DNA of 64,000 bases from Gordonia sp. KTR9 (GTDB lineage Bacteria; Actinomycetota; Actinomycetes; Mycobacteriales; Mycobacteriaceae). Location of the stretch: positions 25,481 to 89,480 of the forward strand of contig NC_018582.1 in NCBI RefSeq assembly GCF_000143885.2, in the 5' to 3' direction. The notes under the pieces are model-generated. The model did no database searches and was not told the DNA's origin. It saw only the letters and a program-made list of their open reading frames with translations. Below, piece after piece: positions 1-64,000 of this stretch. The position numbers and the translations under genes were made by a program. The stretch's first letter is position 1, and each line of letters begins with the position of its first letter.

Positions 1-36
1 ACGCGACAACCGGTCGCGCACTCGGAAGGAGTCACC

Positions 37-375
37 ATGACCACTCGCACCAACGCCCGCACCCAGTTCCTCACCGACATCTACGTCTGCGCCCTCGAAG
101 GCGGCATCGGCTACTGGTCGACCTGCATCGAATACCGGTGGAGCACCACCCAACGCGCCGTCATCGAAGACCTCGAAGACGCAGTACACGAGATCACCCT
201 CGACACGATCGCCCGCGGAATCAACGCCGTCGCCGACGGCTCGGTAGCGGTCTCCGACCACCTACGGAACCTCATCCGAGCTGCCAGCCGCAGCAACGAC
301 GCCGGCGACGTCGACGCCATCGCCGCCGACGTCATCGCCCAAGCCGGCATCTACGGCGAGGTGATCTACGGATAA
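37..375 (+). CDS. hypothetical small plasmid protein
   Basis: 112 residues, acidic, no recognised family. The start is chosen because the ATG follows a good ribosome site (GGAAGGA, then TCACC). The same 'GGAGTCACCATG' context precedes the genes at 4225 and 9366, so it probably belongs to the same class of small plus-strand leader-type genes. No membrane segment, signal peptide or metal motif is visible. Its upstream region lies mostly outside the window. Function unknown. Confidence 0.6.
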   Translation: MTTRTNARTQFLTDIYVCALEGGIGYWSTCIEYRWSTTQRAVIEDLEDAVHEITLDTIARGINAVADGSVAVSDHLRNLIRAASRSNDAGDVDAIAADVIAQAGIYGEVIYG

Positions 376-386
376 CCCTCAACGAC

Positions 387-421
387 GGCCGGGCACCCAC
401 GTTCCAGCAGGGCGCCCGGCC
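387..421. terminator. hairpin downstream of the 112-aa gene
   Basis: Perfect 8-bp inverted repeat GGCCGGGC / GCCCGGCC separated by 19 nt, placed 12 nt after the stop codon at 375. No U-tract follows, so it may be a processing hairpin instead of an intrinsic terminator. Confidence 0.4.
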
Positions 422-528
422 CTCGATGCCCGACACCCGGCAGGAGACCACCATGGGGGCCTTAGCTCTACCTCAGACGCCTGGTCAGTCGAGACGCCAA
501 CCAGGCCCAAACGGACAACGGCAGCCGA

Positions 529-765
529 TCACATCCCGGCTCTACGTCCGTTGGGGAGACGTCCCAGCACGTGGAACCAGACACGTAAGGTGATGACCAG
601 GAAGATCGCAGTGCCGGCTACGAAGAGCGTCCAACCCCACGGTGGACTTCCTGCAACAGCGGCGGAGCTGAGAATGAACACCAGTGCAACTGTCGCGCAG
701 ACGGCATCACCTAGATTCAGTGGCGAACGATCAAGTCTGGACCAGTGAAGAATGCAGACCAGCAA
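529..765 (-). CDS. hypothetical small membrane protein
   Basis: 78 residues with two hydrophobic segments, roughly residues 20-40 and 45-65, separated by a short Ser-Pro-Pro-Trp-Gly turn, and a basic C-terminus: the composition of a two-helix inner-membrane protein. The start would be TTG at 765. No family is recognised. It runs opposite to its neighbours. Choice of frame rests on the hydrophobic pattern only. Confidence 0.4.
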   Translation of the reverse strand: MLVCILHWSRLDRSPLNLGDAVCATVALVFILSSAAVAGSPPWGWTLFVAGTAIFLVITLRVWFHVLGRLPNGRRAGM

Positions 766-808
766 TTTACACCCCCAACAAGATGTGCGCGGTTGATACG
801 ATCAGACC

Positions 809-1420
809 ATGATTCACGCAGGTGAAGCGATAGAGAGGATCATCGAAGAGCGCTGGGGAGCCACGCTGGCGGCTCATCGAAGCCACATCGGTGACCGTCT
901 AGCATCGAACGATGTATTTGACGAGAATTTCAAACTCACGCTCCGTGAGGTGCGCGCACCTACCTTCACAAATCAAAGCCTAGACATTCGACTCGACTGG
1001 GCGGTCTACGACCCGAGCCAATCAGCAACTTTCCCGACTAGCATCAATCCTCGCCTAATCATCCTGTTTCTTTCATTCCACCAAGTGGACGACTCCGACT
1101 ATAGCGCGAAGCGTTGGCAACACACGACGGTCGAGGAGCAGGAAGCCTGGGTGTACTCGGCCCTGGGAAAACAATGGTTCGACTACGCGTACAGAATCCA
1201 AACGAGCAGATCACTCGTACGATACAGGCCAACACGATTCGTTGTCTTCGCTGACGACGCCGGAGAACCGTTCCTAGCACCAGAAGACTTCAACTGGATG
1301 CTGGCCAGCGGGAACGATCCATCCGTGCGCCTCAAGCTCCGTCCTCGCCACCCGACCCACGAACTCGAACAGGCGTTGCTTACGGTCGGGGACGTAACCT
1401 CGGTTCCGGGCCCAACCTAG
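809..1420 (+). CDS. hypothetical protein, 203 aa
   Basis: Soluble protein of 203 residues with ATG start and no signal peptide. The sequence looks like a real globular protein (regular alternation of hydrophobic residues, Trp/Tyr-rich middle around residues 105-130). I do not recognise a family. G+C here is lower than in the conjugation genes, consistent with separate acquisition. It converges on the secreted protein gene at 1439-2107, only 18 bp away. Confidence 0.6.
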   Translation: MIHAGEAIERIIEERWGATLAAHRSHIGDRLASNDVFDENFKLTLREVRAPTFTNQSLDIRLDWAVYDPSQSATFPTSINPRLIILFLSFHQVDDSDYSAKRWQHTTVEEQEAWVYSALGKQWFDYAYRIQTSRSLVRYRPTRFVVFADDAGEPFLAPEDFNWMLASGNDPSVRLKLRPRHPTHELEQALLTVGDVTSVPGPT

Positions 1421-1438
1421 GTGTGAGTCCGCTGCTGA

Positions 1439-2107
1439 CTACGCAAACATCGTGTCCCAGTACCCAGCGACATCGAAGTCCTTAATGCTCTGAGAAACAT
1501 GCCCATCGACACCCTCCTCGTAACAGGTCACCAATCCAACGATACGTTCATCGCTCTCATAGTCGGCCCCCACTAGCCTCAGATAATCGATCTCGTTCGA
1601 ATTGGGAAAGGTCGGATGAACCCCAGGATTCTGCTCGGTCGGTTTTACACTCGCAAGGGCCACCCAGTAGTATTCGCGCTCATTGTCTTCGACCACCGCG
1701 ATCATTTTATGAGTGATTGGGACGCCGCATCCGAGATCGCCTATGCAATTTGTGGTCTGCAAGTCCAGGCGCATCCGTACCTGTCCGGTGTATTGACCGT
1801 TGTCGTCGTCCGTTGCAGTTTCTCGCCGGCCGTACTCGAGAACCAGCCATGGGATCCCCAGATCGCTGATCCCATGCTTTTCTCTGATCTTGTCGGTACC
1901 AAACCCGCGATCGGTAACGTCGTCGTAGTACCCGCGTCTCATCGGCACGTCGCCGATCTCGGACGGAGTGGCCGTATGCCTTACCTGCCACGACATATAA
2001 CCTGGTGGCGGAGGCCCAGCAGCGGCAAACGAGTTTGCCGTCATAATCAGGTAAAGAGTGATCATGGCCGAGATCAGACCGAGTATCTTGGCGCGCTTAG
2101 AGGTCAT
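1439..2107 (-). CDS. secreted protein downstream of the LGFP-repeat protein
   Basis: 222 residues from the ATG at 2107. An earlier in-frame start at 2146 would overlap the upstream gene; the ATG at 2107 has an AAAGGTG ribosome site and opens directly into a Lys/Arg-then-hydrophobic signal peptide (MTSKRAK..., hydrophobic core to about residue 27, Ala-rich cleavage region). The mature part contains three Cys. It begins 16 nt after the LGFP gene on the same strand, so the two are probably co-transcribed and both exported. Family not recognised; the pairing suggests an envelope role. Confidence 0.65.
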   Translation of the reverse strand: MTSKRAKILGLISAMITLYLIMTANSFAAAGPPPPGYMSWQVRHTATPSEIGDVPMRRGYYDDVTDRGFGTDKIREKHGISDLGIPWLVLEYGRRETATDDDNGQYTGQVRMRLDLQTTNCIGDLGCGVPITHKMIAVVEDNEREYYWVALASVKPTEQNPGVHPTFPNSNEIDYLRLVGADYESDERIVGLVTCYEEGVDGHVSQSIKDFDVAGYWDTMFA

Positions 2108-2123
2108 CGTCGACACCTTTCTG

Positions 2124-3557
2124 CTACTGAGGCTTCGATGCGACAAGACCCTTGCCGCTGTCAGTTACGAGAGCTACGCCGTTCTGGAACTTCTGCCGCA
2201 AGAAACCCTGACCGCTCGCCGAAGCGTTGTGCGGCTCCGCGACCGGATAGCCCAGGCTCCCTAGTTCGTATTGCACGGTTTGCCAGAGGGCCAGCATCTT
2301 GGTTGGTACAGGCCATGCTCCAACGACGGGATGCCAGTAGATCGCCCCGTTTCCCTCGAAGTAGACGTAGTGGCCCACATTGTCGGGAGAGACTTGCTCG
2401 TCGGTCTTCGGATATCCGAAGGGCCCGTCCTCGCGGCCGGCTTGTGCCCACTTATCCCGGATCGACCCGAACAGCTGCCGAGCACCTGTCTGCTGTGACC
2501 AGGTCACTGTCCCGTTGAAGAAGTTGTTGTAGCGCCCGTTGTACTTCGTGACTGCTACCTCATCAGAGGTCGGGTACCCCATGGGACCTCCCTCGGCGCC
2601 CACAGCGTTCCACTTTGTGCGGATCGCACCACCGATCGAGGCAGCCTGCGGATTCTGGGTGGGATGCCAGTAGATTGCCCCACCAACGAACTCCTGACGG
2701 CGCCCCTGCCCGTCCGGATTCGCGATCTCGTCAGTCTTCGGGTAGCCGAGGAACCCCGACTCCCACCCCTTCGAGCCCCACTTGGTCATGAAGCTGTTCA
2801 CCACAGGGTGCGCACCGTGCGCGGACGACCAGTAGATCGGCCCGACCATGAATTCGCTGCGCTTACCGGTGTTCCCGGGATTGGTGATCTCGTTGCTGAT
2901 CGGGAACTTCAAGAAGCTGTTGGGTCCGCCCAACGAGTTGTACTTGTCGCGAATCACGCCACAGACCTCGTACGGTGCCGGCCAGTACACCTGGCACCCA
3001 GCCGCCACACGAGCCGTCATCTGCCGCTTCTCCACACGAGCTTCCATCACCTCGGCCCTGTCGGCGTCAGCCTTGGAAAACTTGCCGTTACCAGGGATCT
3101 TCTCGCAATCCGAACGCATCTTGCCCGGCGTGACGGTGTCCTTCGGGTCCTCAGTCGGAGACCACTTCTCAGTCGCCGGCCGCCCGGACTCGCCCTTGGA
3201 GCACGTCTCCGTATCCGTAGTCGACGACGACGGAGCCTCCGACGACTCCTCGGATGAACTGGGCGGCGCAGGGACGCTTGACTCCCCTTCCGACGGCTCA
3301 GACGGCGGCGGGGTCGTCGGCACAACCGACGGTGTCTCGACCTCCTCAGAGGCCGGCGGGGCGTGCTCGTCCGTCGGCTGCGGCGCCTCCGACTCCGGCT
3401 CAGCAGACGGTGAGGATCGCTCAACGCTCGACGGTGCCACCGACGTCGTTGATGAGCTCGACGACGCAGGCTCGTCGGCATGGGCTACACCGACGGCAGA
3501 GTGCACAACACACAGCAACGCGCCGCATCCAACAGCTATTCGTACAGGTAGACGCAT
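2124..3557 (-). CDS. secreted LGFP-repeat cell-wall protein
   Basis: 477 residues from the ATG at 3557, chosen because it has an AGGAG site 9 nt upstream and starts a signal peptide (MRLPVRIAVG..., Ala-His-Ala-type cleavage near residue 26). Residues about 27-115 form a Ser/Pro/Glu/Thr-rich linker. From about residue 180 onward there are five or six tandem LGFP-type repeats, with recurring 'GYPxTDE', 'xFPISNE' and 'IYW' elements. LGFP repeats are known from exported proteins of mycolate-containing bacteria, such as corynebacterial mycolyltransferases, where they are thought to anchor to or organise the wall. No catalytic domain is visible here, so a structural or adhesin-like role at the envelope is inferred. 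Confidence 0.85.
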   Translation of the reverse strand: MRLPVRIAVGCGALLCVVHSAVGVAHADEPASSSSSTTSVAPSSVERSSPSAEPESEAPQPTDEHAPPASEEVETPSVVPTTPPPSEPSEGESSVPAPPSSSEESSEAPSSSTTDTETCSKGESGRPATEKWSPTEDPKDTVTPGKMRSDCEKIPGNGKFSKADADRAEVMEARVEKRQMTARVAAGCQVYWPAPYEVCGVIRDKYNSLGGPNSFLKFPISNEITNPGNTGKRSEFMVGPIYWSSAHGAHPVVNSFMTKWGSKGWESGFLGYPKTDEIANPDGQGRRQEFVGGAIYWHPTQNPQAASIGGAIRTKWNAVGAEGGPMGYPTSDEVAVTKYNGRYNNFFNGTVTWSQQTGARQLFGSIRDKWAQAGREDGPFGYPKTDEQVSPDNVGHYVYFEGNGAIYWHPVVGAWPVPTKMLALWQTVQYELGSLGYPVAEPHNASASGQGFLRQKFQNGVALVTDSGKGLVASKPQ

Positions 3558-3841
3558 CGTTGACAACTCCTCTAATCCAGAGCAATGCGATTGATCTCGC
3601 GGAATATGGCGGTACCACGACAGGGACGTTCGGCCATTGAAATTCGGCACCAACGTCATTCTTGGGAATCCCGGCCCGCCCGGTGAACTCTCAAATCCGG
3701 AGGGTGATTTGACCCAATTAAGCGAAGCGTATGACACGCCTGAATTCTTCGCAAGATATTCGCCTAGGTAACAACGCCGATCAATATTGTTGGCAAATAA
3801 CAACATTCGGCACCGCTAAGAATATCGGGGCACCATTCGGC

Positions 3842-3895
3842 GCTGCCGCGACACCACGCCCTCCCGGACCCGCGTCGCTCCCGCACAATCACCTT
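3842..3895. repeat. 54-bp direct repeat, copy 1 (with 10322-10375)
   Basis: Starts GCTGCCGCGACACCA and ends CACAATCACCTT. The second copy at 10322-10375 is identical except for two positions. Copy 1 runs straight into module I (3896 onward); copy 2 runs into the IS110 left flank. It may be the truncated edge of a once longer repeat. Confidence 0.75.
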
Positions 3896-4224
3896 CCCTG
3901 CCTCGTGCGTCCGGTGTGCCCGCGTCCGGTCGGCCAGCTCGCCGGCCGCGATCGGTTGCGGTCTTGTCTGCCGGCTGCGCCGTCACCTGATCGGAGCGGC
4001 TGCGCCGCGCCCTGAGCCCTTCGGGCAGAGTTGGTTTGCGTTGCCCTGCCGCATTCTCTTACCTCCAGTCGCGGCCCGCAAGGGCGTGAAAAACTAATCC
4101 GCCCTGCGGGTTTCAGGGCTCCGCCCCGGATGACTTTTTCACTTCCTCCCTTGCAGTCCACTCCCTCCGGCAAAGAGATGGCCAGTGCAAACGCAAACCA
4201 GCACTCACAACGGGAGGGGTCACC
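3896..4224 (+). promoter_or_regulatory. repeated upstream module I, copy 1, with long hairpin 4086-4142
   Basis: About 330 bp shared with 7738-8015 and 22678-23012. Common blocks are a TGCGTCCGGTGTGCCCGCGT segment (copies 1 and 3), a CTGCGCCGTCACCTGATCGG segment, a hairpin, and a final block ending in the ribosome site of the next gene. The hairpin has outer arms GTGAAAAACTAATCCG and CGGATGACTTTTTCAC (14 of 16 positions pair) and an inner GCCCT/AGGGC stem. The conserved position before plus-strand genes suggests a promoter or ssDNA-active promoter. Function is inferred. Confidence 0.6.
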
Positions 4225-4455
4225 ATGACCAGCGCCACCACCATCGCCTACCAGCTGTGCAACAGCTGCGCTGTCGCCGTCGCCTACGGAGACATGAGCG
4301 CCCTCGACACCGAGAGCGCCGCCGAGGTCCTGGCTTTCATGGCCGATCACGGCTACCTGACACCCGCTGACGGCATCGACCCGCCCGGTTACTGGCTGTG
4401 CGAATGCTGCGGCATCGACCAACTGGGCGCAGGCCGCACCTTCACCCACGACTAA
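4225..4455 (+). CDS. small putative zinc-binding protein
   Basis: 76 residues. Cys12-x-x-Cys15 near the N-terminus and Cys59, Cys61 and Cys62 in a CxCC cluster near the C-terminus suggest a four-Cys metal site. The ATG follows GGGAGG plus TCACC and lies at the end of module I copy 1. It is first of a plus-strand run (4225, 4486, 4864) with 30-100 nt gaps, probably one transcript with the ParB-like gene. No named family recognised. Confidence 0.65.
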   Translation: MTSATTIAYQLCNSCAVAVAYGDMSALDTESAAEVLAFMADHGYLTPADGIDPPGYWLCECCGIDQLGAGRTFTHD

Positions 4456-4485
4456 CCCTCTGACCAGCCGAAAGGACACCCCACC

Positions 4486-4764
4486 ATGAACGCCTGGATC
4501 GCCACCTACGACCCCGCCAAGGTCAACGAGCTCGCTGACCTCATCGCCGCGCACGAACCGAACCGCCTCACCGAGGCCGACGGTGACCGCGAGTTCGCCG
4601 TGTGGATGTACGGAGTCGACCGCGCCATTCGCAGGCGCACCGACGGATTCAGCCACCGCGACCTGCCCGATTTCGGGTGGCGAGACGCCTACAACGACGA
4701 CCTGTCCCCCACCGACGCCGCCGCCGACGCAATCGCTCACTGGGAGCAGTTCGGCGACCTCTAG
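4486..4764 (+). CDS. hypothetical protein, 92 aa
   Basis: 92-residue acidic soluble protein with a GAAAGGA ribosome site before the ATG. Predicted mostly helical; no Cys clusters or membrane segments. It sits between the Cys-rich small protein and the ParB-like gene in the same direction. I have the impression that such proteins recur on actinobacterial conjugative plasmids, but I cannot name a family. Confidence 0.65.
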   Translation: MNAWIATYDPAKVNELADLIAAHEPNRLTEADGDREFAVWMYGVDRAIRRRTDGFSHRDLPDFGWRDAYNDDLSPTDAAADAIAHWEQFGDL

Positions 4765-4863
4765 AAAAGACCTCCGCGTCGCAATACGGCACGCGGGCAA
4801 CAGAAAACCCGGCCAGGGACTAGCTGGCCGGGGTCTCACCCACCACAGTAAGGGAGAAACCCC

Positions 4864-6447
4864 ATGACACACAACACCACCACCGAGACCGTCACCGCGA
4901 CGGGCGAGCTGCGCCACCTCAACCCGGCCGATCTGGTCATCGACACCAACATTCGCACCGAAGCCGAAGCCACCCTAACCGGCGAGTTCGTCGATTCGAT
5001 CCGCGACGGCGTGCGTCAGCCGATCCTCGCTGTCGAACTCGACGGCGAGGTCCGGGTGCGCGACGGGCAGCGCCGGACCCTGGCGGCGCGTAAGAACGCG
5101 CTCGCCAGCGTCCCGGTCTACGTCGTGCCGGTCGCGACCGACGCCGACGACAAGGCCCTGACGGTGGATCGAATCTTGGAGCAGCTGGCCAGTTTCGAGC
5201 GCGAAGAGTTGCGCGCCTCCGATCGCGTGGCCGCGATCGAACAACTCGCGCTTGCCGGGATGTCGGCAACCAAGATCGCCAAGGCCACCCGCACCAAGAA
5301 GAAGGACGTAGACGCCACTCTGGCGGTCGCGAAGTCCGCGACCGCCCTGGACCTGCTCGACCAGGGCGCAGGGTTGACGTTGGAGCAGTCCGCGACATTG
5401 GCGGCATACGACCACGATCCCGAGGCGCAACAGTGGCTCCTCAGCGCCGCGCGTAGCGGACGGTTCGACTTCCAGGCCAAGCAGTTGGCCGACAATGCCG
5501 ACGAACGGGCCGAGTTGCTGGCCCAGGTCGCCGCCTACGCCGCCGAGGGGATCGCGGCTGTGACCCGCCAGCCCCTCTACAACGAGGCCCACAAGCTCGA
5601 CCGGCTGCTGACCGCCGACGGTAAGGCGGCGACCATCGAGGACGTGCCGGTCGATCACCGCGTGGCCTACGTGTGGGCCGATGAGACCGAATCGTGGACC
5701 GACGCCGAGGGCAACGCGGTCGCCGAGGACACCATCGACTGGTCGCTGGACGACGACGTGTTCGACGACGACACCGAACCGTCCGAGGGATTGGTCGACC
5801 CGCGCGCCCTCACCCGCAACGTCACCCGCGAGATCGAAACCACCTGGTACGTCCTGCGCAACGACCACCTCGGATTCACCGAGCGCCCCTACAGCTACGA
5901 CACCCAGAGCAGCGCCACGGCCGCCGACGACCTCAGCGACGACGAGAAGGAAGCCCGCAAGCAGGAACGTCGCCGGGTGCGGGTCCTCAACGCCGCCAGT
6001 CTCACCGCCCGCGAGGTGCGAATCGAGAAGCTGACCGCGTGGCTGGCCCGCAAGACCCTCCCGAAGGGCAGCGCCCCGACGGTCGCGAAGTTCATCGCGA
6101 CCTCGATGCGCGCCCATCACGACATGTTCGGCGCGAACAGCAGCCAGGGCAACGCCGCCGAGATCGCGGCCACGATCCTCGGCGGCGACCCCGCCGAATT
6201 GATCGAGCAGGCCACCACCGCCGACCGCGCCCAGATCATCGGACTCGGCATCGCCCTGGCATCGCGGGAAGCGCACATGTGGAAAGACGCCTGGCGCAAC
6301 GCCGGTGACAGCCACTACCACGGAAGCTACGTCGACGCCCGCGCCGACTACCTGCACTTCCTCGTCGAGGTGACCGGCTACACCCTCTCCGACGTCGAGC
6401 AGGTCATAGCCGGAGACAAGCAGGCCGCCGACGTGCCACTCGACTAG
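4864..6447 (+). CDS. ParB/RepB/Spo0J-type nuclease-domain protein
   Basis: 527 residues. Residues about 16-90 match the ParB N-terminal domain: 'LNPADLVIDTNIR' opening, 'RQPILAV' strand, and 'RVRDGQRRTLAA', the ParB box II arginine patch that binds CTP or nucleotide in the family. A helical HTH-like region follows (about 110-160, 'MSATKIAKATRTKKKDV'). The remainder is a long acidic C-terminal region that is not typical of a short partition ParB. There is no adjacent parA. It lies between antirestriction-type genes and reads toward oriT, matching the ParB-like leading-region proteins of other conjugative plasmids, so a role in establishment is more likely than classical partition. Confidence 0.8.
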   Translation: MTHNTTTETVTATGELRHLNPADLVIDTNIRTEAEATLTGEFVDSIRDGVRQPILAVELDGEVRVRDGQRRTLAARKNALASVPVYVVPVATDADDKALTVDRILEQLASFEREELRASDRVAAIEQLALAGMSATKIAKATRTKKKDVDATLAVAKSATALDLLDQGAGLTLEQSATLAAYDHDPEAQQWLLSAARSGRFDFQAKQLADNADERAELLAQVAAYAAEGIAAVTRQPLYNEAHKLDRLLTADGKAATIEDVPVDHRVAYVWADETESWTDAEGNAVAEDTIDWSLDDDVFDDDTEPSEGLVDPRALTRNVTREIETTWYVLRNDHLGFTERPYSYDTQSSATAADDLSDDEKEARKQERRRVRVLNAASLTAREVRIEKLTAWLARKTLPKGSAPTVAKFIATSMRAHHDMFGANSSQGNAAEIAATILGGDPAELIEQATTADRAQIIGLGIALASREAHMWKDAWRNAGDSHYHGSYVDARADYLHFLVEVTGYTLSDVEQVIAGDKQAADVPLD

Positions 6448-6461
6448 ACCCGCTGCACGGT

Positions 6462-6489
6462 GGGCCGCGACCTCTCACGGTCGCGGCCC
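6462..6489 (+). terminator. hairpin after the ParB-like gene
   Basis: Perfect 11-bp stem GGGCCGCGACC / GGTCGCGGCCC with a 6-nt loop, starting 15 nt after the stop codon. GC-rich with no clear U-tract, as is common in actinobacteria. Confidence 0.65.
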
Positions 6490-6604
6490 GCTCAACACGC
6501 ACACCCGCCACCCCCGAGGGGGCATAGCGGAGCGACCTGACGGCCGCACAGCGTTGTCCCGGCCCGGTGGCTCCGCTGCGCTGCGCCCCCGGCCCCGGGG
6601 AGAT

Positions 6605-6850
6605 TCCCAGTCAGGTGGGTGGTCACCTATTGCGCGCGCACGTCGACCAAGTGTGACCGACCGGGGGCCCGAACTGTCAACCCACACCAGGCGGCTACCG
6701 CCCGTTCTCCGCTGCGCTCCGCCCGTGCGCTCCAACCACTTTGGTAACCCGCGCTCGCTGCGCTCGCAACCGAAAGTGGCTTCCGGCGCGCCTGCCTCTT
6801 CGGGGTTGACAGCCCACCCTCGTCCGGTCAGCACAGGTCTCTCGACGTCC
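6605..6850 (+). repeat. repeated upstream module II, copy 1
   Basis: About 240 bp nearly identical to 9098-9331. Nested inverted repeats: outer arms CTGTCAACCC (6674-6683) and GGGTTGACAG (6803-6812); inner CCACTTT / AAAGTGG (6736-6779). The outer 3' arm contains TTGACA. It ends shortly before the 123-aa gene at 6889, as copy 2 does before the gene at 9366. Likely a regulatory cassette; not coding. Confidence 0.7.
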
Positions 6851-6888
6851 ACCCACACCGGGCCGGACCACAACGAGAGGACTTTCTC

Positions 6889-7260
6889 ATGGACTACATC
6901 GCTCACACCGTCGACACCGCCGCCGCCATCGGCAGCGTCGCCGATCTGCTCTGGGCCGCCGCCGACCTCGTCGCCACCAACCCCGAGACCGCCGACCCCA
7001 TCCACGACGCCGGCCTGCACCTCATCGCCGCCGGCCGAACCACAGCCCGCCGGGCCGGGGCAGCCCGCGAGCTCGCCACGATGATCGCCGAGAGCCGCCA
7101 CCCCGACCTGGCCGCCACCATCACCGGCGACGACACCGACTGGGCCAGCTGGCAGCAGGTACTCACCGAGCCCTGGCCCATCCTCGCCGACGCCGCCGCC
7201 TTCGCCGCCAAGCTCGGCGGACTCGAAGGCCACATCACCCCCGGACGCTGGATCGCCTAA
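6889..7260 (+). CDS. hypothetical protein, 123 aa
   Basis: Ala-rich, helical, 123 residues; ATG preceded by GAGAGGAC. No signal peptide or metal motif. It is the single gene after module II copy 1 and is closed by a hairpin at 7274-7298, so it is probably an independent transcript. Family not recognised. Confidence 0.65.
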   Translation: MDYIAHTVDTAAAIGSVADLLWAAADLVATNPETADPIHDAGLHLIAAGRTTARRAGAARELATMIAESRHPDLAATITGDDTDWASWQQVLTEPWPILADAAAFAAKLGGLEGHITPGRWIA

Positions 7261-7273
7261 CCGGGCAGCGGGT

Positions 7274-7298
7274 CGGGGTCGCCACCACGGCGGCCCCG
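7274..7298. terminator. hairpin between convergent genes
   Basis: CGGGGTCGCC / GGCGGCCCCG, 10-bp stem with one G-T wobble and a 5-nt loop, between the convergent genes ending at 7260 and 7314. Confidence 0.55.
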
Positions 7299-7313
7299 GC
7301 TCGACCTCTGCTG

Positions 7314-7847
7314 TCATGAGTGATCGGTGTCGGCGCGCCGGCGAATGCGGCGCCGACCACGATCGGCCGCACGGAACACCCGCAACGGCTTGCGCACGCT
7401 CTCCTCGAGATCGAAGGTGAAGGCCCCGATGCGTTCGGCCATGTGCCAGTCGATGTTCCACTGGCTGTCGAGGACCATCATGCGGCCCACGGCGCGGTCC
7501 TCGTCGCCGGACTGATAGGCGTCCTCGCACACCTGACATAGCGCCCACCAACTACCCAGGGTGTGGCCCTTGCCGTACTTGCGGAACCTCGTCTCGTTCG
7601 GGTCCATCGTGTGTAGCCACACCGGCCTCTCGCGCCCGCAGAACGAGCACACCAGATAGCCGTCGTCGTCGACGTCGGCCGATTCATCATCTGGGCTACC
7701 CACAACCGTCACAGTAACCGGCGCGAGCACCGACGGTGCTGCCTCTGGCGGCTGCGCCGCCACCTGATCGGAAGCGGCTACGCCGCCACCCCACCGCATC
7801 GGGGTTGCTTTGCTGACCCCCACCAGTCTTGTACCTCTGGTCGGCAC
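7314..7847 (-). CDS. putative zinc-ribbon protein
   Basis: Up to 177 residues. Cys67-x-x-Cys70 (in 'CSFCGRE', similar to the ClpX-type zinc finger opening) and Cys104-x-x-Cys107 form a CxxC-x33-CxxC pattern. The C-terminus is strongly basic (Arg-rich, last 25 residues), suggesting nucleic-acid binding. The true start is uncertain: the first ~50 residues are low in complexity and are read from the antisense of module I copy 2, so a GTG start nearer residue 40 is possible. It is the only minus-strand gene within this plus-strand block. Confidence 0.55.
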   Translation of the reverse strand: MPTRGTRLVGVSKATPMRWGGGVAASDQVAAQPPEAAPSVLAPVTVTVVGSPDDESADVDDDGYLVCSFCGRERPVWLHTMDPNETRFRKYGKGHTLGSWWALCQVCEDAYQSGDEDRAVGRMMVLDSQWNIDWHMAERIGAFTFDLEESVRKPLRVFRAADRGRRRIRRRADTDHS

Positions 7848-8015
7848 GGCGGCAAGGGCCGCGAAAAACTAATCCGCCCTACGGGTTTGCAGGGCTGCGC
7901 CCCGGATGACTTTTTCACTGTGAACACCCTTGCCCCGACCTCCCGCCGGCGAAGACATGGCAGGTGTCACGCAAAGCACCGGCCCGCCGAGGCCGACACT
8001 AGGGAGGCATCCACC
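7738..8015 (+). promoter_or_regulatory. repeated upstream module I, copy 2, with hairpin 7863-7916
   Basis: Shares the CTGCGCCG(C)CACCTGATCGG block and the hairpin of copies 1 and 3. Hairpin arms are GAAAAACTAATCCG and CGGATGACTTTTTC, with inner GCCCT/AGGGC and loop ACGGGTTTGC. It lies directly before the ardC-like gene. It overlaps the 5' end of the antisense zinc-ribbon gene. Confidence 0.6.
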
Positions 8016-8957
8016 ATGGCCCGTACCGCCACCATCAGCCGCGAAGACCGAGCCGCCGCACGCCGCGAACTCGCCGCGCAGCTGCACGCGACCATCACCG
8101 ACAAGGTCGCCGCACTCACCGGTACCGACGAGTGGGCCGCGTTCCTCGACTACGCCACCAAGTTCCGCACCTACAGCCTCAACAACCTCATGCTGATCCT
8201 CGCCCAGCGCCCCGACGCCTCCCAGGTCGCGGGGTACAACAAATGGCTCGAACTCGGACGCCACGTCCGCAAGGGCGAAAAGGCGATCCGGATCCGCGGA
8301 TTCAGTTCCCGCAAGATCACCGACACCGACCCCGAGACCGGCGACGACACCGAACGCAAGATCGCCACCTACCCGATCCTGTCCGTGTTCGACATCGCCC
8401 AGACCGACCCCATCACCGAGGTCACCGACTGGATGCGCAAAAAGAACCCCAAGGCCCGAGTCTGGGTCGACCTCGCCAGCCCCGCCCACACCCTCATCGG
8501 TGACGACCCCGCCGACATCTACAGCCGCACCGTCGACTACATCACCGCCCAGGGCTGGACCGTCAGCCGCGAACAGATCCCCGAGACCGGCACCAACGGG
8601 TACACCACCACCGACGGAACACGCCGTATCGTCATCGCCGCCGACCTCACCGACGCCCAGGCCGCCAAGACCATGCTGCACGAGAGCGCCCACGCCCTCA
8701 TGCACACCGACATCGACACCGCCGACTACATCGCCCACCGCGGCCGCTGCGAAGTCGAAGCCGAATCCGTCGCCTACGTCGCCGCCGGAATGCTCGGAGT
8801 CGACACCAGCGACTACAGCATCGGCTACATCGCCGGATGGGCCGAAGGCAACACCGACGTCATCGCCGACACCGCCGCCCGCGTCCTGACCACCGCCCGC
8901 CAAATCGCCGCAGCACTCGACCCCGACACCCTCACCGACACAGAAGACGCCGCCTAA
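8016..8957 (+). CDS. ardC: ArdC-like antirestriction protein
   Basis: 313 residues from the ATG at 8016, preceded by AGGGAGG; an earlier in-frame start at 7887 would lie inside the regulatory hairpin. The N-terminal half (about 40-160) is an ArdC-type ssDNA-binding domain ('SLNNLMLILAQ', 'GYNKWLELGRHVRKGEKAI'). The C-terminal half is a zincin-like metallopeptidase domain with His222-Glu-Ser-Ala-His226 and a downstream Glu in 'CEVEAES'. In the ArdC family this architecture protects incoming single-stranded plasmid DNA from restriction. Placement after module I and its orientation toward oriT fit expression early after transfer. Confidence 0.88.
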   Translation: MARTATISREDRAAARRELAAQLHATITDKVAALTGTDEWAAFLDYATKFRTYSLNNLMLILAQRPDASQVAGYNKWLELGRHVRKGEKAIRIRGFSSRKITDTDPETGDDTERKIATYPILSVFDIAQTDPITEVTDWMRKKNPKARVWVDLASPAHTLIGDDPADIYSRTVDYITAQGWTVSREQIPETGTNGYTTTDGTRRIVIAADLTDAQAAKTMLHESAHALMHTDIDTADYIAHRGRCEVEAESVAYVAAGMLGVDTSDYSIGYIAGWAEGNTDVIADTAARVLTTARQIAAALDPDTLTDTEDAA

Positions 8958-8967
8958 CCCGAGCATC

Positions 8968-8990
8968 GGGGCCGCCCGACCGGCGGCCCC
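8968..8990 (+). terminator. hairpin after ardC-like gene
   Basis: GGGGCCGCC / GGCGGCCCC, perfect 9-bp stem with loop CGACC, 11 nt after the stop codon. Confidence 0.6.
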
Positions 8991-9097
8991 AGCCGGGAGG
9001 CACAGCGGACCGGCCCGGCGGCCGCACAACATTATCCGGTGGTGGCCGGCGACTTCGCTACGCTCCGCGCCGGCCACCACCGGGAGTCAAAAGCCCT

Positions 9098-9331
9098 ACT
9101 CAGGTGGGTGGTCACCAACAGCAGCGCACACGTCGACCAAGTGTGACCGACCGGGGACCCGAACTGTCAACCCACACCAGGCGGCTACCGCCCGTTCTCC
9201 GCTGCGCTCCGCCCTTGCGCTCCAACCACTTTCACTCGCTACGCTCGTATGACGAAAGTGGCCTCCGGCGCGCCTGCCTTCTTCGGGGTTGACAGCCCAC
9301 CCTCGTCCGGTCAGCACAGGTCTCTCGACGT
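9098..9331 (+). repeat. repeated upstream module II, copy 2
   Basis: Second copy of the block at 6605-6850. Outer arms CTGTCAACCC (9164-9173) and GGGTTGACAG (9286-9295) are unchanged; the inner hairpin CCACTTTC / GAAAGTGG (9226-9261) keeps its stem while the loop sequence differs from copy 1. Precedes the gene at 9366. Confidence 0.7.
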
Positions 9332-9365
9332 TCGCAACCCTGCGAACCCAATCGAAGGAGTCACC

Positions 9366-9623
9366 ATGGCTTGGACCATCACCAACATCGACGTCACCCC
9401 GGCGGCCCGCGAGATCATCCGAGCCACCAACGTCCTCGACAGCGCGAGCGCCGACAATGCGCCGGCACTCATCGACATCGCCAACATGCTCGACCTCAAA
9501 ATGTCGGAGTGGGCACTGGGACTCGCCGAACTCCTCACCCACGGCCACGCGATCATCGTCGCCGACGACGACAACCGCGAATGCCTCATCCTCACCACCA
9601 CACCCATCTACGGAACGGCCTAG
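9366..9623 (+). CDS. hypothetical small protein, 85 aa
   Basis: 85 residues from the ATG at 9366, preceded by GAAGGAGTCACC; an upstream in-frame start at 9249 would lie in the repeated module. Acidic, predicted mixed helix/strand, no membrane segment. Start context is like the genes at 37 and 4225. Its stop codon overlaps that of the convergent gene ending at 9620. Function unknown. Confidence 0.6.
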   Translation: MAWTITNIDVTPAAREIIRATNVLDSASADNAPALIDIANMLDLKMSEWALGLAELLTHGHAIIVADDDNRECLILTTTPIYGTA

Positions 9624-10165
9624 CCCGGGGCTACGCCCCCGGGCGCTTCGCGCCCGGGGGCGTAGCCCTCGCCGTTCTCGTTCGCGATATCCGCCCATTT
9701 CGCCGCATTTTGGGCCTCCGCCTGAACCAACGCCGAATCCAACGCCTTCCGGCCTTCTGGAGTCAGGGTCAGCCGTACAAGCACCTCACCATCAGGACCC
9801 TCAACGTCCGCACGTTCAAAAACGCCCATATCGATAAGTCTGCCAAAGGCAGTAGAGAGGTAAGCATTCTCGTGTATATCCAATCCGCCTAAGTTAGAAA
9901 TGGCTTGCATGGACATCCGTGAGAAATGCGCCGAAATCTCCGCTGCCGCACGGTCAAGATTCAACGATTCGCGTTCCTGTCTCGCTACAAATAGCGAAGC
10001 AATAGCACCTACAACCGCGGCGAGCGCTGCGAGCACTGATCCCCATATGCCAACCTTCGAGCCCTGGCTGGTCAGAGCGAACAGCACAGTCGGAACCATC
10101 ACACCGATCACACCAACGCCTATAAAAACGGTCGATTGCCGAAGCTGCGCTAGTCGTTCTTTCAC
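9620..10165 (-). CDS. membrane protein with possible winged-helix-like C-terminal region
   Basis: 181 residues, GTG start at 10165. Two transmembrane segments (about residues 12-32 and 38-58), then a cytosolic helical region with 'SNLGGLDIHENAYLSTAFGRLIDMGVFERADV' character and a 'LTLTPEGRKALDSA' ending like a winged-helix wing. The last 16 residues (Ala-Pro-Gly rich) are read through the 19-bp palindrome at 9628-9668, so the C-terminal tail may be accidental. The start overlaps the stop of the upstream 40-aa gene (GTGA), indicating translational coupling. Confidence 0.6.
   Translation of the reverse strand: MKERLAQLRQSTVFIGVGVIGVMVPTVLFALTSQGSKVGIWGSVLAALAAVVGAIASLFVARQERESLNLDRAAAEISAHFSRMSMQAISNLGGLDIHENAYLSTAFGRLIDMGVFERADVEGPDGEVLVRLTLTPEGRKALDSALVQAEAQNAAKWADIANENGEGYAPGREAPGGVAPG
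9628..9668. terminator. 19-bp perfect stem, bidirectional terminator-like
   Basis: Arms 9628-9646 and 9650-9668 are perfectly complementary over 19 bp with a TTC loop; the core is CCCCCGGGCGC. It lies at the junction of two convergent genes and inside the 3' end of the minus-strand one. A bidirectional terminator is the simplest reading. Confidence 0.7.
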
Positions 10166-10284
10166 ACCAGCCCAAAAGCCTCTGCGCCTTCCACGACATT
10201 TCTACCACTCGCAACAACGGCTGTAACTCCGGCAACGACAAGAGGTATCAGTACAAACCGAAGCCAATCTCCCCAGGTAAACAT
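10162..10284 (-). CDS. 40-aa single-helix membrane peptide
   Basis: ATG at 10284, 40 residues, one hydrophobic helix ('FVLIPLVVAGVTAVVA'). Its TGA overlaps the GTG of the downstream 181-aa membrane gene (GTGA), which is the main reason to believe it: the pair would be translationally coupled. No family recognised. Confidence 0.4.
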   Translation of the reverse strand: MFTWGDWLRFVLIPLVVAGVTAVVASGRNVVEGAEAFGLV

Positions 10285-10321
10285 ACGGAGAGTATGACGA
10301 ACACAAACCGCAACTACTAGT

Positions 10322-10375
10322 GCTGCCGCGACACCAAGCCCTCCCGAACCCGCGTCGCTCCCGCACAATCACCTT
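10322..10375. repeat. 54-bp direct repeat, copy 2
   Basis: Copy of 3842-3895 with two mismatches. What follows (10376 onward) differs from module I and leads into the IS110 left flank, so this copy may mark where the insertion cut a module. Confidence 0.7.
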
Positions 10376-11805
10376 TACGTTGGAGTACGTCCGGGGCCGG
10401 TTGCCTCGGGTGCTCGTCCGCGGTTCGGGGCGTGGCTCGACAATCACCTGTTGCCCTTGGTGGCTTGGCGTGGACGGCCACCCCGGACCGTGACGGGTCG
10501 TTTCGGCCGCTGATTGAGATGTGTTCGCGAATTTGTCGCTGTGTAAAGGTGTGCCGGCGAAACAACCCTGACGAGGTGACCACGACCGATCAGAGAGGTT
10601 CATATGATCGAAACGGTATGGGTAGGAATCGATGTCGGTCGTCACGCACATCACGCCGCGGCGGTCGACGACGCGGGAGTGGTGCTGTGGTCACGACGGG
10701 TACCCCACGACCAGGCGGCCATTGAAGCGATCGTGGACCGAGTGTCCGGGACTGAATCGGTGGTGTGGGCGATCGACATGACTGCACCCGAATCAGCCCT
10801 ACTCCGAGGAGTGTTGTCCAACCGCGGCCAGCACATTCGCTATGTCCCTGGTCGCGTAGTGCACAGCATGACCGGCGCTTTCGCCGGCGAAGGCAAGACC
10901 GACGCCCGAGACGCGGTGGTGATCGCCCAGACCGCTCGGCTACGTGGCGATCTCGCGACGGTCGCGGTCCTTGATGACCTCGCGATCGAACTCGACCTGT
11001 TGACCGGCCATCGCGGCGACTTGGTCAACGAGCGCACGCGAGGCATCAACCGCCTGCGCGGCTTGTTGACCCGCATCTTCCCTGGTCTGGAACGGTGTTT
11101 CGACTACTCGACGCTGACCGGTCTGGCGTTCCTCACTCGCTTCGCCACGCCAGCGGCGATCCTTGTGGCCTCCGACGAGGAGATCTACGACCACCTGCGC
11201 GGTCATGGTGTTCGCCGGCCGACCATTCCGAAGATGACCAGCAAGGCGCGTGCCGCCGCGGCCGCGCAGACCGTCACTCTGCCTGGCGAGGCGACCACCG
11301 CGGAGCTGGTGCAGCAGGCAGCTACTTCCCTGATGGCGCTGACTCGCCAGATCGCCGAGCTGGACAAACGGATCACCGAGGTGTTCCGCAGACACCGCCA
11401 TGCATGGATTCTCGAATCCGTGCCCGGCATCGGCACCGGAAGTGGTGCCGAGCTGGTCGCGATCACCGGTGGTGATCTCACTTCGTTCGGCTCGGCCGCC
11501 AAACTCGCTGCCTATGCCGGTCTTGCGCCAGTGCCGCATGATTCAGGCAACCGCCACGGCACTCTGCGCAGACCCCAGCGCTACCACCGAGGTCTGCGGA
11601 AGGTGTTCTACATGGCCGCACTCAACAGTGCGCAACGTGACGGGCCGTCCCGTGAGTTCTACCAGCGCAAACGACGGGAGAAACGCTCGCATGTCCACGC
11701 GCTTATCGCACTCGCTCGACGTCTCGTCGACGTCGTGTGGGCGCTACTTCGCGATGGTCGCGAATGGACCGCGGTGTCGCCCCCTCGCGGAGGGGGGTTG
11801 TCCCC
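10376..11805 (+). mobile_element. IS110-family insertion sequence (boundaries approximate)
   Basis: A DEDD-type transposase gene with a ~220-bp noncoding left flank. IS110 elements lack long terminal inverted repeats, so the ends cannot be fixed by eye. The left edge is set where homology to the 54-bp repeat stops, and the right edge just before the convergent TetR gene. A related decayed copy lies at about 17930-18600 in the same orientation. Confidence 0.6.
10390..10603 (+). ncRNA. candidate IS110 bridge RNA region
   Basis: Noncoding, GC-rich left-end segment between the element edge and the transposase ATG. Members of the IS110 group are known to encode a structured bridge RNA here, with separate loops specifying target and donor. 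I see potential for hairpins but have not folded it and cannot assign the loops. Call is by family position only. Confidence 0.35.
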
Positions 11806-12142
11806 AGCGTCAGTCCGTATGGAGGTCCGGTGCGGGCATCAGCTGGTTGAGGTGTTTGCTAAGGATGCTGCGGGCGGTGCGGCAATCGTAGAGGCCGATG
11901 AGGATGCCTGTGCTGAGTCCGTGTTCGAGGGCCATCAGGTGGTGAGCTTCAGTCGCGGGATCGGTGCCGCGATCGACCAGCCCCGTGTTGTGGACTCTGC
12001 CGATGAGGTCGGTGATCTCGTGGTGGACGCGACGAGGGCCGGCGCTGAGGGATTCTGTCGTCAGTGCCGGGTCGGTCAATGCTGCGGCGGTGAATGCTCG
12101 GTAGACGATGTGGAATTCGCGGCTGGCCGCGTCCGTGGGTAG
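10604..12142 (+). CDS. IS110-family transposase (3' end runs past the element)
   Basis: The first ~388 residues are a complete IS110-type transposase. The N-terminal RuvC-like DEDD domain starts 'VWVGIDVGRHAHHAA' with a later 'GKTDARDA' block. The C-terminal Tnp_20 domain has 'SVPGIGTGSGAEL', 'FGSAAKLAAYAGLAP' (its Ser is the expected nucleophile) and 'RGLRKVFYMAAL'. After 'RDGREW' (11767) the frame has no stop until 12142, adding ~124 residues from the antisense of the TetR gene. The native stop has probably been lost at the right end. ATG start with a GAGAGG site. DEDD and Ser motifs look intact, so activity is plausible. Confidence 0.8.
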   Translation: MIETVWVGIDVGRHAHHAAAVDDAGVVLWSRRVPHDQAAIEAIVDRVSGTESVVWAIDMTAPESALLRGVLSNRGQHIRYVPGRVVHSMTGAFAGEGKTDARDAVVIAQTARLRGDLATVAVLDDLAIELDLLTGHRGDLVNERTRGINRLRGLLTRIFPGLERCFDYSTLTGLAFLTRFATPAAILVASDEEIYDHLRGHGVRRPTIPKMTSKARAAAAAQTVTLPGEATTAELVQQAATSLMALTRQIAELDKRITEVFRRHRHAWILESVPGIGTGSGAELVAITGGDLTSFGSAAKLAAYAGLAPVPHDSGNRHGTLRRPQRYHRGLRKVFYMAALNSAQRDGPSREFYQRKRREKRSHVHALIALARRLVDVVWALLRDGREWTAVSPPRGGGLSPASVRMEVRCGHQLVEVFAKDAAGGAAIVEADEDACAESVFEGHQVVSFSRGIGAAIDQPRVVDSADEVGDLVVDATRAGAEGFCRQCRVGQCCGGECSVDDVEFAAGRVRG

Positions 12143-12430
12143 CGCTTCATCAAGGTAGGCATCGAGTATGTCGCGGGGTGTGGTCGCGCGATCGAGCATG
12201 TCGAGTCTGTGGCGCCACCGCTGTTGGCTCTCGGTTTCGAGGTGGGCCAGAGTGTGTTGGAGGAGTTGACTTTTAGTGCCGAAGTAGTACTGCACTAGGC
12301 GCAGTGATACCCCAGCCATCTCGGCGACTGTGCGCATGGTGACCTTGTCGAGTCCTTCAGTGGCCACGACCTGGAGGACGCCGCCGATGATCTGGGTGCG
12401 TCGTTGATCGTGGTCGGCGTGTGGGGGCAT
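11810..12430 (-). CDS. TetR-family repressor of the MFS exporter
   Basis: 206 residues. N-terminal TetR HTH at about residues 12-58 ('RRTQIIGGVLQVVATEGLDKVTMRTVAEMAGVS...LVQYYFGTKSQLL' pattern); the rest is a helical ligand-binding region. It starts 7 nt after the MFS stop codon with AGAGGTGATC as ribosome site, so exporter and repressor form one autoregulated transcript. The 40-bp palindrome at 13812-13851 in front of the MFS gene is its probable operator. Confidence 0.88.
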   Translation of the reverse strand: MPPHADHDQRRTQIIGGVLQVVATEGLDKVTMRTVAEMAGVSLRLVQYYFGTKSQLLQHTLAHLETESQQRWRHRLDMLDRATTPRDILDAYLDEALPTDAASREFHIVYRAFTAAALTDPALTTESLSAGPRRVHHEITDLIGRVHNTGLVDRGTDPATEAHHLMALEHGLSTGILIGLYDCRTARSILSKHLNQLMPAPDLHTD

Positions 12431-12437
12431 GGGCAGA

Positions 12438-13805
12438 TCACCTCTCGTGGATGTGGTCAGGCTCGATGCAGTTCTGGGGTCTGATTGTCCATCGGGCGGT
12501 CACAGCGACGGCCGCCATCAACGCAGCCATGATCTCGAACGCTGTGGTGAAGGTGGTGTAGTCAGCCGTCAACGGGGTCAACGCGGCCAAACCCAGTGCC
12601 CCGCCGAGTTGTTTGGCAGTGTTCATCACCCCGGAAGCGCCACCGGCATCAGCATCGGCGACCCCATTGGTGACGGCGACTCCGAGTGGCGTGTTGAGCA
12701 GTCCACCGCCGATGCCAATGACGACGGCAGGGCCGAGAACCGCGGTTGAAAAGCTATCGGTGGGCGCGAGGGCTTGCCAGGCGAATCCCACAGCAGCGAC
12801 GGCGGCGCCTGCTGCGATGACCGAGCCCGGCGCACTGCGCTTGAGTATGCGTGGCGCAACCAGTGTTCCGACAAGCATTGTGACCACGGTGAGGGGAACA
12901 AACCCGATCCCTGCTTGGAGTGGGGTGAAGCCCATGTCCCGTTGCATTAGATAGGTGAGGAAGAGCCAGACCGGGGCCTGAAAGCAGATGCCGGTTAGCA
13001 ACATCAATCCGTTACCTGCCATCACCACTCGGTTGCGCAACAGCCGGGCCGGCACCAACGGAGTCCGGCTGTGCCGTTGTTGCATCACACAACCTGCACC
13101 GGCGATGACAGTGACGACCGTGGCGGCCGCCGCCATGTGTGGAGCCGAGGTGGCCTCGCTCACGGCGACGGTAATTCCGACCAGCGCGACCGTGGCAAGG
13201 GTCGCACCGACGACATCGATGCGCCCGCGTCGACCGAACTCGCGACGTGGGAGGACCAGGAGGGCTGCGACGATTACGGTGCAGCCGATGGGCAGGTTGA
13301 TCAACAGGACCGCCCGCCATGACACCGCATCGGTGAGGAACCCGCCGACAACATTGCCCAGACCGCCGCCAACCAGGCTGACAGCGGTCCACACAGCCAC
13401 CGCCCGAGTGCGTTGTGAACCTTCGGGGTAGCTGCGGGTCAAGACAGTGAAAGTTGCCGGAGACGCCACTGCAGCGCCGACCCCTTGCAGCGCTCGCGCG
13501 CCGATCAGCGCAACGGCAGACGATGCCAATCCGCCCACCACGCTGGCCAGCACGAAGACTGTGAGTCCGGTGACGAACACCGAACGTAGACCAAACACAT
13601 CGGCGAGTCTGCCGCCCACCAACAAACCGCCGGCAAAGACCAGCGCATACGCACTGGCTACCCACTGCACAGAACCGTCCGGGATTGCGAGATCTGACTG
13701 TATGTGCGGCAGAGCCACATTGACCACCGAGACATCCAACACGAGCATCAGCTGGGCGGCTGAGGCCACCCACAGTGGCGCCCACCGGCACCTTCGCTTC
13801 TGCAC
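12438..13805 (-). CDS. MFS drug exporter, DHA2 (EmrB/QacA) type
   Basis: 455 residues from GTG at 13805, which follows a GGGAGGGGG site; longer reading to 14225 gives non-membrane sequence. Opening 'WAPLWVASAAQLMLVLDVSVVNVALPHIQSDL' is the classic DHA2 first helix with Asp in 'LDVSVVNVALP'. 'GGRLADVFG' is MFS motif A and 'GNVVGGFL' resembles the antiporter motif C. About 14 hydrophobic segments. Exports hydrophobic compounds by proton antiport in this family; substrate unknown. First gene of an MFS-TetR operon. Confidence 0.88.
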   Translation of the reverse strand: MQKRRCRWAPLWVASAAQLMLVLDVSVVNVALPHIQSDLAIPDGSVQWVASAYALVFAGGLLVGGRLADVFGLRSVFVTGLTVFVLASVVGGLASSAVALIGARALQGVGAAVASPATFTVLTRSYPEGSQRTRAVAVWTAVSLVGGGLGNVVGGFLTDAVSWRAVLLINLPIGCTVIVAALLVLPRREFGRRGRIDVVGATLATVALVGITVAVSEATSAPHMAAAATVVTVIAGAGCVMQQRHSRTPLVPARLLRNRVVMAGNGLMLLTGICFQAPVWLFLTYLMQRDMGFTPLQAGIGFVPLTVVTMLVGTLVAPRILKRSAPGSVIAAGAAVAAVGFAWQALAPTDSFSTAVLGPAVVIGIGGGLLNTPLGVAVTNGVADADAGGASGVMNTAKQLGGALGLAALTPLTADYTTFTTAFEIMAALMAAVAVTARWTIRPQNCIEPDHIHER

Positions 13806-13811
13806 ACGACC

Positions 13812-13851
13812 CCCTCCCCGTCTTGATACGATCGTATCAAGACGGGGAGGG
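13812..13851. promoter_or_regulatory. 40-bp perfect palindrome, putative TetR operator
   Basis: Twenty-base arms are exactly complementary, centred between 13831 and 13832; the core is CTTGATACGATCGTATCAAG. It lies only 6 bp upstream of the MFS start codon, and its gene-proximal arm contains the ribosome site. Repressor binding would block transcription, and a transcript starting inside or upstream could also hide the ribosome site in a hairpin. Confidence 0.75.
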
Positions 13852-13891
13852 TGGTCGAGTGCTGTGGTGTCTCGCACACGCAACCGCTCAA

Positions 13892-13922
13892 TTGGATCTC
13901 TACCCTCCCGTAAGGGTAGAGT
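13892..13922 (+). promoter_or_regulatory. MerR-type promoter/operator for the SulP gene
   Basis: -35-like TTGGAT (13892-13897) and -10-like TAGAGT (13917-13922) are separated by 19 bp, with a perfect 9-bp dyad CTCTACCCT / AGGGTAGAG (13898-13921) between them. A 19-bp spacer with an intervening dyad is the hallmark of MerR-family regulation, and a MerR gene lies downstream at 15616. Confidence 0.7.
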
Positions 13923-14092
13923 TCGTCGCGTTGCGCCGCTCCCCGCGCGGCACCGATGCCGACCGCTAGTTGGGAAGCTTGCGCGACAGAGTCTCTGATT
14001 CACGGCGCAGTACAGCGCCGGTGTCCCAGGGGCCGTGTTCGCGGTCCCGTGACCTGGGCGCGCACCCGACGTCCCCCTACTGAAAGCGATGT

Positions 14093-15598
14093 GTGTCGAT
14101 GGCAACCGAGGTGCTCTCTCCTGCTCAACAACAGTCGGTGTGGGCGGCGTTGCGTTCACCGCGGCGCCTGCGTACCGAGATCCTGGCCGGCCTGGTGGTT
14201 GCGCTCGCGTTGATTCCTGAAGCAATCTCGTTTTCGATCATCGCGGGGGTGGATCCACGAGTCGGCTTGTTCGCATCGTTCACAATGGCGGTGACCATCG
14301 CGATTGTCGGGGGTCGGCCAGCGATGATCTCCGCTGCGACCGGCGCTGTTGCGCTCGTTGTCGCGCCGCTGGTCAAAAGCCACGGACTGGACTATCTGAT
14401 CGCCGCAGTGATCCTCGCCGGCGTCTTCCAACTGGCCCTCGGTGGTCTCGGTGTCGCGAAACTGATGCGTTTCATACCCCGCAGCGTCATGGTCGGCTTC
14501 GTCAATGCCCTGGCGATTCTCATCTTCACCGCTCAGCTCCCGCACCTGCTGGGCGTGCCGTGGCTGGTCTACCCCCTGGTCGCTGTCGGTATCGCCATCA
14601 TCGTGCTTCTGCCGAAGATCACCAAGGTGATCCCAGCCCCTCTCGTGGCCATCGTGCTGCTCACCGCGATCACGCTGGCCGTCGGTTTCTCGGTGCCCAA
14701 TGTCGGCGATGAAGGAAAGCTTCCCGACAGCCTGCCCAGCCTGTTTGTCCCCGACGTGCCGCTGACCTGGGGCACCCTGACAGTCATCGCCCCATACGCG
14801 TTCACCATGGCACTGGTCGGGCTGCTCGAATCGCTGATGACCGCGAAGTTTGTTGACGATCTCACCGACACCCACTCCAACAAAACCCGCGAAGCCGCCG
14901 GCCAGGGAATCGCCAACATCGTCAGTGGCTTCTTCGGCGGGATGGGTGGCTGCGCGATGATCGGGCAGACCATGATCAACGTCAAAGACTCTGGCGCGCG
15001 TACGCGGATCTCGACCTTACTCGCCGGGGTGTTCCTACTCGTCCTGGTCGTCGGCCTCGGCGAGATCGTCGCCCTCATCCCCATGGCCGCGCTCGTCGCT
15101 GTCATGATCATGGTGTCAGTCGGCACCATGGACTGGCACAGTCTCAACCCGAAGACGTTGCGGCGCATGCCGAAAAGTGAGACTGCGGTCATGCTTGCCA
15201 CCGTCATCGTTACCGTGGCCACGCATAACCTCGCCTACGGGGTCATCGTCGGTGTGCTCACTGCAATGGTGCTCTTCGCCCGACGGGTCGCCCACTTCAC
15301 TGAAGTCGTCGACGTCGCCGACCCCGACCCCGATACCCGGGTGTACGCCGTGCAGGGCGAACTGTTCTTCGCCTCAAGCAACGACCTGATCTACCAGTTC
15401 GACTACGTTGGCGACCCGAAGAACGTGATCATCGACATGAGCGGCTCACACATCTGGGACGCCTCCACTGTCGCTACCCTTGACGCCATCACGACCAAGT
15501 ACCAGGCAAAAGGCAAGACTGCCAACATTATCGGACTCAACGACAGCAGCGCCGAGCGGCATCAACGTCTTAGCGGACACCTCGCCGGCACACACTGA
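14093..15598 (+). CDS. SulP-family anion transporter with STAS domain
   Basis: 501 residues; start either GTG 14093 or ATG 14099. N-terminal transporter part has the SulP signature region ('[25 protein letters not shown]') and about 11-12 hydrophobic segments, with '[23 protein letters not shown]' typical of bacterial SulP. The C-terminal ~110 residues are a STAS domain ('[15 protein letters not shown]', '[17 protein letters not shown]'). Family members move sulfate, bicarbonate or other anions; substrate cannot be read here. Ends 17 nt before the merR gene and is preceded by a MerR-type promoter. Confidence 0.88.
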
Positions 15599-15615
15599 CC
15601 ACGAAAGGGCCACCA

Positions 15616-16026
15616 GTGACCGCCGAGGAGACCGAGCACTTCCAGATCGGTGAAGTCGCCGCAGCCACCGAGCTATCGGTCAAGACCATCCGCCACTACG
15701 ACGATGTCGGTTTGGTAGCCCCCTCGGCGCGCTCCGCCGGAGGCTTCCGCCTCTACACTCGCACCGACATCGACAGGCTTCTAGTCATCCGCCGCATGAA
15801 GCCTCTTGGTTTCAGCCTCGACGACATGCGCGCCCTACTGGCCGCACAAGACGTACTCGCGCTCCCAGGCGCTCACAACCACGAGCGTCATGCGGCACTG
15901 AGTATCATCACCGAGTTCCGCGGCCGCGCCGAAGAGGCCTGCCGCAAGCTGGAGCGGCAGGTCGAGTATGCCCGCGAACTAACCGCTCAACTCGCTGACC
16001 AGATCGGCGCCAAGCAGCGCTCCTGA
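15616..16026 (+). CDS. MerR-family regulator
   Basis: 136 residues, GTG start with GAAAGG upstream. MerR HTH at about 9-78: 'FQIGEVAAATELSVKTIRHYDDVGLV' followed by 'GGFRLYTRTDIDRLLVIRRMKPLGFSLDDMRALL'. A helical dimerisation segment follows (100-128). No conserved C-terminal metal Cys is present, so the inducer is probably not a soft metal. In operon with SulP; predicted to act at 13892-13922. Confidence 0.88.
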   Translation: MTAEETEHFQIGEVAAATELSVKTIRHYDDVGLVAPSARSAGGFRLYTRTDIDRLLVIRRMKPLGFSLDDMRALLAAQDVLALPGAHNHERHAALSIITEFRGRAEEACRKLERQVEYARELTAQLADQIGAKQRS

Positions 16027-16265
16027 TCCCGTTGCATCTGTTCGATATGCAGTGCTTTACCGGACATAATCCCTAATCGGCGCTAAACGGGGGCGAGTGT
16101 AATTGCTAGGCAGTGGATTTGGATTGGACGCGGTCTTCAGTGAAGTATTCGACGGACTTCTCGTGACCCCGGCAGTACGGTCGCGGGCGCTGTTCACGAG
16201 CACACCGAGACGCCGGCGCGCGGCAATGGTGGGCGACTGCGATCGGCTTCGGCTATCATCTTCAT

Positions 16266-16354
16266 CGGGCGATGGATCTCCGCCCGGATACCGTCGAATC
16301 GGTATCTGAACCGCCTCGACCGAGGCTGATGGCTCCTTTCCGATACGGAAGGAG
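16266..16354 (+). promoter_or_regulatory. fluoride (crcB) riboswitch with RBS-sequestering hairpin
   Basis: Contains the class-defining GGGCGATGG...CCGCCC, then GAACCGCC and GGCTGATGGCTCC blocks in order (16266-16336), followed by CTCCTTTCCG (16333-16342) able to pair with CGGAAGGAG (16346-16354). The second arm contains the ribosome site of the first crcB gene. Fluoride binding would hold the CTGATGGCTCC strand in the aptamer and free the ribosome site. A TATCAT -10-like element lies at 16254. The 16027-16253 stretch before it holds no gene that I can support. Confidence 0.85.
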
Positions 16355-16362
16355 TCTGCCCT

Positions 16363-16851
16363 GTGAACGACCGACATGATCCCGCCTCGCCGTTGTCGAT
16401 CGACCCCGACAGTCCCCCGCTGCCCGCCGCCACACCCCTGCATTTCAGTCCCGCCGCGGTCGCCGCGGTCGCCGCAGGCGGTGTGGCTGGTACGTGGCTG
16501 CGGTATCAACTCGGCGTCTGGTTTCCCCACACGGCGGGCACGTGGCCGGCTACGACGTTCGTCATCAACATCGGCGGCGCGTTCCTCCTCGGTCTCCTCC
16601 TCGAAGCGTTGAGCAGGCTCGGGCCCGACACCCGCTGGCGGCAACGGGCTCGCCTGGCGGGGGGGACCGGCCTGCTGGGCACATTCACCACCTACAGTGC
16701 CCTCGCAGTTGACACCACCGAACTCTTGCGCGACCAGCTCACCGCCGCAGCGGTGGCCTATGCGTTAGGCACCGTCGTCGCCGGCGTGGTTGCTGCGGTC
16801 GCCGGTATCGCGGTCGGAGCGCGTGTACGCGGCTCGGAGGAGAGGCGGTGA
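16363..16851 (+). CDS. crcB: CrcB/Fluc fluoride channel, subunit 1
   Basis: 162 residues, GTG start 8 nt after GGAAGGAG. A Pro-rich N-terminal extension of about 30 residues precedes four membrane helices. Fluc signatures: 'TFVINIGGAFLLGLLLEAL' (channel Asn) and 'GGTGLLGTFTTYSALA' (Phe box and polar track). Overlaps the second crcB by 4 nt, as usual for heterodimeric fluoride exporters. Under the upstream fluoride riboswitch. Confidence 0.93.
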   Translation: MNDRHDPASPLSIDPDSPPLPAATPLHFSPAAVAAVAAGGVAGTWLRYQLGVWFPHTAGTWPATTFVINIGGAFLLGLLLEALSRLGPDTRWRQRARLAGGTGLLGTFTTYSALAVDTTELLRDQLTAAAVAYALGTVVAGVVAAVAGIAVGARVRGSEERR

Positions 16852-17213
16852 CGCCGTTGTGGATTGTGCTGTCCGGAAGCTTCGGCGCCGTGAGCAGGTT
16901 CGTCCTCGACGGTGTAGTCAGAACGCGTATTCGCGGCGAGTTTCCCTGGGCGACGTCGCTGATCAACGTGACCGGATCGCTAATCCTTGGATTCGTCACA
17001 GGTCTCGTGCTTTTCCACGGCGCGCCCGACGACGTGCAGCTGATCGTCGGTGTCGGATTCTGCGGCGGCTACACCACATTCAGTACGGCGAGTTTCGAAA
17101 CGGTGCAACTGATCCAGCGCGGACGCTACGGGGCCGGCGCGGTGAACGCTTTCGGTTCGTTGGCTGTCACTATCGCCGCGGGCGGCGCGGGCCTCGCACT
17201 CGCTGGTCTATGA
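16848..17213 (+). CDS. crcB: CrcB/Fluc fluoride channel, subunit 2
   Basis: 121 residues, GTG start inside the previous stop (GTGA). Four membrane helices; 'SLINVTGSLILGFVTG' and 'GFCGGYTTFSTASFE' are the paired Fluc motifs. Together with subunit 1 it should form an antiparallel heterodimeric fluoride channel exporting fluoride from the cytosol. Confidence 0.93.
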   Translation: MTPLWIVLSGSFGAVSRFVLDGVVRTRIRGEFPWATSLINVTGSLILGFVTGLVLFHGAPDDVQLIVGVGFCGGYTTFSTASFETVQLIQRGRYGAGAVNAFGSLAVTIAAGGAGLALAGL

Positions 17214-17222
17214 GGAGGCGCG

Positions 17223-17765
17223 ATGACCGACCACCATCACCATCAGACGGACCCGACGGACCCGCCACCGCGGGAAAAGCTGCGGGACTGGCGAAGCCCC
17301 CTATACGTGGACGGTCCCAGTGCCGGTGAACCCGACTGCCATTTGGTCGTCGGCTTCGATCGACATCCCGCCAGCCACACCGCGTTGACGTACGCGATTA
17401 ACCTCGCCGCACGCCTCGACGGATACCTGCACGTCGCGCACATCGTCGACAACGACGATCTGCCGATCGACCCGGACAGCGACGATTGGGAACAACGCAT
17501 CGCCGATGCCGTCGAATCCGAACGCGTCGATGCCTGCACTATATTGGCCGAGAGCCGCGGGAACTGGACCTACTACTCGCGGGAAGGAACACCTTCCCAC
17601 CTGCTGACCGCCATCGCAGACGCCAATGACGCTCTGATGATCGTTATCGGCGCTTCCCGCGGCGGCGTCATGTCGCTGATGGAGCGTTTCCTTGGCGAAT
17701 CGGTGTCCTCCGCCCTGGTCCATCACGCCCGGCGTCCGGTGTTGCTGGTGCCCGCCGCGCACTGA
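17223..17765 (+). CDS. universal stress protein, UspA family
   Basis: 180 residues, 9 nt after crcB. A His-rich N-terminus (HHHH at 4-7) and a ~35-residue extension precede a single Usp domain: 'LVVGFDRHPASHTALTYAINLAAR' and the ATP-binding 'IGASRGGVMSLMERFLGES' plus 'RRPVLLVP'. Co-transcribed with the fluoride channel genes; probably part of the fluoride response, exact role unknown. Confidence 0.88.
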   Translation: MTDHHHHQTDPTDPPPREKLRDWRSPLYVDGPSAGEPDCHLVVGFDRHPASHTALTYAINLAARLDGYLHVAHIVDNDDLPIDPDSDDWEQRIADAVESERVDACTILAESRGNWTYYSREGTPSHLLTAIADANDALMIVIGASRGGVMSLMERFLGESVSSALVHHARRPVLLVPAAH

Positions 17766-17776
17766 CCGCCGCAGCG

Positions 17777-17880
17777 ATGGATACCGACGACACCGGTCGC
17801 GAGGACGCTCAGAATCGGCGATGGCTCACCCCCGGCGTCCTTGGCATCGGTGCCTCGCTGTTCAGCGACTCGAGCAGCGA
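17777..17880 (+). pseudogene. 5' fragment of an MFS transporter
   Basis: The first ~34 residues ('NRRWLTPGVLGIGASLFSDSSSD') resemble the start of MFS transporters with a 'GxxxxxFFSDS' first helix. The reading then runs into unrelated sequence next to the IS110 remnant. It was probably the fourth gene of the fluoride operon, cut by the insertion. Confidence 0.5.
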
Positions 17881-17929
17881 TACGCCGGAGGATCATCCAG
17901 GGCCGCGTACTCAGATGGGCAGTCACAAC

Positions 17930-18600
17930 AGCTCACTTTGCCACGAGTGCTCCTGTGGCGTGGCACTTGGCTAGCGGGCGAGTTCGTAAGCTGTCTGCAG
18001 TCGTCGCACGTGCTCTCGGGCCTGGTGCAGCTCGCGGCCGGGCAGACCGTCGTCCTGCCCGGAGAGGAGGCAGCGACCGCTCGCCTGGTGACCGCAGCGG
18101 CAGCCTCTCTGACTCTGCTCACGCGCCAGATCGCCGACGTAGACAAACAGATCGCCGAGGCTACGGGTCGGCGCCGCCACGCTCGCATATCGCAGTCGGT
18201 CCCGGGTATCGGGACGATCGGAAGTGTCGAACTGATTTCCTACACCGGGGGTGACCTCGAATCCTTCGGATCAGCAGCCAAACTTGCCGCATACGCCGGA
18301 CTCGCCCCAGTGCTCCATGACTCCGGAAACCGGCATGGAGTCCTTCGACGACCGCAGCGCTATCACCGCGGACTACGCAAGGTCTTCTACATGGCCGCCC
18401 TCAGCAGCGCCCAGTGCGACGGCCCGTCGCGCGAGTTCTACCAACGTAAGCGCACTGAGAAACGCTCACACGGCCACGCCCTCATTGCACTGGCGAGACG
18501 GCTGGTAGACGTCGTGTGCGCTGATCCGCGACAACCGAGAATGGACACCCACGCCGAACCCACGCTTAGCGTCAACGGCCGCCTGGGCTATCGCCGACGG
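17930..18600 (+). pseudogene. degenerate IS110-family transposase remnant
   Basis: From about 18033 the translation matches the C-terminal half of the intact transposase at 10604 ('QTVVLPGEEAATA', 'SVPGIGTIGSVELISYTGGD', 'GSAAKLAAYAGLAP', 'RGLRKVFYMAALSSAQ'). The N-terminal DEDD domain is missing, an upstream piece is in another frame, and a 2-bp deletion near 18510 shifts the C-terminus ('VDVVCADPR' in place of 'VDVVWALLRD'). Inactive. Confidence 0.8.
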
Positions 18601-18607
18601 TGCCGGT

Positions 18608-18970
18608 TCAGCAGCACCCTGTGGTGGCGCTGAGAACGCTGCGTAGCGCTTCCAATGACTCTGGCCGTGCGTGGTAGTAGACGTTCATTCCTCGTCGGTC
18701 AGGTGCGACCATGCCGGCCTTGCGGAGTTGCCCCAGGTGGTGGCTTGTGGTGGCTTCGGTGAGGCCGACCGCGGTCGCGAGGTCGCAGGTGCAGATCCCG
18801 TTCCCGGTGTCGGCGAGCAGGATCGAGACGAGTTTGATCCGGACGGGATCGGCCAGCGCCTTGAGCCGCAGAGCGATTTCTAGGGCGGTGTCGTCATCGA
18901 GCGGGGCCGCGGATACCGGCGCGCAGCAGATCGGGGCACTGATGTCGACCATCGGCAAGGTCTTCGGCAT
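18608..18970 (-). CDS. arsR: ArsR-family metalloregulator
   Basis: 120 residues. Winged HTH with 'ALADPVRIKLVSILL', metal-type Cys pair in 'GICTCDLA', recognition helix 'TEATTSHHLGQLRKAGMV', and wing 'RRGMNVYYHA'. Extra Cys pairs occur at the N-terminus ('ICCAP') and C-terminus ('GCC'). Divergent from arsI; the two share a 99-bp promoter region with ATATGTC repeats. Predicted arsenite/organoarsenical-responsive repressor. Confidence 0.9.
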   Translation of the reverse strand: MPKTLPMVDISAPICCAPVSAAPLDDDTALEIALRLKALADPVRIKLVSILLADTGNGICTCDLATAVGLTEATTSHHLGQLRKAGMVAPDRRGMNVYYHARPESLEALRSVLSATTGCC

Positions 18971-19069
18971 GACCCAACCCTACCCTCGTCCTTGACATAT
19001 GTCGAAAAGGTGGGCACCCTGCATGGTGACCGTAGTTCGATATATGTCTCACAGGTGAAGGTGATGGTC
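18971..19069. promoter_or_regulatory. divergent arsR/arsI promoter and ArsR box region
   Basis: Contains a GACATATGTC palindrome (18994-19003), a TTGACA -35-like element reading toward arsI (18992-18997), and a second ATATGTC near 19042-19048. Paired ATATGTC sites between divergent arsR and arsI suit ArsR operators. No convincing -10 was identified. Confidence 0.5.
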
Positions 19070-19555
19070 ATGTCCCGTATGCAGCTCGCGCTCAATGTCG
19101 ATGATCTCGATACCGCGATCGAGTTCTACTCCAAGCTGTTCAGCACCACCCCGGCCAAGCGCAAGCCGGGATACGCCAACTTCGCGATCGTCGAGCCGCC
19201 ACTGAAGCTGGTCCTGCTGGAGAATCCCGGCCAGGGCGGCACGATCAACCATCTCGGCGTCGAGGTGGAGTCCAGCGAGAAGGTGCACGCTGAGATCGCC
19301 CGCCTGTCCGGCGAGGGCCTGTTCACGCAGGAGGAGATCAACTCCACCTGTTGTTTCGCGACGCAGGACAAGGTGTGGGTGACCGGGCCGGCGAAGGAGA
19401 AGTGGGAGGTCTACACCGTGCTGGCTGATTCCGACACTTTCGGCACCAGCCCGAAAGTGTTGGAGCAGAACGCTGTTGATGGCGCCGAGCAGGGTTCGGT
19501 GTGCTGCGGCGGCAACGCCGCCGAACCGGCTCAGGAGCGCACGGCCTGCTGCTGA
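19070..19555 (+). CDS. arsI: ArsI/CadI-family C-As lyase (VOC superfamily)
   Basis: 161 residues from the ATG at 19070, 8 nt after AGGTGAAGG. Vicinal-oxygen-chelate fold with 'LALNVDDLDTAIEFYSKLF' start, 'NHLGVEV' metal His, vicinal Cys pair in 'INSTCCFATQDKVW', and 'WEVYTVL' metal Glu. The ArsI C-As lyase splits methyl groups from trivalent methylarsenicals; close relatives are annotated CadI. Cys-rich tail ('VCCGG', 'ACC') may bind arsenic. Confidence 0.85.
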   Translation: MSRMQLALNVDDLDTAIEFYSKLFSTTPAKRKPGYANFAIVEPPLKLVLLENPGQGGTINHLGVEVESSEKVHAEIARLSGEGLFTQEEINSTCCFATQDKVWVTGPAKEKWEVYTVLADSDTFGTSPKVLEQNAVDGAEQGSVCCGGNAAEPAQERTACC

Positions 19556-19578
19556 GGGGTCGCGGCTCGCGCTCTCGC

Positions 19579-19989
19579 CTACCGTGCGATGCGGTCGGCG
19601 AGGGTGCGGATCCGGTTGGTGATGTCGTCGCGGATCAGCCGCATCCGTTCGATACCGTCGATGCCCCGTTCGGAGGGTTCGTCGGTGTTCCACACCTCGA
19701 GGGCGACGCCGTCGGGTGGGGTGACGTCGGCGGTGCCGACCACCACGACGAGGTCCGCAGCTTGCATTAGGTCGTCGGTCAGTTGGCGCGGTTGATGTCC
19801 GGCGACGTCGGCGCCGACTTCGGCGAGTACCTGGGCGGACAGCTCGTTGACCTGGCCGCCGATTTTCGCGCTGGTGCCGGCCGAGGACGGGGTGATCCGG
19901 TCGGTGACTGTCGGTGTGAGGTGTTCGGCCATCACCGATTTGCCGCGGTTGGACACGCACACGAACAGCACCTGCGGTGGTGTGCTCAC
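19579..19989 (-). CDS. ArsC-like protein of the LMW-phosphatase fold, CX5K variant
   Basis: 136 residues from GTG at 19989, overlapping the upstream arsC stop by 4 nt. P-loop is 'FVCVSNRGKSVMAE': Cys-x5-Lys-Ser in place of the canonical Cys-x5-Arg-Ser. Downstream 'EVWNTDEPSE' takes the place of the usual 'DWxxxDP' acid loop. The Arg-to-Lys change may be a lineage feature of actinobacterial ArsC-like proteins. Last gene of the arsR-acr3-arsC-arsC operon. Enzyme activity uncertain. Confidence 0.7.
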   Translation of the reverse strand: MSTPPQVLFVCVSNRGKSVMAEHLTPTVTDRITPSSAGTSAKIGGQVNELSAQVLAEVGADVAGHQPRQLTDDLMQAADLVVVVGTADVTPPDGVALEVWNTDEPSERGIDGIERMRLIRDDITNRIRTLADRIAR

Positions 19990-20411
19990 TGGCCGACCTG
20001 CTGATCGGCGGGTACCAGTTCGTTGAGCAGGTCCGCGACGAGTCCGCGGATCTGATCGCGGATCGGGCGGACCGCGTCGATGCCTTGGCCGGCTGGGTCG
20101 TCGAGGGCCCAGTCCCGGTAGCTGACGCCGGGGAACACCGGGCATGCATCGCCACAGCCCATGGTGATCACCACGTCGGAGGATTCGACGGTGTCGGGGG
20201 TGAAGATTCTCGGTGACTGTGCGGAGATGTCGATACCGGCTTCGGCCATCGCCTCGACAGCGGCCGGGTTGATCGAGTCAGCTGGGGCTGATCCGGCGGA
20301 GCGGACCTCGACCCTGCCCTGGCTCAAGGCGGTGAGGAAGCCTGCGGCCATCTGCGATCGGCCAGCGTTGTGGACACACACAAACAGCACACTAGGCCGA
20401 GAGGAAGACAT
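19986..20411 (-). CDS. arsC: arsenate reductase, LMW-phosphatase fold
   Basis: 141 residues from the ATG at 20411. Canonical P-loop 'FVCVHNAGRSQMA' (Cys-x5-Arg-Ser), 'VRSAGSAPAD', 'VITMGCGDACPV' with the Cys pair, and acid loop 'YRDWALDDP'. Probably an arsenate-mycothiol transferase-type enzyme, given the actinobacterial context. Follows another arsC at a 41-nt gap. Confidence 0.9.
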   Translation of the reverse strand: MSSSRPSVLFVCVHNAGRSQMAAGFLTALSQGRVEVRSAGSAPADSINPAAVEAMAEAGIDISAQSPRIFTPDTVESSDVVITMGCGDACPVFPGVSYRDWALDDPAGQGIDAVRPIRDQIRGLVADLLNELVPADQQVGQ

Positions 20412-20452
20412 GAGACACAAGCCCTTTCAGCTGTGAAGGAACATCAGATACG

Positions 20453-21136
20453 TCACACACGTTCGGTGGTGAGTTCGGTGAGAAGAGCACGAACTCGGGC
20501 GTCAAGGTCGTCGCGGATCGCGCGAACCTCGTCGAGGGGACGGCCCTGGGGGTCTGAGACCGTCCAGTCCAGATAGCGTTTGCCGGGATAGATCGCGCAC
20601 GCGTCGCCGCAGCCCATCGACACCACCACGTCGGCGGCGGCGACTACATCGTCGGTGAGCGGTTTGGGGTACTGCGTGCCCAAGTCGACGCCGATCTCGG
20701 TCATTGCTTCGACGACGGTCGGGTTGATCGAGTGCGCGGGTGCCGATCCGGCTGAGCGCACGTGTACCCGCCCGGCCGCGTGGTGGGTCAACAATCCGGC
20801 GGCCATCTGCGAGCGGCCGGCGTTCTGCACGCAGACGAAGAGAACCTCGGGCACATCCTTGGGTACCGCCCCCGCCGCCTGGGCCAGGGCGCGTAACCGA
20901 TCAGCCGCGAATCGTCCCGCCAAGGTCGTCAGATGTGCGTGCACCCGGGAGGTGCGCCGTAACGCGGTGTAGGACTCAAACACACAGCGTTCCACCGTCT
21001 GGCGAGACACCACACCCTCGTACTTGGCGGCCAGGTCAGCGGCAGTGCGGGCGAGCACGGTATGGGGCATCAACAGCTCGGGTTGGGCGCGGTGTTCGCC
21101 GCGACTCAGTTGCCCGTTCAACACATTCTCAGGCAT
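20453..21136 (-). CDS. arsC: arsenate reductase with N-terminal helical domain
   Basis: 227 residues from the ATG at 21136, which overlaps the end of acr3 by 8 nt. Residues about 20-85 form a three-helix region ('LAAKYEGVVSRQTVERCVFESYTAL'), found fused to ArsC in mycobacteria and relatives. The C-terminal ArsC domain has 'FVCVQNAGRSQMA', 'VVSMGCGDACAI' and 'YLDWTVSDP'. Probable mycothiol-dependent arsenate reductase. Confidence 0.9.
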   Translation of the reverse strand: MPENVLNGQLSRGEHRAQPELLMPHTVLARTAADLAAKYEGVVSRQTVERCVFESYTALRRTSRVHAHLTTLAGRFAADRLRALAQAAGAVPKDVPEVLFVCVQNAGRSQMAAGLLTHHAAGRVHVRSAGSAPAHSINPTVVEAMTEIGVDLGTQYPKPLTDDVVAAADVVVSMGCGDACAIYPGKRYLDWTVSDPQGRPLDEVRAIRDDLDARVRALLTELTTERV

Positions 21137-22232
21137 CGGGAACGGGCTCCTTCGATACATCTGGGCTGGAGGCGGTGGTCGGGCTGGTGAAGCGTTTCCG
21201 CAGTGCCAGGGACACGTAGACGAGGGCAACGAGGACGGGCACTTCGATGAGTGGGCCGATGACTCCGGCCAGGGCCTGGCCGGAGGTTGCACCGTAGGTG
21301 GCGATCGCGACGGCTATCGCGAGTTCGAAGTTGTTGCCGGCGGCGGTGAACGCGAGCGTGGTGGTGCGTTCGTAACCGAGCCCCATCGCGGCGCCGAGGA
21401 CGAATCCGCCGCCCCACATAACCGCGAAGTAGATCAGCAGCGGGAGCGCGATCCGCACGACGTCCCAGGGTTGCGAGGTGATCTGTTCGCCCTGTAAGGC
21501 GAACAGGATGACGATGGTGAAGAGCAGCCCGTAGAGGGCCCACGGACCGAGTCGCGGGAGGAACGAGGATTCGTACCAGTCGCGGCCTTTGGTTCGCTCG
21601 CCGATGCGGCGGGTCAAATAGCCGGCGACCAGGGGGATTCCGAGGAAGATCAGGACCGATTTCGCGATCTGCCACGGCGAGGTGTCGATGGTGGTCTGTT
21701 CCAGGCCGAGCCATCCGGGTAGCACCGAGAGGTAGAACCAGCCCAGCACGGCGAACATGATTACCTGGAACACCGAGTTGAGTGCGACGAGGACGGCCGC
21801 GGCTTCGCGGTCGCCGCAGGCCAGGTCGTTCCAGATGATGACCATCGCGATGCATCGGGCCAGACCGACGATGATCAGTCCGGTCCGGTACTCCGGTAGG
21901 TCGGGGAGCAGGAGCCAGGCCAGCGCGAACATCAACGCGGGTCCGACGATCCAGTTCAGCAGCAGCGATCCCAGCAGCAGGCGACGATCGCCGGTGACCG
22001 AGTCGAGTCGGTCGTAGCGCACCTTGGCCAGCACCGGATACATCATGATCAGCAGTCCGAGGGCGATCGGCAGCGAGATGCCGTCGAGTTCGACCGCCGC
22101 CAAAGTGTCACCCAGGCCGGGGACGACTCGACCGAGCAGCAGTCCGGCGACCATCGCGGCGCCGATCCACACCGGCAGAAACCGGTCCAGCGTCGACAAC
22201 TTGCCCGCGACCGCGGTGTCGGTGGCGGTCAC
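21129..22232 (-). CDS. acr3: Acr3-type arsenite efflux permease
   Basis: 367 residues, about ten membrane helices. Conserved Cys in 'GLARCIAMVIIWNDLA', 'VALNSVFQVIMFAVLGWFYL', and 'FTAAGNNFELAIAVAIA' near the C-terminus are Acr3 landmarks. Exports arsenite across the inner membrane. Overlaps arsR by 4 nt upstream and arsC by 8 nt downstream, so one tight transcript. Confidence 0.93.
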   Translation of the reverse strand: MTATDTAVAGKLSTLDRFLPVWIGAAMVAGLLLGRVVPGLGDTLAAVELDGISLPIALGLLIMMYPVLAKVRYDRLDSVTGDRRLLLGSLLLNWIVGPALMFALAWLLLPDLPEYRTGLIIVGLARCIAMVIIWNDLACGDREAAAVLVALNSVFQVIMFAVLGWFYLSVLPGWLGLEQTTIDTSPWQIAKSVLIFLGIPLVAGYLTRRIGERTKGRDWYESSFLPRLGPWALYGLLFTIVILFALQGEQITSQPWDVVRIALPLLIYFAVMWGGGFVLGAAMGLGYERTTTLAFTAAGNNFELAIAVAIATYGATSGQALAGVIGPLIEVPVLVALVYVSLALRKRFTSPTTASSPDVSKEPVPDA

Positions 22233-22591
22233 TGGTCCGCCTCACACGACCGCGTTTCCCCCACGACCGTGGCGAGATCCCGCAGCAGGTCCGACAGTTG
22301 TTGCAGCGCTTCGGTGTTCACGCGGTAGTACACCCAGGTCGCGCGGCGCTCGCTGGTCACCAGACCCGCCTGGCGCAGCACCTTCAGGTGATGCGAGATC
22401 GTCGGCTGCGACAGCTCGAACGGTCCCGAGATGTCGCACACGCACGCCTCGCCGCCCGGATGCGCAGCGACCTCCGACAGCAACCGCAGCCGAACCGGAT
22501 CCGCAAGCGCCTTCAGCAGTGGGGTGACAGCCCCGGTCTCGACGCTACTGAGGCCGCGGCCCGGTGGCAGCAGGAGATTCTTATTCGACAC
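22229..22591 (-). CDS. arsR: ArsR-family repressor of the acr3 operon
   Basis: 120 residues from GTG at 22591. 'ALADPVRLRLLSEV', metal site 'EACVCDI', recognition helix 'SQPTISHHLKVLRQAGLV', wing 'RRATWVYYRV'. Cys-x-Cys in the α3 helix is the classic arsenite site. First gene of the operon; a TGTGTCAATATTTACGTGTG-like stretch just upstream is a candidate operator. Longer in-frame extension to 22723 lacks HTH character. Confidence 0.9.
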   Translation of the reverse strand: MSNKNLLLPPGRGLSSVETGAVTPLLKALADPVRLRLLSEVAAHPGGEACVCDISGPFELSQPTISHHLKVLRQAGLVTSERRATWVYYRVNTEALQQLSDLLRDLATVVGETRSCEADQ

Positions 22592-22677
22592 ACGTAAATA
22601 TTGACACACATCGATGCAGGCGACAAGACGACTGATCTCGACGAAGCGGGCTTGCCTTCCCGCATTGAGATCCACGT

Positions 22678-23012
22678 CTGCCTGGTTGCGTCCGGTGTGC
22701 CCGCGTTCCCGAAATGAGGTCACCGAACGCGACTGGTCGCGGTCTGTCTGCCGGCTGCGCCGTCACCTGATCGGAAGCGGCTACGCCGCGCCCCGGGCCC
22801 TTCGGGCTGAGTTGGTTTGCGTTGCCCCGCTCATTCTCTTACCGCCACTCCCGTGCCGCAAGGGCGCACAGCGAAAAACTAATCCGCCCTACGGGTTACA
22901 GGCCTCCGGCCCGGATGACTTTTGTCGCTGTGACCCTGGCGGCCCACTCGCGTCGGCGAAGAGATGGCCGGTGCAAACGCAAACCAGCACTCACAACGGG
23001 AAGGGGTCACCA
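22678..23012 (+). promoter_or_regulatory. repeated upstream module I, copy 3, with hairpin 22867-22932
   Basis: Third copy. The hairpin base differs from copy 1 (CACAGCGA here, GTGAAAAA there) but the partner arm changes with it (TCGCTGTG), so pairing is conserved by compensatory change. The inner part is ACTAATCCG...CGGATGACT as in the others. Ends with GGGAAGGGG, the ribosome site of the LPD29 gene. Confidence 0.65.
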
Positions 23013-23585
23013 ATGACCGTCAGCTACAGCACCAAAGAGACCGCCGCCATCATGCGCAAGACCCTGCGGGCGAGCTGGCCCGGCGTGAAGTTCTCCGTAC
23101 GCCAGGGCCGGGGCACCGGCTCGGCCTGGATCGGCGTCTCGTGGACCGACGGCCCCCGCGAATCCGAGGTCAAGGCGGTGGTCGACGGCTTCCGGTCCGC
23201 CTCGTTCAACGGCATGACCGACAGCTACGACACCCTGCCCGACCGACTCGTGGCCATCAGCACCGACCAGCTGCCCGAGATGGTCCGCTACGGCTGCGAC
23301 GGCGTGAACGTCGAACGCCACTACTCCCCCGCCGCCGTCCAAACCGTCACCCGCGAACTCCTCGCCGACAACGACCACCTCGCCGAGCTCCTGGCCGCCG
23401 TCGACGTCACCACCCTCGACTACAACCGCCTGCACAGCGGCCAGTTCTGCCTCCTCGCCTTGCCCGAGGATCGCGGCCTAACCCACCGAGGCGAACACAT
23501 CTCCACCTACCGCATCAACGACGCCGGAACCGCCATCGCCGCCGCGCTGCGCCTGACCGACCTCACCACCCACACCACCGCCTAA
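23013..23585 (+). CDS. LPD29-domain protein
   Basis: 190 residues from the ATG at 23013. N-terminus 'YSTKETAAIMRKTLRASWPGVKFSVR...SAWIGVSWTDGP...VVDGF...FNGMTDSYD' matches LPD29, a large-polyvalent-protein-associated domain found in plasmid and phage proteins delivered into or expressed early in recipients. The rest (about 95-190) is not recognised. Follows module I copy 3 and probably shares a transcript with the DUF3560 gene 34 nt downstream. Confidence 0.8.
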   Translation: MTVSYSTKETAAIMRKTLRASWPGVKFSVRQGRGTGSAWIGVSWTDGPRESEVKAVVDGFRSASFNGMTDSYDTLPDRLVAISTDQLPEMVRYGCDGVNVERHYSPAAVQTVTRELLADNDHLAELLAAVDVTTLDYNRLHSGQFCLLALPEDRGLTHRGEHISTYRINDAGTAIAAALRLTDLTTHTTA

Positions 23586-23619
23586 CCCTCACCCACCACA
23601 CCGAAGGAGAAACCACGCC

Positions 23620-24630
23620 ATGACCGAGATCACGATCACCCACACCGCCGCCGACGGCACCCTCGCCGACGGCATGATCCGAGGTGACGGCACCTACGAA
23701 CTGTTGAAGGCGAACGGGTTTCGCTGGTTTCGTTCGCTCGGCCTGATGGGCATTCAGTCCAGCCGTGACCGCCAGCCCAACGAGCACAAGATCAGCCGCG
23801 CCGCCCGCGCGTTGGAGGAGGCCGGCCACACCGTCACCGTCGAGATCGACCGCAGCCACCGCGACCCCGCCCAGGCCGAAGCCGACCGAGCCGCGCGTCA
23901 GGCCGAGCGTGTCGCCGCACTCGAGAACAAGGCCGGCCGCCGCGCCGCCGACGCCGAGGCCGCCTGGTCGGCCGAGCAACGCGCCACCGAGGCGCTGCCC
24001 CCAGGCGGAGAGCCGGTCAAGGTCGGCCACCATAGCGAAGGCCGGCACCGCCGCGCGATCGACCGGGCACACACTGCCCTCGGTAAAGCCGTCGCTGCCG
24101 ACCGCGACGCCGACCACGCCTCCCAACGTGCCGAATCCGCCGCCCGCACGACCGAACTCCGGTACAGCCCGGTCACCGTGGCGAACCGGATCCAGAAACT
24201 CGAAGCCGAGCAGCGCGCCGATCAGCGCGCCCTCGACGGGCACACCCGAACCCTGTTCACCGACGGCCGAGGCGTCAAGCACACCGAGAAGACCACCGCC
24301 GCCACCGGTGAGTACCGCGACCGCATCATTGCCCGCATGGCCGAACGCGCCGCGAACATCACTTACTGGACAGACGTGCGTACCGCCCAGATCGCCGACG
24401 GCCAGGCCGGCGACTACAGTCCCGACACCATCACCGCCGGTGACCTGGTCAAGATCCGTCACCACGGATGGACGCCCGTGCTGCGCACCAACACAAAGAC
24501 TGTCAGCGTCGAAACACCGGCACCGTTCGGCGGCCGCATGATCCGCCACACCGTGCCCTACCCCGAACTCCAAGGCCACCGCCGCGCCGACGCGGCCGCC
24601 GAGAGCGCCGAGGACGCCGCCACGGCCTGA
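23620..24630 (+). CDS. DUF3560-domain protein
   Basis: 336 residues. N-terminal ~75 residues match DUF3560 ('ITITHTAADGTLADGM', 'LLKANGFRWFRSLG', 'SRDRQPNEHKISRAA', 'AGHTVTVEID'). The middle is a charged coiled-coil-like region rich in Ala/Glu/Arg (80-220), and the C-terminus is a small β-rich part with 'GDLVKIRHHGWTPVLR'. DUF3560 proteins occur with ArdC- and LPD-type genes on mobile plasmids; function unknown. Confidence 0.8.
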   Translation: MTEITITHTAADGTLADGMIRGDGTYELLKANGFRWFRSLGLMGIQSSRDRQPNEHKISRAARALEEAGHTVTVEIDRSHRDPAQAEADRAARQAERVAALENKAGRRAADAEAAWSAEQRATEALPPGGEPVKVGHHSEGRHRRAIDRAHTALGKAVAADRDADHASQRAESAARTTELRYSPVTVANRIQKLEAEQRADQRALDGHTRTLFTDGRGVKHTEKTTAATGEYRDRIIARMAERAANITYWTDVRTAQIADGQAGDYSPDTITAGDLVKIRHHGWTPVLRTNTKTVSVETPAPFGGRMIRHTVPYPELQGHRRADAAAESAEDAATA

Positions 24631-24639
24631 CTTCCGAGC

Positions 24640-24673
24640 CCGGGCCCACCCCGCGCAGGCGGGGCGGGTCCGG
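24640..24673 (+). terminator. terminator-like hairpin after the DUF3560 gene
   Basis: CCGGGCCCACCCCGC pairs with GCGGGGCGGGTCCGG around a short loop, beginning 10 nt after the stop codon. Confidence 0.6.
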
Positions 24674-24854
24674 TGCTTCGGGCATCGAACCGCCAAGCAC
24701 CGCAGGCGCTTCGCGCCACGCCCACCGCCCAGCGTGCCCACCCCCGCGAGTGGCACACCCCACACCGTGCATCCGCAGACAGCACACCACTGCGCTTGCT
24801 AACGTGTTGCTCGCGAATCACTGTGTTGCCACATCAACCATGACTCGCCCCTTC

Positions 24855-24921
24855 CAGGACGGAAGGGGAGGGCGCGAGCTCCCCCCAGAACGCCGCACAT
24901 TCCCCTCCCCTTCCCTCCCTG
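24855..24921. repeat. long noncoding hairpin A (paired with 25049-25114)
   Basis: Stem formed by CAGG..GGAAGGGGAGGG and CCCTCCCCTTCC..CCCTG, apical part GCGAGCTCCCCC. Lies in a noncoding stretch (24674-25408) in which I see no gene. Related in sequence and fold to hairpin B ~190 bp downstream. Could be a structured RNA, a terminator pair or a DNA structure; undetermined. Confidence 0.5.
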
Positions 24922-25048
24922 CCCCTGGCGGCGCTCCACCGTGTCCCCAGGGGTCTCGTCGAGCGCGGACAGCAAACCCGATCTTTGCTATCGTGGCCGA
25001 GCGGACCTACCGGGCGTTGCCACACAACCTCACCAGGCCCGCACCTCA

Positions 25049-25114
25049 CAGGACGGAAAGGGCAGGGGTGCGAACTCCCCCGATGTGCACACCCCTACCC
25101 TTTCCCCTGTCCTG
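25049..25114. repeat. long noncoding hairpin B
   Basis: Arms CAGGAC / GTCCTG at the base, AAAGGG / CCCTTT and AGGGGTG / CACCCCT above, apical GCGAACTCCCCC. Same GGACGGAA start and same apical motif as hairpin A, with stem differences that keep pairing. Confidence 0.5.
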
Positions 25115-25408
25115 ACCCACATTTCAGACACACCCGCTGCCCAGTGGCCAGGTGTGACATCGGTGGCCCACCGCCGGGGCTTTGCCTGACCTGCCGAATT
25201 GTCATGGCGCCCAACCGGACCGCGTCAATTCCGCTTCGGCAACAACTCGCCACGCGCTCTGCCTCGCTGGCGCTCGGCGCCGCTTATTTCGCGGCGACTT
25301 CTTCCCTGCACTTCATTGACCCACCCCGCCTGGGCGTATGGGCGGCAGATATCAGGGAAAGCACCACCACCAGACACCCTGAAAACATCCTGTGAACAGC
25401 GAAAACGG

Positions 25409-25437
25409 TTGCACGACACCATAATACGCGATACAAT
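25409..25437 (+). promoter_or_regulatory. vegetative-type promoter for the nrdH-like gene
   Basis: TTGCAC (25409-25414) and TACAAT (25432-25437) with a 17-bp spacer, 48 bp upstream of the ATG at 25486. Locally AT-rich (ATAATACGCGATACAAT). Close to the σ70/SigA consensus. Confidence 0.7.
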
Positions 25438-25485
25438 AGATGCACAGACAAGCACTCGCGACGACACCAGAGAAGGGCCGACGCC

Positions 25486-25728
25486 ATGAGCGAGAACACC
25501 ACGATCACCGTCTACACCAAGCCCGCATGCGTGCAGTGCAACGCCACCTACAAAGCCCTCGACAAGCAGGGCCTTGACTACCAGGTGGTCGACATCAGCA
25601 CCGACGACACTGCACGCGACTACGTGATGAGCCTGGGTTACCTGCAAGCCCCCGTTGTCGTTGCCGGAGACGAACACTGGTCCGGATTCCGCCCCGACCG
25701 GGTCAAGGCACTCGCGGTCGCCGCATGA
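25486..25728 (+). CDS. nrdH: NrdH-like redoxin
   Basis: 80 residues, single glutaredoxin-fold domain with redox motif 'PACVQCNATYKAL' (Cys-Val-Gln-Cys, as in NrdH), 'VDISTDDTARDYV', 'GYLQAPVVVAGDEHWSGFRPDRV', which contains the NrdH 'WSGFRPD' tail. NrdH reduces class Ib ribonucleotide reductase via thioredoxin reductase. A plasmid copy may support nucleotide supply during establishment. First gene of a small plus-strand operon reaching to about 27.6 kb. Confidence 0.9.
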   Translation: MSENTTITVYTKPACVQCNATYKALDKQGLDYQVVDISTDDTARDYVMSLGYLQAPVVVAGDEHWSGFRPDRVKALAVAA

Positions 25729-25748
25729 AGAGAACAGGAGTCCTCGTC

Positions 25749-25919
25749 ATGACCAACACCACCGATTACGCGCAGCGTGCCGTGGCCTACTGGGCGAAGT
25801 CTGAACGCGCCTACGCCGAGGGTGATCCCCGCTACGGCGACGAGCTCGCCGAACTGGCCGCCCAATGCGAACAGTGGGCACACGAAGACCTCACCGGCGT
25901 CCGTAGCGACGTCGCCTAA
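25749..25919 (+). CDS. hypothetical small protein, 56 aa
   Basis: Start at 25749 because AGGAG lies 9 nt upstream; an ATG at 25725 overlapping the nrdH stop is the alternative. Short, acidic, helical ('YAQRAVAYWAKSERAYAEGD', 'GDELAELAAQCEQWAHEDL'). No family recognised. Confidence 0.6.
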   Translation: MTNTTDYAQRAVAYWAKSERAYAEGDPRYGDELAELAAQCEQWAHEDLTGVRSDVA

Positions 25920-25945
25920 CCACTGAGACGACAAGGAGACAGCAG

Positions 25946-26635
25946 GTGATCGCCATGGCCGAGAACCCCGAGGTCGCACCCGTTGATGTGCCGCAACCGC
26001 CGGCCACCGCGATCGAACCGCTGCCCGAACTGGAAACCGTTGCCAGCGGTGACGACCTCACCCTCACCGGAGCTGTCGGAGAGGACACCGCCGAGTTCGA
26101 CAACACCCTCGCCCTGGAACTGGACATGCTCACCGCATTGCTGTGGGCACCACCGGCCCGCGCCCGCCAGGTCGTCGAAGCGCTGATCGGCTCGCGCGCC
26201 GACCGCGACGCCCACACCACCACCACCACCGTCCTTCCCGCCGGCAGTGTGGTGTTCCTCAGCGCCGTGCATCAAGACGTCTTCGACACCGTCGTGACCC
26301 TGCTCGACGAAGGTAGCCCCGCCACACCCGTGCTGGTCAATGCGCGTTTAGCCGATCGAGGACAGACCACCCGCACCCGCAGCGTCATGCTCGAAATCGC
26401 CTCCCCCCGACACGGCCGCCCCGTCGCCGACAGTGCCGACCTGCCCCACCTCGCCGCCGCCCTCATCGACGGCTGGTACCGCCGCGGCTACCGCGCACTA
26501 CTGGCCCGCATGACCCAAGTGACTGCCGAGCGCCCCACCGCCGAACTCGCCGGCCACTGGACGGCCCTCACCGGACACCAGCAGACCGCCGAAACCCGGT
26601 GGCTGGCCATCCGCGACACCCTCGCCCGCATCTGA
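25946..26635 (+). CDS. DnaB N-terminal-domain-like protein
   Basis: 229 residues, GTG start after AAGGAG. Residues about 50-135 have the pattern of the DnaB helicase N-terminal domain: 'LELDMLTALLWAPPARARQVV', 'AVHQDVFDTVVTLLDEGSP', 'PVLVNARLADRG'. No helicase ATPase domain follows. A role in loading or modulating the host replicative helicase is an inference from the fold resemblance. An acidic N-terminal ~45 residues precede it. Confidence 0.6.
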   Translation: MIAMAENPEVAPVDVPQPPATAIEPLPELETVASGDDLTLTGAVGEDTAEFDNTLALELDMLTALLWAPPARARQVVEALIGSRADRDAHTTTTTVLPAGSVVFLSAVHQDVFDTVVTLLDEGSPATPVLVNARLADRGQTTRTRSVMLEIASPRHGRPVADSADLPHLAAALIDGWYRRGYRALLARMTQVTAERPTAELAGHWTALTGHQQTAETRWLAIRDTLARI

Positions 26636-26653
26636 AACGGAAAGAACACCGCG

Positions 26654-27145
26654 ATGTCCGACACCAACACCATCGACACCGATGTCGACCTGTGCTGGCT
26701 ATGCGGTCATCTCGCTGCCGCACACCACTCCGCTGCCGCACACCACTCCGCGGCCAACGACACCCGCGCGTGCACCCACCCCGACTGCCGATGCATGCGC
26801 GAGACCAGCCAGCCGTGGCGGCGCTGTAAGGGCACCGCGCAGCTGCTCGAAATGCAACCTACCCTGCACGACGTCGACTACCCGGACCTGCAATTCCTGC
26901 CCGGGAGTACCTGTTGGCAGGTACGTCAACCCGCGCCAATAGTCCGGGGCATCCTCGTGCTCGGCCTGGTTCCCTTCGACCTCGACGTGCTGCATGTCAT
27001 GTGGGCAGACGACACCGGAACGGTGCTCGCCGAAGGCGACGACCACTACGACACCTGCTACCAGCTCGACAGCACAGGTGAACCGCCGGACAAATGGCTG
27101 TCGGAGTCCACCCTCGGCCGCCTCGGCTATCGAGCCCTCTTCTAA
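26654..27145 (+). CDS. Cys/His-rich hypothetical protein
   Basis: 163 residues. N-terminal 'DLCWLCGHLAAAHHSA' and later 'CTHPDCRCM' give a Cys-x2-Cys ... His ... Cys-x4-Cys-x-Cys set that could bind zinc. A tandem duplication of an 18-bp unit inserts a second 'AAHHSA'. The C-terminal part (70-163) looks globular with Trp-rich strands. Function unknown. Confidence 0.6.
   Translation: MSDTNTIDTDVDLCWLCGHLAAAHHSAAAHHSAANDTRACTHPDCRCMRETSQPWRRCKGTAQLLEMQPTLHDVDYPDLQFLPGSTCWQVRQPAPIVRGILVLGLVPFDLDVLHVMWADDTGTVLAEGDDHYDTCYQLDSTGEPPDKWLSESTLGRLGYRALF
26714..26749 (+). repeat. perfect 18-bp tandem duplication inside a CDS
   Basis: Two exact copies of GCTGCCGCACACCACTCC in frame, duplicating six residues in the Cys/His-rich protein. 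Recent slippage event. Confidence 0.85.
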
Positions 27146-27193
27146 CCGAACACCCACCGCACACGTGGCATCTGAACAGAAAGGCACGCCGCG

Positions 27194-27388
27194 ATGACCG
27201 ACGACGACCCCCACGCCCAGGACCGCGAAATCCAGGACCTCGCCGCCGACATGCGCGAGCACGGCCGCAGCTGGACAGACATCGCCCACGACCTCGCACT
27301 GCCCGAGGCCACCGTCAAACTCGCCGCCGACCAAGCCCACCAACGCGCCGCCGAAGTCGCCGCCCGCGAGCAAATCGCCCTGTTTTGA
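27194..27388 (+). CDS. small HTH-like protein
   Basis: 64 residues, ATG start after AGAAAGG. The middle 'GRSWTDIAHDLALPEATVKLAADQA' has the spacing of a helix-turn-helix. Acidic ends. Possible small regulator or nucleic-acid-binding peptide; not certain. Confidence 0.55.
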   Translation: MTDDDPHAQDREIQDLAADMREHGRSWTDIAHDLALPEATVKLAADQAHQRAAEVAAREQIALF

Positions 27389-27413
27389 CAGACCCCACTG
27401 ATAGAGAGTGTCC

Positions 27414-27587
27414 ATGCCCACGCTGATCATCCTTGGCCCCGCGATTGTGCTGTTGCTCATTGGGGTTGGACTCACCCTGTTCGGACAATGGCAGAGCAAA
27501 GTACGTGACCCCCAACCCATTTACCGGGCCGCGGCCGGTCTCGGCGTTCTCGCAATCATCTACGCTGTCATCCTCTCGTCGGTCTGA
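27414..27587 (+). CDS. 57-aa two-helix membrane protein
   Basis: ATG at 27414 to TGA at 27587. Two hydrophobic helices ('LIILGPAIVLLLIGVGLTLF' and 'GLGVLAIIYAVILSSV') separated by a polar loop with 'QWQSKVRDPQP'. Upstream AGAGAG is a modest ribosome site. No family recognised. Confidence 0.55.
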   Translation: MPTLIILGPAIVLLLIGVGLTLFGQWQSKVRDPQPIYRAAAGLGVLAIIYAVILSSV

Positions 27588-27616
27588 CGCGAGGCCACGA
27601 CAATGGAGCGCTTGCG

Positions 27617-27868
27617 ATGACCGATTCGAGATGGATCACGCGCTGGCCGGAGCTATTCGACGGTCTCACCGACACTCAGATCCGCGGAGTAGTGCAAGCG
27701 ATCGACAACAACGTTCTCGACGGTTGGTGCCCGCAACGTGAGGACATCGAGTTCCTGACTCGCGACGCGCGCGGTGAGTTCACCGACAGCGAGGCGATCG
27801 CCGAAGCGGTCGCGTTAGCTACGCGCGCACGAACTGCACACCCTGATCAGCACCGCCCGGGCACGTAG
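27617..27868 (+). CDS. VbhA-like Fic antitoxin, first copy
   Basis: 83 residues. 'IDNNVLDGWCPQREDIEFLTRDARGEFTDSEAI' follows the VbhA antitoxin pattern (short α-helix ending in Leu-Glu-Gly, then Pro, then a helix ending in Gly-Glu). The inhibitory (S/T)xxxE(G/N) motif appears here as Asn-x-x-Leu-Asp-Gly, with Asp for Glu. Located before a second antitoxin-like gene and the Fic gene. Call is by pattern, so moderate. Confidence 0.6.
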   Translation: MTDSRWITRWPELFDGLTDTQIRGVVQAIDNNVLDGWCPQREDIEFLTRDARGEFTDSEAIAEAVALATRARTAHPDQHRPGT

Positions 27869-27894
27869 AATCACTGTTGATGAGGAGGTCTGAC

Positions 27895-28089
27895 ATGGCT
27901 GCACCGCACACCCGCCAGACGCGCACCGAGGACGAGGTCCTGGCCGCTGCTACCGCCGGCCACGTTATGGCCGGCATGCCGCCAACCGCCGCGGATGTCG
28001 ACGCTGCGCGTCGTGTGCTGCGCGGTGAGTCGACGGTCGATGAGGAGTTGGCGCAGCTGCGCGATGAGTTTCGCCGACGTCGGAGCTGA
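27895..28089 (+). CDS. VbhA-like Fic antitoxin, second copy
   Basis: 64 residues from the ATG at 27895, preceded by a strong AGGAGG. 'GHVMAGMPPTAADVDAARRVLRGESTVDEELAQL' follows the same antitoxin pattern, but the position of the inhibitory Glu is Ala ('MAG'). Its 3' end overlaps the likely start of the fic gene at 28064, typical of a toxin-antitoxin pair. Confidence 0.7.
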   Translation: MAAPHTRQTRTEDEVLAAATAGHVMAGMPPTAADVDAARRVLRGESTVDEELAQLRDEFRRRRS

Positions 28090-28969
28090 CGACGCGGCCG
28101 TGACATCACACGACCCCGAGGCCGGGCAGGTACCTGAGAACCTGCCCGGCCTCACTCATGCTGAGGACCTACGCGACTACGAGCGCCGTGCGGCGTACTT
28201 GCGAGTCAGCGAACTCGACGAGCATCCGGATCTGGTCACCGGCAGCTTTGACTTCGCTCACCTACAAGCCCTGCACGCCTACATCCTCCAAGACGTCTAC
28301 CCGTGGGCGGGTCAACCGCGGCGCCGCGGAGAGGAGACTACGGCCATGGGCATGGTGCATTGCCGGGCGGAGTTCCTCGACGGCGAGCTGCGACGAGTGT
28401 TCACCGCGATCGACCGCCGCCGTCCGTCTGCCCGCGACCGCGACTCTGCGATTGCTACCGTCGCCGATCATTGGGGTGAGCTGACCGGAGTGCACCCATT
28501 TCGTGACGGCAACTCACGCACCCAACGGGTGTTCTTCCACCGCTACCTTCAATCAGCGGGTTGGGAGATCGACTGGCGACGCGTTGATGCGTCCGCCGTA
28601 CACGCTGCCCGCCACGTCGCGATGGCCACCGTCGATTCCAGCTACCTCACCGAGGCTTTGCGCCCCGGCGTGTACCGCCTCGGACAGACGCCGCCCGGAG
28701 CGCTGAGCGCGACCGAGGGTGCACGCGACGCGCACCGCTCAGCGGACATCTTCGCCGCCATGATCGAGCACAAACGCCGCGGCGATACCGCCGCCACCTT
28801 CGGCCGTACCGCACCGCAGTCGGAGGAGAGCGCCGCGCAGCGCGCGGCTCGGATCGCCGGCCGCGGGACCTCTCGACGCTCCCCCACGTCAGGTACGCGG
28901 GCGGCGCCGAGTAGCGACCGCCGTCGCGGGGGCGGCTATGACCGAGGGTCTGAGGGCCGCGAACGCTGA
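28064..28969 (+). CDS. Fic-domain AMP-transferase toxin
   Basis: 301 residues; ATG 28064 inside the antitoxin gene, or GTG 28100. Fic fold at about 40-200: 'SFDFAHLQALHAYILQDVYPWAGQPR' and the active-site loop 'HPFRDGNSRTQR' (His144), matching HPFx(D/E)GNxRxxR. The flap 'ETTAMGMVHC' precedes it. Fic enzymes usually AMPylate proteins such as gyrase/topoisomerase IV. An Arg/Ser-rich tail follows. Converges with the SIR2 gene. Confidence 0.9.
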   Translation: MSFADVGADDAAVTSHDPEAGQVPENLPGLTHAEDLRDYERRAAYLRVSELDEHPDLVTGSFDFAHLQALHAYILQDVYPWAGQPRRRGEETTAMGMVHCRAEFLDGELRRVFTAIDRRRPSARDRDSAIATVADHWGELTGVHPFRDGNSRTQRVFFHRYLQSAGWEIDWRRVDASAVHAARHVAMATVDSSYLTEALRPGVYRLGQTPPGALSATEGARDAHRSADIFAAMIEHKRRGDTAATFGRTAPQSEESAAQRAARIAGRGTSRRSPTSGTRAAPSSDRRRGGGYDRGSEGRER

Positions 28970-28991
28970 CCGACCTGCCCGTGCTGGGTGG

Positions 28992-30977
28992 TCAGGTTCG
29001 CGTTTCGTCGTCGAGCCACACTTCGTTTGGGAGGATTGCCGCCACGAGCGGCGCTCGGGTGCGGGTGTGGTGGCTGGCTTGGTCGGCGAGCTGGTCGAGG
29101 CATGCCGCCGTTGCGCGTAGTGCCACAGCGACCGCCGATGCGCGGTGCGCGGGGTAGTTGTCGTCCACGAACGTTCCGAGAGCGTCGATGAGTTCGCGGT
29201 CGGGGCGCTCGATGAGGCGTTGGGCGATGGGGCTGATCCAGCGTTCCCTACCGCCGGCGCGGTGCATGGTGTCCAGCATTTCGATGTGCGGGCGGTAGCT
29301 GGTGGCCATGGCCGCTAGCGGGCGCAGCGCCTCCACGAGTTCACCAACAGTGCGGCGGTGATGGTCGCTATCTGGGTCGTGGGAGCGGGCCGCTTGTTCG
29401 GCGGCCAGAGGCTCTGCGGCGCGGGTTTGGTGAGCGCGGAAGTGTTGGGCGGTCATGATCTGCGTGGTCATGCGGAGCACCTCGAATTCCTGCCAAAGGG
29501 TGTCGAACCGTCCCTGGCTGAGGCCGAGTGCTTCCCGCACAGTTTCGTTGAATCCGTCGCGCATGGCGGTGCGTTGCGCGCTGTCGCTGGTGTCACTGTG
29601 TTGCCGCGCCCAGTCGGTGAGGGCGAGCAGGGATCTGTTCAGTCGGTCGTCGACTGTTGTCACGGTGAAGGTCCGCACGAGGGTGTCGTAGCGGTTGCCG
29701 GCGATCGCGCCGAGGGCGGCGGCGTAGACCAGGCGGGTGGCGACCAGCGTGGGTAGTTCGAGCGCCTTGGTGTGGCCACTGGCACGGGTAACGTGTGCCC
29801 ACTGCTCGATGACGGGTAGCCACCACCGATCGGTGTCGGCGGTTCCCCACCGGGCCAGGGTTGCTGTCGCGGCCACCGGCACGGTGCAACCCTCGTCGAT
29901 CTGAGCTACCAGTGTGTCGTATTCGCTGCGGTCTTTGAGGTGGAACTGGGTGAGGTTGAGCGCGTCGAGTCCTTCCAGGCGGCCGGTCTCGGCGGCGAAG
30001 GTGTCGTGGGCGGTGATGGCTGGCTGTGCGCCGGCCAGCTCGCGTTTGATGCGGTCGACGATCACCGCGGCGGTCATTGGGTGACGCGCCCTGCGGGTGC
30101 GCATCGCGCTCACCGCGTCGGCTAGTCGGGGGAATGCTTCGTCGGCAGTCGCCTCGAAAGCTCGCGCACCGAGGGCGGTCGCGACTTCTCGAGCATCGCC
30201 GCGCAGCGGGCTCGGGTTGATCCATGCGGAGGTGTAGAAGGGTCGGTAGTGGCCGCGCAGTGTGTCGCGCAGGGCGTGGTCCCATTGCGCGGACCACCCG
30301 GCGATCAGAAGTCCGTGCGAGGACACGATGTCACGCAACAGCGCGTGCATGTGTGGCTTGTAGGTGCCGAGTTCGTCGTCGGTGTTGAGCATGGAGCTGG
30401 CGTCGCGGTAGCTGCCGTGCAGGTGCACCACGCAGCACTCAACGGTGTGCAGTGGTGGCAATCCTTGCGCGGCGCTGTCGGTGGCCACGACGACCGGTTC
30501 GACGCCGACTTCGCGCAGCGCCGTCTCGAAGAGGTGGTCGAAGTTCATCGTCACGATCACTCGCACGGTGCCGTCGGCGACCAGTCGCGCGATCGCCCGG
30601 TGTGCGGCGGTCGGTTCGGGTAACACCGCGGCGTCGGTGGTGTCGGCGGGTTCGAAGAACTCGCGTAGGACCGCGCCTCGCTCGTGCGGTGCCGGCGCGA
30701 CCTCGGCGAGGATGCCGCCGTAGGTCAGCGGCTTGCCGAAGGTCGCGGCGAACCAGTCCTCGACCGTGTCACCGGTTAACGACTGGGCGGCCGCTTCGTC
30801 GCCGCGGACACGGCATATCCGCTGCGCGAGGTCGACCACGATCTCCCACGCGGTCGGTACCGCGTCGAAGGAGACCCCGGCGCCGGCGAGGACCGCGTAC
30901 GCGCCCGGGGTGGAGTGCATCGAGAACGCCAGCGGTAGGTACGGATCGTCGGTCCCGGCACCTGCGGAGTCGGTCAT
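28992..30977 (-). CDS. SIR2-domain protein, candidate NAD-depleting defence effector
   Basis: 661 residues. SIR2 domain in the first ~290: 'AVLAGAGVSFDAVPTAW' (dinucleotide loop), 'VIVTMNFDHLFE' (catalytic Asn145/Asp147 region), 'CVVHLHGSY' (His185/His187), 'LLIAGWSAQWDHAL'. The remaining ~370 residues are helical and unrecognised. It lacks the zinc-binding Cys of deacetylase sirtuins, fitting the SIR2-like NADases used in anti-phage abortive systems. Stands alone on the minus strand next to the Fic module. Confidence 0.8.
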   Translation of the reverse strand: MTDSAGAGTDDPYLPLAFSMHSTPGAYAVLAGAGVSFDAVPTAWEIVVDLAQRICRVRGDEAAAQSLTGDTVEDWFAATFGKPLTYGGILAEVAPAPHERGAVLREFFEPADTTDAAVLPEPTAAHRAIARLVADGTVRVIVTMNFDHLFETALREVGVEPVVVATDSAAQGLPPLHTVECCVVHLHGSYRDASSMLNTDDELGTYKPHMHALLRDIVSSHGLLIAGWSAQWDHALRDTLRGHYRPFYTSAWINPSPLRGDAREVATALGARAFEATADEAFPRLADAVSAMRTRRARHPMTAAVIVDRIKRELAGAQPAITAHDTFAAETGRLEGLDALNLTQFHLKDRSEYDTLVAQIDEGCTVPVAATATLARWGTADTDRWWLPVIEQWAHVTRASGHTKALELPTLVATRLVYAAALGAIAGNRYDTLVRTFTVTTVDDRLNRSLLALTDWARQHSDTSDSAQRTAMRDGFNETVREALGLSQGRFDTLWQEFEVLRMTTQIMTAQHFRAHQTRAAEPLAAEQAARSHDPDSDHHRRTVGELVEALRPLAAMATSYRPHIEMLDTMHRAGGRERWISPIAQRLIERPDRELIDALGTFVDDNYPAHRASAVAVALRATAACLDQLADQASHHTRTRAPLVAAILPNEVWLDDETRT

Positions 30978-31221
30978 GGCAGCACTCTACGAGCCTGCCC
31001 CGACACTCTCTCTTCGGCGAGGTCTGGCGGGCCGCCGGCCGGACACCGAGAGGCGACCAACCGCCCACTCCTCTGCTGTCCCCAGCCGACGTTTCGCCAC
31101 CAGCCTCCGCTCGGTGGGCCGCTGTCCCAGCGGCGGAAAGCGACCACGCTGCGCGTGGACTTGGTAACCCCGCGCGCACGCGCGCTCGCAACGAAAAGCC
31201 CCGCCTCGCGGGAGCTCGCGG

Positions 31222-31257
31222 GAGCAAGTTATCGTTTAGATGCCCTAAACCTTGCTC
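31222..31257. other. candidate oriT inverted repeats
   Basis: Nested inverted repeats: outer GAGCAAG / CTTGCTC (31222-31228, 31251-31257) and inner GTTTAG / CTAAAC (31234-31239, 31245-31250). An AT-rich island in GC-rich DNA, 125 bp upstream of the MobC-like gene and relaxase, the usual place for oriT. The flanking 30978-31381 holds no gene; it also has a CCACGC/GCGTGG hairpin near 31143 and a partial resemblance to module II ('CTTGGTAACCC', 'GCTCGCAAC'). Confidence 0.6.
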
Positions 31258-31381
31258 ACCGTCCCTGTCGTCGGTACGGTGAGGACACAGACCGGCGGTC
31301 GGCGCGGTGATCCCCACGGGTGGGGTCGCTGCGCTGGGCTGACCGGCGGACGCCGGGAACGATGCACAGAGAGGACACGCG

Positions 31382-31879
31382 ATGGCGGAGTCAGAGAACA
31401 CTCATCGCGCGTTTGGTCGTCGACGTCGCCGCAACCATCCCGGAGGCCGGGATGCGCGGATCGTGGTCAAGGTAAGCCCGGCCGAGGATGCCGAGTTGCG
31501 CAACCGCGCCGAGGAGGCGGGCATGACGGTGCAACGGCTGTTGGTCACTGGTGCCCTGTCCCCTGCCGGTGGTGCGCCGGTGAATCACGCCGAGAAGGTC
31601 GCGGCGTGGAAGGAGGCCGCCGACATCCGCAATCTGCTGTCGGGGCTGGCGGTGAACATGAATCAGATCGCGCGGCACGCTAATACCGAGCGTGCGGTGC
31701 CGGCCGATTTCGAGGCCGCCGTCGATGCGGTGCACCGGGCTTCGGATCGGGTGCGTGATGCGTTCGGTGCGGTGTTCGCGGTGTCGTTTCCCGCGACCAA
31801 GAAGCCCGACACCGACGGCGAGCGCGGCGCCACGAGTGGTCCGATCACCGCCGCCGAGGGTGAAGGCTGGTCGGTGTAG
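31382..31879 (+). CDS. MobC-like relaxosome accessory protein
   Basis: 165 residues. N-terminal basic ribbon-helix-helix-like region ('IVVKVSPAEDAELRNRAEEAGMTVQRLLV') followed by the MobC signature 'AWKEAADIRNLLSGLAVNMNQIARHAN'. Such proteins bind oriT and help the relaxase. Its stop directly abuts the relaxase ATG. Confidence 0.85.
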   Translation: MAESENTHRAFGRRRRRNHPGGRDARIVVKVSPAEDAELRNRAEEAGMTVQRLLVTGALSPAGGAPVNHAEKVAAWKEAADIRNLLSGLAVNMNQIARHANTERAVPADFEAAVDAVHRASDRVRDAFGAVFAVSFPATKKPDTDGERGATSGPITAAEGEGWSV

Positions 31880-33943
31880 ATGCCGATGATTCCGGCTATC
31901 TCTTCGGGCGCCCGGATGCAGGGTTTGGTGATGTATCTGGCCGGCCCCGGCAAGGCCAATGAGCACACCAACCCGCATGTGGTTGCTGCGTCCTCGGGTG
32001 CAGTGTTCGCTGCTGGCGGTGCCGGTGCGGAGATGCAGCGCGGGGATGCCTACGAGCTGGGTCATGCACTCGATGAGGCGCGGGTGGTGTTCGGCACCGA
32101 GGTCACCCGACGTGACACCGCCGCACTCAAAGCCGCCCAGGAGCGCGGCGTGAAAGGCAAAGCTGCGATCGCCGAGGCGACCCGCGATGAGAACGTGTGG
32201 CACTGCTCGCTGTCGTTGCCGCCAGATGCTACGGCGCTCGACGACGCGACATGGTCAGCGATCGCGCACGACTTCATGGAAGGCATGGGTTTCGACGACC
32301 CAGACGCTGCCGATGCACGCTGGGTCGCCATCCGCCACGGGGTGACCAAGAACGGCGGCGACCACATTCACATCGCCGCCTCGCGGGTGCGTGATGACGG
32401 CAGCGTGGTCGCCAAGTGGCGACCGCACCCGACCCGCGGCGGCAACGAGGGCGACTACGCTCGCGCGCAACGCGTGGCCCGTGATCTGGAATCCAAGTAC
32501 GGCATGGAAATGCTGTCGAGCTACACCAAGAACATGGCAGCCCGCGGCCGCTCGCACGCCCAAGATGCCGCCACCCGCGGTGTCGACGGGGCCGAGCCGC
32601 GTATCGCTGAGGCTCCGTCGGTGATGCTGGCGCGCCGGGTTCGGGTCGCCGCCGCGGCCGCGGAGAGCGAGGCCGAGTTCGTGCGTCTGGTGCGCGCCGA
32701 CGGACTGGTGATCCGCTCGGCCCGCTACGACAAGAGCGATCCGAGCGTGGTCACCGGATTCAGCGTCGGACTGCCCGCATCGGAGTACGCCAACAAACAC
32801 GGCCAGCCGGTCATGCACGGCGGGAAGAAGCTCGCCGAAGACCTCTCGCTGCCCCGCCTGCGGGAGGGCTGGATCGACGACGACAAGTCCCGTGCGGATG
32901 CGCGCTCGGCGTGGGATCACGCCGACGAGCGTGCCCCCGGCACACATACCCGCCGCGACTCCGATACCCGCGCGAGTGGGCAGGAGCGCACCGCCGACAC
33001 GGCGACCACTGAACGCGGCACAACCGCTCCCGGCGACGACGTTGACGTGTCCGCGCGGCTGCGCGACCTCCTCTCCCCGATCGCACGCACGGCGGCGACC
33101 GAAGCCGACTACGCGGCTGCGCTGCGCGCCCACCCCGAGCTGCTGGCGCGCCCACGCTTCGCCAAAGGCTCCACCACCGAAGTCACCGGCTACGTTGTCG
33201 CGCTGCGCCCGAGCATCGCCGCTGACGCCGACGGGAAACCGATCTGGCGCAACGCCAGCTACCTCGACGGCCTCGCGCTCAAAGACCTGCGCGACCGGTG
33301 GCCCGACAGCGAGAGCCATCGAAAGTTGGCGGCCGCAGCCTGGGCGCGCACCCGCAGCGACGCCGCGGGCACGCGGCAGGCCACCCCGGATGCTGCGCGT
33401 GGTGCGCACGAGGATGCGCGTCGGTGGGAGCGCACCGTGACCGGTGTCAGCGACAAGACCTCACGGGGCTGGCACGCCGCGGCGGCCGACACTGCTGCCG
33501 CCGTCGGTGCTGCTGCGCGCACCGCCAACCCTGCTGATGCCGTGCACCTCAACCGGCTCGCGGACTCGCTGAGTTCAGTGTCGGGGCATCGGCGCCCGAC
33601 TCGCGCACCCGCGGTGCGCAGCCGCACCTCTGCGCGACGGGTCGCGGCGACCATGCTGGCCGCTGGCCGCGACGACACCACCCTGTTGTGGCTCGCCGTG
33701 ATGAAGCAGGTACTGGCCACCAGCGCGGCGATCAGCGACGCCATGGCCGCCCAAGGTCACGCCCGCCAGGCCGCGCAGATTCGGGCTGCCATCGGAGCGA
33801 CTGAGCGCCAGTACGCTGGTCGCGCCTACACCCCGGTGCGTGAGCCGGTGACCGCTACGCGCACCAGCGGTGGACGTCCGACCGCGGCACACACGCGACC
33901 ACGAACACGAGGTGAGGACCGCGATACCGGCCGCGGCCGGTAA
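31880..33943 (+). CDS. MOBP-type conjugative relaxase
   Basis: 687 residues. Catalytic N-terminal ~200: an early Tyr in 'GLVMYLAGPG' (candidate nucleophile), 'NVWHCSLSLPP' (His108), and the metal-binding 'GGDHIHIAASRVRDDG' (His162, His164). The C-terminal ~450 residues are charged and Ala/Arg/Asp-rich, with two repeated blocks of similar layout ('VTGFSVGLPASEYANKHG' and 'VTGYVVALRPSIAADADG'), perhaps a duplicated secretion or DNA-binding domain. Nicks oriT and pilots the strand. Confidence 0.88.
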   Translation: MPMIPAISSGARMQGLVMYLAGPGKANEHTNPHVVAASSGAVFAAGGAGAEMQRGDAYELGHALDEARVVFGTEVTRRDTAALKAAQERGVKGKAAIAEATRDENVWHCSLSLPPDATALDDATWSAIAHDFMEGMGFDDPDAADARWVAIRHGVTKNGGDHIHIAASRVRDDGSVVAKWRPHPTRGGNEGDYARAQRVARDLESKYGMEMLSSYTKNMAARGRSHAQDAATRGVDGAEPRIAEAPSVMLARRVRVAAAAAESEAEFVRLVRADGLVIRSARYDKSDPSVVTGFSVGLPASEYANKHGQPVMHGGKKLAEDLSLPRLREGWIDDDKSRADARSAWDHADERAPGTHTRRDSDTRASGQERTADTATTERGTTAPGDDVDVSARLRDLLSPIARTAATEADYAAALRAHPELLARPRFAKGSTTEVTGYVVALRPSIAADADGKPIWRNASYLDGLALKDLRDRWPDSESHRKLAAAAWARTRSDAAGTRQATPDAARGAHEDARRWERTVTGVSDKTSRGWHAAAADTAAAVGAAARTANPADAVHLNRLADSLSSVSGHRRPTRAPAVRSRTSARRVAATMLAAGRDDTTLLWLAVMKQVLATSAAISDAMAAQGHARQAAQIRAAIGATERQYAGRAYTPVREPVTATRTSGGRPTAAHTRPRTRGEDRDTGRGR

Positions 33944-33985
33944 CCCGGGTCGGCGCTGTGCGTTGCGAGCGGCGAAATCACCGGC

Positions 33986-34393
33986 ATGATCGAAGCTATG
34001 ACCACTCACCCAACGCCGTCCCCCGGGCCTGCGCGGGCCGTGCAGGAAGTTCTGCTCCTGGAGCTCATCGACGCGTTGCTGCGTCTGGACCCCGAACCTC
34101 TAGAGGCATTCGATCGGGACCTCGTTACGTTCGACTCGGTGGCGGCTGCGCCTGGTGACGTCGCGGAGATGATCGACCCGGCCAGTGAGCGCTCCCAGCT
34201 CGTGCGCGAGCAACCACGGCTACGCATGTTGCTGGCCATCCTGCGCGGTGCGCTAACCGCCGCCCGGACTCCGGTACCGGGCGAGCACACCGTCGAGCAC
34301 TACTTCCGGCGTGCGGCCGCTCTCGTCACCGCGGCAGAGGTCGGCGTCCGCCGCTACGCGCAGCTCCAACAACTGGCCGACGGCCATCCGTAG
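33986..34393 (+). CDS. hypothetical protein downstream of the relaxase
   Basis: 135 residues, ATG 33986 or 33998. Helical, acidic, no signal peptide; Leu-rich first half ('VQEVLLLELIDALLRL'). Same strand as the relaxase, 42 nt after it, so probably in the same transcript. No family recognised. Confidence 0.6.
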   Translation: MIEAMTTHPTPSPGPARAVQEVLLLELIDALLRLDPEPLEAFDRDLVTFDSVAAAPGDVAEMIDPASERSQLVREQPRLRMLLAILRGALTAARTPVPGEHTVEHYFRRAAALVTAAEVGVRRYAQLQQLADGHP

Positions 34394-34444
34394 CTTTCGC
34401 CAGGCTGTTGCCGGGAAGCGTCGTCGGACACCGATGCACAACAC

Positions 34445-34480
34445 AAGGCCGGTGCCACCCGTTCGGGTGACACCGGCCTT
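34445..34480. terminator. bidirectional terminator between mobilisation and transfer operons
   Basis: AAGGCCGGTG / CACCGGCCTT perfect 10-bp stem plus an inner CACCCG/CGGGTG stem with TT loop. Lies between the convergent relaxase operon and the minus-strand transfer operon. Confidence 0.8.
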
Positions 34481-34524
34481 CAAGTTGCGGCCCGCCGCCG
34501 AGAGTCGACGGCGAGCCGGTCGGG

Positions 34525-34785
34525 TCAGGCGCCCTGACCGCCGTAGTACCAGCGGCCCTTGTCCGGCCAGCAGATCGTCAGCATCGCCAGGGCGTTAGGC
34601 CCGCTTCGGGCTGTCTCGCACTGCTCCTTGGTGTCGAACGGACCGAGGATGTAACCGGGATAGGTGCGGTTGCGGATGTCACCGGCCGAGGCCGGCGCCT
34701 CGGTGAGGGTGACGCCCCCAGCCGCAAGCGCCGCCGCGGCCAGGCTGCCGGCGAGGACGCGGTGGGCGGTCTTGGTGAGTTTCAT
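34525..34785 (-). CDS. small secreted protein, last gene of the transfer operon
   Basis: 86 residues with a clear signal peptide (MKLTKTAHRVLAGSLAAAALAAG..., 'ASA' cleavage near residue 34) and a short mature part with two Cys (likely one disulfide) and Tyr/Trp-rich end. ATG preceded by GGAGACACC. No family recognised; position suggests an envelope accessory of conjugation. Confidence 0.65.
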   Translation of the reverse strand: MKLTKTAHRVLAGSLAAAALAAGGVTLTEAPASAGDIRNRTYPGYILGPFDTKEQCETARSGPNALAMLTICWPDKGRWYYGGQGA

Positions 34786-34820
34786 GGTGTCTCCTGTCGT
34801 GGGTGGGTTGTGGTCGGTAG

Positions 34821-35228
34821 TCAGCTGGCCATGGACACCGGCGCTGGCGTCTGCTCGCTCCTTTCCTGCGTGGGCTCGGCGGGCTTCTCCGCGGCGGCCG
34901 GGGTCCGGCGTGCGCGGGGCTTGGACGCTCCGGACCGGCCCCGGCCGCTGCGGGCCTGGGCGGTCAGCGGCGCGAAGTCGAACTGGTCGAGCTTGGCCGC
35001 GGGTGCACCGTTCCTCTTGGCTTCCTTCACCAACTTCGCCAGCCGGCTCAGCCGTTGGCGGTCCTCGGCGAGGAAGTGGTCACGCGTGGTCGCAATCTCG
35101 GCAGCCAGCTGCGCGGCCGGTTCGAGCGCTTCCCGCCGCCGACGTTGCCGCTCGGCCAACGCCTGCACCTCGGCGGCGTCATCGGCCTCGATCTCGGCGA
35201 GCAAGTTACTGGGATCGAACTGAGTCAT
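34821..35228 (-). CDS. hypothetical charged protein, 135 aa
   Basis: Coiled-coil-like N-terminal half ('ALAERQRRRREALEPAAQLAAEIA') and a basic, Ala/Pro-rich C-terminus. ATG start with a GAAAGGACC site. Lies at the 3' end of the transfer operon. Function unknown. Confidence 0.6.
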   Translation of the reverse strand: MTQFDPSNLLAEIEADDAAEVQALAERQRRRREALEPAAQLAAEIATTRDHFLAEDRQRLSRLAKLVKEAKRNGAPAAKLDQFDFAPLTAQARSGRGRSGASKPRARRTPAAAEKPAEPTQERSEQTPAPVSMAS

Positions 35229-35258
35229 TGCACTGGTCCTTTCGGTCTGGGTCGGTGG

Positions 35259-36185
35259 TTAGAGGCCGCGGCCGCGTTGGCGGTCGGCGGTGAGGGTGCT
35301 GGACCGCCGGGCGGTGGGTTGTTTCTGGCCGGCGCTGGCGGCGGCCCTGCGCGGGTTAGTGGGGTGGTCGCGGGCGGCAGTCGCGGCGGCTTTACCGCTC
35401 TCGGATGTGCTCGCCGCGGCCACGCGTTCTGCTCGGGACTGCCCGGTCTGTTCGCCAACCTCGGTCGTGGTGGCTGCGTCGGCACGTTCGGTGGCCAGGT
35501 CTGACAGCTCGGCGGCCTGTTCGGCGTCGAGGTCGGCGGCTTGGGCATGGGTCAGCAGCGCGGCCACGTGCACGCCGTCGCGGTCGGTGGCGTCGCGGCC
35601 ATCGGCGCTCAGTGCTGGCGGCTGCCCGGGCGCCCAGTGCTCGGCGCGGGATTGGGTGTAGCGGTCGGCGGCCTCGTGGGGTGAGCTGCGCATCAGTTCG
35701 TCGGGGTCGAGGCCGTAGTCGCGGATCAGGTCACCGATGTTGTCGCGGACCGCGGCCGCGGTCGCGCTCTGCTCGGCGTAGCGGTCGGCCATGGCGTAAA
35801 GGTCGATGACGTTGCGGCCGTCGGCGCGTTCGGCCCAGTGCCGGTCGTGGGTGCGCTCCCCCAGCCGGGCGGGTTCGATGCCGTAGTCCTCGCGGATTTT
35901 TCGGGCGAGCTCGTCGGGGCTGGCGTGTTTCCAGTAGTCGGCATTGGGTTGGGCGACAGCGAGTTCGGCGCGCACCTGCCGCTGGGTGTCGGCGGCTTCG
36001 GCGGCGAGGTTGGTGTACACCTCGTTCGGCGCCTGCGGGGCAGTGTCCGCGGCGTTCTCGCGGGCCTTGTTCGCCGCGCGACGAGCCCATGACTCGATCA
36101 GCGAGGAGGTGTGGGCGATGGCCACCGCCAACGCCCGTTCCATGCCTTGTTCGAGTTCGCGGGTTTCCTGCTCGTGCTCATTCAT
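35259..36185 (-). CDS. hypothetical protein in the transfer operon, 308 aa
   Basis: Helical, highly charged cytosolic protein; 'ASPDELARKIREDYGIEP' and 'NIGDLIRDYGLDPDELM' look like two related short helical motifs. Low-complexity Ala/Thr/Arg tail after about residue 225. Start overlaps the DUF4913 stop by 8 nt, so co-translated. Possibly a relaxosome- or coupling-protein-associated factor; no family recognised. Confidence 0.65.
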   Translation of the reverse strand: MNEHEQETRELEQGMERALAVAIAHTSSLIESWARRAANKARENAADTAPQAPNEVYTNLAAEAADTQRQVRAELAVAQPNADYWKHASPDELARKIREDYGIEPARLGERTHDRHWAERADGRNVIDLYAMADRYAEQSATAAAVRDNIGDLIRDYGLDPDELMRSSPHEAADRYTQSRAEHWAPGQPPALSADGRDATDRDGVHVAALLTHAQAADLDAEQAAELSDLATERADAATTTEVGEQTGQSRAERVAAASTSESGKAAATAARDHPTNPRRAAASAGQKQPTARRSSTLTADRQRGRGL

Positions 36186-36642
36186 CGGTGGTGTCCTCTT
36201 CGTCGGTGGCGCTCATCGCGGCGCGCAGGGCGCGGTCGGTCAGTTGCTCGGTGGGAAGCGGTCTCGGCGGCCGGTTGTGGCCTCGGTCGGCGCTGCATCC
36301 CTCGAACGGGCCGTCGGCCGACATCAGGATCGCCATGTGGTGGTCGGCGTGATCGCGCCACCACACACTCATCCCGGTCGCGGGGTCCAGGCGCAGCGAT
36401 TCATAAGCGCGCCACAGCGCTTCCAGTCGTGAGACGGCCTCGGCGTGGTCGAACCAGCGCGGGCACCACAGCCGCCCGGGCTTGGTCTCGACGTGGCGGG
36501 CGTAGAGCAGCACGAGGTGGTCGTCGACGAACTCATAGACCGACTCAAACTCGGTGTCCGGGGACGCCGATGCCTCGTACCCCACGTCGTCGTCGGACTC
36601 GGCGAAATCGTCGAAGTCGTCATCAATCAGCAGGTCGGTCAT
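36178..36642 (-). CDS. DUF4913 protein
   Basis: 154 residues. 'LWCPRWFDHAEAVSRLEALWRAYESLRLD' and 'MSVWWRDHADHHMAILMSADGPFEGC' are the DUF4913 core, a family that occurs beside the coupling protein on actinobacterial conjugative elements. Acidic N-terminus (Asp run 7-20). Overlaps the coupling-protein gene by 4 nt. Confidence 0.85.
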   Translation of the reverse strand: MTDLLIDDDFDDFAESDDDVGYEASASPDTEFESVYEFVDDHLVLLYARHVETKPGRLWCPRWFDHAEAVSRLEALWRAYESLRLDPATGMSVWWRDHADHHMAILMSADGPFEGCSADRGHNRPPRPLPTEQLTDRALRAAMSATDEEDTTDE

Positions 36643-38462
36643 GCCGCGTCTCCTTCGTCAGCGGTGTCGACGGTCGCGGCGGGTGTGGCCACGTCGTCCT
36701 GCTTCTGGGGTCCGTACTCGGCCAGTGATTGGCGGATCAGTGGTGCGTAGGGTTTGTCCATCCACGGGATCGGTTGCAGGATCGTCGGCGGGTTGCCGGC
36801 GGAGAACAGCAGCATCCGGCCCCGGGGCCAGGAAGCGAGGTCACGGATGGTGAAGATGTTCTCGCGGGTGGTGTGCTCCGACACCGACTGTGAGCCAGAG
36901 CTTTTGCCCGCTCCGCTGGACCGCGACACGTTGAGCGCGCGGCGTTCGTACTGGCCGGCGAGCTTGGTCAGGCTTTCCAGGTAGGTGGTCTCGCGGACGT
37001 TGCCGCCGTAGATGTAGATGTTCGACGACGATTCGAGCAGTTTCATCGGCCGTTCCCCGAACACCCCGATCCCTTGGGACCACGATTGCAGGATGGTCAT
37101 GATGATGATTCCTCGGGACCCGTAGTGCGAGTACAGCTTCGGCAGATCGGGCCAGCGCACGACGTTGGCGGCCTCATCGAGGGCGCACAGCAGCGGCACC
37201 GGTAGCCGCCCGCCTGGGGAGGCGGTGGCGATCGCCTCGGCGGTTTTGGTGGTGGCCATGGTCAACGCCGCGACCAGCGGGCCGACCGACCCCACACCTT
37301 CACGCGAGAGGCAGTACAACGTTTCACCGCGGCGGATGTAGCTGGCGAGATCGAGGTGCGGACGATGGTCGTCGGGACCGGTGCGCGACACCCACGGCCG
37401 AACGTTGCGCCCGCGGAGACATTTGGCCATCTTGACCGCGGTTCCCCAGATGCCGTCTGCCTGCTTGTCGGTGAGGTTCAGGCGGGCATTGAGCGCGTGG
37501 GCGACCATCGGGTAGTCGTGCTCGCGCAGGATCGCGACCGCGTCGTGGCCGTCTGCGCGCACCACCAGCCGCTCGAACACCGTGGTGATCGGTTCCCCGG
37601 CGAGCGCGGAGGCAAGGATGAGGTTGGCCAGCAGGTCTTCGCCCTCGGGTTCGAAGTAGGGGTCCTTCTTGGCGTCCTGGCCGTCGTCGCCGGCGGCGAA
37701 GAGTTGGGCGAGTTCTTCGGCGCGGGTCTCGTCGGTGACGTAGCTCAGCGGGTCCCAGAACCACCACGGCTCCTCGTTGGCCACTGATTGCGGGTCGAAC
37801 ACCCACACCTGCCGGGTCGGGGCGCCGGTGGCGTCGCGGAACTCCCGGACCAGGCGGGTGTGGTCGAGGTTGCCGCGCTTGTTCTCCGTGGCCAACACCG
37901 CCCCGGGGGCCTCGCAGATCGCCGGAATGATCCTCGAGGTGGACTTGCCCTGGCGGGGTCCCCAGATGTCGAGGTGCATGTCCTCAAACGATCCGTAGAT
38001 CGGGTTGCCCGACAGGGTCTTTCCGAGCGGCACACCGATGGTGCTGGAGAACCCGGCCGGGGCCGCGTCCTGGTCGACGCCGAGGTCCCTGGCCTTGGCG
38101 GCGACCGACTTCTCGGTCACCGACGCGATGTCGGCGCCGCTGCCCAAGTGCTGCTGGGCGGTGTCGACGCGCGAGCGCTTCGGCCGGCGCCGCCAGCGCA
38201 GCACCGCATATCCGGCGGCCGCGGCGACCGGCAGCAGGATGACGATCAGCCACACCGTGGCCGCGGTCGGCCAGCGCAGGTCACCGGTGACGAGCTCGAT
38301 CGGCGCGGCGAACGGGTTGGCTGGCACCGTCTGCCCGCCGGCCAGATGCAATGCCGCCCAGCACAGCAGCGACACCACCACGACCACACCGACCCCGGCG
38401 AACAGGACTTTGTCGGAGTGGTTGCGGGCGGGTTCGGTGGAGGTGCCCGGTGTGGCGGCCAT
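36639..38462 (-). CDS. VirD4/TraG-type coupling protein
   Basis: 607 residues. Two N-terminal membrane helices (about 18-40 and 68-88), then a P-loop ATPase: Walker A 'GPRQGKST' (168-175), 'GAVLATENKRGNL', Walker B region 'PLLCALDEAANVV', and C-terminal 'SNIYIYGGNVRETTYLESLTKLAGQY', the TraG C-terminal region. Brings the relaxase-DNA complex to the secretion channel. Couples by ATGA overlap with the preceding gene. Confidence 0.93.
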   Translation of the reverse strand: MAATPGTSTEPARNHSDKVLFAGVGVVVVVSLLCWAALHLAGGQTVPANPFAAPIELVTGDLRWPTAATVWLIVILLPVAAAAGYAVLRWRRRPKRSRVDTAQQHLGSGADIASVTEKSVAAKARDLGVDQDAAPAGFSSTIGVPLGKTLSGNPIYGSFEDMHLDIWGPRQGKSTSRIIPAICEAPGAVLATENKRGNLDHTRLVREFRDATGAPTRQVWVFDPQSVANEEPWWFWDPLSYVTDETRAEELAQLFAAGDDGQDAKKDPYFEPEGEDLLANLILASALAGEPITTVFERLVVRADGHDAVAILREHDYPMVAHALNARLNLTDKQADGIWGTAVKMAKCLRGRNVRPWVSRTGPDDHRPHLDLASYIRRGETLYCLSREGVGSVGPLVAALTMATTKTAEAIATASPGGRLPVPLLCALDEAANVVRWPDLPKLYSHYGSRGIIIMTILQSWSQGIGVFGERPMKLLESSSNIYIYGGNVRETTYLESLTKLAGQYERRALNVSRSSGAGKSSGSQSVSEHTTRENIFTIRDLASWPRGRMLLFSAGNPPTILQPIPWMDKPYAPLIRQSLAEYGPQKQDDVATPAATVDTADEGDAA

Positions 38463-39169
38463 CAGGCGACCTCACCCTCATCCTGGGCGGCCGTGGGCTC
38501 GGCGGCGTCGAGGAGGTCGGTCAACGACACCTCACGCCAGGTGCGGAAGCCGGGCATCCGACAGACCTCCAGCGCCGGGTTGTCCTCACCGTTGTCGACG
38601 ACCTCAACGGTGACGAACACACTGTGCCTGAGGATGTCTCGCTGCAACGCTCGGGTGGTCACCCGGTGGTTGGACACCACCAGCCGCAACCCGATCAGGT
38701 CGAGCTTCTTGTCCTCGCGGGCCTGGCCGGCGAGGTAGATCGCCTTACGGGCGGCTTCGAGGTCGGCGCTGTCCTGATCGTCGACCCGGTCGTTGTCGTG
38801 GAACTCCCCGTACCAGGGATCTTCACCGTGCTCGGAGCACACTGCGAACGAGTTGACCTCGCTGTCGCCGGCGGCATACAACATCACCTGCGGTGCGGCC
38901 TCGGCCGCGGCGTCCATCTCGGCCAGGCGGGCGTCGAACGCCTTCTGCCGCAGGTCGTCGTAGTCGACGTGGAGCTGTTTGCGCAGCTCGGTCTTCCACT
39001 TGCGGAACAGCGAGCCGGTGTCGATGCCGTGCTCTTTGGCCCAGCTGAACAGCTCGGAGTGGCTGGTCATCGCTTTGAGCGTGTCAGCGTTGTCGCGCAC
39101 GGAGTCTCGGGCGGTGTCCCAGTCCTTGGCGTCGGAGGCGCTGTTCTTTTTCTTCGTGGTGGTGCTCAT
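38462..39169 (-). CDS. hypothetical transfer-operon protein, 235 aa
   Basis: From the ATG at 39169 (ribosome site GGAAAGGAAC); longer in-frame reading to 39526 is antisense-like Arg-rich sequence. A Lys-rich start and helical first half, then a β-rich part ('QVMLYAAGDSEVNSFAV', 'HSVFVTVEVVDNG'). Stop overlaps the coupling-protein ATG. Cytosolic; unknown family. Confidence 0.7.
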   Translation of the reverse strand: MSTTTKKKNSASDAKDWDTARDSVRDNADTLKAMTSHSELFSWAKEHGIDTGSLFRKWKTELRKQLHVDYDDLRQKAFDARLAEMDAAAEAAPQVMLYAAGDSEVNSFAVCSEHGEDPWYGEFHDNDRVDDQDSADLEAARKAIYLAGQAREDKKLDLIGLRLVVSNHRVTTRALQRDILRHSVFVTVEVVDNGEDNPALEVCRMPGFRTWREVSLTDLLDAAEPTAAQDEGEVA

Positions 39170-39906
39170 CGCAGTTCCTTTCCGGTTGTGGCGGTTGATG
39201 TTCGAGGGCGGATGGTGGGTGCTAGCGCGGCGATCGCGGCACCGGCCGCGGCGACGATGACCGTGGAGGCCACCCAGGTCGCGGCGTCGTGGCTGCTGGC
39301 CATCGCGATGACCAGACACGCCCCGACCAGGGCCAGCAGCAGCCGGAACATGCCGGCCCCGCCGGGGGTGTAGACGGTCATCACGACCATCGCGGCGATC
39401 CCGGCGACCGAGAGGGCGGCTGCGGTTATCGCGGCGCTGGCCGGGCTCGGCGTCACCGGCGGCGTGCTGGCGAGGTGTTCCCACACCGCGGCCGGGGTGC
39501 GGTCGGTCAGATACCGCAGCAGCCACACCACCAGGGCGGTGACGGTGGCCGTGACGGCCACGGTCACCAGGCTTCCGCCGATCAGGCCGTTGACGCTCTC
39601 ACGAGCCGTCGGCGGCCGCGGTGGTGCCGGTGAGCGGTGTCCGGTGCGGTCGTGTCCGGTGCGGTCATAGCCGTAGCGGTTGAACCCGGCACGGTCGTAG
39701 CCGTCGATGTCGTAACCGGCCTCGTTGTAGCCGTCGAGGTAGAACCCGTCGCGGTCGCGGCCCAGGCGGTCACGTCCGGCCCGGCCGAACCCGTAGCGGT
39801 CGTATCCGAGTGCGTCGTAGCCGTCGCGGTCGAAACCTGCCGAGTCGTAGCCGTGGGCGTCGTACCCGTCGGCGTAGGGGTTGTTCGGGTCGTAGGGGAC
39901 GCTCAC
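39166..39906 (-). CDS. membrane protein with N-terminal xxGYD pentapeptide repeats
   Basis: 246 residues from GTG at 39906 (AGGAG 8 nt upstream). Residues about 10-95 contain some 16 tandem five-residue units of the form x-x-Gly-(Tyr/Phe/Arg/His)-(Asp/Asn): 'ADGYDAHGYDSAGFDRDGYD' is the start. Then about four membrane helices (115-225). This repeat differs from the A(D/N)LXX pentapeptide family. An extended, glycine-hinged acidic cytosolic arm is likely; it may be an interaction platform for the channel. Confidence 0.75.
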   Translation of the reverse strand: MSVPYDPNNPYADGYDAHGYDSAGFDRDGYDALGYDRYGFGRAGRDRLGRDRDGFYLDGYNEAGYDIDGYDRAGFNRYGYDRTGHDRTGHRSPAPPRPPTARESVNGLIGGSLVTVAVTATVTALVVWLLRYLTDRTPAAVWEHLASTPPVTPSPASAAITAAALSVAGIAAMVVMTVYTPGGAGMFRLLLALVGACLVIAMASSHDAATWVASTVIVAAAGAAIAALAPTIRPRTSTATTGKELR

Positions 39907-40502
39907 TGTGCTGCTCCTAACGTCGTGGTGTCGATCAGGTCCATGCGCCACATCCGCCAGCGCTGGTCGTCATCACGGGAGAGCGCGAGGGTGAAGGTCA
40001 TCAGCCGCCACGGCGTGGAGGTGCCGTCGGCGTGCATGACGTCCTGGGTGACCAGGGCGCGGCGCTCGACGTCGAGGGCGCCGGGCGGGTCGGCGCGCGC
40101 GGTGACTTTCACCGCCGCGGTAACGATGTCGTGGTTGGTGCGCCACTGCTGCCACTCGGGCAGCGCCCGCACCGTGTCGTCGCCGCCGCGGGTGGCCACG
40201 GTGCGTAGTGCCCCGGACAGCCACGGCACCGCGCGGCGCATCCCGTCGCCGGAATCGGCGTCGGTGGCCGGTTCCCAGCTGTAGATGCGTTGCAGCGCTT
40301 CGGTTGCCGACTCGTCCGGACTGGCGCCGGGTTGCGGGCCGTCGCCGGTCGGAAGCTCGTGGCTGTGGTCGTGGCCGCTGGCGTGCTCGTCGCTGTGCGG
40401 GTCGGGGCTGTCGCCGCCGCACGCGCTGAGCACGAGCGCCACCACCAGCGCGATGCCGCCGAGTACGGCCAGCCGAAGGCCGGTGTGCAGGTATCGGTGC
40501 AT
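39903..40502 (-). CDS. conjugation lipoprotein
   Basis: 199 residues; signal peptide with lipobox 'LSAC' (Cys about 28). The mature N-terminus is His/Asp-rich ('HSDEHASGHDHSHELP'), which could chelate metal. The C-terminal domain (60-199) has 'VTAAVKVTARA...GALDVERRALVTQDV' β-strands like the NTF2-type domains of channel lipoproteins. GTGA overlap with the next gene. Confidence 0.75.
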   Translation of the reverse strand: MHRYLHTGLRLAVLGGIALVVALVLSACGGDSPDPHSDEHASGHDHSHELPTGDGPQPGASPDESATEALQRIYSWEPATDADSGDGMRRAVPWLSGALRTVATRGGDDTVRALPEWQQWRTNHDIVTAAVKVTARADPPGALDVERRALVTQDVMHADGTSTPWRLMTFTLALSRDDDQRWRMWRMDLIDTTTLGAAQ

Positions 40503-40512
40503 GGCGGGACTC

Positions 40513-42534
40513 CTATCGTTCTACGGGTAGCGAGTCGCGGAATGCGGGCTCGTTGCGGATGATGGTTTCGGCGTAGGGGCGGGTCTCGGAGAAGTGCCGC
40601 GGATGTTGGTTGGGGAACCCGCCGGAGGACTGCACCGCACCGGGGCCGGCGTTGTAGCCGGCCAGGTACAGGTCGCGGCGGTCCTTGTTCGGGCCGCTGC
40701 GCTCGTCGACGGCACCCGAGGTGATCCACCCGTCGATCTGCTTGGCGATGTCGCACATGAAGTGGCCCTGGGCCATGATTCCGTCGCCGAGGGAGTACGG
40801 GTCGACACGGCCGTCGCGGTCGTAGTCCTTGCCGTAGGTGGCCCACGTCGAGGGGATGAACTGGCCCGGTCCCATCGCCGCATCCGGGGACACTGCGGTT
40901 GCGCGAAACCCTGTCTCCTGCTTGCCCTGCGAGGCCAACAGTGAGGAGGTGATCTGCGGGCAGATCTTGCCAGCCTCGTTGTACCAGCGCGCCCAGTCCG
41001 CTGGCACTGTCCCGAGCTTGACGTTGCCGCCACCGCCGCCAGGGGTGCCCTCGGGTGCGCAGTCGTCTGATCCGCTACTGCCGCCGGCATCGCCACCGCG
41101 ATCGCGGATCCGGCCGAGGTCTTCGCCGTTGTAGAGCGGGGAACGGTCGACGGTGACGTGCACGTGGTCGAAGTGATTCGCTGTCCAACCGCCGCGGTCG
41201 GGCATGACGTTGCCGGGGCCGCGGGCGGGCTGGTAGTACTGCCGCCAGATGGTGTACTCGACGTGAAAGACGTCTTTGTTGGCCATCACATAGCGCTGGA
41301 TGCGGTTGCCCAGCTCGACGTTCGCCGGGTCGCGGCCGTCGTTGGGGATCATGATGTCGGCGGCGCGGCCATCGGGGTGGTCGCTGAATCCGCCGCCGTC
41401 GGCGCGCCATCCGCCGATTGTTTTCAGTTGCGGGAACCGTTGGGCGACAGCGCGGACCAGTCGCACGGTGTTGGTCTGGAAGTGCGCCTCTGACCCCAGG
41501 CGGGACGCCATTGGCTTGGACACGTCGAGTTCGCCGCTGCTGTCGGTGACCGCGCCGAGGGTCTCCGCCCGCGGTGCACCTGCTGCCGGTGGCGCGGGTG
41601 GTGGTGCGCGGGCGGGTGCGCTGTCGACGAACGTGCCCTCCGGGGCGGGTTTCTTGCTGCGGACCCCGGCCTTTCGGGAGGTCACCGGCCAGGCGTCCCA
41701 GCCCTGTCCCTGCAACGTCTTGTTGGCGATCTCCATCTGCTGACCCGGGGTGGCCTTGTCGGCGGTCGGGGCGTACTTCGCTCCCCCGAACCCGGTCCAG
41801 GTGCTCGCCGAGAACTGCAACCCGCCGTAGTAGCCGTTGCCGGTGTTGATGGCCCAGTTGCCGCCGGATTCGTGTTCGGCGACCTTGTTCCAGTCCGCCA
41901 CCGTCACCACGTCGGAGTCGGTCGCATCGCCGCCGGCCGGTGCTCGTGGCGGAGGGGCGCTGCCCGGTTCGCGGGCGCCTTTGAGCCAGGGCATCGGGTC
42001 GATCGCTCGCTGCCCCCAGCCGCCTTCCCACACCTCGAAATGCAGGTGCGTACCGCCAGGGCCGGGTGGGGAGACTTCGCCGTTGTAGCCGGCACGGGAA
42101 ATCTGCTGTCCCGCGGTCACCTTCTGGCCGGCTTTGACCATGAGGTCCTGGGGGAACATGTGCCCGTAGACCGTGTCGACGCGTTCGCCGTCGATGTTGT
42201 GCGACAGCACAATCCACTGGCCGAACCCGCTGGCCGGACCCGACTTGGACACGCTGCCGTCGAACGCGGCGTAGATCGGCACCCCGGGCTGGGAGCCGAA
42301 GTCCGTTCCCTGGTGCATCGCCCCGCCACGCGGACCGAAACCCGAGGTCACACTGTAGGTGCCCTTTTTCATCGGCATGGTCCGCTGCCCGGGGTTACCC
42401 CCACTGGATTCCGCGCCTGAGCCGGGGGTCTCGCAGTCGGTCACCACGGTGCTGAGCATCGTGACGACAATCAGCGGTATCGCGACGATCAGCGCCAGCG
42501 CTGCGGCCAGACCCCCCTTGGCCCCGTCATTCAT
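40513..42534 (-). CDS. four-domain peptidoglycan hydrolase of the transfer system
   Basis: 673 residues. N-terminal membrane anchor (10-32). Domain 1, M23 endopeptidase: 'HQGTDFG' (His74, Asp78) and 'HLHFE' (163-167). Domain 2, Rpf-like transglycosylase: 'WNKVAEHESGGNW' (Glu222) and 'YYGGLQFSASTW'. Domain 3, peptidase/binding region with 'FSDHPDGRAADIMIP' and 'HFDHVHV' zinc-type motifs. Domain 4, SLT lytic transglycosylase: 'GKQETGFRATAVSPDAAMGPGQFIPSTW' pattern (Glu540). It combines the VirB1/TraG-like wall-opening activities in one chain. Confidence 0.9.
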   Translation of the reverse strand: MNDGAKGGLAAALALIVAIPLIVVTMLSTVVTDCETPGSGAESSGGNPGQRTMPMKKGTYSVTSGFGPRGGAMHQGTDFGSQPGVPIYAAFDGSVSKSGPASGFGQWIVLSHNIDGERVDTVYGHMFPQDLMVKAGQKVTAGQQISRAGYNGEVSPPGPGGTHLHFEVWEGGWGQRAIDPMPWLKGAREPGSAPPPRAPAGGDATDSDVVTVADWNKVAEHESGGNWAINTGNGYYGGLQFSASTWTGFGGAKYAPTADKATPGQQMEIANKTLQGQGWDAWPVTSRKAGVRSKKPAPEGTFVDSAPARAPPPAPPAAGAPRAETLGAVTDSSGELDVSKPMASRLGSEAHFQTNTVRLVRAVAQRFPQLKTIGGWRADGGGFSDHPDGRAADIMIPNDGRDPANVELGNRIQRYVMANKDVFHVEYTIWRQYYQPARGPGNVMPDRGGWTANHFDHVHVTVDRSPLYNGEDLGRIRDRGGDAGGSSGSDDCAPEGTPGGGGGNVKLGTVPADWARWYNEAGKICPQITSSLLASQGKQETGFRATAVSPDAAMGPGQFIPSTWATYGKDYDRDGRVDPYSLGDGIMAQGHFMCDIAKQIDGWITSGAVDERSGPNKDRRDLYLAGYNAGPGAVQSSGGFPNQHPRHFSETRPYAETIIRNEPAFRDSLPVER

Positions 42535-42842
42535 GGCCGCGCCCGGTCCTTGAGCGCCGCGATAAGATCGGCGTTGAGCTGGGTCAAGGCGCGCAACTGC
42601 TCACGCGCCGCGGCCAGCTCCAGATTGCTGCCGGCCTGCGGTACGGCCTCTTCGTCAGCGACAGCCTTCTGATACCAGTTTTTGATGGTGTTCGGGTGCA
42701 CCGAGAACTGTTGAGAGACTTCGGTGCACGCCGCCCACAGTGACCGCGCATGCGGCAGGACTTCCCGCACTGCGGCCACGGCCAGTTCCCGAATCTCGGG
42801 GTCGATCCAGCCGTAGCGGCGATCGAACTCCGGGGTGCTCAT
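42531..42842 (-). CDS. HTH protein embedded in the transfer operon
   Basis: 103 residues. 'SLWAACTEVSQQFSVHPNTIKNWYQKAV' is a helix-turn-helix like that of IS3-type OrfA, followed by a leucine-rich helix ('LELAAAREQLRALTQLNADLIAAL') like a zipper. No other transposase parts are nearby, and it is translationally coupled on both sides (4-nt overlaps), so it is probably an operon regulator or DNA-binding accessory and not an IS remnant. Confidence 0.7.
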   Translation of the reverse strand: MSTPEFDRRYGWIDPEIRELAVAAVREVLPHARSLWAACTEVSQQFSVHPNTIKNWYQKAVADEEAVPQAGSNLELAAAREQLRALTQLNADLIAALKDRARP

Positions 42843-44689
42843 GCCGCATCACCGGATCGGGTGGTCACGCCGGTGAACCGGCCGCTGGTGTTGTGCACGC
42901 CGCCGTCGGCTTCGATTGGGGTGAAGTTCAGCCGGAACGGGGTACCGGGCCGCTCGTCCTCACCACTCTTGAGCAGGAACACACCCTGACCGTGCGGACG
43001 TGGGCGGTCGGCTGAGGTCGTCGAGGCGTCATCCCCGGCCCGCATGCGGGCACGCAGCTTGCGCAGCACCGACTCCGACGGCGGCGGTGTGGACGCCGCG
43101 GAGGTGACCAAGGCCCGTTCGGCGGCGTTGAAGTGGGTGACCGTGGAGAGCCGGTCGAGTTCTTCGGTGCCGACCGGTCCGATGAACTTCAGTCGCGCCT
43201 TCTCGAGGAACCCGATCGCCTTGTTCGCATCCGCCTGAGACTCGAACGCCGACAGGTCGGCCACCGAGTGGGTGATCATGATCAGCGACACCGCATCCGA
43301 GCGGTTCAAACGCACGAGCGCGTCGACGCGGTCGACGATCCCGGCGCCAGAGCCGATGACCTGCCACAGCTCGTCGATGATGACCTGGAAGGTGCGTCGC
43401 GGACCCAACCCGGCGTCGGCGAGGACGTGGGCGGCCTCGACCGCGCCGAACCCGTCCGACCAGCACACCAGCAGCAGAGCCGCCTTGAGTTTCTTGTCGC
43501 CCTTGGGAACCCGCGACACATCGACACACACCGCCGGGGCGTTGACGTCGATCGGCTCGGTGGTGTGGCCGTTGAGGACCCGGCCCAACCGCCCGCGCAC
43601 CAACGCCCGCAACGACCGCAGCAGGTTCGCCGTCGCCGCGACATATGCCTCAGGTGTCTCGACCGCGGCGTCCTCGAACAGGCTGTCCGATCCGGCCTTG
43701 ACCACGGCGTAGAGGTCTTCGAGGATCGGCGGGTTCGCGCCGGTGAATCCCTTCCCCTGCTGCTTGACCGGGGTATAGAGGATGTCCAGCGCCGAGCCCA
43801 GCAGGGTGTCTTCGAAGTCCTCGACCGCGCGGCCGCGGTTGATCTCCACCAGACCGGCCACGGTGGCGACCTGCCGCGACCGCAGGTCCGCACTCACCTG
43901 GGTGATCTGCTCGCGCAGCTTCTCCAGGCCACGCCGACTGGCCTGTGGATCGGCCTCCATCGCCGCGGCCCGCTCGCGCAGCTGGTCCAGGACCTCGCCG
44001 AGCGCTCCGGCGCCGAGCGGGTTGATCTGTTGATGCCCGTAGCCGCCGGTGATGACCTGGCCGCCGTTGGCGCGGGTCAGGTCGGCGTAGTCGGGTTTGA
44101 TGTCGCCGAGGAACAACGAGGTGTGGCCTTGGGCCATGTTGCCCTCCGCCAGGCGCCGCACCAGCGAGGATTTTCCGAACCCGTTGAGCGCCAGCACGAA
44201 CGCGATCGGGGCGGTGATCAGTCCAGCGAGGAACCAGGTCAGCGGATCGCAGCCGAAGTCCTGTCCGGTCTGCAAGTGCGCGCCCAGCGGTGTGCCCAGC
44301 AGCGGCGAGGACGCGCCGATGGAGAACGGCCAGAACCCGCCGGCCACCTGCGCACTGGTCGCGCGCCACTCCGGCATCCGCAACACGATCGACGTGCGGC
44401 CGCCGCCGGGCTTCGCCGTTCCCCGGTGCCCGGGGTCGGGGCTTTCGATGTCGAACCCGCCCTGCTCGACCACACGGGTGATCGCCCGGGCGCGCCGCCG
44501 ATTCTCTGCGGCCAGACGGCGCCGAGCACCCCGACCGGCAAACCCGGTCTTACTCGCCGCATCTTCTTTCAGCGCCTCATAGCGGCTGGCGGTCATGACG
44601 ACCACACCGCCGATGCGCACCGAGTCAGGAATCTCGCACGTCTCGACGCGTGCGGTGTTGGGCCGACGTGAGGTCAACAGAGTTGTCAT
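42839..44689 (-). CDS. VirB4-like conjugation ATPase
   Basis: 616 residues. 'GTPLGAHLQTGQDFGCDPLTWFLAGLITAP' then Walker A 'ALNGFGKSS' (167-175), 'HTSLFLGDIKPDYADLTRANGG', Walker B 'FQVIIDELWQVIGSG', and 'SLIMITHSVADLSAFES'. This is the actinobacterial form of the VirB4/TraC channel motor, with the N-terminal VirB4 part supplied by the separate SCO6880-like protein upstream. Confidence 0.88.
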   Translation of the reverse strand: MTTLLTSRRPNTARVETCEIPDSVRIGGVVVMTASRYEALKEDAASKTGFAGRGARRRLAAENRRRARAITRVVEQGGFDIESPDPGHRGTAKPGGGRTSIVLRMPEWRATSAQVAGGFWPFSIGASSPLLGTPLGAHLQTGQDFGCDPLTWFLAGLITAPIAFVLALNGFGKSSLVRRLAEGNMAQGHTSLFLGDIKPDYADLTRANGGQVITGGYGHQQINPLGAGALGEVLDQLRERAAAMEADPQASRRGLEKLREQITQVSADLRSRQVATVAGLVEINRGRAVEDFEDTLLGSALDILYTPVKQQGKGFTGANPPILEDLYAVVKAGSDSLFEDAAVETPEAYVAATANLLRSLRALVRGRLGRVLNGHTTEPIDVNAPAVCVDVSRVPKGDKKLKAALLLVCWSDGFGAVEAAHVLADAGLGPRRTFQVIIDELWQVIGSGAGIVDRVDALVRLNRSDAVSLIMITHSVADLSAFESQADANKAIGFLEKARLKFIGPVGTEELDRLSTVTHFNAAERALVTSAASTPPPSESVLRKLRARMRAGDDASTTSADRPRPHGQGVFLLKSGEDERPGTPFRLNFTPIEADGGVHNTSGRFTGVTTRSGDAA

Positions 44690-44710
44690 GGTTGTCCGTC
44701 TCCCCGGGGC

Positions 44711-46201
44711 TCAGGCGCTCAGGCGCTTGTTGACCGTGGCGTATTCGGGCAGCAGAATGCCCAGGCCCAGCGACCCGGCGAATGCCGAGTCCTGCCCGCC
44801 GTAGACCCGCTGCACTCCTATCCGGGCCGCTGAGGTCATGCCTTCGAGTTCGGCGGCCAGCTGCGGGTGATCGGCGTCGCGCGGGGCTGTCAGGGTGATC
44901 AGCATGCCGAACCGGGTCAGCCCGGCGCCGCGGTGCTGTTCGACCCGCGCCGCGCGGGTGTTGTCCACGCGGATCGACGCCGCGGCCGAGCCGATACCGG
45001 TCTTTGCCTGTTCGGCGGACAGGGCGTTCTTGAAGTCGGTGTCGACGAGTTTGACCGCTTCGGCTTCGTTGTGGATGCGGTACACGATGGCCACCCGTTT
45101 GCGCGGAATGTCCATCCGCGGCACCAGCAGCGGCCGCAACGCCTCGTGGGTGACCGTGCCGGCCGGGGCCTCGGCCATCTCCCAGGTCACCGATCGGTAG
45201 CCGTTGTGCACGTAGTGGTCCCACTCAGCTTTCGCACCGGCACACCCGGTGCGGTCCCACCGCAACTCGTCCTGCTCGTCGCGGGAGAGCATCGTCTCCA
45301 GCTCGCGGTCGAGCTCCGGACGAAACGCGCGGGTGGCCACCGCGCACAATTCGCCAGCGCTCATCGGTGTGGCATCCAGGCCCGCGGCCGCGGCCCGACC
45401 CACGATCGTCGACAGCAGACGGCCGATCGCCGCACCCTGATCGGCGACCTCGTTGCTGTCGGCTTCGCGCTGCCGCCGGAAGGTGATCGACACCCGCACC
45501 TCGTTGCGGACTTTCGCCGACATCCGGTACAGCGCCGTCTGCGCCATCACCTCGCGGGAGAACTCCGGCCCCTCCTTCGAGGTGATCGCCCGCACCTCGG
45601 CGGCAATACGAGTCCCGTTGTCGGGCAGTGTTTCCACCACGACCATGGCCCCGGCCACGTTGTGGGTCTTGCCCAGTCCGGACAGGAAGTCGTCCCAGCC
45701 GCGTACCCAGTTGTTGATCTGGGATTGCTCGACGAGTTCCTGACCTTGGGGCTGGGTCGAGAGCACCACCGTGTAGTGGTCCTTCGCGCGGGCATGGATC
45801 AGGCCGAACCGGTGGCCCGAACTCAGCTCGTACTCATACAACCGGGTATCCCCGGCGATACCGGGCATCTGGCACCGCCCGGGTACCACCCCGAACACGC
45901 CGCCGCGGAACGTGGTGTGCCCCTTGCGCTTGGCGCTCCAGAACGCAAACCTCACGATCATCAACTCCCAACCAGTACGGCCGCGGCGTTTCTGCACCAG
46001 CGGCACCAACACAACTGCGCCGGCAAACAACACGACGCCGGTCACCGGCAGCGACCGGAAGACCATGAACTGCAATACCGCGACGATCAGCACGCCACCA
46101 GCGAACAACGTGGCGCCCCAGGACATCCCGAACAGACCGGGTGACTGCGGCTTCTCCCACCGCCCATACAGCAGAACGTCGTTCGCCCCCGGCGCGCTCA
46201 T
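44711..46201 (-). CDS. SCO6880-family type IV secretion protein
   Basis: 496 residues. Two membrane helices near the N-terminus (about 28-68, PrgI/VirB3-like), then a cytosolic α/β domain ('GHRFGLIHARAKDHYTVVLSTQPQGQELV') resembling the N-terminal half of VirB4. In actinobacterial systems it pairs with the VirB4 ATPase at the channel base. Start overlaps the stop of a 16-codon ORF (ATGA). Confidence 0.85.
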   Translation of the reverse strand: MSAPGANDVLLYGRWEKPQSPGLFGMSWGATLFAGGVLIVAVLQFMVFRSLPVTGVVLFAGAVVLVPLVQKRRGRTGWELMIVRFAFWSAKRKGHTTFRGGVFGVVPGRCQMPGIAGDTRLYEYELSSGHRFGLIHARAKDHYTVVLSTQPQGQELVEQSQINNWVRGWDDFLSGLGKTHNVAGAMVVVETLPDNGTRIAAEVRAITSKEGPEFSREVMAQTALYRMSAKVRNEVRVSITFRRQREADSNEVADQGAAIGRLLSTIVGRAAAAGLDATPMSAGELCAVATRAFRPELDRELETMLSRDEQDELRWDRTGCAGAKAEWDHYVHNGYRSVTWEMAEAPAGTVTHEALRPLLVPRMDIPRKRVAIVYRIHNEAEAVKLVDTDFKNALSAEQAKTGIGSAAASIRVDNTRAARVEQHRGAGLTRFGMLITLTAPRDADHPQLAAELEGMTSAARIGVQRVYGGQDSAFAGSLGLGILLPEYATVNKRLSA

Positions 46202-46248
46202 CGCTCGTCACCACCGGTGTTGTGGGAGTGGGCGGTGTTAGTGGTCAT
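46198..46248 (-). CDS. 16-aa coupling ORF between VirB6-like and SCO6880-like genes
   Basis: ATG at 46248 lies 8 nt after a strong AAGGAGG and overlaps the stop of the VirB6-like gene (ATGA); its own TGA overlaps the ATG of the SCO6880-like gene (ATGA). It encodes MTTNTAHSHNTGGDER. The SCO6880-like gene has no ribosome site of its own at normal distance, so this short ORF probably relays ribosomes. The peptide itself may have no function. Confidence 0.5.
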   Translation of the reverse strand: MTTNTAHSHNTGGDER

Positions 46249-47789
46249 CGGTATTGGCCTCCTTCGCTGACCAGGGATGACGACTCGTAGTTGTCGTCGA
46301 AGAGTTGTTCCGATGCGCTCATGACTGAGGACGCGACGTCACCGATCCCGGCCGATCCGGTGCCGCTGTTGCTTGCGCCGCCCCCGGATGAGCTGGCGGA
46401 TTGGGGTCCGGTGCCCGCACCCGCTGCGGTGCTGGCGTCACCGGCGGCGCCTGAGCCCGTGCCCCCGCCGTGTCGGCCTACGTGCCCGGAGGAGCCGGTG
46501 CCGCCGCGGCCGCTGCCCGATCCCCCGCCGCCGGAACCTGAGGGTCCGCCGGATGATCCGGTGCCCCCGGACAATCCGCCGGAACTGGGGCCGGTGGGTC
46601 CGCCCATGGAACCCATCGACGCCCCGGACATGGATGCGGTTGACCCGCCCGCTGCCGATCCGGCGCCGGCCGCACCGGATGCGCCGCCGGTGGCGACCAT
46701 GGTTCCCGCCGCGGTGACCGCGCCGGCAGCCATCATCCCGGCCTGCAAACCCGACCCGCCCGACATCGCCGCGCCGGCCGAGATGAGTTTGGTGAGCATC
46801 GGCAGGACCAGCACAGTCAGCGACAGCAGGATCAAGCCCATCAACGCCATTTGGGCGTCTTTGAGCGAGGCGACGTTGTGGCCGCCGAGTTTGAACGCCA
46901 CCCAATACACCAGCGCGGCTACGGGTTTCCACAACAGCAGCGCGATAGTCCACTGGATGAGGCGGGAGAACGCCATCTTGCCGATGGTGGTTCCGCCAAA
47001 GCTGCCGACCACTGGGACCATCGCGACGACCACAGCGAGCATCGCCTGGCGCCCGATGAGGAGCACCGCCTGCAAGATGCCGCCGAGGATGCCGCACACC
47101 GCGACAATCAGGATCAGCCCCGATCCCAGGGTGAGGAGATTCGCCGCACCGAGGTTGGTGATGAGGTTTTCGTTGTCCTTGGTGCCTTGCTCGAGGAGCC
47201 AGTTCGACAGGGCATCGCTACTGGCGGTGCACGCGGTGAGGACCCCGCCGAACATCCACGCCCCGAATACCGTTTTCGCCAGGCCCATGAACGATTCCTG
47301 CGCTTCGTTCATCACTGCCTGCCGACGGGCCATGACCAGCCGCCACGATCCGATCAGGATCGACAGGGCCAGCCCGTAGAGCTGGATTTGCACGGTGGCC
47401 TTCTGGATTTCCTGGATGACCGAGTCCGAGGCGTATTGCGGGGTGGGGAGTTTGATGAACCACGCCAAGGTGAGTTGGAGGATCTTCACCCAGCCCTGGG
47501 CCATGGACTTGACCATTGATTTGAAGCCCTCACCGGCGGCGTCTTTGACCGCCCCGGTGGCCGATTTGACGCCCGCGCAGGCCAGCGGTCCGGTCAGCAA
47601 TCCGATCGGACTGGACGCGCATTCTTTGATGTTGTCGACCACGCCGGGGGCGGCGGCGGCGGCCGGAATCATCTGCGCGCCTGGGTCCTCGGCAGCGCTG
47701 CCGCCGAACGGCACCCGCAGCACGAGCACAGTCGCGAGGACGAACGTGATGAGCAGGCGTCGTGGCCAGATGGTGTGGGTCAGAACCAT
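46245..47789 (-). CDS. VirB6/TrbL-like polytopic channel protein
   Basis: 514 residues from the ATG at 47789. Signal/first helix, then a soluble part with three Cys, and about six membrane helices (150-390), including 'GILGGILQAVLLIGRQAMLAVVVAMVPVVGS' and 'FSRLIQWTIALLLWKPVAALVYWVAFKLGG', typical of TrbL/VirB6-type proteins. The C-terminal ~130 residues are Gly/Ser-rich and disordered. Start lies within the end of the 280-aa gene. Confidence 0.85.
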   Translation of the reverse strand: MVLTHTIWPRRLLITFVLATVLVLRVPFGGSAAEDPGAQMIPAAAAAPGVVDNIKECASSPIGLLTGPLACAGVKSATGAVKDAAGEGFKSMVKSMAQGWVKILQLTLAWFIKLPTPQYASDSVIQEIQKATVQIQLYGLALSILIGSWRLVMARRQAVMNEAQESFMGLAKTVFGAWMFGGVLTACTASSDALSNWLLEQGTKDNENLITNLGAANLLTLGSGLILIVAVCGILGGILQAVLLIGRQAMLAVVVAMVPVVGSFGGTTIGKMAFSRLIQWTIALLLWKPVAALVYWVAFKLGGHNVASLKDAQMALMGLILLSLTVLVLPMLTKLISAGAAMSGGSGLQAGMMAAGAVTAAGTMVATGGASGAAGAGSAAGGSTASMSGASMGSMGGPTGPSSGGLSGGTGSSGGPSGSGGGGSGSGRGGTGSSGHVGRHGGGTGSGAAGDASTAAGAGTGPQSASSSGGGASNSGTGSAGIGDVASSVMSASEQLFDDNYESSSLVSEGGQYR

Positions 47790-48622
47790 GTCGACCACGC
47801 CGGGTTGTCGATGTACTCCATGAGGCCCTGGTCGGTGGAAAGCATCTGCTCGGTGATGCGCAGTTTCCATCGGCCGTCGTCCCACACGACCGGCATGTAA
47901 CCGCCGCCGTAGACGGTGCCGTTGGTCGTCGGGAATTCTTCGGGGGCCGGGAACGGTCCGAAGGCCCACCGGATGGAGGCGGCGTTCTCGGTGTAGCGGT
48001 CCGGGGAGATCTGCACCGCGGCCGGCATCGTCTGGTACTGCGGGTCATTGGTGACCGCGAGGAGCTGCCGTTTGAGGTCGGCTGGACCGACCACGGAGCT
48101 GTCCACCACCGCCTGACGGACGTTCTGTGGGCCGAAGGTGGCGCGGAGCAGGATTTGCAAGCTTGCCAGCGCCGCGCCTTGGGGGGTGCGGCTGAATCCT
48201 GAGGGCACGCCGTCGGCGGTGATGGCGGTCGGTCCGTCGCTGGTGCTGAACGGCATCGGCACCCCGTAGACCTTCTGCCACTCCAAGCCCTGCGGTGCAC
48301 GGAGCGGGCTGGTCAGCTGTGCCGGTGAGGTTTTCGCGTCCTGGTCGAGGACGTGGCCGTTCGGGTCGGCCGGGATACGCATCCCGCGGCCCAGCACGTC
48401 GACGTCGTTGCCGATGTAATCCTGGCCGGGATCGGTGCTTGGCGACGGTGTGCTGATGGGAGGTGGTGGTGGCGGCGGTGCCGCGTCGTCTGAGTCGTCC
48501 AGGCGGGAACCGGCGTAACCGACCGCTGCCACGATCGCCACCCCGACCACCGCGAGAGTGATCCACACGAAAGGCCGGTTCCACCGACGGCCGGTGCCAG
48601 CGTCAGCGCCGTTGGTGGTCAT
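47780..48622 (-). CDS. bitopic VirB8-like conjugation protein
   Basis: 280 residues: cytosolic start, one membrane helix (18-38), a Pro-rich linker (48-65), then an extracytoplasmic α+β domain ('GAALASLQILLRATFG', 'YMPVVWDDGRWKLRITEQ') with the layout of VirB8/TcpC NTF2-like domains. Overlaps neighbours at both ends. Confidence 0.7.
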   Translation of the reverse strand: MTTNGADAGTGRRWNRPFVWITLAVVGVAIVAAVGYAGSRLDDSDDAAPPPPPPPISTPSPSTDPGQDYIGNDVDVLGRGMRIPADPNGHVLDQDAKTSPAQLTSPLRAPQGLEWQKVYGVPMPFSTSDGPTAITADGVPSGFSRTPQGAALASLQILLRATFGPQNVRQAVVDSSVVGPADLKRQLLAVTNDPQYQTMPAAVQISPDRYTENAASIRWAFGPFPAPEEFPTTNGTVYGGGYMPVVWDDGRWKLRITEQMLSTDQGLMEYIDNPAWSTWF

Positions 48623-49038
48623 GCCCGCTCACTCCCTGCGGCGGTGCGTTCGGCAGGCACCGCGTAGAAGCTCACGGTGAGTGCGCAGATCGAGAGAACG
48701 AGCGCGGTCAGGGTCAACCCGGTCCAGCCGATCACCGCCAGGCCGATCCCCGCCGCCACCAGCGCCGGCGCGGACAGCAGTGCTATGCCGGTGCTCGACC
48801 ACCGGGGAGCGGGGTGGCCGTGCCGGTCCATCATCGAGGCCACCGCCGCGCCAATGAACCCCACAGTGACCGCACCCATACCGATCAGACCGAAGATCAG
48901 GCCGAGAGAGCCATCGCCTGCCCACAGCGCGGCCTGGTTGAACACGCCGCCGAACAGGCCCAGGCACGCGCTGACGGTCAGCGTCCTGCGCAGGGCTCGT
49001 GGAATGGGATAGAGCGTCAGTCCGAGGACGGAAGTCAT
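48619..49038 (-). CDS. four-helix membrane protein of the transfer operon
   Basis: 139 residues with about four hydrophobic segments (18-38, 44-70, 84-104, 106-126) and a short basic loop 'MDRHGHPAPRW'. ATG start, overlaps the next gene by 4 nt. Likely a channel accessory; no family recognised. Confidence 0.65.
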   Translation of the reverse strand: MTSVLGLTLYPIPRALRRTLTVSACLGLFGGVFNQAALWAGDGSLGLIFGLIGMGAVTVGFIGAAVASMMDRHGHPAPRWSSTGIALLSAPALVAAGIGLAVIGWTGLTLTALVLSICALTVSFYAVPAERTAAGSERA

Positions 49039-49076
49039 GTGCTGGCTCCTTCTGCGGTGCAGCGATCTTCAGTGGG

Positions 49077-49694
49077 TTAGGAGGGGTTGGGGAGGTCGAT
49101 CATGTCCGCGGGTGCGGCGTCGATGGCCTGAACCCGTGAGGTGGTGCTGTCGGTGGGCGGTAGTTCGAGGAGCCAGTCACCGGCCGCCGACCAGCGCACG
49201 GTGGATGTGGTGCGCGTCAGCGACTGGTCGGGTTGGCGGGTGATGATGCCGACCGTCGCGGCCTGCGGGGTGTAGGCGTCGATGGTGTAGCCCTCGACCA
49301 CCGGTGCCTTGTCGTCGTCGACCGGGCCGGTGATGGAGATGCGCACTCGGTTGATCGACCACTGGTCGCGTGCCGGGGATGGGGCGACGAGTGTGCCCAC
49401 CACTGATGGCCACGCCTGGTCGTTGGCGATCGACATGCGGATGGTCGCCGAGATCGCGGCCAGCGCCGCTCCCGCTCCGGTGTGGTCGAAACCGGTGGGA
49501 GCCGACCCGTAGCAGTCCTTCGGTCCTTGATCCGCGCACGGCACCTTCACTCCGCCGAACGTCGTCCACGTCACCTCGGTGGGCGGTGCGGTTGGTGGCG
49601 GCGTCGTCGCCGAGGACTGTGCCGCCGGACCGTCCTCGCCCCCACAGCCGGTGAGCGCCGTCGCCACGACGACCAGCGGGGCGAGGCTCAGCAT
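49077..49694 (-). CDS. conjugation lipoprotein, 205 aa
   Basis: From the ATG at 49694, which overlaps the stop region of the 82-aa gene. Lipobox 'LTGC' (Cys about 17), Thr/Pro linker, and a domain with a Cys pair ('VKVPCADQGPKDCYGS') and β-strands ('RVRISITGPVDDD', 'STVRWSAAGDWLLEL'). Longer in-frame reading to 50150 is antisense-like. Second lipoprotein of the operon, possible VirB7/VirB8-type partner. Confidence 0.7.
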   Translation of the reverse strand: MLSLAPLVVVATALTGCGGEDGPAAQSSATTPPPTAPPTEVTWTTFGGVKVPCADQGPKDCYGSAPTGFDHTGAGAALAAISATIRMSIANDQAWPSVVGTLVAPSPARDQWSINRVRISITGPVDDDKAPVVEGYTIDAYTPQAATVGIITRQPDQSLTRTTSTVRWSAAGDWLLELPPTDSTTSRVQAIDAAPADMIDLPNPS

Positions 49695-49702
49695 GCCGCG
49701 GG

Positions 49703-49951
49703 TCAGAAGGACACGAGTGCCGCGGCGATACCCACCGCGCTGGAGCCCACGATCAGCCCCAGGACCACTCCGAGCGGGGTGTCGGGTGGGTCGGAATGCG
49801 GGTTGTGGTGGGCGTGGCCCATCTGTCCGCCGATCCAGCACAGCCGTGCCACCCCGGCTAAACAGATCAGCCACAGCACCCAGCCGAGCAGCTGCTCGAA
49901 CGGCCCGGTCACCGCCTCGGGCAGCTGCTCGGCCAGCTGTGTGATCAGCAT
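49703..49951 (-). CDS. two-helix membrane protein, possible VirB3-like
   Basis: 82 residues, hydrophobic segments at about 20-42 and 60-80 with a His/Pro-rich loop ('MGHAHHNPHSDPPDTP'). Lies directly after the pilin-like gene, where VirB3-like proteins are often found, but no signature supports a firm assignment. Confidence 0.6.
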   Translation of the reverse strand: MLITQLAEQLPEAVTGPFEQLLGWVLWLICLAGVARLCWIGGQMGHAHHNPHSDPPDTPLGVVLGLIVGSSAVGIAAALVSF

Positions 49952-49966
49952 GTGTGGTCCCTTTCA

Positions 49967-50281
49967 TCAGGCTGTGAGAGCCCCGACGAGGCCACCGGCG
50001 ATGGCGATGATGACGCAGCCGATGCACGTCTTGACGACCTTGGCGGCCGATTCGCTGTCGGCGGTGCCCTGGTGGCGGTCGAAACCGAACTTGCCGCCGG
50101 CGATCATCAGCGCAGCCACCGCTGCCAGGCATGCCCCCCACGCCACCCACGACACGAGGGTGAGGAACTTTTCCGATCCGGGCGGCGCCTGCGGATTGAC
50201 ATCGATCCCGTCGGCGGCCAGCAGTTGCACATCGGTGGCGAGGAGCTGCACCTGTCCGTATGCGGTGTGGACGATTCCCAT
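49967..50281 (-). CDS. VirB2/TrbC-like pilin candidate
   Basis: 104 residues from the ATG at 50281 (GGAAGAAGAA upstream). Two membrane helices at the C-terminal side ('FLTLVSWVAWGACLAAVAALMIAGG' and 'VVKTCIGCVIIAIAGGLVGALT') joined by a short basic-polar loop, matching the VirB2/TrbC layout. The N-terminal ~35 residues are polar and not an obvious signal peptide. Confidence 0.65.
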   Translation of the reverse strand: MGIVHTAYGQVQLLATDVQLLAADGIDVNPQAPPGSEKFLTLVSWVAWGACLAAVAALMIAGGKFGFDRHQGTADSESAAKVVKTCIGCVIIAIAGGLVGALTA

Positions 50282-50300
50282 GGTGTTCTTCTTCCTTCGG

Positions 50301-50897
50301 TTAGGCGACCGTCTGTGACGGGTCGCTGTGTGCGACAGCCCGATCGGCTGCCAAGTCGTCGCAAATCTGCTGTCCCACTGCGGCGATAGCGCTAGGCACC
50401 GACGCCAGCACGCCATCGGGGTTGGCGCGGGTGGCCTTGACACCGTCAGTGGGCCGCCAAGTCGGTAACTGCCGGTGCAGCAACGGGATCAGCGATTTGA
50501 CCCACGGAACGCGGTAGGAGTGCGGGGCCAGCTCGGCGACGGTGCGGGCATAGCGCAGGACGTCTTTGCTCGCCCGGGCCGGTTCGGCGGCCACGGTGAT
50601 CAGTCCGCACACCTGCACTCCGAGGGGTGCGGTGCCCTCGTGGGCTGCGCGCAGCACGTCGGCGGCCGCGGCGATCCCGCTCATATGCTCGCGCGCCACG
50701 ACCAGCACGCGGCGCGTGGTCGCCGGCGAGGTCGGCCAGCACCGGTCGGTGTCGGCGGCCGGCGCCCACATCGTCGCTAGGGTGCTCACTCCGGCTCCGC
50801 CGTGCGCTCCCAATAGTGCGAACAGCGGCGGGAATTCACCGGTCACTGGTAGCGGTTCGGTACGCACCGTCAGTCGTGTGTGGGTCAGCATGGTCAC
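50301..50897 (-). CDS. MinD/ParA-like protein with degenerate P-loop (1)
   Basis: 198 residues if GTG 50897 is used (GTGA overlap with the upstream gene and AGGTGG at proper distance); ATG 50891 is the alternative. 'LFALLGAHGGAGVSTLATMWA' has the shape of the ParA/MinD deviant Walker A but both signature lysines are missing (HGGAGVST). Later 'LVVAREHMSGIAAA' and 'VCGLITVAAEPARASKDV' fit the SIMIBI fold. Probably a non-hydrolysing partner of the next protein. Confidence 0.65.
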   Translation of the reverse strand: MTMLTHTRLTVRTEPLPVTGEFPPLFALLGAHGGAGVSTLATMWAPAADTDRCWPTSPATTRRVLVVAREHMSGIAAAADVLRAAHEGTAPLGVQVCGLITVAAEPARASKDVLRYARTVAELAPHSYRVPWVKSLIPLLHRQLPTWRPTDGVKATRANPDGVLASVPSAIAAVGQQICDDLAADRAVAHSDPSQTVA

Positions 50898-51739
50898 CGC
50901 GACACCACCTGCTGGGTGGTGCCCGCGTGGCCGTCGCGGGTCAACTCGGCCAGCGCCCCGATGGCGTCCCAGGTGTGCGGGGACAGCCGTTCCTGGGCGT
51001 CGCGGTCCAGGGCTGTGCCCGACCCCAGGACGGGGTCGTAGTCGACGGCGACGACCGCAGCCACACGGCCGGTCATCGCGCTGTGGAGCATGTCGGTCAG
51101 CGCCGCGTGATTGAGCGTCGGGATCTGGCAGCACACAACCAGCGCCGTGTGTTCCAGGACGCCAGCTGCCTCCCAGAGGGAGAACACCCGCCGTGCGCGG
51201 TTGATCAGATCAGGGCGCGGACTGAGGACCAGAACCGGTGTCGCTGCACCGGTTTGGTGGTGGTCGCGGATCGTGGCGGCCGCGGCGTGTGCGCGGGTGC
51301 CGGCATCGACCACCGGGATCGCAGCCCCGGTGGTCGATGCCTCATACAGGGCCCTGGGAATCGAGGACCCCTCCGGCGGCGACGCGTAGAGGGCGGTGGG
51401 AATCGAGGACCCCTCGGTCGGAGACCGCAGTGTGGTCCCTCGCCCCGATTGCCACCAGCCCTTGCTGGCAAGCTCGTCGGCGCCGAGGCGCTCGACCATG
51501 TCGCTGTCGTTGTGCGACAGGTCCACCCACCACGAGCGCTCCCCCAGCTCAGCCGCGCGGTAGTCGGCCAGCAACGCTGACACCACCGAGGTGCCCACGC
51601 CTCCGCTGGTCCCGCACACGATGACCGGCCGCTCGCTCACGACGTCCCGCGCGGGCTGGGGTGCACGCCCGCCGACCCCGATCAGGGGGCGGTGTCCGGT
51701 CTCGGTCAGCCACGACGCCGATGACGTTGGTTCGCTCAT
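50894..51739 (-). CDS. MinD/ParA/CpaE-like protein with degenerate P-loop (2)
   Basis: 281 residues from the ATG at 51739. 'RPVIVCGTSGGVGTSVVSALLADY' is a ParA-type P-loop in which the Walker lysine is Thr and the signature lysine is Ser. 'SWWVDLSHNDSDMVERLG' is the switch I/A' region and 'PVLVLSPRPDLINRARRV' a later strand. A 14-residue segment ('EGSSIPTALYASPP') is duplicated in tandem near residue 115. Resembles CpaE-type localisation factors of pilus systems. Confidence 0.65.
   Translation of the reverse strand: MSEPTSSASWLTETGHRPLIGVGGRAPQPARDVVSERPVIVCGTSGGVGTSVVSALLADYRAAELGERSWWVDLSHNDSDMVERLGADELASKGWWQSGRGTTLRSPTEGSSIPTALYASPPEGSSIPRALYEASTTGAAIPVVDAGTRAHAAAATIRDHHQTGAATPVLVLSPRPDLINRARRVFSLWEAAGVLEHTALVVCCQIPTLNHAALTDMLHSAMTGRVAAVVAVDYDPVLGSGTALDRDAQERLSPHTWDAIGALAELTRDGHAGTTQQVVSR
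51356..51415 (-). repeat. in-frame 42-bp near-tandem duplication
   Basis: GGGAATCGAGGACCCCTC occurs at 51356-51373 and again at 51398-51415, giving two 14-residue units containing EGSSIP in the MinD-like protein; a third, weaker unit (TGAAIP) adjoins. Period 42 bp. Confidence 0.8.
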
Positions 51740-51780
51740 GGTGGGTGTTCCTTTCTCTCGAGGGGGGAAGCTGCCGCGGC

Positions 51781-53064
51781 TCAGCGGTGAGCGGGCGTCT
51801 TCTGCTGGCCAGGCCAGGCGACGTGCAGGCCGGGCACGGCTTTGCTCAGCTGATCGGTGGCCTCTTCGGTCCACTGCCGCACCGTCTCCTGCGCCTTGGC
51901 GCCGCCGGCGCCAAGCGCGTTGTACGGCGCTCGGGCCTGCTCGCCCGACCACCCGGCGCGCACCGTCTGACCGGCCACGTCTACCGACGCCGACACATCG
52001 CCGCGCACGTTGACCTGGTAGTCCACCGCCGGCAGCCCTGCCCGAGCAGCGTCGGGTGCGGCTAGGTGCACCTCGAACTGATTGGGGCCGGTCGGTGCCT
52101 GCTCGGGTGTGGTGCGGGGCCTGGGTTCGGGCTGGCCGGGAAGCCTCGGCTGAGCCGGGTTCGCACCCGGGTCCCCGGCACCGAGAGCATGGGCCAGGAG
52201 ACCGCCGACGGTGCCGCCCGCGACGCCACCGACGACGGCGGCCGGGATGCCCAGTGCCGCTGCACCGATCGCCGCACCCGCGCCAGCGCCGATGAGCGCG
52301 CCAGTCCCGGTGTGGGCACCGGGGAACGGCACCACCAGTGTCGAACCGATGATCGCGCCGGTGACACCACCGATCGCCGCGCCGCCGACACCGCCCACGA
52401 CCGCGGCAGGAACACCGAGGGCGAGCGCACCCGCGGTGCCGCCGCCCATCACGCCGATGATCGTCGCCGCGGCCTGGCGCGTCGCCTCGTCCTCGGACAC
52501 GCCCACGCTGATCAGACCCTGGGCGATCTTCGCCTCGCCATAGGCCGACCAGGCGTTGATCGAGTTGATTTGAGCTCGGGTGATCCCAGGGAACTGCTTC
52601 TTCACCTCATCGACGGGCCTCACGATGTTGCCGATACGCACCATCTCCGGCGGCGGCGCGATCGGCTTCACCGGCGGCGTCGGTCGGGGCGCGGTGTAGG
52701 GCCGCGACGGCGCCGGGGTGTACGGCCGCTCATAGGTCGGCTCGCTGTAGGTCTGCGGCGCTACGTAGGGCTGATACGGCGCCTCTTGCGGCGGCGAGGG
52801 GATGAAGCCCGGTCCCGGCTCAGTGACAGGCGGAGCGGCGGGCGGCGCCGAGGTGCCGCCCTGCTCCGGGGCTTGCGGAGTCGAGGTGGTGCCGCCCTGC
52901 TCGGGAGTCGCTTCGCTCCGTCCCGTGCCGCCCTGCTCGGGGTCGGCCAGCGCCGGCCCCGCGCCGAGGCCGGTGGCCAGCGCCCCCACCACGACAGCGG
53001 CCGCGATCGCCCGGTGCCGGGCCACCCCGTGCCCTCCCCGGATTCCGTGTTTTCCATTCGTCAT
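51781..53064 (-). CDS. exported glycine-zipper protein of the transfer operon
   Basis: 427 residues from the ATG at 53064. Signal peptide ('AIAAAVVVGALATGLGAGPALA'), three 'PEQGGT' units right after cleavage, a Pro/Tyr-rich linker (about 70-140), a helical region, and a long Gly/Ala-rich hydrophobic stretch (200-300) of glycine-zipper type ('GGVGGAAIGGVTGAIIG' and 'GALIGAGAGAAIGAAALG'). C-terminal domain of about 90 residues. Resembles actinobacterial 'insoluble domain' envelope proteins; may form an outer-layer pore or scaffold. Confidence 0.7.
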   Translation of the reverse strand: MTNGKHGIRGGHGVARHRAIAAAVVVGALATGLGAGPALADPEQGGTGRSEATPEQGGTTSTPQAPEQGGTSAPPAAPPVTEPGPGFIPSPPQEAPYQPYVAPQTYSEPTYERPYTPAPSRPYTAPRPTPPVKPIAPPPEMVRIGNIVRPVDEVKKQFPGITRAQINSINAWSAYGEAKIAQGLISVGVSEDEATRQAAATIIGVMGGGTAGALALGVPAAVVGGVGGAAIGGVTGAIIGSTLVVPFPGAHTGTGALIGAGAGAAIGAAALGIPAAVVGGVAGGTVGGLLAHALGAGDPGANPAQPRLPGQPEPRPRTTPEQAPTGPNQFEVHLAAPDAARAGLPAVDYQVNVRGDVSASVDVAGQTVRAGWSGEQARAPYNALGAGGAKAQETVRQWTEEATDQLSKAVPGLHVAWPGQQKTPAHR

Positions 53065-53153
53065 AACTGATGTCCTTTCCGAACCTGAGATACGTTGCGG
53101 TGTAACGCGAATACGTGACACTTGGCGTGCTGTGGGTGTGACAGTCCAAGCGG

Positions 53154-54035
53154 TTAAGCGGTGTCCTTTCTGATGGATGCGATCCAGGTTTTTCCTCCGG
53201 CCTGGACGGTCTGGATGAGCTGCGGATAGACGGTGGGTTGCCCACCGTCCGGCGAGATTTGGGTGAGCTGAACGGCAAACAAACCGTTGCCGCGATCGGT
53301 GATCCTCAGGCAGTGCCGGGTCTCAGCGGGCAGCGCGTCGATGCTCGCCTGCAAGGCTTGGGTGGCGCCCACCCCGTTCGGGGTCGCCACTGCCCGCGCC
53401 TGCGCACCTGAGCGACGGACGTAGTAGGCGTAGTCGAACGCTTTGATCACTCCGGGACCCGAACGCTGGTCGCCGGCATCGTTGCCCACCGTCACCGGCC
53501 CGGCGGTCTTCTCCGGACACTCATCGACCACCGGCGGCGATGCGCTCGACGACACTCCCCCACCGAGCACTGCCACCGGGTCACGCGGTGCATCGCCCTC
53601 CGTCGCGCCGTCAAAAACGCTGGACACGAACGTCATCCCGGCACCTACAGCCACCACGACCACCACGACAGCGGCGATCAGGACACGACGCGACGCCCGC
53701 GGCCGCGGCGGTGCCGCCGTGACCGGGGCCTCGAATACCTCGGCCGATGCCTGCGGTTCGGCGAGACCCTCCAGTTCGGGCTCGGCGTAGATCTCGCCAC
53801 TCGGCTCGACTGCCTCAGGGGCCGGAACGGGTTCGGCGGCAGGGATGCCCAGCCAACCCCACTCATCACCGCTCTGTCGCGCGGTGGCGGGCTGTCCCTC
53901 CCGGGGGCCGACCAAGCCCGCCGCGATCAACTCATCGGCCATGTCCTGAGCCGGGGTCTCGCCAGTGGACGCCCACGCCGGCACGGTGTCGAACCAGTCG
54001 GTTCCGGTGTGGTCAGAGTTGTTGGTTGTCAACAA
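53154..54035 (-). CDS. bitopic transfer-operon protein
   Basis: 293 residues: acidic cytosolic N-terminus (1-110), Arg-rich stop, one membrane helix (about 118-138), then an extracytoplasmic domain with two Cys and 'VIKAFDYAYYVRRSGAQARAVA', 'HCLRITDRGNGLFAVQLTQI' strands. ATG 54035. No known catalytic motif. Likely a structural or regulatory part of the envelope-spanning apparatus. Confidence 0.65.
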   Translation of the reverse strand: MLTTNNSDHTGTDWFDTVPAWASTGETPAQDMADELIAAGLVGPREGQPATARQSGDEWGWLGIPAAEPVPAPEAVEPSGEIYAEPELEGLAEPQASAEVFEAPVTAAPPRPRASRRVLIAAVVVVVVAVGAGMTFVSSVFDGATEGDAPRDPVAVLGGGVSSSASPPVVDECPEKTAGPVTVGNDAGDQRSGPGVIKAFDYAYYVRRSGAQARAVATPNGVGATQALQASIDALPAETRHCLRITDRGNGLFAVQLTQISPDGGQPTVYPQLIQTVQAGGKTWIASIRKDTA

Positions 54036-54094
54036 AATTCTCCTCCCCCTTTCGGGATCGGGATGAACAGAGATGCCTGCGATGCCCCGCCGCG

Positions 54095-55744
54095 CTAGGC
54101 GGTGGGAACCGGTGCCGACGAACCGACCGGAGACCCAGACGGGACCGGCTCAGTGCTCGGCGTGCCCGACGAAGGCACCGGGAACTGCGGGATCGACGAC
54201 TCCAGAGACGTCGTCTCCGAGGACGACGGTGAACTGGACTCGCTCGTCGAGGTGTCGGGAAGCGTCGGGACCACTGCTGCCGAGGACGGCGCGGCGGTGT
54301 CCGGGGCGAACAGGGTGTCTCCGCCCGTCGATGACTGCGGCAACGTCTTGCCCGCCAGATCGGCGGCCAGCGCGGCAAACCACGTTGCCGTGTACGCGGT
54401 CGCGGAGACGCCCGCGGCGGTCGAGCTGTTACTCGTGTAGCTGCCGTGTTGCTGCGCGGTCTGCCAGTACCGCACGAGGTTCGACACGTCGAGCAGTTCG
54501 GAGTTGTCGGAGATGTTCTGCTTGACCGCGGTGAACGCTTCGTCGGCCCACCGGTTCACCGTGGCCGGCGGAACAAGCTTCACCGTCGCCTCGAGAGCCT
54601 TGGCGCCCAGCAGTGCCAGCGCCGCAGGCGGATTCGCCAGACCAGTGGTCGCCAGTGCGGTGATCGTTGCGGGGGTCAGTACTTCCTTCGCGACCGTGAC
54701 CACAGCGTTCAGGCCGATCGTGCCGACCTTGACCAACGCATTGAGCGCATCGCCGGCCGACGGCAACGGGGTGCGCGGATCAGAGGCGACTGCCAGCCTT
54801 TGCGAGATCGACTGGCTCGGTTGATAGGACAACTCATCGAGCGTTTCGCCCTGGACGTCCTCGTTGATCAGCGGGACCGCAGTCTTGACCGTCGTCAGGG
54901 CCAACGCTTCGGCCAGCGACGACAAGGTTTGCACCGGATCGTCCTGATCAAGCTTGCTTTGCCCGACGATGTTGGTCACCAGATGCGTGACCGGGGCATC
55001 ACTCGGCGCGTCGCACGCCAAATCGCCACTAGCACAGTACGACGCGACCCGACCGGTGAGGTCGCCGTAGTCGCTGGCAGAGTCTGCGACCGGGCCGATG
55101 CCGCCGCCCTCGGGCATCGGCTGGCTCAGGGCCGGCACCGTCTCCAGCGACGCTCCCGACGTACCCGGGGCCGGTTCCGGGCGGGATGCACCCTCGCGGC
55201 CCGGGAACAGCGGCGAGGCCTTCGGCCGGGTCGGGTCACCGAACAGCGACACACCCGCAACCCGGTCGGCGGGCACCGGGCCCCTGCCCTGTCCGATGTC
55301 GCGGGCGACCCGGCCGAGCGCGAACGCTCCCTGCGAGTAACCCGTCAACGCGAAATGGGTGTTGTCGCACCGATCAGAGATCTGCTTGATCATCGAGTTT
55401 GTGCGATTCATTGCCTCGGTGACCGACTCGTCGAACTTCATGTCCGATCCGGCGGTCGCTCCGCCGAAACCCGCCGGATACGGCACATACGCGCGCTGCA
55501 CCAGCGACCCGGCCATGGTCAACAACGGCTTCATCACCGCCGACAACATGCCCGAATCCGTCGTCGGACTCGCATCCGACGACGACTGACCAGTCCCCTG
55601 GACTCCCAGCACATACAGCTTCGGGCACACACCCGCACCCTCAGCCGGCGAAGCCGCCACCGACGTGGCTCCCCCAGCCCCCGCCACCACCGTCGCCGCG
55701 ACCACAAACGCAACCGCGCGATCGCGTGCTGCACGACCCCTCAC
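54095..55744 (-). CDS. secreted cutinase-family esterase with long C-terminal region
   Basis: 549 residues from GTG at 55744 (GTGA overlap with the preceding gene). Signal peptide ending near 'VAASPA', then a cutinase domain: 'CPKLYVLGVQGTGQS', nucleophile 'GYSQG' (Ser137), and 'YCASGDLACDAP...THLV' supplying Asp and His. Residues about 290-440 are helical and the last ~80 are Ser/Thr/Pro-rich. Cutinases of mycolate bacteria hydrolyse lipid esters, so a role in loosening the mycomembrane during transfer is plausible. Confidence 0.85.
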   Translation of the reverse strand: MRGRAARDRAVAFVVAATVVAGAGGATSVAASPAEGAGVCPKLYVLGVQGTGQSSSDASPTTDSGMLSAVMKPLLTMAGSLVQRAYVPYPAGFGGATAGSDMKFDESVTEAMNRTNSMIKQISDRCDNTHFALTGYSQGAFALGRVARDIGQGRGPVPADRVAGVSLFGDPTRPKASPLFPGREGASRPEPAPGTSGASLETVPALSQPMPEGGGIGPVADSASDYGDLTGRVASYCASGDLACDAPSDAPVTHLVTNIVGQSKLDQDDPVQTLSSLAEALALTTVKTAVPLINEDVQGETLDELSYQPSQSISQRLAVASDPRTPLPSAGDALNALVKVGTIGLNAVVTVAKEVLTPATITALATTGLANPPAALALLGAKALEATVKLVPPATVNRWADEAFTAVKQNISDNSELLDVSNLVRYWQTAQQHGSYTSNSSTAAGVSATAYTATWFAALAADLAGKTLPQSSTGGDTLFAPDTAAPSSAAVVPTLPDTSTSESSSPSSSETTSLESSIPQFPVPSSGTPSTEPVPSGSPVGSSAPVPTA

Positions 55745-56022
55745 CGCGCACCACCAATCGCGAGCGGGTACACCGCGTGCCACGCCTGGCGCCACGCACT
55801 CAGGTCATCCTCCGGGCCGCTAGGCACCATCAGATGTCCCACCGCACAGCGGGTTCCGGAACCGAGTAGTGCGTCGGAGTCGGCCTCCGAGCCGATGACG
55901 CACACCATCCCCGGGCGGCGGGCGGAACACTCGAACGATGTTCGGCCCAGCGGTTTTACCCCGGGAATCGTAGAGAGGTCGGCCGCACGCCGACTCTGGG
56001 TAACGCCTACAACATGTGCCAC
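55741..56022 (-). CDS. hypothetical first gene of the transfer operon
   Basis: 93 residues, ATG 56022, stop overlapping the cutinase start. Cytosolic, mixed composition with two Cys. No family recognised. Support comes from the coupling overlap and its position as first gene after the divergent promoter region. Confidence 0.55.
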   Translation of the reverse strand: MAHVVGVTQSRRAADLSTIPGVKPLGRTSFECSARRPGMVCVIGSEADSDALLGSGTRCAVGHLMVPSGPEDDLSAWRQAWHAVYPLAIGGAR

Positions 56023-56072
56023 GTCGCGTCCTCGCTGTCCGAGTAAGGCAGCAGCAGGAACGACCAGCTTGA

Positions 56073-56109
56073 CGTTTCACACCCCGCAACGGCGGTAGAC
56101 TGTGAAACG
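56073..56109. promoter_or_regulatory. 9-bp inverted repeat, candidate operator of the transfer operon
   Basis: CGTTTCACA (56073-56081) and TGTGAAACG (56101-56109) are perfect inverted repeats 19 nt apart, centred about 70 bp upstream of the first transfer gene and 200 bp from the divergent XRE-type regulator gene. Probable binding site of that regulator. Confidence 0.5.
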
Positions 56110-56299
56110 CCAGGCTCACTGCCGCTCCAACGGCAACCGAGCTAGGTATCCAAATTGCTGGTGGGTCGGGCGAGGTTATAGACGGCTAATCTGGGCCTCA
56201 CCCGGCCTACCGGTATGTTCTTTCGCCAATCAATTCATGTGACGAAACACCCTTCCGTTCGTGACCTCAAAATAACACACCTGATTATAGTTACATAGT

Positions 56300-56818
56300 G
56301 TGACACCAAGGAGGCGGGCCGACAAGATCGAACGTCGTGACCTATCGCCGCAGCACAAGGTCCGACGGTTGAGTCGGAAGATAATTAGGGGCTTCGATCC
56401 GAAGGCCCTGACTGACTTGCGTCGGTCACGTGGTCTTAGCCCCGGCGAACTCGGCAGGGTGGCGGGAGTCAGTGAGAACGCCATCCGATACTGGGAATCG
56501 TCTTCATCCTCCCCCCAGATCGACAAGCTCGTGGCCGTGCTCAGGGTGCTTGAAGCTCCGGTCTCAGCGGTTGTAGCGATCGACCGGTCTGATGCGTTGC
56601 TGTCAGATCTGCGCATTCTGGCCGGGCTGACGCAGCCGGAACTGGCGGCCGCCGCGGGCATACCCACCTCAACGCTTGCTGCGCTCGAACGCGGGCATCG
56701 CCCTCTCTCCGAGAGTTCTGCCGGCGCATTGGCTGTCGTGCTGGGGGTTTCCGGCGATGACGTCCGGGCCGCGTACGAACGCACACGCACGCATCCGCCT
56801 CGAACCACAAGGTTCTGA
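56300..56818 (+). CDS. XRE-type regulator with two HTH domains
   Basis: 172 residues, GTG start at 56300 (no good ribosome site; may be leaderless or start slightly downstream). First HTH about 37-66 ('LTDLRRSRGLSPGELGRVAGVSENAIRYWE'), second about 101-130 ('LRILAGLTQPELAAAAGIPTSTLAALERG'). Tandem XRE domains in one chain suit binding of widely spaced operator halves. Divergent from the transfer operon; likely its repressor. Confidence 0.8.
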   Translation: MTPRRRADKIERRDLSPQHKVRRLSRKIIRGFDPKALTDLRRSRGLSPGELGRVAGVSENAIRYWESSSSSPQIDKLVAVLRVLEAPVSAVVAIDRSDALLSDLRILAGLTQPELAAAAGIPTSTLAALERGHRPLSESSAGALAVVLGVSGDDVRAAYERTRTHPPRTTRF

Positions 56819-57428
56819 GCGTGCAACGTCGGTCCTTCTAGACCCCGGCTTTGGGCGTTGGGCGGTTCGGTCGGGCTCCCTCCCGCGTTTCCGTCGGAGG
56901 GATGCGACGCCCTCGCGTCTACACTTGGCCACGTCAGCTTGGTCAACCTGGCTGATTCCCCGGCCCGGGTGCGATTCAAGCTCGCCAGCTGCACACCCGG
57001 GCCGGCCGCCGTCCTATGGGCGCTGCATGACCCGGTCCAAGCACAGGTCATCGGATCGGCCCCGAAACGGTGATGGATTGTCACCATGCGGTCTTCACTC
57101 AAGGAAGCCCGGTTTGGCGGGTTGAACGTTGAGATCCCACGCTGGACGAACCCTGCACCGCGCACCTTGGCGCCGCTGGTGTTCTGTGAAGATCGTGACA
57201 ACGAAAAACCTCCCCGGATGACTGGACTATTGCGACAAGTCAGTAAGTAAGCACTCCGACAATCCGGGTTGCTTAGGAACTGCTCTCTGTGTCGCGACCA
57301 GACCCGAATTGTGCGTCAGGGTCGGGGAAAGTCCACCGTGGAGGTGCGCGTTGTAGATGGGATCATAACATCAGAGCAACGGCTTTCAATAGTCCGCTCG
57401 GCCCTGAGTGTTGCGCGGCCCCCGGGGT
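56819..57428. other. 610-bp gap without a supported gene
   Basis: Short open frames exist here but none has a convincing ribosome site plus protein-like composition. Base composition is locally less GC-rich toward 57200-57400. I see no strong repeat or hairpin. Confidence 0.5.
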
Positions 57429-58499
57429 TTACGAGGCCATCGCTTCTTTTGACAGTAGCTCGACCGTGAGGAAGCCGAGGCCGTCCTCGCCGTGTTTATC
57501 GGGTGTGATGGTGAACTGGGCCACGTGCCACACATCGGTGGGGCCACCAGCGAATCTGATCCGAGCGCGATACGTAGCTCGTTCCTGCTGGCGAGTGAGA
57601 AGTGCCAGCTGCGCTGCCGCGATCGTTTCCTGCTCGTCCTCATGGAAGATAGGGCTGTCGGTAAGCCACGCGCTGAGTGGTGGTGGAGGTGTCCGCAGCC
57701 AGTCGGTGACCAGTCCTGTGGCGAAATCGATTCGCCCGAGGCCGGACTCACGTTCTTCGAGGTTGGCGATCACTCGGGCGGTGTGTCTGTTGAAGGCGAG
57801 GTATTCGGCGGGTTCGACATCGTTGATGTCGTGCACGACGCCGCGTAGGGCCCACCGTGAGGGTAGGCGGACCGCACGCATGGTCATGTAGCAGCGGTAG
57901 CGCAGCTGGTCGTCGCTGTCGCGTGCATGCCGCACAGTGAGTGCGGAGTCGAACTTCGCTCCGTTTTCCAGTCGCCCAGCTTTCATGTCCCGGACGAAAG
58001 GTCCGATTTCGGACTCGCGGGGAAAGTCGTAGAAGTACTGGAAGACCTCGGGTGCAACGCGAGTGACGTCTTGGGTAGGGCCGTCGATACCGAGGATGTC
58101 GCGTTCGATGTTCGGGCCCTCGTGAATTTGCGCGAGATCGAGCTCCTCGTCGTAGACGAACTCGAACCCTCCGACAAGGCGGCGAGGGGGCGGAACACTG
58201 TCGGCGTCGTCGCCGATCCAGAGCTGCACCGCGAACACCACCCCGTTAGGTCCGAACACGGGTTCGGCGATGATCGCTACGTGTGAGATGACCGCCGACT
58301 CCGGCTTGCCGGTCGTGGTGACCGTGTCGAGGGCCTTGAGTATCCAGGCGAGGACGGTGTAGTCACCGCGGGGCACTTCGTGCCGCAGTCTGTCGACGGA
58401 CGTGTATTGAGAACTTTTGCCACCTTTGAAGACCACCGAGGGATCAACCTCGTCCTGGGCTCCAGTTCCCATCGTCTCGACAACAATCCAGTGCGACAT
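57429..58499 (-). CDS. conserved actinobacterial protein, WIVVET type
   Basis: 356 residues, ATG 58499 with AAGGGGG upstream. N-terminus 'MSHWIVVETMGTG' and a long region with 'YTVLAWILKALDTVTTTG' and 'VFAVQLWIGDDADSVPPPRRLVGGFEFVY' resemble mycobacterial/nocardial proteins with a GAF/PAS-like fold (DUF5593/DUF5628 type, from memory). No enzymatic motif. Not a plasmid-typical gene; may be a captured chromosomal gene. Confidence 0.6.
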   Translation of the reverse strand: MSHWIVVETMGTGAQDEVDPSVVFKGGKSSQYTSVDRLRHEVPRGDYTVLAWILKALDTVTTTGKPESAVISHVAIIAEPVFGPNGVVFAVQLWIGDDADSVPPPRRLVGGFEFVYDEELDLAQIHEGPNIERDILGIDGPTQDVTRVAPEVFQYFYDFPRESEIGPFVRDMKAGRLENGAKFDSALTVRHARDSDDQLRYRCYMTMRAVRLPSRWALRGVVHDINDVEPAEYLAFNRHTARVIANLEERESGLGRIDFATGLVTDWLRTPPPPLSAWLTDSPIFHEDEQETIAAAQLALLTRQQERATYRARIRFAGGPTDVWHVAQFTITPDKHGEDGLGFLTVELLSKEAMAS

Positions 58500-58591
58500 T
58501 CAAACCCCCTTGCTCACTACTTCTAAGTGGCGCCATGCATGATACTGAACCGGTGGTTAACCGGATACGGCCAGGTTGGTCCTCGGCTGAT

Positions 58592-59407
58592 CTACCGCAA
58601 GTGCTCAGAGGCCGCTAGGTGCTCGTACTGTCCACGGTCGTGGGAGCAGATGACGAGGTGTCCCTGATCAGCTGCGATACGCAGCGCCGCATGGTTGCGG
58701 GTCAGGGTACTGGGGTCCATCGCCAGCATTCTCTCGACCCGGTCCATAGACGGATCGGCCGTTGATGTGAGGGCGGTGTGGTGCAAAAATGCGTCTCCTG
58801 CGTGGATGAGCCATCGATCCCTACGGTGTGGATCGCGGATCGCAACGGCGGCGTGTCCGGCTGTGTGACCGGGCAAAGGGATTAAGACCAGGTCGCCGGC
58901 CTCGGTTAGCGGGTGGCCGTAGAAGTTCATGACAGGGACCGCCTCGGCCGGTGCGTAGGTGTGTGCGCGGCTGGTGATCGATGTCAGGTGGTGCGGTCGG
59001 TAGCGAATGCGGCCACGAATGCCTGGTCGGCTCGCGGCGGCGAAGAGTTCGGTCACTGTGAGGTGAACAGGGGCGGCGGGAAAGTCGAGCGCGCCGCTGA
59101 TGTGGTCGTAATCGAGGTGAGTAGCCACGATGCCAGCGACATCTCCTGCGGCGAAGCCGAGGCCGGCGAGTTGCTGAACGGCTGTATCAGCACTTCTCAA
59201 GCGGGGACGTACCGCACGCAACGCCTGACCGAGACCCCGGATTGGATGGGCGACGTCCTGCCGCCCGAGGCCGACGTCGACGAGGACCAGTCCGTGGTCG
59301 AACTCGACGGCAAGTATGTGGGTGACGCATTCGGGAATGCCCACAGGTGTGAAGGTGCCGCAGTTGAGGTGGTGGACATGACGAACCGATCCGATCTGTG
59401 GAAGCAC
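58592..59407 (-). CDS. MBL-fold hydrolase, lactonase-like
   Basis: 271 residues, GTG 59407. Metal site 'THLDYDH' (His97, Asp99, Asp101, His102; HxDxDH variant), 'PGHTAGH' second His, 'IHAGDAFLHH' bridging Asp, and 'VICSHDRGQYE' third His. This is the arrangement of AiiA/AttM-type N-acyl homoserine lactonases and relatives. The first position differs slightly from canonical HxHxDH (Asp in place of the second His), so substrate and metal use are uncertain. Confidence 0.8.
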   Translation of the reverse strand: MLPQIGSVRHVHHLNCGTFTPVGIPECVTHILAVEFDHGLVLVDVGLGRQDVAHPIRGLGQALRAVRPRLRSADTAVQQLAGLGFAAGDVAGIVATHLDYDHISGALDFPAAPVHLTVTELFAAASRPGIRGRIRYRPHHLTSITSRAHTYAPAEAVPVMNFYGHPLTEAGDLVLIPLPGHTAGHAAVAIRDPHRRDRWLIHAGDAFLHHTALTSTADPSMDRVERMLAMDPSTLTRNHAALRIAADQGHLVICSHDRGQYEHLAASEHLR

Positions 59408-59483
59408 GACCGTAACCCGTCTTTCAGGAAGCTGACGTAAACGACTCCGCAGTACAGCAATCCGCTATCTGCTGGTGTCCGCG

Positions 59484-60053
59484 TTATGTGCGGAGCGCGG
59501 AAAGGTAAGGGAGGTCGACCAGTTCAGCGAGCGCGGCGGCGGGCAGGTCCCCCGATCGGACCTGTCCGAGGTAGCCGCGAAGGATCGCGACGCGCGTGAT
59601 CTGGGTTTCGAGGTCCGCACGAAGAGGGGGCACAGGGGCGCCGATGAGGCTCACGACGGTACGGGCGCTCTTGAGTAAGGCGTTGCCGATCTCGCTCAGG
59701 ATCGCGTCGAGCTCACGGCGGGCCCAATCTCGATCGGCGGCCGTGGCCCACTCGTCCAGGGCCACGATCTGTTCGGCGACGGACCCGGCTATATCCATCA
59801 AGGCCCAGCAACGTAACGCGTGCTGAGTGTCGTTGCTCGGCAGCCAGCTGCCGCGCCAGGCGTTGCGCCAGGCCGTGCACACGGCTGCGTCTGATGTGCG
59901 CGTATTCAGTGCCTTTGCTGCAACTCTCGCCGCATTGCGAGGAGGCGTCGCCAATGGCAAACCGCCAGACCAATTAGTTTCGCGCGAAACCACTTCGGAG
60001 CGCACTGCTTCCACGAGCGCTTCGGTACGAATAGTCTCCGCTACGTTCGACAT
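59484..60053 (-). CDS. hypothetical helical protein, 189 aa
   Basis: From the ATG at 60053 with AAGGTGG upstream. Helical, Ala-rich, with Trp clusters ('AWRNAWRGSWLP'). Its 5' end contains the palindrome GTTTCGCGCGAAAC, read as Val-Ser-Arg-Glu-Thr. No family recognised. Lies near the replication region, so a maintenance role is possible but unproven. Confidence 0.6.
   Translation of the reverse strand: MSNVAETIRTEALVEAVRSEVVSRETNWSGGLPLATPPRNAARVAAKALNTRTSDAAVCTAWRNAWRGSWLPSNDTQHALRCWALMDIAGSVAEQIVALDEWATAADRDWARRELDAILSEIGNALLKSARTVVSLIGAPVPPLRADLETQITRVAILRGYLGQVRSGDLPAAALAELVDLPYLSALRT
59977..59990. other. parS-like palindrome
   Basis: GTTTCGCGCGAAAC is a perfect 14-bp palindrome close to the bacterial parS core GTTTCACGTGAAAC, differing in the central bases. 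It lies inside a gene about 1.6 kb from the replication gene. Only one copy was noticed. Confidence 0.4.
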
Positions 60054-60255
60054 GAGAACCACCTTGATGACGAGACAGGTAGATAGTCGCGACACGATCC
60101 TCACAGAAGCGAGGTTCGATGCACGCGACATCGTGGTCGTCATCCAGTGCCGAATACAGCCTCAGGCCCGGAGAGGACACCACGATAACATGCGCAACCG
60201 GCAAGGGTAGGTCCCGGACGATGGTCGCCCTCCACGCCTGATCTGGCCTTCGTTC

Positions 60256-60750
60256 TCAGGCCAGTTTGTCGAGTTCGCCCTCGTTTACTATGCCTGCCCA
60301 ACGTCCGGACATGTGCCGGTTGAGCGCTGCTATCGTCGCAGCCGGAATGCCGGTGGCGGAGGCCATTCGGTCGAGATCGGCCCGCCGCCAGGTTGTTCGG
60401 CCTTTACGGGCGCCGGTCACAATCGCCAGGAACACCTCAGGATCGACCGCAGAAGCCTCGAAGAACTCGTCTGCGCGAACGCCCACGCCCACCGAGGTGA
60501 GCACTGGTCGCCACACAGTATTCAGCGTGTGAGCCAGCGCCCAAGACCGCTGGTGATCGTCGAGCAACGGCTCCAGCATGAAATCGATCTGATTGGTGGT
60601 GTTGCTTCTCGGCGGGGGACCCGTCAGATCCACGCGGCTCGCACGGGCGATCACAAGATTGCACCTCGCCCGCTCGGCAGAACGTGCATCCTCCCTGCCA
60701 GGGACCCGCCGCCGGGATCGTGCAAACTCGCGCAGCCAGTCCACCGTCAC
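60256..60750 (-). CDS. hypothetical protein with HTH-like C-terminus
   Basis: 164 residues, GTG 60750 after a GGGGG run. Basic N-terminus, middle with 'WALAHTLNTVWRPVL', and C-terminal 'TTWRRADLDRMASATGIPAATIAALNRHMSG', which has XRE-like HTH spacing. Possibly a copy-number or maintenance regulator next to rep; not certain. Confidence 0.55.
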   Translation of the reverse strand: MTVDWLREFARSRRRVPGREDARSAERARCNLVIARASRVDLTGPPPRSNTTNQIDFMLEPLLDDHQRSWALAHTLNTVWRPVLTSVGVGVRADEFFEASAVDPEVFLAIVTGARKGRTTWRRADLDRMASATGIPAATIAALNRHMSGRWAGIVNEGELDKLA

Positions 60751-61239
60751 GCTGACCCCCTAACTCGTCGTTGTGTGCTGCCCCACACGATTCAATTCAC
60801 CATGTCTGTCGACAGCGCAGTATAGAAGACGTAGCAAACGGGACGCTTTGGACGTAGAGCCGCGAAGCTCCTCGCGACTTGCCAGCATGACTTGGTGGCT
60901 CCCGACCAATACCGCTGATTCTTCGAAATGCCTCAATGGCGATCGGCAAACCACCTCCGAGCACAAGTCGTCGCAGATAAGGACCGGCGCGACCCCATTG
61001 AACCGGTTGTTTACCCGCTGGCGTCGATTGGGCGAGAGGCCTTGGAATGCCGGGGTTCTCGGCAGCGAGCTAGCGGCCGACCGCCTGCAATGTCGCAGAC
61101 CCCGGCCGGGTATCGGAAACTGCTACTACTTCACTCGGCGTGTCGCCCCTGTAGCTGTAACACTTTCGGCAAGACTGGCAGCCGGCGAGCTTGAATCGAA
61201 CTGCACACACCACCATCAATCGGAAGAGGTGACGCGCAC
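60751..61239. other. 490-bp gap upstream of the replication genes
   Basis: No supported gene. It contains the likely promoter region of the 69-aa gene and rep transcript. I see no iterons or strong hairpins in it. Confidence 0.45.
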
Positions 61240-61449
61240 ATGCCTAGACCCAGCAAAGGCAAGCGCAAGATGTGGGGTTTCCGAGCGCTCCAAGCCGTGG
61301 ATCTCGACGCCGCAGCCCGTTCGGCGGGATACGACACGACCAGCCAGTTCATCGCCGACACGATGTATGAGCGCGTCGGCCGCACTGACCTCATCGAAGG
61401 CCCTAGTCGCTCAGGGGGTGACCCGGATCAGCTCTCACTGACTGCATGA
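61240..61449 (+). CDS. small basic protein upstream of rep, RHH-like
   Basis: 69 residues, ATG after GAAGAGG. Basic start (MPRPSKGKRKMW) then 'VDLDAAARSAGYDTTSQFIADTMYERVG', which has the spacing of a ribbon-helix-helix-type DNA-binding protein. Separated from rep by a terminator-like hairpin. Possible copy-control repressor. Confidence 0.6.
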   Translation: MPRPSKGKRKMWGFRALQAVDLDAAARSAGYDTTSQFIADTMYERVGRTDLIEGPSRSGGDPDQLSLTA

Positions 61450-61464
61450 GTCACAAATAAAAAA

Positions 61465-61501
61465 TTGACGGCCCCCCTGGGGGGACCAGAGGGGCCGTCA
61501 A
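61465..61501 (+). terminator. terminator or attenuator between the RHH-like gene and rep
   Basis: TTGACGGCCCC / GGGGCCGTCAA, perfect 11-bp stem, preceded by an A-run and followed shortly by TTTTT (61506-61510). An excellent intrinsic terminator; partial read-through could set rep expression. Confidence 0.8.
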
Positions 61502-61562
61502 GAAGTTTTTGAGCCAGCGAGTTGGCGCTCGCTGGACTCCAATTTCCCCGAAGGGACAGTCT

Positions 61563-63644
61563 GTGTCGGACTGGTCTCAGGATAGCGCGCTCCCTTTTGC
61601 TCGCGCTAGTTCTGATGAACGCGTGTCGGATCACGACTCGATTACTGAGTCGCGGTGGTCCGAGGTGTACCGGCTGCTGCCTGCGCCCGGTGGTGAGAGC
61701 TTCGCGCTGGCCGGCACTGCGACGGCGAACAAGGCTCGCCGGGAGCGCAGCGGCAACCCAATTGAGCTGATTACCGAGGCAGAGCACGCCGGCGGCGGCA
61801 AGGCCATTTGGGCAGTCGTGGCCCCGATCCGCAGCGATCTGCTGGTCATCGACCTCGACCGCTGCGCTGAGCAGGTGTGGCCACGCCTCCGCGATGTGCT
61901 CGGCGATTATGCCGCGACCGCTGCCTACCTCGCTCGCTCAGGCAGCCCGGACTCGCTGCACGTGATCCTCAAATGCGCCTCGTCTGCTTCTGACCGCGGG
62001 GTACGCGAGTTCCTCGCTGATTTGCGCCGCCAGCTCAACCTGTCGGCCCGCCGCATCGACGTGCTGAGCCCAGGGCATCTGCTCCGTCTGCCAGGCAGCG
62101 CGTCACTGAAACCCGCCGGCCACCACTGCACACCCGTCAACGATGACCTCAAACCCATCACCGCCGTTCAGACTGCTGAGAGGCTGCGTGCCGCCCTCGG
62201 CAGTGATGAGCCAGGACCTGTGCAGGCCGCCTTCGCCCGCCACGACGACGGGTGGTGTGTGCAGCTCGACGCCGAGGTGTACCGCCCCGGACTCGAGGTA
62301 GAGGTCCACCGTCGCGACGGTCAGGTCAAGCGGGTGCGTATCGGCGCGGTCGTTTCCCATGCCGGCGACCGGGTCCGTGCCGCGATCACTGACGACCTCA
62401 CTCCCCACTCCCCCACCCCGGGTCCGATGGTCGCGCTGTCCGCGGCCGCGCAGATGCACGAACTCGCCCCTGACACCGATGGTGCGGAGGAGTTGCAGTG
62501 GCAGGCACCACGAGCCTGGCGGCGGCGCACGCCCATCTCTGCGCAGCAGTGGCGCATCCTCAACGACACCGGAGGCGAGGACCGCTCAGCGGCTGCGACG
62601 GCCGCGGCGTGGGTGTTGTGGGACGTCGGTTTGCGTTCGTTCGCGGCGGTGCGATGGTTCTACGCCCACTGTCCAGCCTTTGCGAAGTTCCGCGACCGCG
62701 ACGGTGACCGCCGGCGCGCCCGCTCTGCGTGTGCCGCGCACTGGCAGAGCATCACTGCGCGTGCCAGTACCCACCGGCCGCCGCTGGACCCCGCCGACCA
62801 AGCACTTGTCGACGACGCCCTGACCGAGGTCGCCACCTGGGACGAACCCGACCTCGTCGCGGCCGCGGTCGCCGTCATCACCCACCGGTTCACCGACGGC
62901 CACGGCCTCGTCGATCGCCCGATCGCCAAACGGTGCCTCGCGAACTGGATGTCGGTGTGTGACAGCCGTGCGTACGTCCACCTTCAACGCCTCCAGGAGC
63001 GTGGCCTGCTCGTTCGCACCCGTGATTGGCAGGATGGGCCAGCCAACGAGGCTGCCCTGTACTCGCTACGGGTGCCAGACACTTTTTACCGGGGAAATGG
63101 CGCCCATGACGTCACAGACCCCCATCGCCTCCACCCCCTCTGGGGGCAACTAGGGCACCACGCTCATGCCCTGTGGTCCTCGCTGTCCAGCCAAGGAAGG
63201 GCGGTCACCACCCCCGAGGTGGCGGCTAAGTCCCCCCTACCCCCTGGCGGTACCGGATGGGGCGTCTTGGGCCTGCTCAACACACTCGGTTCGTTGGGGC
63301 TGGTCACCCGGATCGGCACGGGGAAGGGAACCCGCTGGACAGTCACCCCCACTCAGTCAGACCAGGGAGCTGTCGACTCCGCGGCTACCTCTAGCGGTGC
63401 GTTCGAGCGAGCGAAACAACTCCGCGCGCGGATCGTTGGGGAACGCAAGGCCTACCACGCCGAAGGGCCAGGTGAGCGGGCTCGCATGCGGAGCGGGCTC
63501 AAGGTTCTTCGGGACCGTCTAACCCACACCGATATAGCCGGACGCGAGCAAGGCAGCCTGTTCGTCACTGTGGCAGCCGAGACGTCTGGTCGCAGCCACT
63601 ACCGGTGGGCCGGTGCGCGGCCTGCGCCGCCACCCGATAGTTGA
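61563..63644 (+). CDS. plasmid replication primase/initiator (AEP-like)
   Basis: 693 residues from GTG at 61563 (GAAGGGA 7 nt upstream); longer frame to 61509 begins in the hairpin tail. N-terminal ~200 residues look like an archaeo-eukaryotic primase domain: 'AIWAVVAPIRSDLLVIDLDRCA' (Asp97, Asp99 metal pair), 'LARSGSPDSLHVILKC' and 'SPGHLLRLPGSASLKP'. The C-terminal half has winged-helix-like segments ('VHLQRLQERGLLVRTR', 'LLNTLGSLGLVTRIGTG'). The iteron region lies just downstream, so it is the likely initiator. Confidence 0.8.
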   Translation: MSDWSQDSALPFARASSDERVSDHDSITESRWSEVYRLLPAPGGESFALAGTATANKARRERSGNPIELITEAEHAGGGKAIWAVVAPIRSDLLVIDLDRCAEQVWPRLRDVLGDYAATAAYLARSGSPDSLHVILKCASSASDRGVREFLADLRRQLNLSARRIDVLSPGHLLRLPGSASLKPAGHHCTPVNDDLKPITAVQTAERLRAALGSDEPGPVQAAFARHDDGWCVQLDAEVYRPGLEVEVHRRDGQVKRVRIGAVVSHAGDRVRAAITDDLTPHSPTPGPMVALSAAAQMHELAPDTDGAEELQWQAPRAWRRRTPISAQQWRILNDTGGEDRSAAATAAAWVLWDVGLRSFAAVRWFYAHCPAFAKFRDRDGDRRRARSACAAHWQSITARASTHRPPLDPADQALVDDALTEVATWDEPDLVAAAVAVITHRFTDGHGLVDRPIAKRCLANWMSVCDSRAYVHLQRLQERGLLVRTRDWQDGPANEAALYSLRVPDTFYRGNGAHDVTDPHRLHPLWGQLGHHAHALWSSLSSQGRAVTTPEVAAKSPLPPGGTGWGVLGLLNTLGSLGLVTRIGTGKGTRWTVTPTQSDQGAVDSAATSSGAFERAKQLRARIVGERKAYHAEGPGERARMRSGLKVLRDRLTHTDIAGREQGSLFVTVAAETSGRSHYRWAGARPAPPPDS

Positions 63645-63759
63645 GGACCCAGTCCGCCATCTGGGCCCCCCACCACGTCCATGCTGCTCGTCTCCACCTC
63701 CATCCAGAGGGAGCGCAGACGAGGGTTATAACTCTACAACCGCCCAACGCCTAAACATT

Positions 63760-63995
63760 AGAGCTTGGGAACGTTAGGCGATGGAAACGTTAGAAGCTGG
63801 GAAAGTTGTGCGCGTGTAACGTTGTCCCTTGGGAACGTTGTGTAGTTAAATAGTTCCAATGCCGGGTAGTTACAGCGCTACAAAGTTGTGGCGCTGTAAC
63901 GCAATAACGTTGCAACGCGGCAATTATCAAACGTTGCACGAGTCCAAGGTTTCAGGGTCGCAACGTTGCAACGTTCTGCCGCTACAAACCTGAAA
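63760..63995. other. iteron-containing replication origin candidate
   Basis: At least eight AACGTT hexamers, mostly within TAACGTTG, GGAACGTT or CAACGTTG, crowd into ~230 bp; the last two are back-to-back. A 10-bp inverted repeat GTTACAGCGC / GCGCTGTAAC (63869-63878, 63891-63900) lies in the middle. The region is much more AT-rich than the rest of the window and directly follows rep. It continues past the window end. Confidence 0.7.
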
Positions 63996-64000
63996 CGGCA

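Follow-up and report, generated by a model that had tools for sequence, protein, structure and literature searches.

Candidate single-strand promoters before leading-region genes in Gordonia sp. KTR9 and related plasmids of the Mycobacteriales

The virion RNA polymerase of bacteriophage N4 recognises its promoters as hairpins of single-stranded DNA whose loop has three bases. That system combines a phage polymerase with a minimal hairpin, whereas the hairpin-forming modules described here carry bacterial sigma-type −35 and −10 elements. Among conjugative plasmids, experiments back the existence of single-strand promoters on F and ColIb-P9 of Escherichia coli, according to passages of PMC9849209 and PMC8708921. 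The Frpo elements of F (Frpo1/Frpo2, ssi), described in a passage of PMC11541004 as stimulated by SSB, resemble the modules in the order of the leading-region genes toward oriT, in a long T-strand foldback directly before these genes, in an A+T-rich tip stem (in F, two copies before two operons) and in −35/−10 boxes rebuilt in the stem (as a passage of PMC9849209 has it). The 482-nt stretch of F before ssb was computed here at −119.6 kcal/mol for the T-strand and −111.7 kcal/mol for the coding strand, and the modules likewise fold better as the T-strand. Unlike Frpo, which spans 328 bp (stated in part of PMC9024699) inside a repeat of some 460 nt, the modules are about 180 nt long and GC-rich, with a branched tip of C(GNA)G minihairpins and a mispaired −10 element, NANA(A/C)T, and their hosts are Actinomycetota plasmids with MobC/PF03432-type or MobF relaxases. 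No sequence similarity of modules I, II and R to Frpo1 or Frpo2 could be detected (best E 0.50), so they do not belong to the Frpo sequence family. The ssi promoters of ColIb-P9 (IncI1) can be likened to the modules by description, as they also lie before leading genes and their activity depends on secondary structure (in a passage of PMC8708921).

Among Gram-positive bacteria, the EGeRS of pLS20-family plasmids are comparable as repeats governing establishment operons in anti-defence islands. Their authors regarded a single-strand promoter as highly unlikely, from the lack of a promoter in the fold and from an argument on the nicked strand (passage in PMC8708921); unlike EGeRS, the modules are predicted to have the promoter within the fold and to lie on the nicked strand. 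In a Gram-positive island shown by Samuel et al., no sequence is reported to have significant similarity to Frpo. No earlier report of single-strand promoters in Actinomycetota was among the works listed by the literature searches.

The window analysed was a stretch of 64,000 nucleotides of Gordonia sp. KTR9 (NC_018582.1, positions 25,481 to 89,480). The original prediction placed three copies of a hairpin, module I, at 4086-4142, 7863-7916 and 22867-22932; all three were found at those places, and BLAST against the whole genome gave only these three copies, all on contig C3. The hairpins exist as predicted, but their extent was underestimated, each being only the tip of a foldback of about 175–190 nt that ends shortly before a start codon. 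The genes named behind the three copies were also as predicted (a 76-aa gene leading to a weakly ParB-like gene, ArdC, and LPD29-DUF3560). The features, in window coordinates, were as follows.

4030..4202, minus strand: module I copy 1, whole foldback (predicted folded T-strand; from fold, alignment and covariation)
4088-4140, minus strand: module I copy 1, tip hairpin, part of the whole foldback
4053..4058, minus strand: module I copy 1, −10 element GAGAAT, upstream arm (TTGCGG-N17-GAGAAT)
4076..4081, minus strand: module I copy 1, −35 element TTGCGG (signature scan)
4225..4455, plus strand: first gene behind copy 1, encoding 76 aa, Cys-rich on inspection, without a Pfam match
4864..6447, plus strand: leading-region gene, ParB-like, 527 aa (weak TIGR00180 match under the cut-off; ParB-type annotation in relatives)
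6634..6848, minus strand: module II copy 1, foldback of the same design as module I, arms GAACTGTCAACCC and GGGTTGACAGCCC, preceding the ORF at 6889
7802..7986 (ends approximate), minus strand: module I copy 2, whole foldback (fold, signature)
7825-7830 and 7850-7855, minus strand: module I copy 2 promoter, −10 AAGACT and −35 TTGCCG, spacer 19
8016..8957, plus strand: ArdC anti-restriction protein gene, behind copy 2 (ArdcN + Peptidase_M78)
9124..9331, minus strand: module II copy 2, foldback
22811..22988, minus strand: module I copy 3, whole foldback (fold, signature)
22833-22838 and 22856-22861, minus strand: module I copy 3 promoter, −10 GAGAAT and −35 TTGCGG, spacer 17
23013..23585, plus strand: LPD29-domain gene, behind copy 3 (domain match)
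23620..24630, plus strand: DUF3560-domain gene (domain match)

When each copy was folded as single-stranded DNA, the minus strand, which is the gene template, gave z values of −6.05, −4.21 and −7.15 for copies 1–3, and 0 of 200 shuffles of each was as stable. In the outer stem, GTTGGTTTGCGTTGC is paired with GCAAACGCAAACCAGC; the partners in copy 2 are GTTGCTTTGC and GCAAAGCAC. An inner GCCCT/AGGGC-type stem had been proposed, which is not conserved; two mini-hairpins occur instead, CCC-TNC-GGG and GGCC/GGGC/GCCC-TNC-complement, with the TNC loop present in 23/24 and 22/24 aligned rows, respectively. Two central mismatches had been thought to be kept throughout, and this holds for C.C (24/24 aligned copies) but not for A.G (only 20/24). 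The compensation seen between copies 1 and 3 was borne out by reading the sequence and extends across the module I family.

A total of 39 distinct module I copies could be collected, all in Gordonia; no module I was found outside this genus when 397 genomes of the order were searched with the module I model under strict filters, with 8 candidates scored per genome, and copy 3 had no match in phage records. A second hairpin family, module R, has the same design with no significant sequence similarity to module I, and module II is a distant relative of module R. Since RNAalifold, run on MAFFT alignments, captured the structure incompletely, single-sequence folds served as the basis for writing the helices (for module R, in part also the RNAalifold result), and the helices were then tested by counting. 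Alignment A1 (module I) held 24 of the 28 copies then known, or of the 39 known later, with three near-duplicates and the degenerate copy L014_31543 left out. Alignment A3 (module R) held 20 of 35 after removal of rows more than 96% alike, a 36th having failed the anchor match, and the truncated ORF of L078 was omitted from alignment A5. With helices biased in their favour over slid versions by derivation from folds of the same sequences, 9/35 module I pairs were changed on both sides compared to 4.1 when shuffled (30 cells against 9.4; 24 rows), and 11 module R pairs compared to 5.5 (36 cells against 8.3; 20 rows). The observed covariation was reached by 0/500 shuffles in either family, and the copies are related, so the copy counts given here and below are not independent. 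Covariation among homologues, on which the original prediction had been staked, was thus strong in both modules I and R.

One arm of the stem appears to restore a −35 and a −10 element, spaced as in a promoter. On U', the name used here for the upstream arm as it reads on the minus strand, TTGNNN-N14..21-NANA(A/C)T could be found in 32/39 module I copies with spacers of 16–19, and TTGNNN-N14..19-NANAAT in 29/36 module R copies with a spacer of 16 every time; 7/39 and 7/36 copies lack the motif as written. The downstream arm carried it in 0/39 and 0/36 copies. With both families pooled, the signature occupies, in 61/75 copies, the arm expected to act as non-template strand once the T-strand is folded, and the other arm in 0/75. 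The background in 13 loci, module copies included, was once per 4,704 strand-bases for the first motif and once per 11,166 for the second. A(−11) and T(−7) were invariant in 24/24 module I and 20/20 module R rows, while the −10 element lacks T(−12), the 44 aligned rows having G or C there in 43 cases and A in one. In a sample of 30 ardC loci from the order, with start sites guessed by script, the promoter signature was missing from 28 and present in 2, namely the window's own and L040.

The strand that enters a recipient was deduced from the nick region, for which the MOBP consensus was taken from a passage of PMC3772185 and CTTG/C-type nicks from a table in PMC7755788. The mobilisation features of the window are given below, with a slash marking the nick.

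31220..31257, minus strand: predicted oriT, inverted repeat plus nick region ATAACTTG/CTCCC, nick between 31225 and 31224
31382..31879, plus strand: NikA/MobC-like relaxosome protein (domain match)
31880..33943, plus strand: relaxase, PF03432, MobA/VirD2-like (domain match)

One pattern applied to both strands revealed a nick-like site, coming after an inverted repeat, on the minus strand of 10/10 and the plus strand of 1/10 MobC-relaxase plasmids, and the strict consensus on 6/10 and 0/10, respectively; of these ten, only L069, L070 and L072 have a MOBP typing in PLSDB, the window is classed by PF03432 with a NikA/MobC partner, and the other six by annotation. A plus-strand nick (inverted repeat plus CCGTCCCTG, 31256-31267; the pattern occurs twice in the window, where chance would give 0.9) was considered and dropped, because a comparison with six other plasmids gave GCGGGAGCAAGNTAT as the block common to the subgroups, that is, CTTG/C on the minus strand. 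The nick motif in the ten MobC-relaxase plasmids thus points to a T-strand that is the template of the downstream genes, with the modules in the leading region; for the MobF plasmids, the same placement is suggested by layout only. All 28 counted copies, on 14 plasmids, lie on the strand of the relaxase gene and upstream of it, a layout shared with F. Strand and position of each copy were put into this count manually, and it leaves out two further pGCWB2 (L009) copies and partial matches.

Fold, covariation, the strand kept foldable, the −35/−10 signature with its arm bias, and position and orientation relative to oriT and genes were all computed here, and each module is probably a single-strand promoter, with a probability of about 0.82. 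The reading first proposed, an actinobacterial analogue of Frpo of the F plasmid, gains support from the fold, the covariation, the nick strand and the arm bias of the signature. During conjugation, judging from the nick motif and gene layout, the nicked minus strand would enter the recipient 5' end first with the leading region ahead, and each module would fold back on itself in the incoming strand. The role of template would then fall to the downstream arm, and that of non-template strand to U' with its −35 TTG and −10 NANA(A/C)T. Host RNA polymerase with the housekeeping sigma factor may bind this stem, the mispaired −10 helping it to open, and transcription would proceed outward from the hairpin base into the ArdC, DUF4192, LPD29-DUF3560, ParB-like and small-protein genes. 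Synthesis of the second strand would let each arm pair with its complement, separating the half-promoters and turning expression off. With the promoter on the incoming strand, anti-defence genes could be on before a second strand exists.

Frpo has been described as serving transcription and primer synthesis alike (title of Masai and Arai 1997; passage of PMC9024699), and the modules may instead be origins of complementary-strand synthesis, where RNA polymerase or a primase would lay down a primer on the folded T-strand, with gene expression in second place. What is seen of strand, fold and promoter would fit priming equally well, but this reading is unlikely, as the spacing to the start codon is near-constant (18–37 nt behind a fixed module point in 36/39 module I copies, 30–48 nt in 31/36 module R copies), the copies each stand before a separate gene, and gene families recur behind the two module families, all pointing to gene expression. 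Module R also has the same downstream genes as module I, ardC and DUF4192. Hairpins of the same design precede ardC in five and DUF4192 in four Rhodococcus plasmids, and module I precedes LPD29 in one further Gordonia plasmid, which agrees with the expected presence of the hairpin before such genes elsewhere. The module was absent upstream of ardC in Arthrobacter, where the strand bias is opposite (+4.4 kcal), and in Tomitella (−8.7 kcal), which has a different, short hairpin; the hairpin is therefore not universal to ardC.

Structured mRNA leaders (riboregulator, attenuator or translation control) with an ordinary promoter further upstream would also place modules directly before start codons, and the plus strand, in somewhat longer stretches of copies 1–3, does fold better than shuffles (z = −2.3, −2.9 and −3.8). 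A leader would, however, be kept foldable on the plus strand, whereas the non-Watson-Crick cells at tested pairs comprised 38 A.C, equal to G.T wobbles on the minus strand, against 8 G.T on the plus strand, with 32 others. C(GNA)G triloops were found in 68/92 cases on the minus strand against 0/89 on the plus strand in module I, and in 21/59 against 2/55 in module R; GNA triloops form extraordinarily stable DNA minihairpins (Yoshizawa 1997, as cited in a passage of PMC6479982). Together, these exceptions and loops indicate that the template (minus) strand is the one kept foldable. The minus strand was the more stable in 39/39 module I and 35/36 module R copies, which by itself is weak evidence since 27/30 ardC upstream stretches of the order behave likewise; with RNA parameters, it again folded better in 39/39 and 36/36. 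No Rfam match over the modules was obtained at gathering threshold in the window search. As an explanation, mRNA leaders are very improbable. The sole Rfam match in the window at this threshold was a fluoride riboswitch, unrelated to the modules.

It is slightly less probable still that U' simply acts as a double-strand promoter of the usual kind for a divergently oriented gene upstream, with the downstream arm an operator or relic. The next-upstream gene is indeed divergent at 18/28 module I copies (annotated plasmids and the window, by eye), but it is co-directional at 10/28, and both the extended, covarying match between the two arms and the spacing to the right-hand gene would be left unexplained. 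A small mobile or recombination element (REP- or attC-like) devoid of promoter function would, like the modules, be dispersed, multi-copy, hairpin-forming and present on many plasmids, but the modules are hardly credible as copies of one, given the single orientation to the relaxase in 28/28 counted copies, the fixed start-codon distance and the promoter invariants.

If the modules are indeed single-strand promoters, early self-limiting expression from the incoming strand would be a general solution reached via unrelated sequences, extending to a family of the Mycobacteriales. This would explain how ArdC can be present ahead of restriction, and would allow candidate anti-defence genes to be listed from position alone. 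With A(−11) and T(−7) unvarying in both of the dissimilar families, the model of promoter opening becomes directly testable on a single-stranded template. An independent origin of single-strand promoters in the Mycobacteriales is somewhat favoured, with at least two dissimilar families (module I; module R with its relative module II) on plasmids of several genera converging on one predicted anatomy of capped tip, A-tract, −35 stem, mispaired −10 with the two invariant bases, and exit at the base. On that reading, plasmid genes expressed early in Gram-positive bacteria would share a signature independent of sequence, and DUF4192, LPD29, DUF3560 and the 76-aa family would be unrecognised establishment or anti-defence genes. 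Module R was found in at least 48 of 401 genomes of the family and at least 10 of 31 genera, the number of places being a lower bound with two candidates scored per genome. Among the matches listed, some also lay on plasmids of Prescottella, Nocardia, Mycolicibacterium and Mycobacterium.

Contig C3, of which the window is a part, is 89,480 bp long and plasmid-like by content. The original prediction of one hairpin in three copies was correct as to the copies and fell short in extent, as only the tips of longer foldbacks (module I) had been seen. BLAST search revealed no further module I copies in the genome.

4030–4202, module I copy 1, whole foldback
about 7802–7986, module I copy 2, whole foldback
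22811–22988, module I copy 3, whole foldback
6634–6848 and 9124–9331, module II, a third foldback, with TTGACA in its arms
31382–33943, genes of a relaxase (PF03432) and a NikA/MobC protein

From its base, module I consists of an outer stem, the −10 region, a partly paired spacer and a CAAGGG/CCCTTG stem, followed on the tip side by an A-tract stem with C.C and A.G mispairs and by a branched end of two mini-hairpins. The gene-template strand, folded as DNA, gave z values of −6.05, −4.21 and −7.15 for copies 1, 2 and 3. Immediately 5' of each copy (3965–4025, 7744–7800 and 22747–22806) there were further mini-hairpins, whose TNC loops read GNA on the − strand. On the + strand of 1–31000, C(TNC)G loops numbered 21 against 7 C(GNA)G loops, with no such excess in 34400–64000 (6 against 7). 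A 54-nt direct repeat (3842–3895 and 10322–10375, 96% identical, about 6.5 kb between) adjoins copy 1 upstream with its first unit.

All 13 records matched by copy 1 in blastn were Gordonia plasmids, as were 13 of the 14 matched by copy 2, the remaining one being a 45-base match in Paracoccus. A covariance model built from 24 copies matched 11 of 59 Gordonia genomes, among them the one that contains the window, and 2 of 397 genomes across the order Mycobacteriales, both Gordonia. Removal of duplicates left 39 distinct copies for analysis. One copy (locus L021) occurs on a chromosome-size contig of 5.3 Mb (G015:C1), possibly in an integrated conjugative element. The predicted hairpin was upheld by covariation: 9 pairs changed on both sides against 4.1 in shuffles, and 30 cells against 9.4, counts reached by none of 500 shuffles, although shared ancestry of the copies means that they overstate independence. 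The structure used for pair counting was written from single-sequence folds, and 95.9% of 831 cells were paired; sliding the partner by one base lowered pairing to 52–59%, but any structure outscores its slid versions when tested on the sequences from which it was derived. Compensated changes between copies could also be observed in the outer stem, which was outside the covariation count.

A hairpin before ardC had been expected elsewhere, and this was found in part. In five Rhodococcus plasmids (L069, L070, L071, L072 and L074) a second foldback family (module R) lies 5' of ardC, and in four of these also 5' of DUF4192, but ardC of Arthrobacter and Tomitella lacks a module; the Arthrobacter upstream region has the opposite strand bias, and that of Tomitella a short hairpin of a different kind. 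Modules R and I are not significantly similar in sequence (best E 0.056), and both families occur on one Gordonia contig (G034:C213). Module R matched 112 plasmid records, most of them from Rhodococcus (79) and Prescottella (26), with 3 each from Nocardia and Mycolicibacterium and 1 from Gordonia; in 75 records the match covered at least 80% of the query. The module was present in 48 of 401 genomes and 10 of 31 genera of the Mycobacteriaceae. Among its 23 pairs, 11 changed on both sides against 5.5 when shuffled, and 36 cells against 8.3 (20 aligned rows). A patch of module II resembles one module R copy (E 2e-9); module II matched 50 plasmid records, including 13 of Mycobacterium and some of Prescottella, with at least 80% of the query covered in only 7.

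Because a G.T pair becomes an A.C clash when the complementary strand is read, pairing exceptions reveal the folding strand. In the module I and R alignments together, exceptions on the + (gene) strand comprised 8 G.T and 38 A.C, with 32 other cells neither, showing that the − strand is the one held foldable by selection. The triloops agree: C(GNA)G, cited in PMC6479982 as a very stable DNA minihairpin, accounted for 68 of 92 module I triloops on the folded − strand and 0 of 89 on the + strand, and for 21 of 59 and 2 of 55, respectively, in module R. The − strand was the more stable one in all 39 copies of module I (mean difference −10.9 kcal/mol; random-stretch controls, 150 from each of two window parts, −1.3 and +0.7 kcal/mol, sd 5.3 and 5.5) and in 35 of 36 module R copies; this stability is weak evidence, because 27 of 30 stretches 5' of ardC homologues share the bias, though 28 of the 30 lack the promoter signature described below.

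The strand transferred in conjugation (T-strand) is most likely also the − strand, entering toward lower coordinates with the relaxase last, as judged from a nick-like motif on that strand and published nick types. The sequence 5' of the relaxase/MobC pair carries an inverted repeat followed by CTTG|CTC on the − strand, and the predicted nick site of the window reads TAACTTGC. The MOBP nick consensus is given as (C/T)ATCCTG(C/T) with a repeat directly 5' of it (PMC3772185), and CTTG|C-type nicks are tabulated in PMC7755788. When one loose pattern was applied to both strands of ten plasmids with MobC-relaxase gene pairs, one nick-like site each was found on the − strand in all ten, with one extra + strand site in L072 alone; the strict consensus occurred in 6/10 on the − strand and 0/10 on the + strand. 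On 14 plasmids, 10 carrying module I and 4 carrying module R, each of the 28 counted module copies is upstream of the relaxase gene and shares its strand; L004, L005, L006 and L071 were omitted, as their relaxase was outside the stretch examined. The leading region of the F plasmid has the same layout, and relaxase-last entry is described as typical of conjugation (PMC11541004). A SIR2-domain protein gene (28992–30977, − strand), a possible defence gene, adjoins the predicted oriT and has the predicted T-strand itself as its coding strand. A 15-base tandem repeat array occupies 39631–39910 inside the transfer-gene region.

In a folded T-strand, the non-template strand would be the upstream arm as it reads on the − strand (U'). 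For module I, the U' arm of 32 of the 39 copies carried TTGNNN-N14..21-NANA(A/C)T, with spacers of 16–19; for module R, the U' arm of 29 of the 36 copies carried TTGNNN-N14..19-NANAAT, always with a spacer of 16. The downstream arm, the one that would act in double-stranded DNA, carried the signature in 0/39 and 0/36 copies. The background rate in 13 loci, module copies included, was one per 4,704 strand-bases for the module I motif and one per 11,166 for that of module R. The −10 element lacks T(−12). A(−11) and T(−7), the two non-template-strand bases that sigma flips out, were invariant (24/24 module I and 20/20 module R aligned rows). At the position corresponding to −11, the module R downstream arm had C in 17, G in 1 and T in 2 of 20 rows and never A, so that −11 is mispaired in the stem. 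Module II, read by eye, showed the same contrast between arms at −10 (TTGACA-N19-CACACT on U', GCACAG on the other). Start codons lie at a near-constant distance 3' of the modules.

By predicted function, the modules are Frpo-like, resembling the F-plasmid single-strand promoter; by sequence, they are not members of the Frpo family. Frpo has an A+T-rich UP element 5' of its −35 (PMC11541004), which the module order of tip A-tract, −35, −10 and base matches. Polymerase binding, transcription and timing are proposed on the observed fold, strand, motif and layout. The T-strand would fold and polymerase would sit on the stem, the mispaired −10 aiding melting; transcription would leave through the hairpin base into the gene, and conversion to double strand would shut expression off, in line with the model put forward for F (PMC9849209). 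Priming of the second strand, another activity ascribed to Frpo (PMC9024699), may be a further role of the modules. The comparison drew on the Frpo, single-strand promoter and leading-region literature (PMC11541004, PMC9849209, PMC8708921, PMC7314908 and PMC9024699). Single-strand promoters in Actinomycetota did not appear in titles or abstract openings among the matches listed, in a coverage that excludes most subscription journals and preprints, and the main text of PMC11541004 does not contain "actinobacteri-".

Pfam analysis of the first ORF behind 34 copies each of modules I and R, with start sites picked by script so that small ORFs may be wrong, revealed DUF4192 (6 and 7), Peptidase_M78 (5 and 6) and ArdcN (4 and 6), besides LPD29 (2) behind module I and DUF6573 (1) behind module R; no Pfam match was obtained for the others. 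Both families are thus followed by DUF4192 and ArdC, and DUF4192, with 13 of the 68 first ORFs, is a candidate establishment or anti-defence family. DUF4192 and "conjugative" are named together in one paper among the matches listed. Of 30 ardC loci sampled across the order, two carried the signature, the window's own and L040 (genome G088, another family of the order), where ardC lies behind a module-I-like foldback with TTGCAG-N17-GACACT on the template strand, which hints at a wider spread. The window also contains a fluoride riboswitch at 16259–16345 (Rfam RF01734, 37.6 bits).
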